From an uncultured Prevotellaceae bacterium (lineage in GTDB: Bacteria; Bacteroidota; Bacteroidia; Bacteroidales; Bacteroidaceae), in the NCBI GenBank assembly GCA_946539475.1, contig CAMNHM010000008.1, positions 1 to 43,349 on the forward strand: a DNA stretch of 43,349 nt, read 5' to 3'. A model generated the notes under the pieces. It was given only the letters and a program-made list of their open reading frames with translations, was not told the DNA's origin and searched no databases. Position 1 is the first letter of the stretch. Every line of letters begins with the position of its first letter. The position numbers and the translations under genes are program-made. This document shows, piece by piece, positions 1 to 43,349 of the stretch.

Positions 1-437
1 GCAAGCCCATCTTCGGTTACCTGCACAAGATGAGCGTGGTGCTGCCCAACAACTATCCGTCGGCCGACGGCAACCCCGTGTTCACGTTCATCAGCGACAT
101 CTGGCACCCCAACATCCGCTACTCGGGGTCGTTCAAGGGCCACGTGTGCCTGACAATCAAGGAGATGGGCGTGCTGGCTTCGATCAAGGACCTCGTGCTG
201 CGCGTGGAGCGCTATCTGAAATATCAGATGTATCACGCCCAGAACACCTACCCCTACCCTGAGGACCAGACGGTGGCTGAGTGGGTGCGCGACGAGGCTG
301 AGCCCAACGGATGGACGAAGTTCACCCAGGAGATGCCTCAGCCCGAGCAGAAGCCTCAGCCCGCTCCTGCCCCTGAGGCTGCTGCCGAGAAGCCAGCCGA
401 AGAGCAACCGAAGAAGATAATCACCCTAAGCATCTGA
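1..437 (+). CDS. E2 (UBC-like) ubiquitin-like conjugating enzyme, 5'-truncated by window edge
   Basis: The open frame runs in from the window edge (first full codon at 3), so the start and the N-terminal part of the E2 fold are missing; the ATG at 30 is internal. Seen: the E2 hallmark series of a P..YP..P...F strand, then HPN (codons 105-113), then a Gly-His-Val-Cys-Leu stretch whose Cys (codon 147-149) is where the E2 active-site cysteine sits, then C-terminal helices. A Pro/Ala/Glu-rich tail of about 35 residues follows. Known for the family: the Cys carries a ubiquitin-like protein as a thioester received from E1 and passes it to a lysine, often with a RING partner. Context is strong, because JAB, RING-like and E1 genes follow in the same operon. 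It ends 7 nt before the next gene. The Pro-rich tail is not typical of eukaryotic E2s. A modifier gene would be expected upstream of the window. Confidence 0.82.
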   Translation, partial: KPIFGYLHKMSVVLPNNYPSADGNPVFTFISDIWHPNIRYSGSFKGHVCLTIKEMGVLASIKDLVLRVERYLKYQMYHAQNTYPYPEDQTVAEWVRDEAEPNGWTKFTQEMPQPEQKPQPAPAPEAAAEKPAEEQPKKIITLSI

Positions 438-444
438 CCCGACT

Positions 445-1536
445 ATGAAGAAGCTACTACTATCCGCACTCTGCTGCCTGCTGTCGCTCAGCGGCTGGGC
501 CGACGAGCAGAGGAAGATCACGCTGAGCGGCGACAACCAGCAGGAGACGGTCTCGCTGTCGTACTGCAACATCTTCGTCACGCTCATCAATCCCGATGCC
601 GACGAGACGGCCAAGGTGCTCATCGAGGTGGAGAACCTCGACGAGTCGAAGCTCCTCGCCCTGTTCCACCAGCCTTACACGGAGAAGCAGGTGAAGAAGC
701 TGAGACCCTCGTTCAAGTACGACAAGCTCTTCGGTGGTACGAAGGGCAAGCGCATCATCGACCCTTGCAGCCTGACGATGACGAACGACGTCTTCGTCGA
801 GCCGTCGAACAAGTACAGCCTGCCCCACTTCAACGTGGAGGCTGAGCAGACGATGGTGGTGAAGCTGCCTATCTACATCGCCAAGTCGAAGAAGGACGGC
901 ATCATACAGCGCATCCTGGGCAAGGAGAAGCTCATCCTGCTGCGCAAGCAGGTCATCGAGCTCGACATCGAGGTGTCGATGAAGCCCTCGGCCGAGTACC
1001 TCGGTCTGCAGCAGGAGATTGAGACGCTGAAGAAAGACGTCAACAACACCGTCTTCTGCACCCACAGGAACCACCGCCAGTCGGTGGAGCAGCAGCAGGC
1101 TCCCTACAAAAAGCGCATCGACGAGCTGAAGGCCAAGATCGACGCTGCCATCAGCCAGCACGGCTGGGGTGGCAACGACGGCGGCTACCGTCGCTACATG
1201 GCGCTGAAGGACGTCATCGACCAGGACATCGACCTGAGCAAGCACCTGGGCACCTGCCGCCAGCATCGCGGCGGGCAGACACAGGCCGGCCACCAGTGCA
1301 GCTACTGCTCACTGTCGCTGCAGCAGATCTATCACCGTCTGGACGACCTCTACAAGAAGATCTACAGCAGCAGCGACCGCAAGGCTACGAAGGCCAGCGT
1401 CATCAGCCAGGTAAACGCCCTCTACAACTGCTGTACGGCCAGCGACTGCGCCAAGCACGCCTCGCAGTGGCGCAACGGCGGCGGAGGCTACAAGTCGAAG
1501 ATCACTGAACGTTACAACCGCATCCAAGGCCTATGA
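445..1536 (+). CDS. Exported coiled-coil protein with Cys/His-rich C-terminus, function unknown
   Basis: A 363-residue protein not matched to a family I know. A signal peptide is clear (MKK, hydrophobic core, ending near Ala-Asp at residue 19-20), so the mature protein is periplasmic or outer-membrane. The first half is probably beta-rich. Residues about 185-235 are charged and heptad-like, suggesting a coiled coil. The C-terminal third is Cys/His-rich: a CRQH motif, then a C-x2-C pair a short way on, then a CC-x4-C group, which could bind metal or form disulfides. It starts 7 nt after the E2 stop. Its stop overlaps the next start (ATGATGA at 1533-1539), so the two are probably translationally coupled. 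By position it is an envelope component of the E2/JAB/RING system, which is inference only. Confidence 0.75.
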   Translation: MKKLLLSALCCLLSLSGWADEQRKITLSGDNQQETVSLSYCNIFVTLINPDADETAKVLIEVENLDESKLLALFHQPYTEKQVKKLRPSFKYDKLFGGTKGKRIIDPCSLTMTNDVFVEPSNKYSLPHFNVEAEQTMVVKLPIYIAKSKKDGIIQRILGKEKLILLRKQVIELDIEVSMKPSAEYLGLQQEIETLKKDVNNTVFCTHRNHRQSVEQQQAPYKKRIDELKAKIDAAISQHGWGGNDGGYRRYMALKDVIDQDIDLSKHLGTCRQHRGGQTQAGHQCSYCSLSLQQIYHRLDDLYKKIYSSSDRKATKASVISQVNALYNCCTASDCAKHASQWRNGGGGYKSKITERYNRIQGL

Positions 1537-2999
1537 TGACGAAGTGGCTATCGCGTACTGCCGTCACTCTGGCCTGCCTGGCATGGACATCGACGGGCCA
1601 GTCGAAGGAGGTGAGGGACACGCTGTTCTCCTCCTCCGGCGACAGGGTCATCGTCGAATACAGCATCACGCAGAGCGGCGGCCAGACGACAGTGCGCTTC
1701 AACAGCATCCAGAAGAAGCTGGGCACGGCCAACCAGCGGGAATACAAGAAGCTGGACGAGGTGGCAGCGGTCATCTTCGACCGTACGGGCACCTACAACG
1801 ACATGAAGTTCAGCGGCATGACGCCCACGGCCTTCATGGTGCCCGCCGGCGTGCAGTATACGCCCTCCGGCGACGGCTATTTCCTGCTGCAGGACAACCC
1901 CACGCTACAATTCGCCTGCAGCAACGAGGCACACCTGAGCATTCCCCTCTACCTCGCCCACTATGAGAAGAAGCGTCACTACGAGATATTCAGCCAGTGT
2001 GGCGCCCTGCAGTTCTCGACGAAGGTCAGCGGTGGCAGTGGTGGCGGAGGCAGAAGCCGCAGCGGAGGACGCAGCGGAGTGAGTGCTGCCAATGCCGACG
2101 ACATCATCGTCAGCGAGGAGCTCACCGACGAGGGGCTGACGCCTGTTGACGATGCCCTGATCACGATTGCCAACGTCCGCAGCCAGCTGCAGGGCGTCAC
2201 GAAGCTGCCCTTCCCCGAGGACCTCACCTTCCAGGCCAACCACCTGAGGGAGCTGCGCAGCCGCATCTCCGACATGAGTGTCCTGCAGGACATCAACTCC
2301 GTTCTCGCTGCCTACGACAAGCGGAAGGCAGAGCTGGAGGAGGGTGCTGCCGCCCAGCAGCAGGCCGCCGCCGCAGCCGCCCAGCAGGCAGCCAAGGAGG
2401 AGGCCGCCGCCCAGCAGGCCCGCCAGGACTCCATCCAGGCTGCCCAGGAGAAGAAAGCCGACGAGAAGCAGAAGGACATGATGTGGCTCATCGGCGGTAT
2501 TGCCGGCCTGGGGGTATTGCTCATGGGCGGCAAGCAGATCTTCCAGAGCATCAAGAACAACAAGATGCAGCGGCTGATGATGGACAACATCAACAAGGCG
2601 CAGCAGCAGGCCCTGGGCAACGTGAAGATTCCCGGACTCGACGACAACCCGCTGACGAAGGACATCAACGCCCAGTTGCAACGCGAGGCCCGCAAGACGC
2701 TGACGAAGGAGGGCGAGGCAGCCAAGCAGCGCCTCCAGGCCCTGCGCAAGGGCAACACCGCTGAAGCCCCCACGAATCCCACTCAGCCCACCCAATCCCC
2801 TCAGCCCACACCCCCTGCCACTCCCGGCAAGCGCCCACTGCGCACCGTCAGCCAGGTGAAGGCTGAAGCTGGCCTCGACCCCGCCAAGAGCGCTGGTCTG
2901 GAAATCAGCGCCAAGCCTCACAAGCCGTCGCTCAACGACGCTATCCCTGCAAAGTACAAGCGCTGGCGTAAGCCAGGTACGCCTGATAGCAACAAATAA
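1533..2999 (+). CDS. Signal-peptide protein with single membrane span and long cytoplasmic tail, function unknown
   Basis: A 488-residue protein with an N-terminal signal peptide (ending near residue 24). It has a predicted extracytoplasmic region to about residue 315, interrupted by a Gly/Ser/Arg-rich linker near 163-185. An Ala/Gln/Glu-rich helical stretch at about 265-312 leads into one hydrophobic segment (about 316-337). A basic tail follows, with a Pro/Thr/Gln-rich linker near 410-430. This gives a periplasm-to-cytoplasm topology shared with the next two proteins in the operon. ATG 1533 overlaps the upstream stop by 4 nt. No enzyme motif was recognised. It may be a structural link between envelope and cytosolic parts, comparable in role to membrane-complex proteins of T6SS, but I see no homology that proves it. 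The low-complexity Ala/Gln run could be slippage-prone. Confidence 0.75.
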   Translation: MMTKWLSRTAVTLACLAWTSTGQSKEVRDTLFSSSGDRVIVEYSITQSGGQTTVRFNSIQKKLGTANQREYKKLDEVAAVIFDRTGTYNDMKFSGMTPTAFMVPAGVQYTPSGDGYFLLQDNPTLQFACSNEAHLSIPLYLAHYEKKRHYEIFSQCGALQFSTKVSGGSGGGGRSRSGGRSGVSAANADDIIVSEELTDEGLTPVDDALITIANVRSQLQGVTKLPFPEDLTFQANHLRELRSRISDMSVLQDINSVLAAYDKRKAELEEGAAAQQQAAAAAAQQAAKEEAAAQQARQDSIQAAQEKKADEKQKDMMWLIGGIAGLGVLLMGGKQIFQSIKNNKMQRLMMDNINKAQQQALGNVKIPGLDDNPLTKDINAQLQREARKTLTKEGEAAKQRLQALRKGNTAEAPTNPTQPTQSPQPTPPATPGKRPLRTVSQVKAEAGLDPAKSAGLEISAKPHKPSLNDAIPAKYKRWRKPGTPDSNK

Positions 3000-3026
3000 C
3001 CCAACGTCAACCATACACATACACAC

Positions 3027-4862
3027 ATGAAACAGATTCAAGCATTCGCACTATTCCTTGCACTGCTCCTCATACCAGGTTGGCAATCCGACGTGCAGGC
3101 TGCCAGACGGCAGAAGGCACCTGCGCCGGCACAGCCTGTCGTCGAGGTGATGGATGCCTTCCGACAGTACGTTCAGGCCGACCCGTTCCTTGCCGACAAG
3201 GCCCAGAAGGACATCAGCAACCAGATAGAGAAATACCTCGACGACCTGCTGAACAGGAAGGACAAGGCTGAATATATCGAGAAGAACAGCCTCAGAGACT
3301 ATGTCGCCGACCAGCGGCAGAAGCTCGAGGAGTACAAAGGGCAGAGCTCGCTCATCATCGAGAACATCCTCGAACGATACGAAGACCTGGAGGCTCAGAT
3401 GCGTGTCGCCTACCGTGACTCCATGCAGGTAGCCCTCGACGACAAGTTCACTGCCCTCGACAACAACCTTAAGCGGCTCGACGACGAGATCAACCTAAAG
3501 GACGACCCGTCACTCATCGACTGGGAGCACCTGCCCTGGAAGTGGATTGGCATCGCCTTGGGAGCACTACTGCTGCTCATCATCGTCTGTGTCGTCATCA
3601 GCAAGAGCAAGAAGGGCGACAAGAAAGGCTATCGCCCTGCGCCCCCCACTCCACGGAGCGCCACGGGCAGCTACGGCGCGCGTCCTGCTGCCGGCGGCCT
3701 GCAGACATCGTCCGACGGAGGCATCGTCGTGCGCCGTAAGACGGCAACCATCCTGAAGAAACAGAGCCTCGAGGACGTCATCGACAATCCCAACTACCTG
3801 CAGGTGGATGCCATCGACTTCACCTACGAGTCGGCCGTGCGTCGCATGTACATCAAGAACTCGTGCATCGTCGACATCTATAACATGTACGCTGACGACC
3901 TGCGCAACCCCGAGAGTCCGAAGGAGGACGGCTGCATGGTGCTCGGCCGATGGGTCCACGACCCTGAAAGCAACGAGTACTATGTCTCGCTGGAGGAGAT
4001 CGTGCTGCCCGGCGACGATGCCGTCTTTGAAGAGTATGCCCTGAACTTCGGCGGAAAGATCAAGCTGAAGGTGCTCGAGCAGCTGCGCAAGCTGCGCCGT
4101 GAGACCAACCTGCAGTACGACCTCACCTGCTGGGTGCACTCCCATCCTGGGCTGGGCGTCTTCTTCAGCAACAGCGACACCTCCGTGCAGGATCAGCTGA
4201 AGCATCCCACCCACCCCAACTTCCTCACCGCCATCGTCGTCGACATCCTCACGCCGATGCAGGACTTAGGCATCTTCACCTACCGTCGCGACACGACCAT
4301 CAACTCAAAGCAAGACCTGAAGAAGATGTATTCGCTCGTGGAGTGGTACCAGTGGGCACAGGACAGCATGAAGACCGCCATCGAGCGCCCCGTGGCCGCC
4401 ACGCCGAAGGAGTTCACTCCTGTCGACTACTTCAACACGCTTGCCAATGCTGCCGAGCACAACGACAGCTGCTACGGCGTGGAGCTGAGCAAGAACGTCA
4501 TCGTCGACATCTGTACCGACCTCATCGGACAGGGCGACGACATCATGGCCATGCTTCATGGCGTTGCCAGCCAGCATGGCTCGCAGATAGAATATGTGGC
4601 TGAGAAAGTATCGGAGAAGGAGGTGGAGCCCAAGCTCAGCCTCACCGGCTGCTTCATTGCCGCTCCCCACTGCAGCATCCCGACGGTGCGCCGTGCCGTG
4701 GCCGACTATCTCGACAGGATCCGCTTCGTGCTGGTCTACACGCCTGGCGACGGTCTGCTGACCACCATCCCCGTCATCAACAGCGACCTCTGCACCGAGG
4801 AGAGCTACTACGGAGAACAGAAACTCGAAGATTTGAAATCATGGATAAAACAAGGCAGATAA
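3027..4862 (+). CDS. Membrane-anchored JAB/JAMM-domain isopeptidase
   Basis: A 611-residue protein. A signal peptide (to about residue 25) is followed by a charged, probably coiled-coil extracytoplasmic part (about 45-165), one membrane span (about 173-192) and a cytosolic JAB (MPN+) domain from about 255 to 430. The zinc motif is complete: E300 in a Glu-Asp-Gly-Cys-Met-Val-Leu-Gly context, H371-Ser-H373, then ten residues to D384. Known for the family: JAMM metalloproteases remove ubiquitin-like modifiers from lysines or trim modifier precursors. Here it is tethered to the inner membrane with its active site predicted in the cytoplasm, next to E2, RING-like and E1 proteins. About 180 further residues follow the JAB core and I do not recognise them. 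It overlaps the next gene at TAATG (4860-4864). Confidence in the JAB assignment is high; topology is inferred from hydropathy. Confidence 0.88.
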   Translation: MKQIQAFALFLALLLIPGWQSDVQAARRQKAPAPAQPVVEVMDAFRQYVQADPFLADKAQKDISNQIEKYLDDLLNRKDKAEYIEKNSLRDYVADQRQKLEEYKGQSSLIIENILERYEDLEAQMRVAYRDSMQVALDDKFTALDNNLKRLDDEINLKDDPSLIDWEHLPWKWIGIALGALLLLIIVCVVISKSKKGDKKGYRPAPPTPRSATGSYGARPAAGGLQTSSDGGIVVRRKTATILKKQSLEDVIDNPNYLQVDAIDFTYESAVRRMYIKNSCIVDIYNMYADDLRNPESPKEDGCMVLGRWVHDPESNEYYVSLEEIVLPGDDAVFEEYALNFGGKIKLKVLEQLRKLRRETNLQYDLTCWVHSHPGLGVFFSNSDTSVQDQLKHPTHPNFLTAIVVDILTPMQDLGIFTYRRDTTINSKQDLKKMYSLVEWYQWAQDSMKTAIERPVAATPKEFTPVDYFNTLANAAEHNDSCYGVELSKNVIVDICTDLIGQGDDIMAMLHGVASQHGSQIEYVAEKVSEKEVEPKLSLTGCFIAAPHCSIPTVRRAVADYLDRIRFVLVYTPGDGLLTTIPVINSDLCTEESYYGEQKLEDLKSWIKQGR

Positions 4863-7240
4863 TGATGAAAAAGCTTTTGTTGGCCTGCACCCTGCTAGCA
4901 AGCATGATGCAGGCGAGTGCGCAGGACGTGAAGAGCATCCAGTTCTGTGACAAGAAATATGAGTATGCACAGGGTAAGGACAGCATCACGCTGTTCCTGA
5001 AGGTGCTCGACAGCGACGGCAACTCCAGCAAGGATGTCAGAGCCAGCGACCTGGAGAAATACCTGGTGATGTATGAGGATGAGAAGCCCATCTCGCCCGA
5101 CCGCTGCAAGATCAGCGCCCTGAGCTCCGGACAGCGTATCCCCAACGACTTCACCTTCTCGGTGCTTGTCGACATGAGCATTCCCGAAGAGGGAAAGGGA
5201 CAGATCTACGACGCTGTGGGACAGCTCGTCGAGAGTGCTCCCGACAGCTGCGTCTACCTGTCGTTCTTTGGCGACAACGTGACATCGAGCCAGCTCGTCA
5301 CGAAGCGCAACTTCAAGGATTTCGAAGCGATGTTCCACCAGCGCTCCGACAACAAGTTCTTCTACGGCGCCCTTTATTCGAAGCTAGCGGAGTTTGCCGA
5401 GGAGAAAGCCGAACTGGAGGACTCGGTCATCACCGCCGATGGCTACGAGCGCAACAGCGTCATCGCCAAGCGTGCGAAGATGGCCCAGGACAAGAACCTG
5501 CTCTTCGTCTTCACCGAAGGCAACATACGGCCTGCCGACGAGCTGATCTCGTTCATCGAGGTGACCGACTATCAGTCGAACGCCACGCATGTCGTTCCGA
5601 AAGTCTACGCGCTGTACTATACCGGTGAGGGCGTCGACGAGAATGTGGAGCTGACGCTGCAAGGAGTGTCGGCCCCCCGCGATGCCAACGGCAGCGTGCT
5701 CAGCGATCGCCAAGGAGCCTACAAGCCCAGCAACGACCTGAGCAGTGTGCTCTCGAGCTTCCAGCAGGTGGTGAAGGACGCCATGTACGACTTTGCCTAT
5801 TCCTATCGTGCCACGAAGGACAAGACGTACACCGGGCTCGTCAACTATACCACTGAGTGGAAAGGCATGGAGGCCGGCAAGGGCGAATACACCATCGGCT
5901 CAGCTGAGACGCCCTGGCCTGTGAAGGCCGAGACCACCGGCTCGATCATCACGAAGATCCTCGTGGCCCTGCTCATCGCCCTGCTCACCTATGCCTTCTT
6001 CTTCCTCATCATGAAGGTCGTCATCCCCTATGTGAAGTCGAAGCGTTTCACGATGAAGTATTACAAGAAGTATGAGCCCGAGGCCAACGTCCAGCGCCGT
6101 ATCTGTACCTACTGTCGGCAGGACATCGAACCCGGTCAGCTCGTCGTGACGAAGTGCAAGCACATCATGCACGTCGGGTGCTGGCAGCAGAACGGCTACA
6201 AATGTGTGGAGTACGGACAAAACTGTAAGGACGGCATCCAGGACCACGTGGAGTGGAAGGAGATGTTCAGCAAGACATCACTGCGCGAGACCTACCAGAC
6301 GCTGGCAGGCATCCTCGCTGCCCTGGTCAGCTGGATCATTTTCGAGCTGACGGGCCGCGGCCTGTTCCACGGCATGGGTGCAGGCATCGCCAATGCCTTC
6401 TTCACCAACGAGGAGCAGAAGCTGAACCTCATGAACGACTGCACCAACAAGGTATCGGCATTCCTCACCATCGGATTGCTGCTGGGATTCTTCCTGTCAC
6501 TCGTGTTCCGCTATTTCGACGAGTATCGCAAGAAGGACGCGATGATCTACCTGAAGATTGTCGGGCTATCGCTGCTCTCTGGCATCATCGGCATGGCAGC
6601 AATGGCCGTCGGTGGCATCATCTTCTGCCTGCTGCTCTCGGCTGTCGGCACCACCTATATCCCCTGGTACTGCTCGCTGCCGGCCTATATCCTCTTCTCA
6701 GTCTGCGTGGCATTAAGCCTGACCATCAAGTCGTCGATTCCCATGAAGAGTGCCTTGCTGGGCGGCCTCATCTCTGCCGGTATCGGATTCCTGGTGCTCA
6801 TCAGTGGTTCGATAGGCAATGTCGGATGGCTCAACATGCTGCTCGACTTCATCATCTACGGCGGTGGACTGGGAGCATCGCTCGTCACCGTGCGAATGTT
6901 GGCTGAGCGCTACTTCCTCATCATCAAGAATGGCGTGAAGGCCGGTCAGAAGATTCCTATCCACAAGTGGATGAACGCCACTGGTGGCGGCAACAAGGTG
7001 AGCATTGGTGCTACCGGCGAGTGCGAGGTGCAAATGAACTGGGAGAAGAGCAACAAGGTGGCCAAGGAGCACGTGCAGCTCTATATCGACCAGGTAAAGA
7101 CGCTGCCCATGCTGAAGGCTCTTGCCACGGGCGTCATCTACAACATGCGCACCGAGCTGCCCATCAGCAAGCCAACGGTTCTCACCAACGGCGACACGTT
7201 CAAGATTGGCGACACGATCTTCGAATACGTGGAGAATTAA
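4862..7240 (+). CDS. VWA-like / RING-like / polytopic membrane / FHA-like fusion, candidate E3 or scaffold
   Basis: A 792-residue protein (start ATG 4862 chosen because the signal peptide begins there; ATG 4841 in frame is possible). Parts in order: signal peptide; VWA-like domain about 98-260 with a degenerate metal site (Asp104-x-Ser106); first membrane span about 360-390; RING-H2-like finger with C415-x2-C418, C432-x-H434, H437-x2-C440, C448 and C455; about six further membrane spans (roughly 480-690); and a C-terminal FHA-like domain (about 711-792) with an Ile-Gly strand near its start, a Thr-Asn-Gly-Asp turn and a final Ile-Gly-Asp-Thr strand. The last RING pair is spaced by six rather than two residues. 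Known: RING domains hold E2s as E3 ligases, and FHA domains bind phosphothreonine. Together with the E2, E1 and kinase in this operon it is the natural candidate for a phospho-regulated membrane E3. Confidence 0.85.
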   Translation: MMKKLLLACTLLASMMQASAQDVKSIQFCDKKYEYAQGKDSITLFLKVLDSDGNSSKDVRASDLEKYLVMYEDEKPISPDRCKISALSSGQRIPNDFTFSVLVDMSIPEEGKGQIYDAVGQLVESAPDSCVYLSFFGDNVTSSQLVTKRNFKDFEAMFHQRSDNKFFYGALYSKLAEFAEEKAELEDSVITADGYERNSVIAKRAKMAQDKNLLFVFTEGNIRPADELISFIEVTDYQSNATHVVPKVYALYYTGEGVDENVELTLQGVSAPRDANGSVLSDRQGAYKPSNDLSSVLSSFQQVVKDAMYDFAYSYRATKDKTYTGLVNYTTEWKGMEAGKGEYTIGSAETPWPVKAETTGSIITKILVALLIALLTYAFFFLIMKVVIPYVKSKRFTMKYYKKYEPEANVQRRICTYCRQDIEPGQLVVTKCKHIMHVGCWQQNGYKCVEYGQNCKDGIQDHVEWKEMFSKTSLRETYQTLAGILAALVSWIIFELTGRGLFHGMGAGIANAFFTNEEQKLNLMNDCTNKVSAFLTIGLLLGFFLSLVFRYFDEYRKKDAMIYLKIVGLSLLSGIIGMAAMAVGGIIFCLLLSAVGTTYIPWYCSLPAYILFSVCVALSLTIKSSIPMKSALLGGLISAGIGFLVLISGSIGNVGWLNMLLDFIIYGGGLGASLVTVRMLAERYFLIIKNGVKAGQKIPIHKWMNATGGGNKVSIGATGECEVQMNWEKSNKVAKEHVQLYIDQVKTLPMLKALATGVIYNMRTELPISKPTVLTNGDTFKIGDTIFEYVEN

Positions 7241-7316
7241 TTTCGGGAGCCCGGGATCCCGAAGCCACGAGATCCCGAAACCCCGAAACCCCGTCTAACC
7301 CCGAGCCCCAAAAACT

Positions 7317-8624
7317 ATGGAAAGACAGCAGTACGAATGGGGAGAGGGCGTCTACACGCTCCTCTCCTGGTTCAAGAAAGACAAGGTGAAGAACGCCCGC
7401 GTGCTCGTCGCCGGTGCCGGCGCCCTGGGCAACGAGGTAGTGAAAAACCTCGCCCTCTTCGGCATCGGACACATCTACGTTGTCGATTTCGACCGCATCG
7501 AGATCTCCAACCTGACGCGATCTGTCCTCTTTCGTGAAGAAGATGCCTTCAGCCATGCGTTCAAGGCCGACATCGTGGCCAAGCGTGCCAGGGAGATCAA
7601 CCCGCAGATTGAAGTAACGCCCATCGTGGGTAACCTCTTCTCAGAGGTGGGCTTCGGCCTATACCGCTCGGTCGACGTCATCATCGGATGTCTCGACAGC
7701 CGTCTGGCCCGCTACCTCCTCAACCGTCTGGCCATGCGGGCAGGCAAGTGCTGGATCGACGGCAGTATCGAGAATCTCACGGGAGCCGTCAAGGTCTATG
7801 CCCCTGGAGTGAGCTGCTACGAGTGCGGCCTGTCGCGTGAGGAGTTCAACAACATCATGCTTCGCACAGGCTGTGCCGACGTCGTCCGCACGCAGACAGA
7901 GCACGGGCGCATCGCCACCACTCCCATCAGTGCCTCCATCATCGGAGCCATGCAGGTGCAAGAGGCGATGAAGATCATCCACCTTGACAGCTCATCGACA
8001 CAGGATTCCGCCGACGGCCAGACACCCCAAGAGGAACAGGAGAAGCCCAAGGCGCCACAGCTCATACAGCTGGTGAAGCCCTTGCAGACGACCCAGCGGC
8101 CGACGGCCCTCCAGAAGGCTCCTCCCTTCAAGACCCTGCAAGGTAAGATGCTCCGCTATGAAGGCATGACCTGCACCACCAGCATCTATCGCTTTGCTTC
8201 TTGGAAGGAAAACTGTCCGGCTCATGAGCGATGGGATGACGTCATCGAGTGCCAGGAGCTATCGGCCGGCATGACCGTTGCCGATGTGCTGGCAAAGCTG
8301 CCTGCCTTGCTTGACGTGAAGGTCGTCGAGATCAACATGCGCAACAACAAGTTCATCGACCGAGTCATCTCCGACCAGCCAGAAAAGGTGTTCGAGGTGA
8401 TGATTCCCGAGTCGAAACTCGACGACTATATCAAGCAGGACACCGAGCTGCGCCAGCTGAGCTACCGAACACTCATCCACAAGAACTTCTACGAGAACAT
8501 CGACACCTCCTTCCCCTACCAGCAACTCACCCTGCAGCAGATAGGCATCCCGCCATTCGACGTGCTGGAGGTGTCGACAGAGAAGGGCGTGTTCCACATT
8601 GAACTTACAGCCGATGCCTTCTGA
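7317..8624 (+). CDS. E1-like (ThiF/UBA-type) adenylating enzyme with UFD-like C-terminus
   Basis: A 435-residue protein. Seen: the Rossmann ATP loop Gly33-Ala-Gly-Ala-Leu-Gly38; a DFDRIEISNLTR motif, the equivalent of the Asp-x-x-Ser-Asn-x-x-Arg signature of E1/ThiF/MoeB enzymes; a second conserved Asp region (GCLDSRLAR); Cys167/Cys170 in a Cys-Tyr-Glu-Cys-Gly context; Cys186; and a Thr-Thr-Pro-Ile-Ser-Ala helix ending in an Ala-Met-Lys element typical of the adenylation domain. After a Gln/Pro-rich linker (about 222-260), the last 150 residues end in a Gly-Ile-Pro...Leu-x-Val...Phe-His-Ile-x-Leu pattern like the ubiquitin-fold domain of UBA3-type E1s, which recruits E2. Role: ATP-dependent activation of a ubiquitin-like modifier. 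Catalytic Cys choice (167, 170 or 186) is uncertain. A 76-nt gap with short GC repeats precedes it; it overlaps the next gene. Confidence 0.9.
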   Translation: MERQQYEWGEGVYTLLSWFKKDKVKNARVLVAGAGALGNEVVKNLALFGIGHIYVVDFDRIEISNLTRSVLFREEDAFSHAFKADIVAKRAREINPQIEVTPIVGNLFSEVGFGLYRSVDVIIGCLDSRLARYLLNRLAMRAGKCWIDGSIENLTGAVKVYAPGVSCYECGLSREEFNNIMLRTGCADVVRTQTEHGRIATTPISASIIGAMQVQEAMKIIHLDSSSTQDSADGQTPQEEQEKPKAPQLIQLVKPLQTTQRPTALQKAPPFKTLQGKMLRYEGMTCTTSIYRFASWKENCPAHERWDDVIECQELSAGMTVADVLAKLPALLDVKVVEINMRNNKFIDRVISDQPEKVFEVMIPESKLDDYIKQDTELRQLSYRTLIHKNFYENIDTSFPYQQLTLQQIGIPPFDVLEVSTEKGVFHIELTADAF

Positions 8625-9504
8625 CATTCCACAGATGCTACCCCCCGACATTAATGTCGAGGCGCTGCTACCCTATTACCCTCCGGGGACGTGTAAGGTG
8701 TCGTTCAGCGGCTTGCACAAGCGCAACACCTACGGCGACATCATCGAGAGCGAACAGCTGACGAATGGTGCGCTGCACCTCGTGGTGGGTAGGAACAGCC
8801 TCTACAACTCCCTGCCGGAGTACATGTTCCACCCCATCGACCGTTTCGACAACCTGCCTAAGTATGAGGAGAAGGAGCGCTTCCAGGAACAGATCGACAT
8901 GCAGGAGGAAGAGATCAGCAAGGCCTATCTCTTCTTTGCACCCCTCGACGTGCTCCTGCTGAAGCTGCGTGCCGACGCCCGCGCCAGGGTTGAGCCCTAC
9001 GCCGAGGACGACATCGTGCTGCAGCAGATCATCGGCGACAGCATCACCGAAGAGCAGCGTGCCAACAGGTTCGTACGCCAGCTGTTCCCCTTTCTGCCGC
9101 AGTGTAAGACCATCCGTGGCAACCGAACCCTCATCACCCTCATGCTTCGGAAGCTTTTCATGGACGAGGGGATGCGGCTCGAAGTGAGCAGGAAGAGCAA
9201 GATGTTCACCGATGAGGAGCCGCGTTACGAGAACCAGCTCGACATGGAGCTCGGAGCATGCTATGTGGGCAACACCTACGAGGACAGCCTCGTCGCCTAC
9301 GACATCTACTACTGGACCGACGAGATTGCCAACGAGCACTTCCTGGAGTTTCTCGACGAGGTAGAGGTGCTACGTGGCTTCTTGAAGGACTACTTCTTCT
9401 CTGTCGAAGAAGACCTCACGTTCAACATCACCCACGACGAGCCGCCGCTGCGACTGTCAGATGAGGTATTCTACAATTACCTGAACTATAATACAAACAT
9501 ATAA
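8614..9504 (+). CDS. TssG-like (ImpH/VasB) baseplate wedge protein
   Basis: A 296-residue protein; ATG 8614 was chosen (overlap of 11 nt with the E1 gene), while TTG 8599 and ATG 8635 are alternatives. Assignment rests on size, on neighbouring TssK/TssE/TssF-like genes and on weak pattern similarity: an N-terminal VSFSGLHK strand, a Phe-His-Pro-Ile-Asp-Arg-Phe element near residue 75, and a C-terminal LGACYVGN region where TssG proteins carry a conserved Leu-Gly...Gly segment. In T6SS, TssG pairs with two TssF copies and TssE in each baseplate wedge around the spike. The family diverges strongly, so a profile search is needed to be certain. No signal peptide; predicted cytoplasmic. Confidence 0.6.
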   Translation: MPSDIPQMLPPDINVEALLPYYPPGTCKVSFSGLHKRNTYGDIIESEQLTNGALHLVVGRNSLYNSLPEYMFHPIDRFDNLPKYEEKERFQEQIDMQEEEISKAYLFFAPLDVLLLKLRADARARVEPYAEDDIVLQQIIGDSITEEQRANRFVRQLFPFLPQCKTIRGNRTLITLMLRKLFMDEGMRLEVSRKSKMFTDEEPRYENQLDMELGACYVGNTYEDSLVAYDIYYWTDEIANEHFLEFLDEVEVLRGFLKDYFFSVEEDLTFNITHDEPPLRLSDEVFYNYLNYNTNI

Positions 9505-9510
9505 ACCCAT

Positions 9511-10524
9511 ATGCCCAAAAGAATCAGTTGGAAAAAAGGAATGCGCCTCACCGACGAGGTGCTCATGGCTGCTGATGCCTGTACCGCCGATCATATCAGC
9601 AAAGCACTCATCATGGGAGCAGCCGGACGCTTCGGACTGCTGCCCTCGCCGAAGCCCTTCCTCCTGCAGCTTAGCATCACAAAGGGCTTCGTCGACGTAG
9701 ATGCACTCAGCTGCCTGGCCATCACCCGTGGCGGCTATCTTGTCGACGTGCACTTCGACACGAAGTTCACAGGCACGTTCGATGGTCGCCTGCAGATTCC
9801 CAACCAGGAAGAGGAGAAGGAATATATCCTCACCGTCAATGTCAGCCCCGACGAGTGGCACGACACCCCCGACGGCTATCGTGAGCCGGCCTATTCGTTC
9901 GCACTCATCCCCGCCAAGTCAGCAGTCCCCGACAATGCCATGCCGATCGGACGCATCGTCAACGACGAGGGATGGCGCGAGGACAACGTGCAGTTCGTGC
10001 CACCATGCCTCTATCTGTCCTCGCACCCGAGGTTCGAAGAGCTGCATGCTCAGTTCATCGCCTTGCTACGCAACATCGACGAGACGACACGAGGACAAAT
10101 CGATACCGGCGCCCATGAAGCCATCACCATCTATTGGCCCATCGTACAGCAGATGCTCATCACAGCCAATACCGAGCACGAGCTGATGGCTCCCAACACG
10201 CTGCTCGCCTGCGTACAGAAGGTGGTGGGAGCCTTCACCATGGCCTGCGAGCTCGACGAGGTGCTGCAGTTGGAGGATGCTGAGGTATTCCGAAACTATG
10301 CACGCGTACCTTATAACTATCGTGTGGCCTACCTGCGCATCAAGCAGGGGCTGGGCATGTGCTACTCCATCGGCCAGAAGATCGAGAAATTCAGCCTTCT
10401 GAAGAAGCCCGAGCCAAAGCCGGAGCCTATTCCAGAGCCAAAGCCGGAGCCCATCCCCGAGCCACCTAAACCCGAACCTCCAAAGCCTGATCCTCGCCGT
10501 ATCTGGGACGGTAAGCGCATATGA
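9511..10524 (+). CDS. TssK-like baseplate-to-membrane adaptor with Pro/Glu/Lys repeat tail
   Basis: A 337-residue protein beginning ISWKKGMRLT, the equivalent of the Trp-x-x-Gly-Met/Leu start of TssK shells. It continues with an Arg-Phe-Gly-Leu-Leu-Pro stretch (about 39-45), a CLAITRGGYLVDV strand, a PIGRIV strand and the FVPPCLYLSS segment followed by a long helix; all match the order of landmarks in Bacteroidetes-type TssK. Role in known systems: a trimeric adaptor joining baseplate wedges to the membrane complex. The C-terminal receptor-binding domain appears shortened. The end is a Pro/Glu/Lys repeat (about 300-330, KPEP and IPEP units), unlike classical TssK. It starts 6 nt after the TssG-like gene and overlaps tssE-like by 4 nt (ATGA). 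Confidence 0.72.
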   Translation: MPKRISWKKGMRLTDEVLMAADACTADHISKALIMGAAGRFGLLPSPKPFLLQLSITKGFVDVDALSCLAITRGGYLVDVHFDTKFTGTFDGRLQIPNQEEEKEYILTVNVSPDEWHDTPDGYREPAYSFALIPAKSAVPDNAMPIGRIVNDEGWREDNVQFVPPCLYLSSHPRFEELHAQFIALLRNIDETTRGQIDTGAHEAITIYWPIVQQMLITANTEHELMAPNTLLACVQKVVGAFTMACELDEVLQLEDAEVFRNYARVPYNYRVAYLRIKQGLGMCYSIGQKIEKFSLLKKPEPKPEPIPEPKPEPIPEPPKPEPPKPDPRRIWDGKRI

Positions 10525-11015
10525 GCTTCATCAACACGCCCCTCGCCTATCATGACTCGGGTCTCACCCTGAAGCGTGACATCGCCGACCGTATAGGCAT
10601 GCTCGACAATCTCATCGAGCTCATCGTTTTCACGCCGCGGGGATCGTTCGTGGGCGACCCTGACTTTGGATTCGAATACTGGAACCACGAGTATGCCAAC
10701 GTGCACTACCGCGAATTTAACATCAGCCAGACCGGAAAGATTGCCAACGGCCTATACAACGAGGTGACGAAGAAAGAGTGCGAGGACAGTATCCGCATCA
10801 GCCTGGCCACCTATGAGCCCATGCTGAAGAATGTCGTCGTATCTATCGAGCTCGACACCGCCGACGGAAAAAACGTCCGCCGGAAGAAGGTTGTATCGAA
10901 ATACGAGGTCAACGTCGTCGTCGAAGGAAGCCTCGACGACGGCCTGGGCACCGTCGTCCCCTACCGCAAGAGTGTTGTCTTCCTGATCGAGCCAACGGTG
11001 AAGCGCTACCACTAG
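10521..11015 (+). CDS. TssE-like / gp25-family baseplate protein
   Basis: A 164-residue protein. It shows the gp25/TssE (GPW) pattern: a helical start (RDIADRIGMLDNLIELIVFTPRG-type run, where phage W and T6SS proteins have an Asn-Ile...Leu-Leu-x-Thr-Pro-x-Gly motif), a D-P-D-F-G-F turn matching the usual Pro-x-[FY]-Gly, and a later YEPMLKNVVV strand corresponding to the family EPR-L strand. The conserved Arg of EPR is replaced by Met here. Known role: gp25/TssE lies at the inner edge of the baseplate and nucleates the sheath. It starts inside the preceding stop (ATGA). No membrane segment. Confidence is good because both flanking genes are baseplate-like. Confidence 0.82.
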   Translation: MSFINTPLAYHDSGLTLKRDIADRIGMLDNLIELIVFTPRGSFVGDPDFGFEYWNHEYANVHYREFNISQTGKIANGLYNEVTKKECEDSIRISLATYEPMLKNVVVSIELDTADGKNVRRKKVVSKYEVNVVVEGSLDDGLGTVVPYRKSVVFLIEPTVKRYH

Positions 11016-11048
11016 AACACTCTCTACTCCCAGAACAACAATCCCCCT

Positions 11049-12839
11049 ATGGATATAGAACTTCAGAAAAGAATCAACGACGCTGTCATCGCACTTGGAC
11101 AACTGTCGGCACAGCCCATCGACTTCCAACAGATGGACCCTGTTGCAAAGATGATGCTCGTCGCGCTGGTATGTGAGACGCAAAAGATACAAGACTACGT
11201 CGACGGCACTACTGAGCGTATCGTCGACCGCTTCTGCGTCGACTTCATCCCCCGTCAGAACGTCGAGGCCACGCCTGCCGTCTGCCTGCTATGCCCAGAG
11301 CTGAAAGCACGGAGCGGCGGGGCAATGGCTACCACAGGATCGGGCGACATCTTCAGCTATAAGATGCCCAACAGCAAGCTGCCGCTCAACTATATTCCCA
11401 TTTTCAACACCACCCTCCTGCCCCACAGCGGTCTGTATCTGCTCAACCAGCGCATCCTCCGTCATGGCGGCGATGCCATCAACATCAGCATGGAGAAGCC
11501 AAACCGCCTGTGGGTAGGCATCAAGACTGCCACGGAGGTCGACAGCCTCAAAGGAATCTCCATGCTCATACGAGGCACGGAAGGAGTGATGCCCAGCCAC
11601 ATCAGCGTCGCCACAGTAGGCCAGGAGCTCGACTTCTCCACCATGAGCGAGATGGAAAATATCGAGATGGCTGAGCCCTTCGATGCCCAGCAGGGCTCCA
11701 ACCAGTTCTTCTCACTCATCGAGAACTGGAAGGAGAACCTGCTCAACATCGACAATGCGGCCCTCCTTTATATCACCGACGAAGCCGTCGACCGCGACCT
11801 CTTCAAGCCGCGCCCCTATCCACGACAGTTCCAGCAGTGGCTCGAGAGCGAAGTGCTCGACTATTTCGAGCCTTCCACCATCTGGCTGCGCCTGGACTTC
11901 CCCGAAGGCTTCGACGTGCCCGACGACTGCCAGGTGATGCTCAACACGCTGCCTGTGACCAATATCGATGTCAACTCGCTCATGCTCACGCAGACGCAGC
12001 CCATCGCCAAGTTGCAGAAGACCGACGAGTCGTTCTTCCTGCGCATCCTCGAGACCAGCGCCTCGAGCCATCGCCAGGGCTTCGCCATGACCAACGACGA
12101 GATCATCGTACGCGACTTCGATGCCCAGTGCTACAACAACGGGCATCTCTATCGCGACGTTCGAAACCTCTACAACCGCTTCATCGACGACTACTATGCT
12201 TTCATCGAGTACAACGGCATCAAGGATGGTGAGGTGCTCCGACAGTTGCGCGAGACCATCAACAAACTCGGAAAGAGCGTCGGGCAACAGAACGAGAAAT
12301 TCAAGTTCGACAGTGGCACCTACGTCATGAAGAACATGAGCCAATATCCGCCCACATCGTCGACACGCGTCAGCTATATCACCACCATGGGACGTATCGG
12401 CAACACCCCGCGTGCCGGCGAGCAGCTCGAGAACAAGAAGAACCCTGCACTCGAACAGAAAGCCGACATCGTCGTCTCGGCCATGGGAGGAACGGACAAG
12501 GCAACAGCCGATGAACGCTATGAGCAGCTACGCTACTATGCCCTCACCAACGATCGCCTATACACTCGCATGGACATCGATGCCTTCCTGCGCAAAGAGC
12601 TCCTGGCGGAGTTCGGCAAGGAAGAGTTCCGGCGTATATTTATCAAGATCAGCATCGAGGGAGCCGGTGGTGCCGACAGCCTTCAGCGAGGACTCTACAT
12701 CGACATCGAGTTCAAGGACCGCAAGAACTACGAGCACGCCCGACGTATGTCCTTCGACCATCTGCTGCTGCAGCGCATACGCAACAAGTCATGCATCGCT
12801 ATGCCTATTCATATCAAACTAAGAAACCTCGAGGAATGA
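11049..12839 (+). CDS. TssF-like (ImpG/VasA) baseplate wedge protein
   Basis: A 596-residue protein, close to the usual TssF length. The N-terminus has the TssF arrangement: a Met-Asp-Pro motif followed by a helix (about 33-70), then a Phe-Ile-Pro-Arg-Gln segment where TssF has its Tyr-Pro-His-Tyr-like stretch, then a Pro-Ala strand. The long remainder is mixed beta/alpha, as expected for the wedge protein that forms the bulk of the baseplate with TssG. It has no signal peptide and no membrane span. Its stop overlaps the next ATG (ATGA at 12836-12839). Order tssG-tssK-tssE-tssF in one operon supports the assignment of all four. Confidence 0.72.
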   Translation: MDIELQKRINDAVIALGQLSAQPIDFQQMDPVAKMMLVALVCETQKIQDYVDGTTERIVDRFCVDFIPRQNVEATPAVCLLCPELKARSGGAMATTGSGDIFSYKMPNSKLPLNYIPIFNTTLLPHSGLYLLNQRILRHGGDAINISMEKPNRLWVGIKTATEVDSLKGISMLIRGTEGVMPSHISVATVGQELDFSTMSEMENIEMAEPFDAQQGSNQFFSLIENWKENLLNIDNAALLYITDEAVDRDLFKPRPYPRQFQQWLESEVLDYFEPSTIWLRLDFPEGFDVPDDCQVMLNTLPVTNIDVNSLMLTQTQPIAKLQKTDESFFLRILETSASSHRQGFAMTNDEIIVRDFDAQCYNNGHLYRDVRNLYNRFIDDYYAFIEYNGIKDGEVLRQLRETINKLGKSVGQQNEKFKFDSGTYVMKNMSQYPPTSSTRVSYITTMGRIGNTPRAGEQLENKKNPALEQKADIVVSAMGGTDKATADERYEQLRYYALTNDRLYTRMDIDAFLRKELLAEFGKEEFRRIFIKISIEGAGGADSLQRGLYIDIEFKDRKNYEHARRMSFDHLLLQRIRNKSCIAMPIHIKLRNLEE

Positions 12840-13819
12840 AACGCATCATCAGCATCGTCATCCTTGCCGTCACGGCACTGCCGGCAATGCTCCGTGCACA
12901 GTCGTCGGCCGACATCCTGGCCTATATCGACAAGTACAAGCAGATAGCCCTCGACCAGGAACGGCAGTACGGCATCCCGGCACCCATCACCCTCGCTCAG
13001 GGAATCCTGGAGTCGGGGGCTGGCAAGAGCGGACTGACACGCAACTCCAACAACCATTTCGGCGTGAAGGCCCTCGGCGGATGGAGCGGCGGCGTCTACA
13101 AGGCATGGGACGACGAGCCGCAGAAGAGCTCCTTCCGCGTCTATGCCTCAGCAGCAGAGTCGTTCCGCGACCACTCCCTCGTGCTGAAGAACAGCAGCCG
13201 CTATCGCAGCCTCTTCTCGAAAAGCATCTATGACTATCGCGGATGGGCCATCGGCCTGCAACGCGCCGGATATGCCACTGCCAAGAACTATGCCGCCGCC
13301 CTCATAGGATTTATCGACACCTATCGACTCTATGCCATCAACGGCGGCGTGAAGCTACGGGCTGGCAAGACCGTCATCATCAAGCAGGCGGCCAGCACGG
13401 CAACGCCCACCTTCGACGAATCGTGCCAGATGAATGACGAGGAGCAATCGGAAGAGGAGCAGACCGTCCAGAAAGCCATCACCCGCTATGTCGTCGAGAT
13501 CAACGACATCAGCTGCACCATCCTCTACCCCGGCACTACCCTCTCCTCCATTGCCATGCAGTACGACATTCCGAAGGACAAGCTTTTGGAGTTCAACGAA
13601 GTAGTCGTAGAGGAGGAGTTGCACGAAGGCGACATCATCTTCCTCGACCGCAAGAAGAAAAAGTACGAAGGCGCGAAAGACTTCTACTACGTCCGCCCCG
13701 ACGACACGCTCTACTCCATCTCGCAAGAGTACGGCATCAAAGTCACCAATCTGGCAAAGATGAACGACATGGACATCTCCGAGAAGCTCTACGAGGGCAC
13801 AAAGCTGCGCCTCAAATAA
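12836..13819 (+). CDS. Exported N-acetylglucosaminidase (GH73-like) with two LysM domains
   Basis: A 327-residue protein from ATG 12836 (the upstream in-frame ATG 12791 lies inside tssF-like and would spoil the signal peptide). Signal peptide to about residue 22. The FlgJ/Bax-type glucosaminidase domain covers about 28-165, with the catalytic Glu59 in ILESGAGKSGL, a Asn-Asn-His-Phe-Gly-Val-Lys motif and a Tyr-Ala-Thr-Ala-Lys-Asn-Tyr motif. Two LysM domains follow (about 222-275 and 283-327), each starting with a Tyr-x-x-Asp/Gly-Thr-Leu-type helix cue. It cuts peptidoglycan glycan strands. Next to baseplate genes it would be expected to open the wall locally for the apparatus, as flagellar FlgJ or phage lysins do; that link is inference. 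Confidence 0.88.
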   Translation: MKRIISIVILAVTALPAMLRAQSSADILAYIDKYKQIALDQERQYGIPAPITLAQGILESGAGKSGLTRNSNNHFGVKALGGWSGGVYKAWDDEPQKSSFRVYASAAESFRDHSLVLKNSSRYRSLFSKSIYDYRGWAIGLQRAGYATAKNYAAALIGFIDTYRLYAINGGVKLRAGKTVIIKQAASTATPTFDESCQMNDEEQSEEEQTVQKAITRYVVEINDISCTILYPGTTLSSIAMQYDIPKDKLLEFNEVVVEEELHEGDIIFLDRKKKKYEGAKDFYYVRPDDTLYSISQEYGIKVTNLAKMNDMDISEKLYEGTKLRLK

Positions 13820-13871
13820 TACCGTGATACCGAGATACCGAGAAATCGAAAAAAAGAAATTAAAAGAAACA

Positions 13872-15389
13872 ATGCTCGACCTTGAACTTTTCGCCGCTAG
13901 CGGCAAACCATTCGACAGCCACTACATGCTGATCCGTCCGCTCAGTACAGATGGCGGAACAGCCGACGTATGGCTGGCACTCGACCTGAACACCGTCAAA
14001 GACCAGTCCGCGTTGGGGAACATCACCCGACTCCCCGACGACGAGATAGAGAAGTACGGACTTATTGTCGCCATCAAGATCTATCGCCCACAGAACGCGC
14101 TCGACATCGAAGGCGAGCAGCGCTTCAGAGAGGAGTATATGATTGTGTTCAACTGTCACCACACCAATCTGATCCACCCTACACACTTCTCCATCTATCA
14201 CGACACGCCCTATCTTGTGCTGCCCTACTGCAAGCAGGGCTCTTCCGACCAGTTCGTCGGCAACATGACCGACCCCGACATGGTGTGGAAGTTCATTGGC
14301 GACGTATCGGCAGGATTGGCGTATCTACACGCACTCAACCCGCCCATCATCCACCAGGATGTCAAACCAGGCAATGTGCTAATCGACGACAACAACAACT
14401 ACTCCATCACCGACTTCGGCATCAGTGCCAAACACGGCGGAGGAGCAAGCGACACCAGCGAGGAAGAGGAGCGGAGCGGCACGATGGCATATATGTCGCC
14501 AGAGCGTTTCCAGGAAGGAACGGAGCCTAGTGCCCCTGGCGACATCTGGGCACTCGGTGCCACACTCTGCGAGCTCATCACTGGCAAGATGCCCTTCAAC
14601 GAGGAGGGGGGATGGGCACAAGTTGAGCAGCAGTCGCCGATGCCCGACCTGCCAGGCATGCCCCCCGACATTCTCCGGCTGGTACACGCATGTCTGGACA
14701 TCGACCCAGAGAAACGACCCACGGCGCAATATATCAGCGAGGCAGCACAAGCCCGACAGTACCCCATCAAGCGGAAGAAGACCGGGCTCATCGTCACGCT
14801 CATCGCACTCTGCGCCCTGCTCATCGGCGTGGCAGCCTCATTCCTTCTGCCCAAGGACGAGAAGGTTCAGATCATCAAGGAGGCTGAGCAACGCCTGCCA
14901 CCCGAGGTGGTGTATGCTACGGCCATAGCTCAGATGAGCTATGCCGATGCCGACTCGCTGCAAGCTGGCATCAACCTCATGGACAGCCTCAGCGCCACCA
15001 ACTACGTTCCCGCACTCTATCAGATGGCATTCACCTACGGATGGTATTCCGACAGCGTCTCTGTCAACCGCAAGCAGCTGCTCGGCATCGACATCTTCAC
15101 CAGCGGCGACAGTAAATACCTGCCTAAGAGCGACAGATGGAGCAACAAGGCCGTTGCGCTCTTCACCAACATCCTCGAGCAGAACGACACTGCCCATGCC
15201 AGCCTCAATGCCGATGCTGCCTATCGCCTGGCCTGCTACTATGAGGTTCCCAACAGCATTTTCCAGCGCAACGAGGAGAAAGCGAAGAAGTTCCTGCTCA
15301 TCGCCAAGGACTGGGCAGAGATAGCTGCCGACGCCACCCTCCTGGAACGCGTAAAAGGCGGACTGGAGCGGCTTGGAGTGAAATACTGA
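13872..15389 (+). CDS. Transmembrane Ser/Thr protein kinase with TPR/Sel1-like periplasmic region
   Basis: A 505-residue protein from ATG 13872, chosen over GTG 13824 because the kinase fold begins right after. Seen: Gly-rich loop (TDGGTADVW, about 32-40), VAIK with Lys69, catalytic loop H161-Gln-Asp163-Val-Lys165-Pro-Gly-Asn168, DFG with Asp181, a Met-Ser-Pro-Glu (APE-like) motif and a Gly-Asp-Ile-Trp-Ala-Leu-Gly helix. The Arg of the usual HRD is Gln, so this is a non-RD kinase. A membrane span (about 305-326) separates the cytosolic kinase from about 180 residues with TPR/Sel1-like helices outside. With the PP2C phosphatase at 17238 and the FHA-like domain at 4862 it forms a phospho-signalling set like PpkA-PppA-Fha in T6SS. 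ATP and protein Ser/Thr are the substrates. Confidence 0.92.
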   Translation: MLDLELFAASGKPFDSHYMLIRPLSTDGGTADVWLALDLNTVKDQSALGNITRLPDDEIEKYGLIVAIKIYRPQNALDIEGEQRFREEYMIVFNCHHTNLIHPTHFSIYHDTPYLVLPYCKQGSSDQFVGNMTDPDMVWKFIGDVSAGLAYLHALNPPIIHQDVKPGNVLIDDNNNYSITDFGISAKHGGGASDTSEEEERSGTMAYMSPERFQEGTEPSAPGDIWALGATLCELITGKMPFNEEGGWAQVEQQSPMPDLPGMPPDILRLVHACLDIDPEKRPTAQYISEAAQARQYPIKRKKTGLIVTLIALCALLIGVAASFLLPKDEKVQIIKEAEQRLPPEVVYATAIAQMSYADADSLQAGINLMDSLSATNYVPALYQMAFTYGWYSDSVSVNRKQLLGIDIFTSGDSKYLPKSDRWSNKAVALFTNILEQNDTAHASLNADAAYRLACYYEVPNSIFQRNEEKAKKFLLIAKDWAEIAADATLLERVKGGLERLGVKY

Positions 15390-15429
15390 GATCACGAAAA
15401 AACATATTATCTGACGAACATCTTGCATC

Positions 15430-17223
15430 ATGACACACCACGCAACTCGTCCGAATAGAGTCCACAGAAGTCCGTGGCTTCTACTATTGGCTATCATCGC
15501 ACCATTGTCAGTTCATGCACAGGTGGCGCAGTGGCTCATCCCTCCCCATTTCGACGAGATAGAGTTTCCTGCCGATGCCAACATCGCCATCACCGACTCG
15601 GCTAACGTCTCCACCATTTGGAGCCTGAAGGGTCGCCGCCTGCTCACCACTACCGAGATGGTGCACCCCTACTCCGACGGCCATGTCGTCACCACAGGCT
15701 ACGACGATGCCTATATCACCGGCATCTACGATGCCAATGGCACGCCGGTACCCTTCGAGAAGGTACAGCTGGGATGGGGCTACCCCTGTTTCCACGACGG
15801 TCATCTGCTTGTCCACGACGGCCACTATTTCCACTATATGGATGTCAACGGCAATGTCGACAACACCCTGTTCTGGCGAGCCTATCCCTTCTCGCAAGGC
15901 TATGCCTCATGCTTCACCTTCAAGGACCTGCGCAAGCAGAAAGACCCGTACTATCTGCTCATCGGCCGTGACCTCAGGCCTGTCGCCCTCTCTCTGGAAG
16001 GGAAGGCGTTGGGGCAGGATGATCCTGAGTTCATCTCGTCCTTCAACGACGAGGGGATGGCCATCATTGCCATTAAGCATCGCCTCTACCGCATCGATGC
16101 CGCCACCCTTGGCATCACCCCTTTCTATGCCGACGAGCAGGCAGAGAGCCAGAAGAGTCAAGCACGTGTCGACGGCGATGTCAGCCAGTGGCTCACCAAC
16201 CGCGAGGATTCGGCCCTCATCAAAGCGAAATGCGGGAAGACGACAGTGCAAATCACGCTCGACGATATGCTACGCCCGCTCGCCGTCACCACTGACGGCC
16301 GTCGCCATGAGTACCAGCGGAAGAGTGGCATACGTTTCGACGACAACTCCACCTTCACCACTCGAGAGACGCCAAGCGGCAAAGTCGGTTTTATGCAAGG
16401 CGACCGCGAGCTGCTGCCTCCCCAGTTCGACAAGGCGCTCTACATTTTCGGACAGCGTGCCCTCGTCGTCTTCAACGGAAAGTACGGCCTGCTGGAGATC
16501 CATCCCGACGACAGTCTGCGCCTCAGCCTGAACAAGGGCAATCCTGTTGCCTTCCGTCACCGCCGTTTCGACACAACCATCCGCATCGACATGCCCAGCT
16601 ATATCAATCCCGACGACACCAGCATCGAGCTCGACGGTCAGGCCGACTGCGTCATCGACAAGATATCGAAGGCCACACGGACCACGGAGTTTGGCAATTC
16701 GGTAGAATATAAGTGCGTGCTCAACATCCCACAGACCATCCCCGACGACGAGACCATAGAGCTCACCTATCCTCTCTATATCGTCCACGAGGGCCTGCGC
16801 ACGCCACTCACTTCCGTCAAGGTCGACGCCTGGCGTTATAAGTACCACAACGTCGACGTCAGCAACAAAGAGTCGTCCATCGCCAACGGCTCGCTCACCT
16901 TCTGCACCGATATCAGTGCTGAGCGCCTGCCGGGCGAGGACCTCTATCCCTACACCTGCAAGCTCGTCACCGAGTCGCTGCGATGGGAGTTCGTCGAGAA
17001 GGTCTCAGAGACACGCTACAAGTGGAAGGTCTACGACCTGAAGGAAGGTACCAACAACATCATCGTACAGATTCTTGAGGACGGCTGCCCGCCTGCCGAC
17101 TACACGTTCGAGGTCGACTATCAGCGACCTGTCGTCCCCACTGCCACCAACACTCCCGTCGTGCTAAAGGAGAAGAAGAAGAAGGCGACCACGCCTCCCG
17201 TCAAGCGTCATCTTGAGATCTAA
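15430..17223 (+). CDS. Exported WG-repeat-like protein with beta-rich C-terminus
   Basis: A 597-residue protein with a long basic start and a hydrophobic signal (about 14-30, ending Val-His-Ala-Gln). The region to about 370 carries repeated beta units of the WG-repeat type: for example a Gly-Lys-Val-Gly-Phe strand then a Leu-Leu-Pro-Pro-Gln-Phe-Asp-Lys turn, then Ala-Leu-Val-Val-Phe and Gly-Lys-Tyr-Gly-Leu. The rest (about 375-560) is beta-rich and may be Ig-like domains. A Lys-rich stretch sits near the C-terminus. Such proteins are often ligand- or protein-binding in the envelope. Placement between kinase and phosphatase genes suggests it works with the kinase sensor region, which is inference. 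It starts 40 nt after the kinase stop and ends 14 nt before the phosphatase ATG. Confidence 0.7.
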   Translation: MTHHATRPNRVHRSPWLLLLAIIAPLSVHAQVAQWLIPPHFDEIEFPADANIAITDSANVSTIWSLKGRRLLTTTEMVHPYSDGHVVTTGYDDAYITGIYDANGTPVPFEKVQLGWGYPCFHDGHLLVHDGHYFHYMDVNGNVDNTLFWRAYPFSQGYASCFTFKDLRKQKDPYYLLIGRDLRPVALSLEGKALGQDDPEFISSFNDEGMAIIAIKHRLYRIDAATLGITPFYADEQAESQKSQARVDGDVSQWLTNREDSALIKAKCGKTTVQITLDDMLRPLAVTTDGRRHEYQRKSGIRFDDNSTFTTRETPSGKVGFMQGDRELLPPQFDKALYIFGQRALVVFNGKYGLLEIHPDDSLRLSLNKGNPVAFRHRRFDTTIRIDMPSYINPDDTSIELDGQADCVIDKISKATRTTEFGNSVEYKCVLNIPQTIPDDETIELTYPLYIVHEGLRTPLTSVKVDAWRYKYHNVDVSNKESSIANGSLTFCTDISAERLPGEDLYPYTCKLVTESLRWEFVEKVSETRYKWKVYDLKEGTNNIIVQILEDGCPPADYTFEVDYQRPVVPTATNTPVVLKEKKKKATTPPVKRHLEI

Positions 17224-17237
17224 CCATCCGCACCGCC

Positions 17238-18107
17238 ATGAAAATCAGCATCTCAGCAACCACCGACGTGGGCCGTGGGCGTGAGAACAACGAGGACGCC
17301 TTCGTCTTCTGCCCCGACCTCTCCAACCCGCAGTGGCATCTCAGCGACACCGATGGCTACATCCCCCTCGGCCCTCTGGGCACACTCATCATCGTCGCCG
17401 ACGGCATGGGTGGTGCCAATGCCGGCGAGGTAGCATCGGCCGTCGCCACACAGACCATCCGCGAGGTTTTCACCTCAGCGCCACTCGCCGACATCATCAC
17501 AAGCGACGACAGCATACGGCAGCTCCTCGCGCATGCCATCAAAAAGGCTGACGAGGCCATCAACCTCAAGGTCTTCGACAGCCCCGACACAGCTGGCATG
17601 GGCACCACCATCGTCGTCTGCTGGATTACTCCGGCAAAAGCTTATGCCGCCTGGTGTGGCGACAGTCGCTGCTATCGTTATAACGATGTTGAGGGACTGC
17701 TGCCGCTCACCAAGGACCACTCCTACGTGCAGGAGCTCATCGACCGTGGTGAGCTCACCGAGGAGCAGGCATTCACCCATCCCGACAACAACATCATCAC
17801 ACGCGGCCTTGGCGACTTCGACACACTGGTGGCACCAGACATCAACGTCAGCGCCGTCAGCCCTTCCGACGTGTTCCTTCTCTGCTCCGACGGCCTGTGC
17901 GGATACTGCACCAACGACCAGATAGCCGCCATCCTCGCTGAGGGTCACGGCAACACCCGACGCTGCGCACAGCACTTACTGCAGAAGGCACTCGACGTGC
18001 CGGGCGACGACAACATCTGCATCGTCGTTGCCTCTGTCCTCGACGACGCGGCCTCCCCCCGCAGCGAGTCCTCCATCCGACATTTCTTCTCCAGGCTATT
18101 CGGCTGA
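17238..18107 (+). CDS. PP2C-family Ser/Thr protein phosphatase (PppA-like)
   Basis: A 289-residue cytosolic protein with all PP2C metal motifs: Arg15-Glu-Asn-Asn-Glu-Asp20, Ala54-Asp55-Gly-Met-Gly-Gly59, Gly-Asp142-Ser-Arg, Leu-Cys-Ser-Asp218-Gly-Leu and Gly-Asp257-Asp258-Asn. It removes phosphate from Ser/Thr using two Mn/Mg ions. It is the last gene of the operon and the natural counterpart of the kinase at 13872; in T6SS of Pseudomonas type the pair PpkA/PppA controls firing through an FHA protein. The ATG is 14 nt after the preceding stop. It is followed by a strong terminator hairpin at 18146. About 30 residues after the catalytic core are Arg/Ser-rich and hydrophobic, perhaps a membrane or protein contact. 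Confidence 0.95.
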   Translation: MKISISATTDVGRGRENNEDAFVFCPDLSNPQWHLSDTDGYIPLGPLGTLIIVADGMGGANAGEVASAVATQTIREVFTSAPLADIITSDDSIRQLLAHAIKKADEAINLKVFDSPDTAGMGTTIVVCWITPAKAYAAWCGDSRCYRYNDVEGLLPLTKDHSYVQELIDRGELTEEQAFTHPDNNIITRGLGDFDTLVAPDINVSAVSPSDVFLLCSDGLCGYCTNDQIAAILAEGHGNTRRCAQHLLQKALDVPGDDNICIVVASVLDDAASPRSESSIRHFFSRLFG

Positions 18108-18145
18108 TTCCTTATCTTCGGTCGCACAGCGATAGACATAGAAAG

Positions 18146-18184
18146 ACGAAGGGGGTGTGTCAAAATAGGCACACCCTCCTTCGT
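18146..18184. terminator. Shared bidirectional hairpin between convergent operons
   Basis: A 14-bp stem with one bulged A (arms 18146-18159 and 18170-18184) encloses a 10-nt loop. It lies between the PP2C stop (18107, + strand) and the end of the fimbrial operon (18201, - strand), so it can end transcription from both sides. The U-run after the stem is short in both directions. Confidence 0.75.
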
Positions 18185-18200
18185 TCTATACCCAGTCTCC

Positions 18201-18647
18201 CTAGGACATCTTCAGCATCTTACGTCGTACGTTATTAAGCAGGGAGGTGTAGAGCGTGTAGTGGCTCACAGAGAGATTTGAATGCATGACGAAATACCAC
18301 GCCACGACATTGGATGAGTAGATGAAGACACCCTGATGGATCAACTCCGCCAAGTCGTCGTAGAAACGCTCATAGGGGAAAGACTCAAGGTAAAAGTCGA
18401 AGCGGGCAATCTCCAGGCTCGGCTGGCTGGAATGCTCCATAAGCAGCAGGCGCCAACGATCGATAGCGGCGCTCAGCAGAGCATAGCCATCGGGCTTCGC
18501 CAAAGCCGACAGTGGCGACTCGTCGAGGAAGGGCAGGCGCTTGGGCATCCTGCTCGCCTGAATTCCTCGTTCGGCAACCATGGCCTCGAGCATCTCGACT
18601 CTTCGAGTCAGCAGTTCGAGTTTCTCAGTCCACTGTTCTTCGCTCAT
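18201..18647 (-). CDS. Small cytosolic coiled-coil protein, function unknown
   Basis: A 148-residue protein with no signal peptide or membrane span. Residues 1-30 form a likely coiled coil (Glu/Leu heptads); the middle holds a Pro-rich turn (about 33-45) and the rest is helical with many aromatic residues. It starts 38 nt after the stop of the 2080-residue T9SS protein and is the last gene of the fimbrial operon. I do not recognise the family. Being cytosolic, it cannot be a pilus subunit; a regulatory or chaperone-like role is possible but unsupported. Confidence 0.6.
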   Translation of the reverse strand: MSEEQWTEKLELLTRRVEMLEAMVAERGIQASRMPKRLPFLDESPLSALAKPDGYALLSAAIDRWRLLLMEHSSQPSLEIARFDFYLESFPYERFYDDLAELIHQGVFIYSSNVVAWYFVMHSNLSVSHYTLYTSLLNNVRRKMLKMS

Positions 18648-18685
18648 TGCTATCGTTTGTTTTCTTGATAGTTATGGTGTCAATG

Positions 18686-21600
18686 CTAGTTGGCTAGTTT
18701 CTTCACCCGCTGCAGCTTCTCGGTGTTCGCCTTTACGACGTAGACGCCACCTGAGGGCAGTCGGAAGCGATGCTCAGCAGTGCCGGGAGCAGAGCGGTAG
18801 ACGAGGCGTCCGCCAGCATCATAGGCACGCACCTCGGTGATGGGATCGCCGGTGGAAGAGAAGACGCTGACGATGCCTCCTATGTCGACCACCTGAAGCG
18901 TGCTCTCAGCGATGGCATCCTCAATCTCACTTCCCTTGACGATGAAGAAGCGATTCTGAGTACGTCCTGGCATGCTCGTCGAGAAGCCCGAGCGGAGGGG
19001 CACAGCCTGGTCGGTCTTCGCATCATAGAGCATGATGCTGTCGCCAAGAGTCTCCACTCCGTGGAAGGTCACTGCGACAGGTTCGTCGCTGTTGCTCTCA
19101 ATACCGATGGGCAGTGTCATGAAGTCGTGGATACGGTTGATGCTCGTTGCCAGACGGCCTGTCAGCGTGTAGACGACGGGAATGTTAGAGGTGATGTCAC
19201 TCACGACGAACGTCTCGAGGTCTTCCTCAGGCATGAACTTATTGCTGGCCTGTTCGCTCATCATCACGCGGGCCTCACTGCTGTTGCCGCCGCGCTGAGC
19301 ACTGATTGTCATCCACAGACGTGAGCCGCCGCCAGTAGAACTTCCCGAGGGAACAGTTCTTGGCGTATGCACCATCATGTCAGTGGTGTACTTCAGAGTC
19401 AGCTGGTTCAAGTCTTTTCCATCAACATCTTTCTTCTTGACAAAGAAGGCGTAACGTGGAGGAACAATTGTGTTGCCCTGCAGGTCAGTACCTGTACCGC
19501 TGTCGAAGCCGGCAAAGTTCATGTCAGTCCAATTCCATGTAGCGCCTGAAGGCTGCGTAGCAAGGTATGAGGTGGTCAGCGATGCGTCATCCGGATCGAT
19601 GTCACTACCCTTCATCACCAGATAGTAGGCGTAGATCGAGTCCTTATTCAGTTCGAAGAACTTTTTCATGTCGAGTCCGCTGATGAACGGGTTACCAGCC
19701 AGGAAGTAGCCCATGCTGCCCTGTCCCTCGTTCTTTAGCGTCACCGTATATTCAGTAGGCAGCGCCGTAGCATCAGGATCCTCGGTTGTTGGAGCAGCAA
19801 CAGGCGTCGTGAAATAGTCGGAACGCAGGCGACCGCGGTTGTCAAGCTTAACGGTGTTATCAGCTGTTGCTCCCTGAAGCATTGGGCGACCATCGTTGAT
19901 ATACACACGCACGCGGCGCACGAGTTGGTAGCTCTTACCCCAGTCCCAGATATCGTAGTACTGGTCGTCCTTCGGCAGGCGGAAGATGGTCTTCACCTTC
20001 TCATCATTATGAGGTTTGAAGTTATTGATTGGCATCACGCTGAAGCCACCCTGATCGTAGGGCACGGTATGGTCGTTGTGAGCACCGCTCCATGAGCCGC
20101 GTACTGCCACATTAATCTTACTATCACCGAAGGGCTTATAGACCAAGCGATTGAGGTAATCATCTGCATTGGTCTGCTGCCACTCAAAATGATTTCCACC
20201 ATCTGGTGACGACCAGTTACCCAGTCCTGAATCGCCTGTCTCTGCCTGCGAGGCATCATTGGCACTCCACACGGCACCACGCTCATAGAGCACAGCCTTT
20301 GCCTTATCCCACTGACGCTGATAGACGGCGGGAGCGAAACGGTCGTAGCCGAGGTTGTAGGTACCTGTAGCACTAGTGATAGAAGCCACTGGCAGTCCGT
20401 CGAAGGTGATAGGCTCGAAGTAAGTGGTCTCCTGACGTCCACTCCACGTTGGTGCGTACCACTCACCTGAGAGTGTTCCCTGCAGTGGCGAGCTCACGAG
20501 ATGCCACTGGTTCTTCGGCAGTGCGAACTCCACCCAAGCCTTATTATAATCAAGCAGGTGGGCATTGACGAGCTCCGTCTCCGACTGGAAAGCAATGCTA
20601 TCGCAAACATTGTCGTTATACAGCTCAGTCACCATATCGCCCAAAGCTCGATATGTCCAAGCAGAGTGTGCAGTGATACTATCCTGTACCCACTCATGCG
20701 CCTGGAAGTCGTAGCGGATAAGCGGAGAGGCTGTTGGACGAAGGGCAGGGAATCCCGTCTTCACTCCATTTACGACTTCATCGCCATCATCATAAAGCTC
20801 AGAAGCAGGCTTCACCTTCATTGATGTTGACGTTTCCGAGGAAACTGGGTTAGTTGACGGATCGATGCTCTGTGTTGCAACCTGACCGAAGTTTTCACTT
20901 GTCATCATCAGGATATTCGTGCAATAGAGAGGTGCAAAGCCTTGCTTACGACTACGGTCAGCTGGTGTAATGAAGTTTGTTTTAGTTGGATCATCACCCT
21001 GCTTTCCATTAGGCAGGTAATGTCTCAGATCTGTACCATTGCCAGCATACAGCTCATCATAGTCGGCACGACGCCAGTTTTCATCATTACTCCAGTCGGT
21101 ATTATCAGCACCACCAGTCCAAACCTGATAGTCAGGCACAATCTTGATGATGATATCAGCATTACCGTTACAAGTGAACTGATAACCTGCATTCAAATCC
21201 TCAACGAAGTAATAACGTAAGGTATAGCTGTAGCCTTCGCGTACCTGGAACTCCTTGTCAAAGTGAATCTTCAACAATCGTTCTACCTCACCTTGAGTCC
21301 AATAATTGTCATGCTTACCTACCAAGTAGTCAACTTTACCGACAGCAGGCGGCCAGGCATTGTTCTCATCCATCACAATGTTCTTCATGATGTAAGCCTG
21401 CATAAGACTATCGGTAGAGTTAGCAATTCTCACTTTAAGGAGGTCACTGCCAGCATCCGCCATCTTAACACCTGTACAAGAAGGCGTCACCACATTGATG
21501 TCACGCAAAGGAATATGTAACTCCTTATAATTTCCATCCCCATGATCGACCAGCTTCTCAAACTGACTCTTAGAGATTCGCAAGCTCAGCGTACCAAGAT

Positions 21601-24600
21601 TAGAAGGATAGTGCTTCTCGCTGAAGCCCACCTGCATGTGGGGTGCGTGGTCACTTACCCTCACCTTGAATGGCTGCGGCTCAGCACAGATATATACAAA
21701 GTCTTTTGCAGCCTCATTTATGTTCGCCTCGATAGGAATAGCAACGAACTTCACATATTTAATGGTGTCACCAAGGTAAATCTCATTGACCACATTAGTT
21801 TCATTGATCTGGACATCCACAATCTTGGTATGGATATAGAGTTGTGGTTTGCTGCCATCTGCAGGATTGGCCAATGAACGCAGATAATCCAGCATCCTAG
21901 GCGTAAAGGGTTGGATATTCTGATAAAGTGGATTCTGACCGAACCTGATATTTGGATCACTGAGGCTGGTCACATCAGGATTCATGAAGCGGAAGCATCT
22001 GACGGCATCGTAAAGATATAACTCCTTTTCTATGCCATTCTCAGTATAGGTAATATGCTGCTGCATATAATTCTCCACAGTAGCAGGAATACTGTCCACG
22101 CCCTCCGACTTCGGGACGCCCAGCCACCAGTCGAAATAGACCTCATCCATGATAACATAATCACCCGGATGATGAGTGCCATCATCGTCAGTATAACCTT
22201 CTTTCTTGGTATAGCCGGCAAGCTCCATGGCAAAAGTCTGGGTGGTGTATTCGCAGAACTCCAGATCCTCAATAGCAAGGCCTCCGATGGTTCCTACAAT
22301 TTCAACCTTGGGCACAAACCATAAGATGGATCGGTTGGAGCACTCGTTCAGCACGTTGAACAGCTGGTCGGTGACAAAGTTCATATTATCAAGCTCAGTA
22401 TCCGTCATCGGGTTCTTGCCGTGAACCATTGTCAGCAGCGCATAGTTGTGATAGAACTCCCACTCAAAGCCACCCATCGCACCGTTGAAGATGAGTCGAC
22501 GCTGGCCGTTGGCAGCCGTTGCCCCATAAACGGTGTTATCCGTGTCGAGAGCCATCTGTGCGAACGAAAACTCGGGGTGATCCTCAAAATATGGACTCCA
22601 TTGGAAATTACCGTAGGCAATCTTATGAGTCTCCGTGTCGCGCATGATTGACGCGACGAAAGCAGCTCTATAGACATCGCGATACTCCTCCACGTCGTAA
22701 CGGCCGGTATTGATATTCTCCTGCAGCTCCAGTCCAGTGACGGTGATTCCCTTATCTGCCAGACCCTGCTGGAACATCAGCAGGAAGTTGTCCCAGTCGA
22801 GATAGATGAACGAGAGGTATTGCTTGTCGGCATCAGCCACCGAGCTGGTGGCCTCGTCAAGACCCGTGGATAACAGCAGGCTCTCGAAATTGGTCTCCAG
22901 CTGAATGACGTTCAGGTCGCCACCGCAGAGCGGAGTCGTCAACTGAGGTCCTACTTCAGGCAACTGGGCATACACCCACACATCATCAAGGAAGTAGTCA
23001 CCACCAGAGGTTGAAGCGCAATTGTTTTCAATCTTCAGTTCATAGCTCACACAAGGATCGTTGAGGAAGAACTCAAAGTAGAACTGTTGCCAGCAATATC
23101 CATCTGACCCTGCTGCAGTAGAGTTAGTTAGATCGGTTGCTCCATAACTTCTATAATACTGACTGATCTGACCTGGGCAGAACGCATAAACCACCTTATC
23201 CGGTTGTCCCGGTGTTTTACCAATCACCTTCAGGATAACGCTGCCTGGAACAGTAGTAGCACTGGCTGCAATAGCAGACATCCAGCCTGAGCACATCATC
23301 TTCGTACCCATACAGAATGTACCTGTAAACGGCACGCTGGCTACTGTACCAGGTAGGTCGGAGGCATCAATGTAGAGGAAACCAGATTCTAAGTTAGGGT
23401 TAAGAATTTCACCGGTTTTCCTACTAACAGGATTTATGTCTAGTGTTTGATGAGCTGTGTTACCAACACCATACTCACCCCATACACAATAGTTAAATAC
23501 ATTATTTCCAAAAGGAGCAAAGGCATAGTTTGACTTTTGAGGGTTCAAAGGCAAAGCAGAATTGTTTGCTATTGTAAGGTTACCTGCAGTGTTACCTGGA
23601 TAAGTCGTCGTGCCCGTAGGAGTAACAAAAGTCTGTCCCTTAGGATAGTCGAAATCGATATGTGCGACAGGATCCTTGCCGCCTACCAACTCGCGAAGTC
23701 CCTGAGGTGAACGAGGTTGCAACTCCTGTTGAGCGTTGGCGCCTACAACATCCATCCATGGATAAACTTCACTATTATCGTCGAAGATAAGGGTAAACTT
23801 TGCCAATTGGAATCGTGTGGTACTGTTAGCACCGGTACGGGCATACACCTTGATCTCTGCATAACCACCAGAGGGAACCACTCCACTTGCAGGATATTGG
23901 AACTCTACCAATCGACGGCGATGGGTTGCGGCATTAGCGTAGTCTGGATTAGTTGGAGCATTGATAAACGCTGCATTTCTGATACCGGCATTATTATAAT
24001 TAGTTATCTCAATTTGAACATAATCATTGCTCGTGATATTCTGCAGGTTCTCGTCAGCAGTATTATTTGGATTACCATTAGTATAGAACCAATAATCCCA
24101 TAACTCCAAATCCAGAGGCACGAGATCAGCCCTAATGGTGTTATAAGCATTAGAGATACGGCGTGTGGGGAAGTGGATTGTCTGCTCTTCCAGCCAATTA
24201 TTGCTGCCGTAAGTCATTGCCGTAAGTTTGCGTGCCATTACGTTGGCATCGACCAATTCAAAATAATGACGAAGGGTCAGCGAAGGCTCAGTGAGATTAC
24301 CTGCGTTGGCACCATTAGCTTGGCCTGGATTCTGATATGCCAAATCACTATATCGTGATAAGTCTGCACCAATAACGAGACGGTCTTGCCCATTGGGGAG
24401 GCGAACTTGAATACTATGTGTGACAGTTTCAGTGTTATTGTTATTGGCTATTCGCTTGACACCACTTCCCATCACCAAACCATTATTGTAAACAAAAGCA
24501 CGCTTATTGGAATTATAGATACCATTGTGCAGAGGCATCTCATTGGTGCCATTATAGTAATACCAACGCTGGTAATTAGTGTGCTGAGAAGCAGTTCCGG

Positions 24601-24928
24601 CATTATTAGTAGTAAGGAAAACACGTGACCATTCGTTATGCCTCACATAATGAGTAACACGGTATTCCGAGATATTCTGCACTTGAATTCCGCTATAGGG
24701 ATTCGCCTTCATGCCCTCCCCCTTCTGCAAGAACTCTGGGGGGATGGTGGCATCCATTGCGTCTGCTCTGTTTGCGATATATCCTTGCTTATGTACGACT
24801 TTAGCATTCACGCGCGTACCATTACTATACTGCTGAGCCAGCACACTGCCGTGCATGGCAATGCCTGCGACGAGCAGCATGGCCATGCGCCGGAAGTGTC
24901 TATAGGAACAATATTTGGTATTCATCAT
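18686..24928 (-). CDS. Very large T9SS-secreted surface protein (2080 residues), candidate adhesin
   Basis: Signal peptide at the N-terminus (a basic RHFRRM stretch, hydrophobic core, ending Leu-Ala-Gln near residue 32). The last 80 residues form a typical type IX secretion C-terminal sorting domain: an Asp-Ala-Gly-Gly-Arg-Leu-Val-Tyr turn, then a Gly-Gly-Val-Tyr-Val-Val-Lys strand and a final Val-Lys-Lys-Leu. Between them lie beta-rich domains, including a Trp-Thr-Gly-Gly-Ala-Asp...Asp-Trp...Asn-Trp element common in T9SS surface proteins. It should cross the outer membrane by the Por machinery and be attached to the surface. It is the penultimate gene of the fimbrial operon, 15 nt after the upstream stop. 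Codon third positions in its N-terminal half (about 20500-24900) are visibly more A/T-rich than elsewhere in the operon, which may mark a transferred or recombined segment. Confidence 0.88.
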   Translation of the reverse strand: MMNTKYCSYRHFRRMAMLLVAGIAMHGSVLAQQYSNGTRVNAKVVHKQGYIANRADAMDATIPPEFLQKGEGMKANPYSGIQVQNISEYRVTHYVRHNEWSRVFLTTNNAGTASQHTNYQRWYYYNGTNEMPLHNGIYNSNKRAFVYNNGLVMGSGVKRIANNNNTETVTHSIQVRLPNGQDRLVIGADLSRYSDLAYQNPGQANGANAGNLTEPSLTLRHYFELVDANVMARKLTAMTYGSNNWLEEQTIHFPTRRISNAYNTIRADLVPLDLELWDYWFYTNGNPNNTADENLQNITSNDYVQIEITNYNNAGIRNAAFINAPTNPDYANAATHRRRLVEFQYPASGVVPSGGYAEIKVYARTGANSTTRFQLAKFTLIFDDNSEVYPWMDVVGANAQQELQPRSPQGLRELVGGKDPVAHIDFDYPKGQTFVTPTGTTTYPGNTAGNLTIANNSALPLNPQKSNYAFAPFGNNVFNYCVWGEYGVGNTAHQTLDINPVSRKTGEILNPNLESGFLYIDASDLPGTVASVPFTGTFCMGTKMMCSGWMSAIAASATTVPGSVILKVIGKTPGQPDKVVYAFCPGQISQYYRSYGATDLTNSTAAGSDGYCWQQFYFEFFLNDPCVSYELKIENNCASTSGGDYFLDDVWVYAQLPEVGPQLTTPLCGGDLNVIQLETNFESLLLSTGLDEATSSVADADKQYLSFIYLDWDNFLLMFQQGLADKGITVTGLELQENINTGRYDVEEYRDVYRAAFVASIMRDTETHKIAYGNFQWSPYFEDHPEFSFAQMALDTDNTVYGATAANGQRRLIFNGAMGGFEWEFYHNYALLTMVHGKNPMTDTELDNMNFVTDQLFNVLNECSNRSILWFVPKVEIVGTIGGLAIEDLEFCEYTTQTFAMELAGYTKKEGYTDDDGTHHPGDYVIMDEVYFDWWLGVPKSEGVDSIPATVENYMQQHITYTENGIEKELYLYDAVRCFRFMNPDVTSLSDPNIRFGQNPLYQNIQPFTPRMLDYLRSLANPADGSKPQLYIHTKIVDVQINETNVVNEIYLGDTIKYVKFVAIPIEANINEAAKDFVYICAEPQPFKVRVSDHAPHMQVGFSEKHYPSNLGTLSLRISKSQFEKLVDHGDGNYKELHIPLRDINVVTPSCTGVKMADAGSDLLKVRIANSTDSLMQAYIMKNIVMDENNAWPPAVGKVDYLVGKHDNYWTQGEVERLLKIHFDKEFQVREGYSYTLRYYFVEDLNAGYQFTCNGNADIIIKIVPDYQVWTGGADNTDWSNDENWRRADYDELYAGNGTDLRHYLPNGKQGDDPTKTNFITPADRSRKQGFAPLYCTNILMMTSENFGQVATQSIDPSTNPVSSETSTSMKVKPASELYDDGDEVVNGVKTGFPALRPTASPLIRYDFQAHEWVQDSITAHSAWTYRALGDMVTELYNDNVCDSIAFQSETELVNAHLLDYNKAWVEFALPKNQWHLVSSPLQGTLSGEWYAPTWSGRQETTYFEPITFDGLPVASITSATGTYNLGYDRFAPAVYQRQWDKAKAVLYERGAVWSANDASQAETGDSGLGNWSSPDGGNHFEWQQTNADDYLNRLVYKPFGDSKINVAVRGSWSGAHNDHTVPYDQGGFSVMPINNFKPHNDEKVKTIFRLPKDDQYYDIWDWGKSYQLVRRVRVYINDGRPMLQGATADNTVKLDNRGRLRSDYFTTPVAAPTTEDPDATALPTEYTVTLKNEGQGSMGYFLAGNPFISGLDMKKFFELNKDSIYAYYLVMKGSDIDPDDASLTTSYLATQPSGATWNWTDMNFAGFDSGTGTDLQGNTIVPPRYAFFVKKKDVDGKDLNQLTLKYTTDMMVHTPRTVPSGSSTGGGSRLWMTISAQRGGNSSEARVMMSEQASNKFMPEEDLETFVVSDITSNIPVVYTLTGRLATSINRIHDFMTLPIGIESNSDEPVAVTFHGVETLGDSIMLYDAKTDQAVPLRSGFSTSMPGRTQNRFFIVKGSEIEDAIAESTLQVVDIGGIVSVFSSTGDPITEVRAYDAGGRLVYRSAPGTAEHRFRLPSGGVYVVKANTEKLQRVKKLAN

Positions 24929-24943
24929 TATCTGCTCCTGTTT

Positions 24944-26389
24944 TTAACTTTGCTTGTAAATATTATAGTTGAACTGGTAGGCGAAGCCACCGAGTCGGAG
25001 CTTGATGGTAACGGTGACCAGTCCGTTCTTTGTGTCATTGTTGACGAGCTCGCCCACGATGTCGCCCGAGGGAAGCTGTACGAAGCGCTGCTGGAAGATG
25101 TCGAGGGCACCTGTCATCACGATGCCCGTGCCAGTCTCTGGGTCGATGGACTCTGCCACATTACCATTCACGGTATAAGGCTCTCCCGGCAACTTAAACG
25201 TCACGTCGCCATCGTCGAATCCGCGCCATACGCCCTCTGCGTCAGCATTGTTACGGAACATGGGGCGCAGGAAGATGTAACCGCCTGAGTTGAACGTGAT
25301 GCTCAGCGCATCGGCCGAGAGCACACGCGACTGGAAGCCGGCGATGGGCGGGAAGGGCAGTGCCTCGATGCGGAAGGTCCAGTCGGTGAACATGATGGGC
25401 AGCTTGATCCAGTCGTTGCGGCGGATATAGTCGAAGCCGTTGGTGACGCCCGTCTTCCAGGCATTGCCGCTGGTCTGGCTGTTCACGGTGAAGCCATAGC
25501 GCATCTCCTCTACAGTGGTCTCATCGCTCGTTGCCTGGTCTACACGTGTTCGCTGCACGCTAATGCGGATGGAGTATTGGTTTTTCGTGGCCGTGGCTGT
25601 GGCGTTGGTCTCGTTGACGTAGATGTAGGTGGTCTGTGTGGCAGGCTCAGCCTCTTCCTCGGTGCTCTTGCCCGCCAGTATGAGCGGTGAGGCGAATTCC
25701 ATCTTATACGATGTGGAGTCGCTGGTGTCGATGGTGGAGGGATTGTCGAGCTCGAAGAGGCTGACACCGGTGGTGGTCAGCGGATAGACCTCGTATCCCA
25801 CAACCTTCATCTCCTGCTGCGAGTTGTTGATGAAAGTCAGCTCGAGCTTTGCCATCGTGCGGATCAATTCTATCTCGAACGACTGGTTCTCGCGCTCGGC
25901 GACGGTGACGGCCTGTCCGCCGATGTGGCTGCTCATGGGAATGTTCTCCGTCCACCCGTTGGTGGTGGAGAGCTTTCTGTTCGTCAGGTCGGGCATCGGC
26001 TGTCCTTTCACGATGCCTAACGAAGCGAACGTAGTACCCTCTGAGGGCAGGTTGGCAAAGGCGTAGGCCGTATAGTTGCCTGCAGGCAGGAAGAAGCGGA
26101 AGGTGTGCTCCTCGGCGCCGAGGGCATCGCTGTGTATGAGTTCCTCCACGATGCCACCTTCATCGACGAAAGCCACCCAGTACTCGTGGATGAGCTCTAC
26201 CGTGGGAGCTTCGTAGACGGGGTCGAGCCAGTCGCCGTCGGCACGGGTGGCACGCTGATATGGAGCGGTGAGACGAATCTCCACCACCCCCTTTCCTTCG
26301 GGTATTGCCTGCTCGTCTTCGCTGCAGGCTACCATCACGACGATGGCAGCCAGTGCCAGCAGGCAGTTGATGTTGAAATATTTCTTCAT
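24944..26389 (-). CDS. Fimbrillin-like lipoprotein (type V pilus minor/tip subunit)
   Basis: A 481-residue lipoprotein: signal peptide with lipobox Val-Val-Met-Val-Ala-Cys (Cys22). A beta strand then leads to an Arg-Ala-Thr-Arg-Ala-Asp motif (about 47-52) that matches the place where Mfa1/FimA-type precursors are cut after Arg to free the polymerising strand groove. It continues with a Phe-Leu-Pro-Ala-Gly-Asn-Tyr-Thr-Ala-Tyr-Ala strand, the usual fimbrillin N-terminal-domain signature. Position after the anchor gene and the second fimbrillin-like gene suggests a minor or tip subunit (Mfa3-5 type). It is 6 nt from its upstream neighbour and 15 nt from the 2080-residue gene. Confidence 0.78.
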   Translation of the reverse strand: MKKYFNINCLLALAAIVVMVACSEDEQAIPEGKGVVEIRLTAPYQRATRADGDWLDPVYEAPTVELIHEYWVAFVDEGGIVEELIHSDALGAEEHTFRFFLPAGNYTAYAFANLPSEGTTFASLGIVKGQPMPDLTNRKLSTTNGWTENIPMSSHIGGQAVTVAERENQSFEIELIRTMAKLELTFINNSQQEMKVVGYEVYPLTTTGVSLFELDNPSTIDTSDSTSYKMEFASPLILAGKSTEEEAEPATQTTYIYVNETNATATATKNQYSIRISVQRTRVDQATSDETTVEEMRYGFTVNSQTSGNAWKTGVTNGFDYIRRNDWIKLPIMFTDWTFRIEALPFPPIAGFQSRVLSADALSITFNSGGYIFLRPMFRNNADAEGVWRGFDDGDVTFKLPGEPYTVNGNVAESIDPETGTGIVMTGALDIFQQRFVQLPSGDIVGELVNNDTKNGLVTVTIKLRLGGFAYQFNYNIYKQS

Positions 26390-26395
26390 ACTCGT

Positions 26396-28039
26396 TTAGA
26401 CATAGATGATGGGATGCTCCACGGCAATCCACTTCTTGACGTAGATACGGGCCTTCATCTCCTCGGGGCCGCGATAGTCGGGCGTGGGGGTGCCAGGTCC
26501 GGATGCCGACTGGAGGGTGAAGCGATAGATATTGTTGCGCACGATGCCGTACTCCATCTTGTCGTGTACGACCTCCACATTGTTAGAGTGACGCATATAG
26601 ATGAAGTAGTAGCACACGCCGCCGACGTACTCCGTGACCTTGCCGAAACGCCCCTTGGCAGTGTTCGTAGCGTAGGCCTCGGCATCCGTCTTATTCTTGA
26701 AATAGAGGCGCTGCGTCTCGTCGATGCCCTTCTGGTTGTACTCCACCAGATAGAAGGTCGTACCCAGCTCGTACGTGCCCGGGGTCAGTCCGTCGGAGAC
26801 GGCGCTCACGCCGTCGGTCGTCTCCATCAGCGTGCCGTCCTGCTCCGGATCGTAGGCTGTATAGTAGTTTTTCTGCGGGGCATAGCGGCACTGCAGGGCG
26901 ACGCCCGTGGAGTATTCGGCGCACGCCATATCGGCAGCGTAGGTATTCTCGTTGACATAGCCCAGGATGACGGGCGACTTGGTATTCTCAATCGTCGGCA
27001 CCTTTGAGGCATCGGTAGCCAGCAGTGCTGCAACATTGCTGATGCGGCTGTCGCCGAAGAGTGTGGCGGGCAATGCCTCGCGGTTGGCTACGGTCTTCTG
27101 CACGGAATAGGGGTCGATGACGTAGTTGGTGGCGATGCCGCGCGGCGTTGGCGTCTCGTCGCCCAGGTAGACGACGTTCGTGCCGTTGATATCGTCGGCC
27201 ACTCGCTTGATATAATAGGAGGGCTTCTGGCTGCCGTTGACGATGGCCATGCGGTCGAGGTAGAGGAAAGCCAGCGTGGTGGTAACGCCGTCTTTGGTAT
27301 TATTCAGCGGGTAGCGTATGCCGTCGGAGGTGATTTCCGTACCTGTAGGATAGTAGTCGATGCGGGCAGCCATGCGTTCGATGGAGACATGCAGGCGATA
27401 GGGATCGTCGAACGCCCCGGAGCCCGTCTCGTAGTACTGGTCGTTCTCGTTGCTCATGACGAAGCGTGTGGGATTGGGCGTATCGGCAGTGGGTGCCGTC
27501 CATGTCCGCTGGGGTATTCCGTCGCGCAGTGCGCCCAGCGTCTGGTAGCTCGTGAGGTCGCCGTTGTTGGCCACCACGATAAACCGGAATATCTTGGGAT
27601 TGATCTCGTCGCGGCTGGCAATAATGGGGATCGAGAAGGTGTAGGTCAGCACATCTTTCAGCACGTCGTACGGCTTCAGCCGTAGGTTTTCCTCGCGGAT
27701 GGAGTCAATTCTTGCCACCTCTTCGTCGCTGAAGTATCGGCTTCCGAAGAAGGGGGTGTTGGCAGCAGCATTGACACCGTTGCCACCTCCGAGTACAAAT
27801 ACCGTGAAGTTGTGCAGCTGGTTCTCGTACTCTCGTCCGTACTCCCATCCGTCGCCCTCCTCTCCGCCGTTGGGTACGGCTCGGGTGACAGTGCTTCCCG
27901 CTACGTCGAAGGTCATCTCGACATAGAGGCTGTCACTGCTGCCGCTGACGTAGTCCTGATAGCTGCCGTCGTAGTCGCGGCAGGCTGTCAGCGTACCCAG
28001 CAGAGCCAGTGGAGGTAGTATATATTGGAGCAGTTTCAT
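26396..28039 (-). CDS. Fimbrillin-like lipoprotein (type V pilus accessory subunit)
   Basis: A 547-residue lipoprotein with lipobox Leu-Gly-Thr-Leu-Thr-Ala-Cys20. It has the same layout as the other pilus subunits: short N-terminal beta strand, a Val-Thr-Arg-Ala site near residue 52-55, a Phe-Thr-Val-Phe-Val-Leu strand, and a long beta domain. The C-terminal part includes a Ile-Val-Arg-Asn-Asn-Ile-Tyr motif before the last strands, also present in the major fimbrillin of this operon (Ile-Val-Arg-Asn-Asn-Trp-Tyr), which supports common ancestry. It lies between the Mfa2-like anchor and another minor subunit. It probably polymerises by strand exchange outside the outer membrane. Confidence 0.78.
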   Translation of the reverse strand: MKLLQYILPPLALLGTLTACRDYDGSYQDYVSGSSDSLYVEMTFDVAGSTVTRAVPNGGEEGDGWEYGREYENQLHNFTVFVLGGGNGVNAAANTPFFGSRYFSDEEVARIDSIREENLRLKPYDVLKDVLTYTFSIPIIASRDEINPKIFRFIVVANNGDLTSYQTLGALRDGIPQRTWTAPTADTPNPTRFVMSNENDQYYETGSGAFDDPYRLHVSIERMAARIDYYPTGTEITSDGIRYPLNNTKDGVTTTLAFLYLDRMAIVNGSQKPSYYIKRVADDINGTNVVYLGDETPTPRGIATNYVIDPYSVQKTVANREALPATLFGDSRISNVAALLATDASKVPTIENTKSPVILGYVNENTYAADMACAEYSTGVALQCRYAPQKNYYTAYDPEQDGTLMETTDGVSAVSDGLTPGTYELGTTFYLVEYNQKGIDETQRLYFKNKTDAEAYATNTAKGRFGKVTEYVGGVCYYFIYMRHSNNVEVVHDKMEYGIVRNNIYRFTLQSASGPGTPTPDYRGPEEMKARIYVKKWIAVEHPIIYV

Positions 28040-28069
28040 ACTGTCGTTATTGTCTTTTTTTTAGAAGGT

Positions 28070-29236
28070 CTAATCGAGCGTTACGTTCTGGATTCGCAAT
28101 GTCCACGGCAGCGAGTGGATGCCGAGGGCGATGAAGTTCCACTGGCCGCCGACGAGGATAAAGTCGAGGCGATAGTCGTAAGCTCTGTCGAGGAACTCCT
28201 GCGGACTATAGGCGTAGCGCTCGAAGGCGCCGCGTCCCTGCTGCAGGATCTCGGGCAGGTTGATGGCAGCCACCTGGTGGCCGTCGGGTCGATAGTTGAT
28301 GTAGAGCATGGCGGGAGCCACCGCGCTGTCGCCCTGTCGGAGCATGAGGCGGTTGAAGTCGATGTCGGCGTGTGCCGACTCCTCCACGCTGTCGTCGCCG
28401 GCGGGGCGGCTTTCGTAGCTCTTTGCCGCCGTGCGGCTATAGTAGGTGTTCCACTCGTCGAAGGGACGATAGGTGATGTCGGGCGTGCCGTCGGTATCGA
28501 CTGCGTTGTCCCAAAGGATTTGTCCGTTGCGGTCGACGATACGTATCTCGTAGTCGGCGATGTCGCAGTGGCCGGGGTCGTCGGCCTGTCGCAGCGAGAT
28601 GTGCAGGCGCTTGGTGTCGCGCACCATGCTGACGACGCATCGTGTCAGCTCGTGCTCACGGACGGTGACGGTCTGCACCGCCGTAAGGGCTACGTCATCA
28701 GCGTTGTCGGCGCGCGTCAGGGGGTTCTGCGTATACTGTGCAGAGCGCAGTGTACCGTGCCAGAGGGTGTCGAGCTGCTGGGGGATGAGTGTGGCGGCCT
28801 GTGTGCCGGGCAAGGTGGTCAGCGTCACCTTGAGGTTGCTGATGTCGCCGCTCTGCCCGTCGCGCAGGTAGCGCACGCCTGAAAGCTGGCTCAGGCTGCT
28901 GTAGGGACGCTGGTTGGCCAGCGCCAGCAGCCGGTATTCGCCAGGCTGCAGTCCATCGACGGTCATACGGTAGTTCACGTTGCGCAAGGGCTGTGCCGAG
29001 GCGGTGTTGTCTTCCGTCTGCATGCGCACCAGCTGTCCGCCTTGGTCGTAGACATAGAGCGTGACGCTCCCCACATGGTCGTTGAACATGTTGGCTCGCT
29101 CCACGTTATAGTCGTAAACGAATTCCACGGAGAGCCCCTGCGGACAATCCTCAAGGCTGTCGCTCATCAGTGAGCACGATGACAGGGCAGCGAGTGCCGT
29201 CAGGGCAATGAATGTCTTTTTTGTGAACTGCATCAT
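28070..29236 (-). CDS. Mfa2/FimB-family fimbrial anchor lipoprotein
   Basis: A 388-residue lipoprotein (start Met-Met; either ATG fits). Lipobox Leu-Ser-Ser-Cys near residue 21. It carries the FimB/Mfa2 family signature right after the signal: Cys-Pro-x-Gly-Leu-x-Val-x-Phe, then Met-Phe-x-x-His-Val-Gly-Ser-Val-Thr-Leu-Tyr-Val-Tyr-Asp with a Gly-Gly, and later a Gly-Leu-Gln-Pro-Gly-Glu-Tyr turn. Known role: a lipid-anchored base that terminates the pilus and controls its length. It lacks the Thr-Arg-Ala cleavage site seen in the three polymerising subunits, as expected for an anchor. It follows the major fimbrillin after a GC-rich hairpin. Confidence 0.85.
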   Translation of the reverse strand: MMQFTKKTFIALTALAALSSCSLMSDSLEDCPQGLSVEFVYDYNVERANMFNDHVGSVTLYVYDQGGQLVRMQTEDNTASAQPLRNVNYRMTVDGLQPGEYRLLALANQRPYSSLSQLSGVRYLRDGQSGDISNLKVTLTTLPGTQAATLIPQQLDTLWHGTLRSAQYTQNPLTRADNADDVALTAVQTVTVREHELTRCVVSMVRDTKRLHISLRQADDPGHCDIADYEIRIVDRNGQILWDNAVDTDGTPDITYRPFDEWNTYYSRTAAKSYESRPAGDDSVEESAHADIDFNRLMLRQGDSAVAPAMLYINYRPDGHQVAAINLPEILQQGRGAFERYAYSPQEFLDRAYDYRLDFILVGGQWNFIALGIHSLPWTLRIQNVTLD

Positions 29237-29305
29237 TCTAACGTTTTGTTTATGTATCTATACGTTCTGTATGTATGTCGCGTCGTGAAAGCGGGTTTGT
29301 GGAAA

Positions 29306-29336
29306 GGTGGCCGGCGCCCGCGTAGCGCCGGCCATC
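29306..29336. terminator. GC-rich hairpin after the major fimbrillin gene (attenuator)
   Basis: Arms 29306-29317 and 29325-29336 form about 12 bp, nearly all G-C, round a 7-nt loop. For - strand transcription the U-run after the stem is poor, so partial termination or mRNA end protection is more likely than a full stop. It sits in the only long gap (119 nt) inside the fimbrial operon, between the major subunit and the anchor gene. Confidence 0.6.
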
Positions 29337-29355
29337 TTTTATGCGAATAGTAAGC

Positions 29356-31398
29356 TTAGAGCGTCTCTTCCTGGAAGCGCTTCACCCAAGGCAGAATGTG
29401 CACCTCTGCAGAGATGAAGTAGCTGGTGGGAGGATTGTCGTCAGGAGTATTACCTGCCTCACCACTGAAGTCCTCGGGAACGGGCGAACCGATACCCTCA
29501 ATCTTCTTCAGCTTGATAACGTACCAGTTGTTGCGGACGATACCATAGCGGCCCAGCCAAGCATGGGCATAGTTCTCACCATAGACGGTGGTCACCTTGT
29601 CGACAGTCTGAGTTGCATTAGCAGGATAGATGCAAGGAACGGTAGCATCCTGATAGACATTGTATGCCTCTGCGGGTGCGTTCCAAGGAGTCTCCACATC
29701 GCCGAAGTGCTTGATGCGAACTGAATAGTAGGAGACACCACCCTTGTACTGGTAAACCTTAGAGTTGGCAGGCACTGCAATGCCACCTGTGGGATTCAAG
29801 TAAGGATTAGCAATAGCTTTGATGGCAGCTTCATCAGCAGCAGATGCAGCGGCGCCATTGGTCTTGATGTTAGTCAGAGCCAGCGTAACGGTATAAGGCA
29901 GCTCACCAGTATTAGCATTATATTCACCAGGAGTAACAGTGACATCAATATCAAAGCTCACCCTTGTCACACCAACAGAGATGGTACGGCCATCTGCAGC
30001 AGTAGCCTTACCAAGGTCGGCACTGATATCGGTCTGGATGAGAGCCTTCTGCTGGTTGATGAAATCGCGCATACGTGTCGTAACAACAGCTTTAATGTCG
30101 TTAGTGTTAGCCAGCATGGTGTTGGGCTGTCCCTCGATGGTGTAGAAATCCTGAGGATTGATCTTAGCCTTCACACCTACGTAGGTAGTGTTGCGGAAGA
30201 TCTGACAATTCTCATCGAAGGTGTTCTCATAGGTGTATGTGACATCCTCAGACTTCAGCGTGTACTGAGCATCTTTCAGCTGAGCATTGATCAGACCCGT
30301 ATTGGCATTCTGAGGAATAGCACCTGTGCCAGAATAGTTGGGATCATAACCGAAGTAAGTGCGGAATGCAGGGTTGGGGGTATGGTCTGCATTGAAGAAC
30401 GGAGTGCGACCCACCATACGCCATCTCAGGTAAGCAGGAGTAGTTGCGGCGTTGTTGTAGGGCAGCCAGTCAGTGTCGACCTGACGGGTGTTGTAATATC
30501 CAACACCACCATTTGTTTTATCACCGTGGTTCACATTACCGAGAGCCCATTTCACATCAGCTTTGGCAATCGTTGTAGCGGTCTCCTGACCATCGAGCTG
30601 AATGCCGAAATTCTCATCCACGTCCACCTCAACCTTCACGGCAGCACGCTCCACATAAATGCAAGCCGACTGAGCACCTTTGGCCTCAGCCTCAGCCTTG
30701 GTCTTGTAGATGGCGCTCTTGTCAATCTCCGTGAAAGTAATGATGTTTGCACTAGCAGGAGCAGCCTCACCTCCGGCAACGGTAGAGATGGGCACGCTGG
30801 TCATCACGAGACCATCGGTTCCGATGGCTCCAAAGCCCAACGTCTCGTCTTCAATACCGATAGCCATCAGCTGCAGCTTCTTGAACTGTGCACCTGTGGT
30901 TGTACCTGCTGTTGCGGCAATTCCCGTCTCATTACCATCATCGTTCAGGATGACATAAGCATAGAGCTTATCACTGATGCCTAGGTTGGGGTTCTGAATC
31001 TCCTGCACCATGCGAGTGCTTGTGGAAGTGATTTCACCGAAGCCGGAAGCAGTCGTCCCCTGGTTGTTGCCACCAGGAACATTGTCAGCTGCCTCATCAT
31101 TAAATGTTGCAGTGATGGGGAACGACTGGAAGAATACAGCAGCATCCTCATTGGCACCCTTGAAGAGATAAAGCGTACCGCTCTTCACAGCGTACTCAGT
31201 AGCTAATCCATCAGTGAGATCCTCGTTGGCACGAGTGATAGGATCGCCGGGCATGGAGATGCCTACGGCCAGCCAAGAGCTTTCTCCCTCTACAAGTCCG
31301 TAGAGGTTGTTGGGCTCAGCAATCTCGTCTTTTTCCGACGAGCAGGCTCCGAGCAGCAGTCCAGCTGCAGCGAGAGCGAAAAGACTAAACTTTTTCAT
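29356..31398 (-). CDS. Major fimbrillin, Mfa1-like type V pilin
   Basis: A 680-residue lipoprotein with lipobox Leu-Leu-Gly-Ala-Cys19. A Trp-Leu-Ala-Val-Gly-Ile strand and a Ile-Thr-Arg-Ala-Asn site (about 53-57) mark the prosegment expected to be cut after Arg once the protein reaches the outer membrane. The mature protein is long and beta-rich with a Thr-Leu-Tyr-Leu-Phe-Lys-Gly strand and a C-terminal Ile-Val-Arg-Asn-Asn-Trp-Tyr element. Place in the operon (after the DUF3575/DUF3868 pair, before the Mfa2-like anchor) is that of mfa1 in Bacteroidales fimbrial loci. It forms the pilus shaft by donor-strand exchange. Longer than P. gingivalis Mfa1 (about 560). Gap to the upstream gene is 42 nt. 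Confidence 0.85.
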   Translation of the reverse strand: MKKFSLFALAAAGLLLGACSSEKDEIAEPNNLYGLVEGESSWLAVGISMPGDPITRANEDLTDGLATEYAVKSGTLYLFKGANEDAAVFFQSFPITATFNDEAADNVPGGNNQGTTASGFGEITSTSTRMVQEIQNPNLGISDKLYAYVILNDDGNETGIAATAGTTTGAQFKKLQLMAIGIEDETLGFGAIGTDGLVMTSVPISTVAGGEAAPASANIITFTEIDKSAIYKTKAEAEAKGAQSACIYVERAAVKVEVDVDENFGIQLDGQETATTIAKADVKWALGNVNHGDKTNGGVGYYNTRQVDTDWLPYNNAATTPAYLRWRMVGRTPFFNADHTPNPAFRTYFGYDPNYSGTGAIPQNANTGLINAQLKDAQYTLKSEDVTYTYENTFDENCQIFRNTTYVGVKAKINPQDFYTIEGQPNTMLANTNDIKAVVTTRMRDFINQQKALIQTDISADLGKATAADGRTISVGVTRVSFDIDVTVTPGEYNANTGELPYTVTLALTNIKTNGAAASAADEAAIKAIANPYLNPTGGIAVPANSKVYQYKGGVSYYSVRIKHFGDVETPWNAPAEAYNVYQDATVPCIYPANATQTVDKVTTVYGENYAHAWLGRYGIVRNNWYVIKLKKIEGIGSPVPEDFSGEAGNTPDDNPPTSYFISAEVHILPWVKRFQEETL

Positions 31399-31440
31399 AA
31401 ATGATTAATAAAGAGATTAAAATGTTAAAGAATTATTTGA

Positions 31441-32925
31441 TTATTTTCTGTCCTTATAGGGAAGCATCTTCTGTATGGCCTGACGGTTGCGGCTGACATC
31501 GATGCCCTTCTGCTGTGCGTTGTCGAGGTGGCGTGCAGCCTCGTCATACTGTCCGCGAAGGATGCATACAACGGCACGGGCATTCTCGGCAGCGCCGCTG
31601 TTTCCTGCCCGCTGCAGCAGTGTCTCGGCCTTCAGCGGATCGCGCTGCTGTATGGCGACATTGGCCAGGTTGAGGTTGACAGCCTCATCGTCAGGATAGT
31701 TATTGAGTGCTGTCTGCAGAGCACGGTTATACTCGTCGGAGTAGGGCTCGAAGGTCTGTGCCACGCGCCACAGCTCGTGCTGCGACAGCTGGTAGGGCTT
31801 CGAGCGATAGATCTGGAGGCACTCCTCGATGGTGTTGAAGGTGCGCACGTTGAACGTGATCTCATAGTCGGAGCGGCGCAGCGAGGGGTACACATTCCTC
31901 AGCAGGTACTGGTAGTCCTGGGGATAGGAGCGCTTGATGCGGGCCTCGGTGGCATCGGCCGTGCGCTCAATCTCACGGTCTTCCTTGAGCAACAGCTCGC
32001 GGATGATGGAGTGGATCTCGTCGCCGTGAGCCAGCTGCGTGCCGTCCATCTTCTCCACTGCCTCGCGCAGCCCAATCCAGTTCTCAGGCGTGGCCTCGGC
32101 AGGAGCGAAGGCACTGGCGGGCAGCTGGTAGGTCTTCCGCAGCCACTCCGTAAGGCTCTTCGCACGGTTGGTGGCCAGCATGCGGTTGTGGGCGAAGGGC
32201 GACTCGGGCGATGCCCATCCGTGAATCTTGATTTCCTTGACGGTGATGTTCTTGTCGGCCACCATGATATCGAGTGTGTCGGTAATCTTGCGAAGCTCGC
32301 GACGGTTGTCCATGTAGTCGGGCTTCATCTCCCACTTGTTCACCACGAAGTTGATGAAAGCCGAGCCGTGGAGCTCGTAGGGGGCTTTGTCCTGAGGGGG
32401 CTCCTGGTTGACGAGGGCGATAAGCGTATAGGGATCGGGCGGTAGGTCGCGGCGCAGCGACGTGACGTAGGGCAGTTCGGAGAGGTCGCCGCAGGCACAC
32501 AGGTCCTCCTCGAGGCGCAGCTCGTAGGCATCCATCCACTGCTCGTAGGGCACCGTGCTGCGATAGGACTCGCCCTGCGGCTTGCCCGAGCGGCGGCTGA
32601 CGTGTGCCACATTACTGTATGCCACACTCGACAGACCGCGCTCGTAGAGCACATACTGGGCACGACTGTCGATGACCAGCGCATCGAAGGCGGCCTTGCG
32701 GCTACCGTCGATCGACACGAGGACGGGATGCACCACCACCGACTGCTGGTGGTTGAGCTTCAGCTCGTCGAGGCAGACGTCCATCGTGAGCAGCATCTGC
32801 CCGTCGCGCTGCGTGAGCAGGGCATTCTTCACCACCGTCTGGCCGTCGCTCAGCGTCTGTGCACCCACGAGCTGTGAGGCAACGACTGCCAGACCTGCAA
32901 AAATATAGCGTAACTTGATGGTCAT
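31441..32925 (-). CDS. DUF3868-type envelope protein with OmpA-like domain and TPR-like end
   Basis: Start ATG 32925 is used because the signal peptide (ending Val-Gly-Ala-Gln near residue 23) begins there; the longer frame to 33021 adds 32 residues that overlap the upstream gene. The 494-residue product has a beta-rich N-terminal domain as in DUF3868 proteins. An OmpA-like peptidoglycan-binding motif follows (Ile-His-Gly-Trp-Ala-Ser-Pro-Glu-Ser then Asn-Arg-Met-Leu-Ala-x-Asn-Arg-Ala), and the C-terminal 120 residues hold TPR-like helices. In Bacteroidales fimbrial loci this protein is paired with the DUF3575 protein and precedes the major fimbrillin. It probably supports assembly at the outer membrane while holding the cell wall. 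Confidence 0.78.
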   Translation of the reverse strand: MTIKLRYIFAGLAVVASQLVGAQTLSDGQTVVKNALLTQRDGQMLLTMDVCLDELKLNHQQSVVVHPVLVSIDGSRKAAFDALVIDSRAQYVLYERGLSSVAYSNVAHVSRRSGKPQGESYRSTVPYEQWMDAYELRLEEDLCACGDLSELPYVTSLRRDLPPDPYTLIALVNQEPPQDKAPYELHGSAFINFVVNKWEMKPDYMDNRRELRKITDTLDIMVADKNITVKEIKIHGWASPESPFAHNRMLATNRAKSLTEWLRKTYQLPASAFAPAEATPENWIGLREAVEKMDGTQLAHGDEIHSIIRELLLKEDREIERTADATEARIKRSYPQDYQYLLRNVYPSLRRSDYEITFNVRTFNTIEECLQIYRSKPYQLSQHELWRVAQTFEPYSDEYNRALQTALNNYPDDEAVNLNLANVAIQQRDPLKAETLLQRAGNSGAAENARAVVCILRGQYDEAARHLDNAQQKGIDVSRNRQAIQKMLPYKDRK

Positions 32926-32939
32926 ATACTTATTTATTA

Positions 32940-33524
32940 TTAGAGATTGTAAATCATGTTGAGGGCTATCTTCGTTGGGCCGATATAGTTGTAGTGGCCC
33001 TCGCCCGTCTGCGTGCCGCAATGCTCGCAGGGGAACTTCTTGTACTTCAGATAGTCATAGCCAAGGCCGATGACCGTCTCCACACTGAAATGACGGCTGA
33101 CGGGCCACTGATAGCCATAGACAAGGCCACCGCCGGCATACCAGCCTTCATAGCGGTTGTGATGCAGGCAAGGGGCAATGCCCAGCGGAAACTTCACACC
33201 GCCGGCATTGAACTCGCCGCCCATGAGGTGGAAGCCCACGAAATGACCATTGAACGCCTCGCAGAACCAGTAGCGAGCCTCGGGCTGCAGGAGCCAGTGG
33301 CGCCACTTCTTGTTGTTGCTGAACGTCCAGGGGTTGATGCCGAAAGTGGCGTCGAAGGTCCACTTCTTCGACAACCCAACCTCCATGCCAATGTTTGGAG
33401 TAAGACTTGCATCATAAAGCAGGTTGTTCTTGAGCGAAATCTGGGCCTCGGCCCTGCTGCTTACAGACAAGAACAGCAACAGAAGAGACATTCCCCTGCC
33501 TATGATCCTCTGCATGTGTCGCAT
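32940..33524 (-). CDS. DUF3575-family outer-membrane protein
   Basis: A 194-residue protein; ATG 33524 or 33515 (then MQRIIG) are both possible starts. Signal peptide ends Ala-Glu-Ala-Gln. The mature start Leu-Lys-Asn-Asn-Leu-Leu-Tyr-Asp-Ala-Ser-Leu-Thr-Pro-Asn is the hallmark of DUF3575, followed by Trp-Phe-Cys-Glu-Ala-Phe-Asn-Gly-His-Phe, and alternating aromatic strands suggest a small beta barrel. It is the first gene of the fimbrial operon, 15 nt before the DUF3868 gene. Known only from context: these proteins are conserved at the head of type V pilus loci. Confidence 0.85.
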   Translation of the reverse strand: MRHMQRIIGRGMSLLLLFLSVSSRAEAQISLKNNLLYDASLTPNIGMEVGLSKKWTFDATFGINPWTFSNNKKWRHWLLQPEARYWFCEAFNGHFVGFHLMGGEFNAGGVKFPLGIAPCLHHNRYEGWYAGGGLVYGYQWPVSRHFSVETVIGLGYDYLKYKKFPCEHCGTQTGEGHYNYIGPTKIALNMIYNL

Positions 33525-33580
33525 ACGATAACTGTTTTTTTGGTGATTTATTCTTTTGACGACGACCGTTTATTGTGCTG

Positions 33581-33610
33581 CAAAGGTACGCAAATATTCT
33601 ATTTCTCAAA
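33581..33610 (-). promoter_or_regulatory. Promoter of the fimbrial operon
   Basis: On the - strand a perfect -7 element TAnnTTTG (TACCTTTG, 33588-33581) is preceded by TTTG at 33610-33607 with an 18-nt spacer. Transcription would begin near 33574 and reach the DUF3575 start after about 50 nt. It lies divergent to the AraC-family gene. Confidence 0.75.
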
Positions 33611-33628
33611 TGCAATATCCGAAAAGGG

Positions 33629-33709
33629 AGTTTCATAATAAGAAACTATATAGATAGTGTCATTTTGGGTCAAAAAGTAGCAATTGCATGACACAATCTC
33701 CCCAAAATG
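33629..33709. promoter_or_regulatory. Cluster of dyads in the divergent promoter region, candidate operators
   Basis: Three small inverted repeats lie between the two divergent promoters: AGTTTC/GAAACT (33629-33634, 33642-33647), GTGTCAT/ATGACAC (33657-33663, 33688-33694) and CATTTTGGG/CCCAAAATG (33661-33669, 33701-33709). The last two are nested and all lie just upstream of the regulator -7 box. Binding by the neighbouring AraC-family protein is a guess. Confidence 0.45.
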
Positions 33710-33712
33710 TAT

Positions 33713-33720
33713 TATATTTG
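33713..33720 (+). promoter_or_regulatory. -7 element of the AraC-family regulator gene
   Basis: The sequence TATATTTG fits TAnnTTTG exactly and lies 32 nt before ATG 33752. No good TTTG element is found 19-21 nt upstream, so activation by a bound protein is possible. Confidence 0.55.
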
Positions 33721-33751
33721 CAACAGAATAAAACAACTAACAACATCTACT

Positions 33752-34285
33752 ATGCCACGCAGAAGGCCAAAGGACGGCGAAACGATTACTATCGAGCTGA
33801 CAAAACAGCTGGAAAGGCAGCAATTCCTCGCAAAGGAGTTGGGTAAAACCATGATAGCTGTACAAAAGCTACTCGCACAGCTCTCGCCCGACATGCAGAT
33901 CGGGAGGAATAAGCGTGCCCTTAAAGTCAACGACCTCCTGCCCGACAAGGAAATCATGCTCCTCATAGGAAGCTACATCGAGGAAAACGACCTGCACCTT
34001 AAGGGTGCAAAAAACGACATCAAAACCATCGCAGAGACGCTTGATTTGACACAACGACGTGTAAAAACGGCATTCTCCAACCATCCCAGATACGACAATC
34101 TGAAGAAGCTGATATGCCATTACCGCATCAAAATGGCATGCAAGCTGATTACCGAGCACCCTAACTACTCCGTCAACGCCATCGCCGACGAATGTGGATT
34201 CGCGAGCAAGACGTCGTTCTACCGATGGTTCATCGCCGAGATGGGATGCACGCCGATGGAGTTTCTCGCAAAACAAGAAAAGTAG
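33752..34285 (+). CDS. AraC-family transcriptional regulator
   Basis: A 177-residue protein from ATG 33752 (the frame is open from 33707, but the -7 box lies inside that extension). The C-terminal 90 residues hold the double helix-turn-helix of AraC proteins: a Ile-Ala-Glu-Thr-Leu-Asp-Leu-Thr helix pair, a Tyr-Arg-Ile-Lys-Met-Ala linker helix, and the second unit Ile-Ala-Asp-Glu-Cys-Gly-Phe-Ala-Ser-Lys-Thr-Ser-Phe-Tyr-Arg-Trp-Phe ending in Met-Gly-Cys-Thr-Pro-Met-Glu-Phe. The N-terminal part is short, charged and not a cupin sensor. Position between the fimbrial operon and the second fimbrial locus suggests it regulates one or both. Confidence 0.85.
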   Translation: MPRRRPKDGETITIELTKQLERQQFLAKELGKTMIAVQKLLAQLSPDMQIGRNKRALKVNDLLPDKEIMLLIGSYIEENDLHLKGAKNDIKTIAETLDLTQRRVKTAFSNHPRYDNLKKLICHYRIKMACKLITEHPNYSVNAIADECGFASKTSFYRWFIAEMGCTPMEFLAKQEK

Positions 34286-34292
34286 GAGAAAC

Positions 34293-34509
34293 ACCTCACC
34301 ACCTCCCTAAATTGCTCAAAATGCCTCTGCAGACAGGCGATTTGCGAAAGGAGGTGTTCGTCAAACACCTCCCTAACACCTCCCTCCGATGGTGAAGTGA
34401 AGCTATGGTGAGTGTCAGGTGAGGTGTCAGGGAGGTGTTTGCGAACACCTCCCCTCTGAGAATGCCTTTATATAAAGGCGTTTTGAACGATTTAGGGAGG
34501 TGGGGAGGT
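34293..34509. repeat. Nested inverted-repeat block (217 bp)
   Basis: Outer arms 34293-34326 and 34476-34509 are 34 nt each and match as an inverted repeat at 30 of 34 positions. Inside are two perfect hairpins with the same 9-bp arms (GGAGGTGTT/AACACCTCC at 34350-34372 and 34431-34452) and a perfect 16-nt palindrome (34464-34479). The CACCTCC core occurs many times on both strands. It begins 8 nt after the AraC-family stop. No ORF or transposase is inside and no clear target duplication is visible at the ends. It could be a MITE-like element, a recombination site or a complex terminator. Confidence 0.75.
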
Positions 34510-34575
34510 CTTTTTGCGAATCAACACAAAATTAGTATGGAACCGACAAACTGCTCGCACGCCACTAACACCCCC

Positions 34576-34626
34576 CTTCGCACGGCATCGGAAGACCCTT
34601 CGCACGGCACCGGAAGACCCTTCGCA
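34576..34626. repeat. 22-nt tandem repeat, two copies plus a partial third
   Basis: Units 34576-34597 and 34598-34619 differ at one base, and a third copy begins at 34620 for 7 nt before diverging. They lie just where the fimbrial-type ORF begins and encode a low-complexity stretch if translated. Confidence 0.8.
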
Positions 34627-34639
34627 AGCGGAATATCAG

Positions 34640-35671
34640 ATGTATAATGCGGCAGGAAATGGTTGGAACGCAAAGATAATGGCAGCAAATAGCCAAGCGA
34701 CAGCATTTTTGTCCGATGAATGGTATTATTGGGGTGAAAATCCAGTCGCAAGTAATGAAACTCTAACTTCCCCCGACTCTTATAGTAATGAATACGATTA
34801 TTATACTTCTCGTACTCAAGGTGGTGGATGGAATGCTACTACTTATTACACATATTACCGTTACACAACGCGTTATCGTGCCCAATATACTCATACTTAC
34901 ACACAAGTTAAGTATACATTAACCGTATCTATGGCAAGTACTGGAGATTGGGTTGACTGGTCTGACCAGACGCCTCATAACAATCGGAGAACATTCGAAA
35001 CAACCTACGGCTACAATGCAGGTACATTCCGCTCTAAGGTGTATAATACCGATAATGGCTCTATTTACCGTATTACTGAAACAGAACAAGGATATTATGG
35101 TGGCGCACCATACGTAACGGGATATGGCCAGCAAGAATCTGTTACAAACAATAATAATCACATGTATGTGATTCAGATTTCTTCTACCAGTGCCACTTAT
35201 GTGCTTGGCCGCCCATACATTAATGCTACTACACACCAATCTAATGATAATGTTGTTTCTCCGGCATTTATGATTGCATCGCAGTTAGGAACAGTAACCC
35301 CGTTCACTGGTAATAATGGTCCTACGAATGCTGCTGAGCATTGTAGCCGTTATATGGAAGTGGGACTTGATGGTACACGTTATACAGGATGGCGTTTGCC
35401 TACTAAAGCAGAAATCAGTGTGATTACAGGTTATCAATATGGCACGATTGATAATATAACTATTCCAACTAATTATCGTGTGATGATTCCTGTTTTGACG
35501 GGTATGTACTACCATAGCCTTTCTGGAGAGCGTGTTGTGGCTAACGAAGGGGCTGATGAAAGATCACGAACACCATCCTACCTCCGCTGTGTCCGTGACC
35601 TGTCCGCTGCCGAAGTTGAGCTTCTGAACGGCTTCGAGGCCATACAGGAGAAGTATCGTAACAATCAATAA
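34640..35671 (+). CDS. Headless fimbrial-type surface protein (probable C-terminal fragment)
   Basis: ATG 34640 is given as the first plausible start (the frame is open from TTG 34514). The 343-residue product has no signal peptide or lipobox although it looks like a surface protein: it is rich in Tyr, Thr, Asn and Ser. Near the end it has a Gly-Trp-Arg-Leu-Pro-Thr-Lys-Ala-Glu motif and a Tyr-Leu-Arg-Cys-Val-Arg-Asp strand, as in C-terminal domains of Bacteroidales fimbrial and FISUMP-like proteins. Codons are A/T-rich from about 34640 to 35560 and turn GC-rich again in the last 110 nt, a mosaic pattern. It ends 22 nt before a fimbrillin-like lipoprotein gene. I read it as the remains of a gene whose 5' end was lost near the repeat block, or as a silent cassette. 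Confidence 0.55.
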   Translation: MYNAAGNGWNAKIMAANSQATAFLSDEWYYWGENPVASNETLTSPDSYSNEYDYYTSRTQGGGWNATTYYTYYRYTTRYRAQYTHTYTQVKYTLTVSMASTGDWVDWSDQTPHNNRRTFETTYGYNAGTFRSKVYNTDNGSIYRITETEQGYYGGAPYVTGYGQQESVTNNNNHMYVIQISSTSATYVLGRPYINATTHQSNDNVVSPAFMIASQLGTVTPFTGNNGPTNAAEHCSRYMEVGLDGTRYTGWRLPTKAEISVITGYQYGTIDNITIPTNYRVMIPVLTGMYYHSLSGERVVANEGADERSRTPSYLRCVRDLSAAEVELLNGFEAIQEKYRNNQ

Positions 35672-35693
35672 GAACAGAATAATATATAAGGAT

Positions 35694-37754
35694 ATGAAAT
35701 ATCTTTCTAGAATAGCAGTCTTGGCTGTCGCAGCCCTTGGCTTTGCGGCATGCTCTGACACCTCAGACATTATTGACGCTGGCACGTCGCTGGCTGACGA
35801 CATGACAGTGAACATCACGATGGAGCTGCCACGCCAGACATACCAGACACGCAGCAAGGTGAGCGGCACGGAGGAACGCGTAAGCGTGATGCAGATGGTG
35901 TGCTTCGACGCTAACGGCCTCTATCTCGGTATCCGTAATGCCGATGTTGAGCCTGACGCAGGCCCCACGCCCGACACCGGCAAGATCAAGGGAACCGTTC
36001 CTCAGGGCACCAGCCGCATCCACTTCATCGCAAACCGCAGCCTGACTGTTCCCCTGTCGTTCAATGTAGGTACTGCCGAGGAGACCGTGATGATGTCGGA
36101 AGAGCTGTCGACCATCTGGAACGACACTGACCAGGCCCACCGCAAAGTATGCTACTGGGGCTATCACAAGGAGGCCAGCGCTGATGCCATGAACGCCTGG
36201 CTGAATCCTACATCGACGCCTAACAAGGTGTATATGATTCGCGACCGTGCCAAGGTGATACTCGACTACAACTTCGAAGCTTCCACCGACGAGCCTACTG
36301 ACAAGGTGAAGAAGATAGAATGGCTCATCCATAACGGACGTGAGCGCGGCTACCTGGCTCCAAAGAGCTCGGAATGGGGGCACTACTACGAAACTTCAAG
36401 CGTGGAAGGCCATACGTCAGAAAACATTTCCGTCGCTACCATGAACGAGTACACTGCCTGCCAGCGCTACAGCCTTTGGAGGTCGGAGACAGACAATGAC
36501 GATGATAAATTCGACGTGGCATACGAAAATGGTAAAGATACACACATCGCCCAGTTCCTTTTCGACGATGCGAACGACGACATCGACGACGTGCGCGTCA
36601 TTATCCGAGTGACTTATACTCCTGCTGTGGGTGGAACCGAGGATCGAGTATTCTACCATGTGCTACGCCTGAACGATGACGACAAGGTATAATTCGATGT
36701 CGAGCGCAACAAGACTTACTACATCGAAGTGAAATCGCTGGATCCCGATGTCTGCGCCTACCCTACACTGAAAGATGCCATCGAGGGCAATGAGTTCGTC
36801 AATGCCGACTATGAAGTCGACCGTAGCATTCCCGACATCAACGACCACGAGTATACCCTGCAGATCAAGCTGCCTACGGAGACAACGTCTATCGTCCTTA
36901 ACACAGAGGGAGAGCATAAGCTGGACTTCGTGTTCCGTGAAATCAACGACCTGAATACATCGGCTTCCACCGAGCCCGCCGACTTCGAAGTGTCGTGGGA
37001 GAAGCCTCAGACGTTCTGCTCCCCAACGCTTGGCCTTGAGTATATAGAGGCAACAAAGCAGTTCCAAATTACAGCAACTGTATTGTCAGGTCAGCTGACC
37101 ACCAAGCTGCAGGACGAATGAATCGTGGTGAAGCACAAAGCCTCCGGCCTGACCCGCTACATCCACGTCTACGTCATCGACCAGTTCCGCTATAAAGTTT
37201 ATCCGAAGTTGACGAAAGTAAACGGAAGCGACGATTATGTGCTGCATTTCCGGCTGCCGCCCATGGAGCATACGAAGTTCTTGGCTGACGGGTCGCCTGA
37301 CCTGGATGAGGCCGTCTATCCCGAGAGCCTCTATCCCATTGACGTGATGTTCACTACGAACACCCTGAATGCCTATGGCATACGACAGGATGCAACGGGC
37401 ACTGTAGTAACCAACTACGGTCTCTTCGGCGTGAGTGTGGAGAGCACCAGCGAGCTGACAGATGGAAGTAATTTTGAGGATGGGTATAAAACGCATATCT
37501 CGTCAACTGCCCAGAGCGACATGAACCGCTGGTTCTTCCAGCAGGCCAACAACTACTGGGACTTCTGGTACACCTACAGCCTGAAGACCTGTCCGGACGA
37601 TCTGGATGGAGATGGCGAAGTCGGCGATGTGTATATCTACTTCAAGGACGTGAGGAACAACATCAAATACGCTACCGTTACGGATGTCGGTCTGTTCATG
37701 TATATCGAATATTTCGGCAAGAACTACTCCGTGCCCGTGACCACCACACCATAA
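35694..37754 (+). pseudogene. Fimbrillin-like lipoprotein gene with two in-frame stop codons
   Basis: A single frame of 687 codons is interrupted by TAA at 36690-36692 and TGA at 37119-37121, with no shift: reading continues in the same frame with normal protein-like composition on both sides of each stop. The first part has a lipoprotein signal (Leu-Gly-Phe-Ala-Ala-Cys), a Met-Glu-Leu-Pro strand and a Thr-Arg-Ser site, then a Val-Cys-Phe-Asp-Ala-Asn-Gly strand, as in type V pilus subunits. The last part carries a Asp-Leu-Asp-Gly-Asp-Gly-Glu-Val loop that could bind calcium. CAA to TAA and CGA to TGA would each explain a stop by one C-to-T change. Either a recently inactivated gene, consensus errors, or stop read-through. 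As it stands, ATG 35694 gives a 332-residue truncated lipoprotein. Confidence 0.75.
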
Positions 37755-37791
37755 GCCGCACAACTCCGCTATCTCAGCCGAGGCACTGCCT

Positions 37792-37874
37792 GCGGGTCAA
37801 GGGGTCTGACCCCTTGACCCGCTTTTTCCCCCTCAATATTTTGCCGTTTCAGAAAAAAAATGTATCTTTGCAGC
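37792..37874 (+). promoter_or_regulatory. Palindrome-plus-promoter unit, copy 1
   Basis: A perfect 15-bp inverted repeat with one central base (37792-37822), followed by a T-run, can end transcription of the pseudogene. Directly after comes a perfect Bacteroidetes promoter: TTTG (37840-37843), 19 nt, TATCTTTG (37863-37870). The 82 nt from 37793 match 39246-39327 at 77 positions with no gap. It faces the 28-codon ORF at 37913. Confidence 0.85.
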
Positions 37875-37912
37875 AAATATTAGGCCTTTCTTTAGACAAC
37901 AAGTAGAAAAAT

Positions 37913-37999
37913 ATGGAATCAATATCATACCACCAACTGCTGATAGTAAAAGACACACTTCAGCAAATCCATGATGCTATCATCCATTTACAAGAATAG
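37913..37999 (+). CDS. 28-residue small ORF behind a perfect promoter
   Basis: ATG to TAG, 28 residues, starting Met-Glu-Ser-Ile-Ser-Tyr-His-Gln and ending Ile-His-Leu-Gln-Glu. The pattern is amphipathic (Leu/Ile spaced by polar residues), so a single helix is likely. It lies 43 nt downstream of a perfect promoter and about 100 nt before an intrinsic terminator, so a short transcript covering 37877-38139 is expected. It may be a real small protein, a leader peptide, or the leftover start of a deleted larger gene, since other copies of this promoter drive PD-(D/E)XK genes. No family recognised. Confidence 0.4.
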   Translation: MESISYHQLLIVKDTLQQIHDAIIHLQE

Positions 38000-38102
38000 C
38001 CTACAAACGGCTTCTACAAGAAGCAATTCATCTTCGCAGCCCCTTTAGCCTTCCACAAAAAAACATAGCTAGGCATCACAAGTGTCAAAAAAACTGCTTG
38101 CA

Positions 38103-38139
38103 CTGCCTGCCTCCCCAAAAAGAGGCAGGCAGTATTTTT
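38103..38139 (+). terminator. Intrinsic terminator after the small ORF
   Basis: A perfect 11-bp GC-rich stem (arms 38103-38113 and 38122-38132) with an 8-nt loop is followed by TATTTTT. A closely similar hairpin follows the second PD-(D/E)XK gene at 40337. Confidence 0.9.
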
Positions 38140-38289
38140 GCCCCCCTCCCCATCGCTTCCCCCCACCCCCAACGCTCCACCAGTCACGCCGCCACACCCC
38201 TCACCCCCATTCTGCACCTTCCTCCCCCAACCTCCATCTCACCCTCTCTTCCCCCACCCCGCCGCCACACCCCGCACTTTTTCCCAATA
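38140..38289. other. C-rich, nearly G-free tract between terminator and promoter
   Basis: About 150 nt of the + strand consist almost wholly of C, T and A with many runs of 4-6 C and very few G. It encodes no convincing protein. It ends with an ACCCCGCACTTTTTCCCA string that occurs again at about 40396-40413, after the terminator of the second PD-(D/E)XK gene. Such strand asymmetry could form a triplex or i-motif/G-quadruplex on the other strand. Confidence 0.6.
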
Positions 38290-38292
38290 ATC

Positions 38293-38324
38293 CTTGGCCG
38301 TTTCAGAAAAAACATGTATCTTTG
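38293..38324 (+). promoter_or_regulatory. Promoter of the first PD-(D/E)XK gene
   Basis: CTTG (38293-38296), 20 nt, TATCTTTG (38317-38324). The spacer sequence is nearly the same as in the copies at 37840 and 39293, so it belongs to the same promoter family but lacks the upstream palindrome. ATG 38357 lies 32 nt downstream. Confidence 0.8.
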
Positions 38325-38356
38325 CAGCAGTGAAACGATAAAAGGAAGGAAAGGAC

Positions 38357-39235
38357 ATGCTACAGGAACGATACATCAACCCATACACCGACTTCGGATT
38401 CAAGAAGCTGTTCGGCACAGAGATGAACAAGGATCTGCTCATCAGCTTCCTCAACGCCCTGTTCAGCGGCCACGAGGTGGTCAGCGACGTGACCTACCTC
38501 AACGGTGAGCGCTTCGGAGACAGCTACGTGAACCGCAAGGCGATCTTCGACGTGTACTGCGAGAACGAGCAGGGCGAGAAGTTCATCGTAGAGATGCAGA
38601 AGGCAGAGCAGGACTACTTCAAGGACCGCTCGATCTTCTACGCCACGTTTCCCATTCGTGAGCAGGCTCCCCGCGGCGACTGGGACTTCCGGCTGAAGAA
38701 CGTATACACCGTGGGCATACTGAACTTCGTGTTCCCTGACGACGAGTACGGCGAGGAGTGCTTCCACCATGAGGTGAAGCTGATGGACACGAAGGACAAG
38801 CACATCTTTTATGACAAGCTGACCTTCGTATACCTCGAGATGCCGAAGTTCAACAAACGCGAGGACGAGCTGGTGACGATGTTCGACAAGTGGCTCTTCG
38901 TGCTCCGTAACCTCTCGCGACTGCTCGACCGTCCGGCAGCCCTGCAGGAGCGTATCTTCACCAAGCTCTTCGAGCAGGCAGAGATAGCCCGCTTCACGCC
39001 ACAGGAGCGACAGGACTACGAGGAGAGCATCAAGGTCTATCGCGACCTGACCAACGTCGTACGCACTGCCGAGCGAAAGGGACGGGAGGCCGGACTAGCA
39101 GAAGGAAGGGCAGAAGGAAGAGCAGAAGAGCGGATGGCCAATGCACGCAGCCTGAAAGAGAACGGTGTCCCCATGGCTATCATTGTCAAGAGTCTTGGAC
39201 TGACACCCGATGAGGCTGCATCATTAGAGGCATAG
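38357..39235 (+). CDS. PD-(D/E)XK nuclease-family (Rpn/PDDEXK_2 'transposase') protein
   Basis: A 292-residue protein. It starts with the family signature (Tyr-Ile-Asn-Pro-Tyr-Thr-Asp-Phe-Gly-Phe-Lys-Lys-Leu-Phe-Gly), continues with an Asp in a Ile-Phe-Asp-Val-Tyr-Cys strand and the Val-Glu-Met-Gln (E-x-Q) strand of the nuclease core. It ends with a Gly-Arg-Ala-Glu-rich helical tail (about 240-260) and a Leu-Gly-Leu-Thr-Pro-Asp-Glu helix. Family knowledge: Rpn proteins are DNA endonucleases that promote RecA-independent recombination, often annotated as transposases, and typically present in several copies. No terminal inverted repeats bracket it here. It has its own promoter at 38293. Confidence 0.9.
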   Translation: MLQERYINPYTDFGFKKLFGTEMNKDLLISFLNALFSGHEVVSDVTYLNGERFGDSYVNRKAIFDVYCENEQGEKFIVEMQKAEQDYFKDRSIFYATFPIREQAPRGDWDFRLKNVYTVGILNFVFPDDEYGEECFHHEVKLMDTKDKHIFYDKLTFVYLEMPKFNKREDELVTMFDKWLFVLRNLSRLLDRPAALQERIFTKLFEQAEIARFTPQERQDYEESIKVYRDLTNVVRTAERKGREAGLAEGRAEGRAEERMANARSLKENGVPMAIIVKSLGLTPDEAASLEA

Positions 39236-39245
39236 ACCCAAACCA

Positions 39246-39327
39246 CGGGTCAACGGGTCAGACCCCTTGACCCGCTTTTTCCCCCTCAATATTTTGTCGT
39301 TTCAGAAAAAACATGTATCTTTGCAAC
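39246..39327 (+). promoter_or_regulatory. Palindrome-plus-promoter unit, copy 2
   Basis: An 82-nt copy of 37793-37874 with five substitutions. The palindrome (39246-39274) has one mismatch and a following T-run, giving a terminator for the first PD-(D/E)XK gene. The promoter TTTG (39293-39296), 19 nt, TATCTTTG (39316-39323) serves the second gene, whose ATG 39345 is only about 15 nt beyond the expected transcription start. Confidence 0.85.
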
Positions 39328-39344
39328 GGTTATACATAAAGCTT

Positions 39345-40310
39345 ATGGAAAGGAACAAATACATCCGATTCGACTGGGCGGCCAAAAACATGCTCCGCAA
39401 CAAGGCCGACTACGTGATATTCGAAGGCCTTATCTCGGCACTACTCGGGGAAAGGATCACTATCGTCGAACTACTGGAAAGCGAGTCGAACAAAGACACA
39501 AAAGAAGACAAATACAACAGGGTAGACATAAAGGCAAAAAACTCACAGGGAGAGATTATACTCGTGGAAATACAGCAGACGAGAGAAGTGGACTACCTAC
39601 AACGAATGCTCTATGGAGTTGCCAAGACCATCACAGAGTACATGGGATCAGGAATGCCATATAGCGAGGTGAAAAAAGTATTCAGCATCAACATACTGTA
39701 TTTCAAACTGGGAGAGGGGGAAGACTACCTCTATCACGGACAAGTAGCATTGCAAGGAGTACACACACACGACATGCTGCAGCTCACCGAGTATGAGAGA
39801 GAAGACTTAAGGGTGGTCGCACCGAAGGATGTGTTCCCAGAGTATTTCATCATACGTGTAAACCAATTCAACAAGCTGGCAGAGACTCCACTGGAAGAAT
39901 GGGTAGACTACCTCAAACGTGAATATATAAGGCCGGACACCACAACACCTGGACTGAAGGAGGCCCGGGAAAGGCTGGAAATATTGAGCATGACACCTCA
40001 GCAAAGACAGAGCTACGAGCACTATGTTGACACCTTAGTGCGAGATACGGACGTCATGAAGACAAAACTCCTTGAAGCACGTATAGCAGGACATAAAGAG
40101 GGAAGAAAGGCCGGACTGGCAGAGGGACGCGCAGAGGGAAGAGAGGCCGGACTGGCAGAGGGAAGAGAGGCCGGACTGGCAGAGGGACGCGCAGAGGGCA
40201 TAGAAGAAAACAGGCGAGCCACGGCTAGAAGCATGAAGGCCGACGGAATGCCCATAGATATCATCGCTAAATACACCGGTTTGTCGCAAGAAGAAGTCTG
40301 CAAGCTATAG
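39345..40310 (+). CDS. PD-(D/E)XK nuclease-family (Rpn/PDDEXK_2 'transposase') protein, paralogue
   Basis: A 321-residue protein. ATG 39345 is chosen because the frame further upstream (from 39267) lies inside the promoter. Core motifs: a start Tyr-Ile-Arg-Phe-Asp-Trp-Ala-Ala-Lys, a Val-Asp-Ile-Lys-Ala strand with the Asp, and a Leu-Val-Glu-Ile-Gln-Gln strand (E-x-Q). The C-terminal tail is built from repeated Gly-Arg-x-Ala-Gly-Leu-Ala-Glu units encoded by an almost exact DNA repeat (about 40108-40200), then Ala-Arg-Ser-Met-Lys and a final Tyr-Thr-Gly-Leu-Ser-Gln-Glu-Glu helix. It belongs to a different subgroup from the neighbour at 38357, yet shares promoter and terminator types with it. 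Codons are more A-rich than in the first copy. Confidence 0.88.
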   Translation: MERNKYIRFDWAAKNMLRNKADYVIFEGLISALLGERITIVELLESESNKDTKEDKYNRVDIKAKNSQGEIILVEIQQTREVDYLQRMLYGVAKTITEYMGSGMPYSEVKKVFSINILYFKLGEGEDYLYHGQVALQGVHTHDMLQLTEYEREDLRVVAPKDVFPEYFIIRVNQFNKLAETPLEEWVDYLKREYIRPDTTTPGLKEARERLEILSMTPQQRQSYEHYVDTLVRDTDVMKTKLLEARIAGHKEGRKAGLAEGRAEGREAGLAEGREAGLAEGRAEGIEENRRATARSMKADGMPIDIIAKYTGLSQEEVCKL

Positions 40311-40336
40311 CAAAATGACAACAAACTGCATACCCT

Positions 40337-40371
40337 GCCCGCCTCTCCCAAAAAGAGGCAGGCTGCTTTTT
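40337..40371 (+). terminator. Intrinsic terminator after the second PD-(D/E)XK gene
   Basis: Stem arms 40337-40346 and 40354-40363 (10 bp with one mismatch) are followed by TGCTTTTT. The loop and much of the stem match the terminator at 38103. Confidence 0.85.
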
Positions 40372-40510
40372 CCTGCCTTCGCCCTTTTTCCTCCACCCCG
40401 CACTTTTTCCCAGGTCATCCCTTTCCGTGATTTCCGTCTGCCCTGACAGTATAGCCCTTACAAAAAAGGGGGTAATGAATGCGCTCGAAGATAGCTTGCA
40501 TTACGGAAAT

Positions 40511-40633
40511 CCAAAGAAAAAAGTGTTTTTCCTTTGGTTTTTCGCTCCATTCGAAACACCTTTGGCTGGCGCCGAAGGTACTTCCGCTTGGAAAAGCCAA
40601 AGAAAAAAGTGTTTTTCCTTTGGTTTTTCGCTC
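40511..40633. repeat. Two perfect 37-nt direct repeats upstream of ddh
   Basis: Bases 40511-40547 and 40597-40633 are identical, 86 nt apart. Each unit contains a self-complementary CCAAAG...CTTTGG hairpin. Each unit also supplies a TTTG that could serve as a -33 element. The rest of the 372-nt gap (40311-40682) holds the terminator at 40337 and no convincing gene. Confidence 0.9.
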
Positions 40634-40650
40634 GCTTATTCGTACCTTTG
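40619..40650 (+). promoter_or_regulatory. Promoter of ddh
   Basis: TTTG (40619-40622, inside the second 37-nt repeat), 20 nt, TACCTTTG (40643-40650). Transcription should begin near 40657, about 26 nt before ATG 40683. Confidence 0.85.
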
Positions 40651-40682
40651 CAGGCGGTTTTAAACACAAAAGACGAGACAGA

Positions 40683-41582
40683 ATGAAAAAGATCAGAGCA
40701 GCCGTAGTAGGATACGGCAACATCGGACGCTATGCACTCCAGGCCCTGGAGGCAGCCCCCGACTTCGAGATTGCAGGCGTAGTACGCCGCAACGGTGCAG
40801 AAAACAAGCCGGCTGAGCTGGCTGAATACGACGTGGTGAAGGACATCCGCGAGCTGAAAGATGTCGACGTGGCAATCCTTGCCACTCCGACTCGCTCGTG
40901 CGAGGAGTATGCGCGGCAGATCCTGCCGCTGGGCATTAACACTGTCGACTCGTTCGACATCCACACGATGATTCGTGACTATCGTCGCACGCTGATGGAA
41001 CTGAACCGCCAGACGGGTACGGTGAGCGTGATTGCTGCCGGCTGGGATCCGGGGTCGGACAGCATCGTGCGCACACTGATGCAGAGCCTCGCCCCTAAAG
41101 GACTGACATACACAAACTTCGGACCAGGCATGTCGATGGGACACTCCGTCTGCGTACGATCGAAGGAGGGTGTGAGGAATGCCCTGTCGATGACCATCCC
41201 CCTGGGTGAGGGCATTCACCGCCGCATGGTGTATGTGGAGCTGGAGCCTGGCGCCAAGCTTGACGAGGTGACGGCTGCCATCAAGGCCGATCCCTACTTC
41301 GCCAGCGACGAGACGCACGTGTTCGAGGTGGCAAGTGTCGACGACGTTCGCGACATGGGGCACGGAGTGAACCTCGTTCGCAAGGGCGTCAGCGGCACAA
41401 CGCAGAATCAGCGTATGGAGTTCAACATGCAGATCAACAACCCCGCCCTGACTGGCCAGGTGCTGGTAAACGTTGCCCGCGCCTCGATGCGCCTGGAGCC
41501 CGGCTGCTACACAATGGTCGAGATTCCCGTCATAGACATGCTGCCTGGCGACCGCGAGGAGCTCATTGCACACCTAGTGTAA
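40683..41582 (+). CDS. ddh: meso-Diaminopimelate D-dehydrogenase
   Basis: A 299-residue cytosolic enzyme that interconverts L-2-tetrahydrodipicolinate, ammonia and NADPH with meso-diaminopimelate and NADP. This gives the one-step branch of lysine and peptidoglycan precursor synthesis. Seen: the N-terminal Rossmann motif Val-Val-Gly-Tyr-Gly-Asn-Ile-Gly-Arg, a Val-Val-Arg-Arg end of strand 2 suited to NADPH, an Ala-Thr-Pro-Thr-Arg-Ser strand, a Thr-Val-Asp-Ser-Phe-Asp-Ile-His segment, Ala-Gly-Trp-Asp-Pro-Gly and a Gly-Pro-Gly-Met-Ser-Met-Gly-His substrate-site motif. Length and order fit the family (about 300-330). It has its own promoter in a duplicated unit and is followed after 45 nt by an exported protein that may be co-transcribed. 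Confidence 0.95.
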   Translation: MKKIRAAVVGYGNIGRYALQALEAAPDFEIAGVVRRNGAENKPAELAEYDVVKDIRELKDVDVAILATPTRSCEEYARQILPLGINTVDSFDIHTMIRDYRRTLMELNRQTGTVSVIAAGWDPGSDSIVRTLMQSLAPKGLTYTNFGPGMSMGHSVCVRSKEGVRNALSMTIPLGEGIHRRMVYVELEPGAKLDEVTAAIKADPYFASDETHVFEVASVDDVRDMGHGVNLVRKGVSGTTQNQRMEFNMQINNPALTGQVLVNVARASMRLEPGCYTMVEIPVIDMLPGDREELIAHLV

Positions 41583-41627
41583 TGCCCCATCATTCATAGA
41601 AATGATTTCAGACAAAATTATAAAGCA

Positions 41628-42506
41628 ATGAAAAAACTGATTCTGACTAGTGCTGTGCTGCTGGTTGCACTGATGGCTCAGGCACAGACAAAGATTGCTG
41701 CGAAGCTGACAAACGGCTTCAAGGCTGTGTACACCCAGGAGTTGACGGTAGAGGCTGCCGGTACGTCGTTCAACGTCGTCACCGAGGAAGAGTATGCCGT
41801 GAGCGACGTCACACCAACGGGTGCTGTCATCACCGTGACGACGACAAAAGTTGCTTCTGACGCGAAGGAGGTGCCAGCGCAGCTGATGCTGATTCCCATG
41901 AAGGCGATGGAGGGCTCGAGTGTGCGCTTGGCTACGGATGCTGACGGACAGGTGCAGAAGGTGCTCAACGCCGACGAGATGAAGGAGAAAATGCTGGCAA
42001 TGATCACCAAGATGATCGACAATTTTATGGCTGAGTACACTGAGGTAGCTCAGATGTTGCCAAAGGAGTCGCTCATAGAGCAACTGAGCAATCGTGTGAG
42101 CGAGGAGATGATCCTGGAATCGATGAAGTCGGGCGTGCTTGCCCTGAACGGCAAGCAGCTGTCGAACGGTGCTACTGAGACTGAGGTGAAGAACGGTATG
42201 AAGCTAAAGCGCATGTACTTCGTCATGGGGAAGACCGTCGTCGCCAACGCTACGATCGACATGACGAAAGACGAGATGAAGGCCGCCATCATCAAGGAGG
42301 TGGAGGAGAGTGCTCCCGACCAGGCTCAGATGGTGAAGGAGAACATCGACGCTCTGATGGGTCAGATGAAGATGGACCTTACGGAGAAGACCACCTACAC
42401 CCTTAGCGATACCAACGGCTGGATCACCAGCATCAAGACGGAGGTCAACCAGGACATCATGGGTCAGCAGACGAAGCAGACGTCTGTTATCAAGTTGGTG
42501 GAATAA
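41628..42506 (+). CDS. Exported protein of unknown function
   Basis: A 292-residue protein with a clear signal peptide (Met-Lys-Lys, hydrophobic core, ending Ala-Gln-Ala-Gln near residue 20). No lipobox, so periplasmic or outer-membrane face. The mature protein alternates beta strands (about 28-80, repeated Val-Thr patterns) with long Met/Glu/Lys-rich helices (about 108-170 and 210-255), ending in a Thr-Tyr-Thr-Leu-Ser strand and a Gly-Trp-Ile-Thr-Ser-Ile strand. I do not recognise the family. The gap to ddh is 45 nt with no TAnnTTTG box, so it probably uses the ddh transcript. Confidence 0.75.
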   Translation: MKKLILTSAVLLVALMAQAQTKIAAKLTNGFKAVYTQELTVEAAGTSFNVVTEEEYAVSDVTPTGAVITVTTTKVASDAKEVPAQLMLIPMKAMEGSSVRLATDADGQVQKVLNADEMKEKMLAMITKMIDNFMAEYTEVAQMLPKESLIEQLSNRVSEEMILESMKSGVLALNGKQLSNGATETEVKNGMKLKRMYFVMGKTVVANATIDMTKDEMKAAIIKEVEESAPDQAQMVKENIDALMGQMKMDLTEKTTYTLSDTNGWITSIKTEVNQDIMGQQTKQTSVIKLVE

Positions 42507-42531
42507 TCTTTCTGTATTGAGAGTTGAGAGT

Positions 42532-42588
42532 GTAGAGTTTGCCACCGCCATTACTGCAACAGTTGCAAAACGCGGTAGCAAACTCTAC
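42532..42588. terminator. Long hairpin between convergent genes
   Basis: Arms 42532-42548 and 42572-42588 pair over 17 bp with one mismatch. The loop holds a second small palindrome (TGCAAC-A-GTTGCA). On the + strand it is followed by GCTTTTA, so it can end the ddh transcript. On the - strand it lies beyond the nadB end. Confidence 0.7.
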
Positions 42589-42633
42589 GCTTTTAATAGG
42601 TTTCACATAGTCAGAATGCTTATAGGCTACTAG

Positions 42634-42750
42634 TCAGAACAATTCCTTTTGAGCAACACTATACCAGAAGATGCCCACCTTCGGCTCATCGCCCTTGCCC
42701 CGATTGGTAGCCATGACACGCATTGCCTCCTGTAGCATCCCTTCTGACAT
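42634..42750 (-). pseudogene. Short ORF downstream of nadB, probable truncated gene remnant
   Basis: ATG 42750 begins 3 nt after the nadB stop and in the same frame. It encodes 38 residues with a protein-like Lys-Val-Gly-Ile-Phe-Trp-Tyr-Ser strand and an Glu-Leu-Phe end before a TGA. The frame stays open after that stop and reads Leu-Val-Ala-Tyr-Lys-His-Ser-Asp-Tyr-Val-Lys-Pro before running into the hairpin at 42532-42588, as though a longer gene had been cut by a nonsense change and by the hairpin sequence. An alternative is a genuine 38-residue protein. Family not recognised. Confidence 0.4.
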
Positions 42751-42753
42751 TTG

Positions 42754-43349
42754 TTACCCAACAACAGGATTATCTTCCTTCTTGTCGTAAGCATGGACGG
42801 GATAGTCGATGGTGAAATGCAGACCACGACTCTCCTTACGTTCAAGGGCGAAACGAGTGATCAGATAGCCAACGTTGATCATGTTGCGCAGCTCGCAGAT
42901 GTCCTTCGAGGCTTTTACGCGCTTAAAGAGGCGCTCCGTCTCCTCGTAGAGCATGTCGAGACGATCCCAGGCGCGATGGAGGCGCAGGTCGCTGCGGACG
43001 ATACCGACGTAGTTCGACATGATCTGATTCACCTCGCGTACGGACTGCGTGATAAGCACCTTCTCCTCGTTGGTCATCGTCCCCTCATCATTCCATTCAG
43101 GCACACGGTCGTTGAAGTCGTAGAGGTCGACATGCTGCAGGGTGTCGCGGGCAGCAGCATCGGCATAGACGACAGCCTCGATAAGTGAGTTGCTAGCCAA
43201 GCGGTTGCCGCCGTGAAGCCCCGTACACGAACACTCGCCAAGGGCATACAGGCGTTCGATGGACGACTGTCCGTTGAGGTCGACCTTGATGCCTCCGCAC
43301 ATATAGTGGGCAGCAGGCCGGACAGGGATATAGTCGGTGGTGATGTCGA
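42754..43349 (-). CDS. nadB: L-aspartate oxidase, 3' part (5' end beyond window)
   Basis: Coding continues to the window edge on the - strand; upstream of Met (43302) the frame reads Ile-Pro-Val-Arg-Pro-Ala-Ala-His-Tyr, joined to Met-Cys-Gly-Gly-Ile, the conserved FAD/substrate region of NadB. Next come Gly-Leu-His-Gly-Gly-Asn-Arg-Leu-Ala-Ser-Asn-Ser-Leu, the other NadB hallmark, and the C-terminal helical domain of the succinate dehydrogenase/fumarate reductase flavoprotein family, ending at TAA 42754. The enzyme oxidises L-aspartate to iminoaspartate, the first step of NAD synthesis with NadA. About 198 of an expected 520-540 residues are visible. The usual Ala of the Gly-Ala-Asn-Arg motif is Gly here. 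Confidence 0.93.
   Translation of the reverse strand, partial: DITTDYIPVRPAAHYMCGGIKVDLNGQSSIERLYALGECSCTGLHGGNRLASNSLIEAVVYADAAARDTLQHVDLYDFNDRVPEWNDEGTMTNEEKVLITQSVREVNQIMSNYVGIVRSDLRLHRAWDRLDMLYEETERLFKRVKASKDICELRNMINVGYLITRFALERKESRGLHFTIDYPVHAYDKKEDNPVVG

Follow-up and report, generated by a model that had tools for sequence, protein, structure and literature searches.

Rumen and gut Bacteroidales carry a type VI secretion system (T6SS), a contractile harpoon for injecting toxins, whose gene cluster, as far as its sequence tells, encodes the parts of a ubiquitin-like (Ubl) tagging pathway: the tag, an E1, an E2, a RING-like protein and a de-tagging enzyme. That this Ubl kit and a T6SS baseplate are joined is confirmed, and the arrangement is conserved. 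The genes point to a T6SS variant whose membrane complex probably carries a Ubl conjugation-deconjugation cycle that controls baseplate docking under kinase/PP2C/FHA gating.

Layout and Conservation of the Operon

The window (the whole stretch of DNA analyzed, 43,349 nucleotides) contains, at positions 3–18107, an operon of 13 complete genes and a 5′-cut E2 gene, all on the + strand, as the sequence-only reading had stated. That reading described the genes as joined mostly by 4-nt overlaps or short gaps. By the listed starts, the gaps are indeed short (4–76 bp); the wording “mostly 4-nt overlaps” is loose, since just two overlaps are of this length (1533/1536 and 10521/10524) and others are of 22, 26 and 49 nt.

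Directly downstream of the E2 lie genes for two envelope proteins without a recognized family. The first (445–1536) encodes a predicted periplasmic, Cys-rich protein with a signal-peptide-like start; a partial tblastn match to it was found in 39/56 loci, a count that is to be read with the fact that most of those loci start inside the homologue of this gene. The second, g3 (1533–2999), has a signal-peptide-like start and a basic C-terminal part, and a complete homologous frame is present in 38/56 loci. A hydrophobic stretch near residue 317 of g3, noticed by eye, lies under the TM-prediction cut-off. At the other end of the operon, a glucosaminidase with LysM domains (12791–13819; Pfam 4e-33 and 1e-16), a Ser/Thr protein kinase with one TM helix at residues 322–340 (13824–15389; Pkinase 6e-40) and a PP2C-type protein phosphatase (17238–18107; PP2C_2 1.4e-13) all score over the Pfam cut-offs, in agreement with their earlier naming as a wall hydrolase, a kinase and a phosphatase. 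Between the latter two stands a WG-repeat protein with a signal-peptide-like start (15430–17223; WG_beta_rep 1.9e-5, just below cut-off).

The claim that a ubiquitin-like kit and a T6SS-like baseplate are joined in one operon was borne out by comparison with other genomes. The gene order JAB-RING-E1-TssG-K-E-F is colinear in 54/54 loci where all seven genes are complete, divergent loci included (two loci, L021 and L042, are cut by contig ends and were left out of this count), and this colinearity exceeds chance. The E1 gene was found in 55 of the 56 loci retrieved with TssF as bait, the single miss being a contig end, and the E2 gene in all 22 genomes chosen from these 56 loci. One carrier is the commensal Barnesiella sp. 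An22 (L050/L066). E1, RING and JAB distances each follow those of TssF, with r of 0.85–0.88 against a permutation maximum of 0.39. The order and phylum surveys yielded five E2-bearing genomes besides the central one, G019, and in four of them the kit neighbors a contractile system: a T6SS in G065 and G190 and an extracellular contractile injection system (eCIS) in G379 and G473. Linkage of the two halves, on which the sequence-only reading depended, holds in most places, with five genomes as exceptions. G036 has the kit beside SrfB, without TssC. Among the 13 genomes of the order survey that have TssC, both this E2 and TssN are lacking in four (G254, G261, G272 and G275), the TssC of G272 and G275 lying on a short contig or contig end. 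Since these four genomes lack both, absence of TssN does not require the kit.

The two genomes with an eCIS belong to distant Bacteroidota. Their kit lies ca. 2 kb from the eCIS PAAR gene (1.94 and 1.97 kb to the E1 gene in G379 and G473, respectively), with one NTPase gene between, and the eCIS genes are on the strand opposite to the kit. The sheath gene lies farther from the kit, at 21 kb (G379) and 44 kb (G473). It is of the Phage_sheath_1C type, whereas the window system is a T6SS that, in its relatives, has a TssC-type sheath.

The Predicted Conjugation Enzymes

The E2 fragment (3–437) carries an HPN...C motif at about 105–149 and a Pro/Lys-rich tail. Its match to Pfam UQ_con (4.7e-6) is just under cut-off; it shares 94% identity with the complete E2 of G001, the nearest relative, and the family profile matches eukaryotic E2s (7e-7). 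The HPN..C motif is kept in 21/21 rows, 17 of them distinct. The E1-like enzyme (7317–8624) has a ThiF domain (4e-47), a CxxC motif and a C-terminal extension, and its invariant Cys186 (7872–7874) is likely the catalytic cysteine. The E1 profile is closest to eukaryotic E1s, the best rows being UBA7, UBA6 and UBA1 (2.7e-29), and BubCD structures are also among its matches. As a CBASS Cap2 the protein was rejected: it scores 39.5 of 320 bits, far below the NCBIfam cap2_3 cut-off.

The JAMM/JAB isopeptidase-like protein (3027–4862) and the RING-like protein (4841–7240) are predicted to be membrane-bound. In the former, a periplasmic N-terminal part and a TM helix (residues 174–192) are predicted to precede a cytosolic JAB domain with the HxHP..SxxD motif (4137–4178); in the latter, a periplasmic vWA domain (~5123–5791), a TM segment, a RING-like zinc site (~6104–6226), multiple TM segments and a C-terminal FHA domain (~6953–7234) follow one another. 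Alone, both window proteins are below Pfam cut-off, and the JAB identity comes from the family profile, which is closest to Rpn11 (4e-9) and also matches CSN5 and AMSH. The JAMM motif is present in 54/54 homologues, with the E, HxH, S and D columns invariant in the 18 aligned. The zinc ligand pattern of the RING-like protein is kept among homologues, its last pair being an unusual C-x6-C; RING profiles match it weakly, and the cysteines are partly lost in G379 and G473. As can be seen, the E2, JAMM and RING motifs are conserved, and the sequence features of a conjugation cascade, namely, an E1 adenylation domain with the putative catalytic Cys and the E2 HPN with its Cys, are intact.

The Putative Modifier and the Contractile Tail

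Since the window starts inside the E2 gene, what lies upstream was read from relatives. There, a Clp ATPase gene heads the operon, followed by TssB/C, Hcp, VgrG, a PAAR-like protein, an effector region and a Ubl of ~108 aa. The Ubl, Hcp, TssB/C and VgrG that the sequence-only reading had proposed to look for upstream are thus present, TssB being named by position, and a Clp ATPase stands at the ClpV position. The ATPase scores higher with ClpB (3e-172) than with TssH (3e-137), both below cut-off, and TssB has no family match. TssC (PF17541) was found in 22/22 genomes searched, the same ones in which E2 was found, on the same contig in 20, and Hcp (PF17642) and VgrG domains in L057.

The Ubl C-terminus is IAG in 17/17 rows (15 distinct), as well as in the divergent G190, and among the best 120 of 470 homologues 118 end in AG, one in PG and one carries an extension. 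The protein thus ends in a bare Gly, within AG rather than GG. The Ubl profile weakly retrieves ubiquitins, aligned in register with their C-terminus. The first Foldseek row for a low-confidence structure model (pLDDT 52) is a Caldiarchaeum ubiquitin (E 0.016), and most rows of the profile and Foldseek searches are ubiquitin-fold proteins, at weak scores. Caldiarchaeum proteins rank high for both the JAMM profile and the Ubl model. The Ubl of a distant kit matches Pfam YukD (1.3e-5) and ubiquitin (9e-4) below cut-off.

Of the baseplate proteins, TssK (9511–10524, with a Pro-rich tail; NCBIfam TssK 5.7e-5) and TssE/gp25 (10521–11015; GPW_gp25 4.9e-4) are, taken alone, below cut-off. Their family profiles matched PDB entries: the best four rows for TssK are all TssK structures (0.008–0.057), and TssE matched gp25 (1e-4). 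For the TssF-like (11049–12839) and TssG-like (8599–9504) proteins, neither the window proteins alone against Pfam nor the family profiles against PDB gave a match. TssF has 934 homologues, of which the divergent L078 passes the Pfam TssF cut-off (8e-7); for TssG, the divergent relative L084 reaches 9e-4 with the Pfam TssG model, which is below cut-off. The Tss identities proposed earlier hence stand for TssK, TssE and TssF, and TssG, named mostly by position, is the least secure. Relatives of the window contain genes for sheath, tube and spike (TssB/C, Hcp and VgrG) together with baseplate TssE/F/G/K (TssG weak).

No TssN over cut-off was detected in the 22 kit genomes (completeness not given), four weaker matches being on other contigs, nor was any in G065 and G190; six other TssC genomes have TssN over cut-off. 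TssO was detected in 0/14 kit genomes versus 5/5 TssN genomes asked (the sixth, G158, is outside this set). TssR was also found in 0/14 kit genomes, a weak test in which only 2/5 TssN genomes score. Like TssR, the RING-like protein contains a vWA domain.

A Putative Ubl Cycle at the Membrane

We give about even chances to the following reading of a T6SS with a conserved Ubl cascade and undetected TssN, TssO and TssR: reversible Ubl attachment docks and releases the baseplate at the inner membrane. E1 would adenylate the C-terminal Gly of Ubl and hand Ubl to the E2 Cys, and the vWA-TM-RING-TM-FHA protein would recruit E2~Ubl to the membrane complex, where a tail or baseplate protein, with TssK as the favored candidate, would receive Ubl. 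The membrane JAMM protein would take Ubl off again, making the machines recyclable, and gating of the cycle would fall to the kinase and PP2C, with the FHA domain as their reader. The docking that the ubiquitin-fold domain of TssN performs in B. fragilis T6SSiii would then be done by a Ubl that is a separate protein and can be conjugated.

Ubl might instead serve as a tag for loading or delivery, placed on effectors or on spike proteins, which we consider unlikely. The Ubl gene stands just downstream of the effector/PAAR region, where in L062 and L071 second Ubl copies continue into unrelated C-terminal parts; however, such fused copies occur in just 2 of 15 distinct Ubl-bearing stretches, and the RING and JAMM proteins of the kit are predicted membrane proteins encoded between the Ubl and baseplate genes. 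Distinctly unlikely is a quality-control role, in which Ubl would mark spent or faulty sheath or baseplate either for disassembly by the ATPase in the ClpV position or for turnover. The likeness of JAMM to proteasomal Rpn11 and the Clp ATPase at the head of the operon would fit such a role, but no protease partner was recognized in the window and the relatives' stretches examined, and the missing genes are known membrane-complex genes rather than turnover genes. It seems to us very unlikely that Ubl works unconjugated, docking as a free adaptor in the manner of YukD (reported in the available text of PMC1779556 to lack covalent conjugation) or of the TssN domain, with E1 and E2 as scaffolds: a structural role would not need the E1 and E2 catalytic Cys, the JAMM ligands and the terminal Gly all to be kept. 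Finally, an unrelated anti-phage or other island in the T6SS operon by chance is extremely improbable: E1 resembles PADLOC E1-E2 models (best 4e-15) and G036 has the kit without a T6SS, but none of the E2, JAB, RING and Ubl proteins, nor either envelope protein, hits a PADLOC model at 0.01, gene order is kept across divergent loci, TssN and TssO were not detected, and the same kit stands beside eCIS. A PADLOC defense system was accordingly rejected, E1 alone of the set scanned with its six partners giving a match.

Returning to baseplate docking, and a little more tentatively than for the T6SS itself, Ubl conjugation may recur in Bacteroidota as a layer of control over contractile injection machines. 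One membrane-anchored E1-E2-RING-JAMM-Ubl kit would serve eCIS and a T6SS lineage, in the latter replacing the TssN-type membrane complex, and covalent Ubl would be the switch between a fastened and a freed machine. The known controls on secretion machines include phosphorylation, second messengers and transcriptional regulation. If true, a Ubl cycle built in at the membrane complex, run by eukaryote-like E1 and E2 enzymes and an Rpn11-like JAMM protein, would add a new principle to the control of bacterial nanomachines, and bacterial E1-E2-RING-JAMM operons would gain a testable job outside defense. It bears on T6SS baseplate docking in Bacteroidota, where a TssN ubiquitin-fold domain already docks, and on the origin of eukaryote-like ubiquitin enzymes.

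Comparison with Known Systems

Our searches of the open-access literature gave no description of a link between a Ubl kit and a T6SS. RING and YukD versions of prokaryotic E1/E2/JAB/Ubl operons were reportedly described by Burroughs, Iyer and Aravind. Such operons, predicted by comparative genomics (PMC1779556, available text), share with the kit the set of E1, E2, JAB and Ubl (and RING). In that text, the YukD Ubls are linked to ESAT-6 export rather than to a contractile system, whereas here the operon belongs to a T6SS and its RING and JAMM proteins are predicted to sit in the membrane. The Caldiarchaeum cascade likewise has E1, E2, RING, an Rpn11-like JAMM and Ubl, but it is archaeal, and no secretion system is named in the available text of PMC5654768 and PMC6043591. 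The CBASS Cap2/Cap3, Bil and Bub defense systems share E1 and E2 chemistry and a JAB (PMC10097602, available text); here, in contrast, E1 and E2 are separate, the RING-like protein is in the membrane and the context is a T6SS.

Closest in its machinery is the T6SSiii of B. fragilis, in which, according to the available text of PMC10781749, the membrane complex is TssNQOPR, TssR has a vWA domain, and the cytoplasmic domain of TssN, called ubiquitin-like, recruits TssK. TssC and Hcp come from the same Pfam families in both systems (PF17541 and PF17642), and both have a TssK/F/G/E baseplate. The kit system differs in that TssN, TssO and TssR were not detected in it and TssG and TssK are adjacent, with no TssN between them, and in that it adds Ubl, E1, E2, RING and JAMM.

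Operon structure and identity of the machine

A single operon on the + strand of the window (3-18107) comprises 13 complete genes and an E2 gene truncated by the window start. The E1 was firmly matched to ThiF by Pfam (4e-47), and the glucosaminidase-LysM protein, the kinase and the PP2C phosphatase were also firmly placed; E2, JAB, RING, TssK, TssE and the WG protein stayed under the Pfam cut-off. The C-termini of E2 (3-437) and TssK (9511-10524) have in common a Pro/Lys-rich linker and a short basic-hydrophobic end, and these tails are perhaps a shared docking peptide. Facing the operon are the gene of a 2080-aa protein (18686-24928, - strand) and, on the same strand, two Mfa2 and fimbrillin gene pairs (24944-31398).

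Genes upstream of window base 1 were read from relatives only. Scanning species genomes with the TssF alignment gave 63 matching stretches, and a relative is encoded in 56 of them; judged by titles, these loci come mostly from metagenome assemblies of Prevotellaceae from ruminants and of other Bacteroidales, plus Barnesiella sp. An22, apparently an isolate. For the upstream half, 22 of the 56 loci were traced to their genomes, and both E2 and TssC were detected in 22/22, TssC being on the same contig in 20. The order was read gene by gene in two stretches, L057 and L066, with family names taken from L057 scans: ClpV-position ATPase, TssB-like, TssC, Hcp, second Hcp, VgrG, PAAR-like, effector region, a further gene, Ubl (the ubiquitin-like modifier) and E2. 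The family scan of the L057 TssB-like protein returned no match. On the evidence of this upstream half, the machine is a T6SS. In L057, a 717-aa protein (L057:4812-6965) carries the second Hcp as its C-terminal ~130 residues, preceded by a long apolipoprotein-like helical repeat.

Conservation of the ubiquitin-like kit

TssF has an adjoining E1 in 55/56 loci, the exception (L021) being a contig end. With L021 and L042 left out, JAB-RING-E1-TssG-TssK-TssE-TssF are colinear in 54/54 loci in which all seven genes are complete. Accessory genes are less constant, with complete frames for the kinase in 47, PP2C in 40 and the WG protein in 37 of the 56 loci, some of which stop short of these genes. 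Across the 54 loci, pairwise distances of E1, RING and JAB correlate with those of TssF (r 0.85, 0.87 and 0.88; permutation maxima 0.26, 0.39 and 0.20), the pattern expected under joint inheritance. E1 is better conserved than TssF (mean distance 0.25 against 0.42).

Judged by its motifs, the kit looks catalytically intact. The HPN..C motif of E2 is present in 21/21 rows (17 distinct), the JAMM motif in 54/54 and the RING ligand pattern in 56/57, with one spacing variant; the Ubl ends in IAG in 17/17 rows (15 distinct) and likewise in the divergent genome G190. Homologues number 934 for the TssF-like protein, 470 for Ubl and 412 for E2, the lists holding the best 120 of each; among the best 120 of 470 Ubl homologues, 118 end in AG, one in PG and one in an extension. 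The profiles are nearest to UBA7, UBA6 and UBA1 for E1, to Toxoplasma E2 and UBE2K for E2, to Rpn11 for JAMM and, by a weak match, to ubiquitin for Ubl. The Ubl model is of low confidence; its best Foldseek rows are still mostly ubiquitin-fold proteins, headed by Caldiarchaeum ubiquitin (E 0.016). Second Ubl copies, lacking the terminal AG, lie between the effector region and the true Ubl at L062:1961-2884, L071:2186-2905 and L072:2605-2988 (all - strand), and those of L062 and L071 continue into an unrelated C-terminal part.

Distribution of the kit among contractile machines

In the order survey (294 genomes, order of the centre genome G019), TssC was found in 13 genomes and the kit E2 in four (G019, G065, G190 and G036). 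The highly divergent G065 and G190 retain ClpV-TssB-TssC-Hcp-VgrG-Ubl-E2-JAB-RING-E1-TssG-K-E-F. TssN scored over the cut-off in 6/12 TssC genomes other than G019 and in no genome with the kit E2.

The following observations count against the proposed reading as a T6SS variant with a Ubl conjugation-deconjugation cycle. First, 4/13 TssC genomes (G254, G261, G272 and G275) have neither kit E2 nor TssN, the TssC of G272 and G275 sitting at the end of a contig or on a short one; G261 has a related T6SS and no kit genes in the stretches examined. By eye, this T6SS (L082, L083) includes an M23-like peptidase and two FHA-like proteins, one of them also kinase-like. Second, in G036 the kit adjoins SrfB, with no TssC and a sheath-like match on another contig. 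The G036 kit (L081, L094) has the order E1-Ubl-E2-x-JAB-RING beside SrfB (PF07520), followed by further Ubl-like and JAB-like genes; its Ubl runs four residues beyond IAG, as if trimming were needed.

Third, the RING site has lost cysteines in G379 and G473.

In the phylum survey (394 genomes), the E2 profile matched G019, G379 and G473. TssC was looked for in G379 and G473 and not found. A PAAR gene lies roughly 2 kb from the start of their E1-Ubl-E2-JAB-vWA/FHA genes, with one NTPase gene in between; the injection genes are encoded on the strand opposite to the kit. Pfam confirmed sheath, tube, spike, gp25, PAAR and eCIS-core in G379, and sheath, gp25 and PAAR in G473, the sheath gene lying 21 kb and 44 kb from the kit, respectively. 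The Ubls end in VPG and VPGGK. At the RING place, the eCIS-linked vWA-FHA proteins (L091:847-3228, L093:1825-4173) read RRDPITQD, reminiscent of a zinc-free U-box. The kit's neighbour is thus a T6SS in some genomes and an eCIS in G379 and G473, two different contractile machines.

Comparison with known systems

Operons of E1, E2, JAB and Ubl were predicted earlier and are already known, as set out in PMC1779556. Among the published open-access papers listed, judged by titles and abstract starts, none linked an E1/E2/JAMM kit to a T6SS or an eCIS. The RING/YukD extension of the operon predictions is reportedly by the same authors. T6SSiii is an already known system. Relative to T6SSiii as defined by TssNQOPR, we file the window-type system as a T6SS variant placed outside it, with the predicted ubiquitin-like cascade as a feature of the window type.
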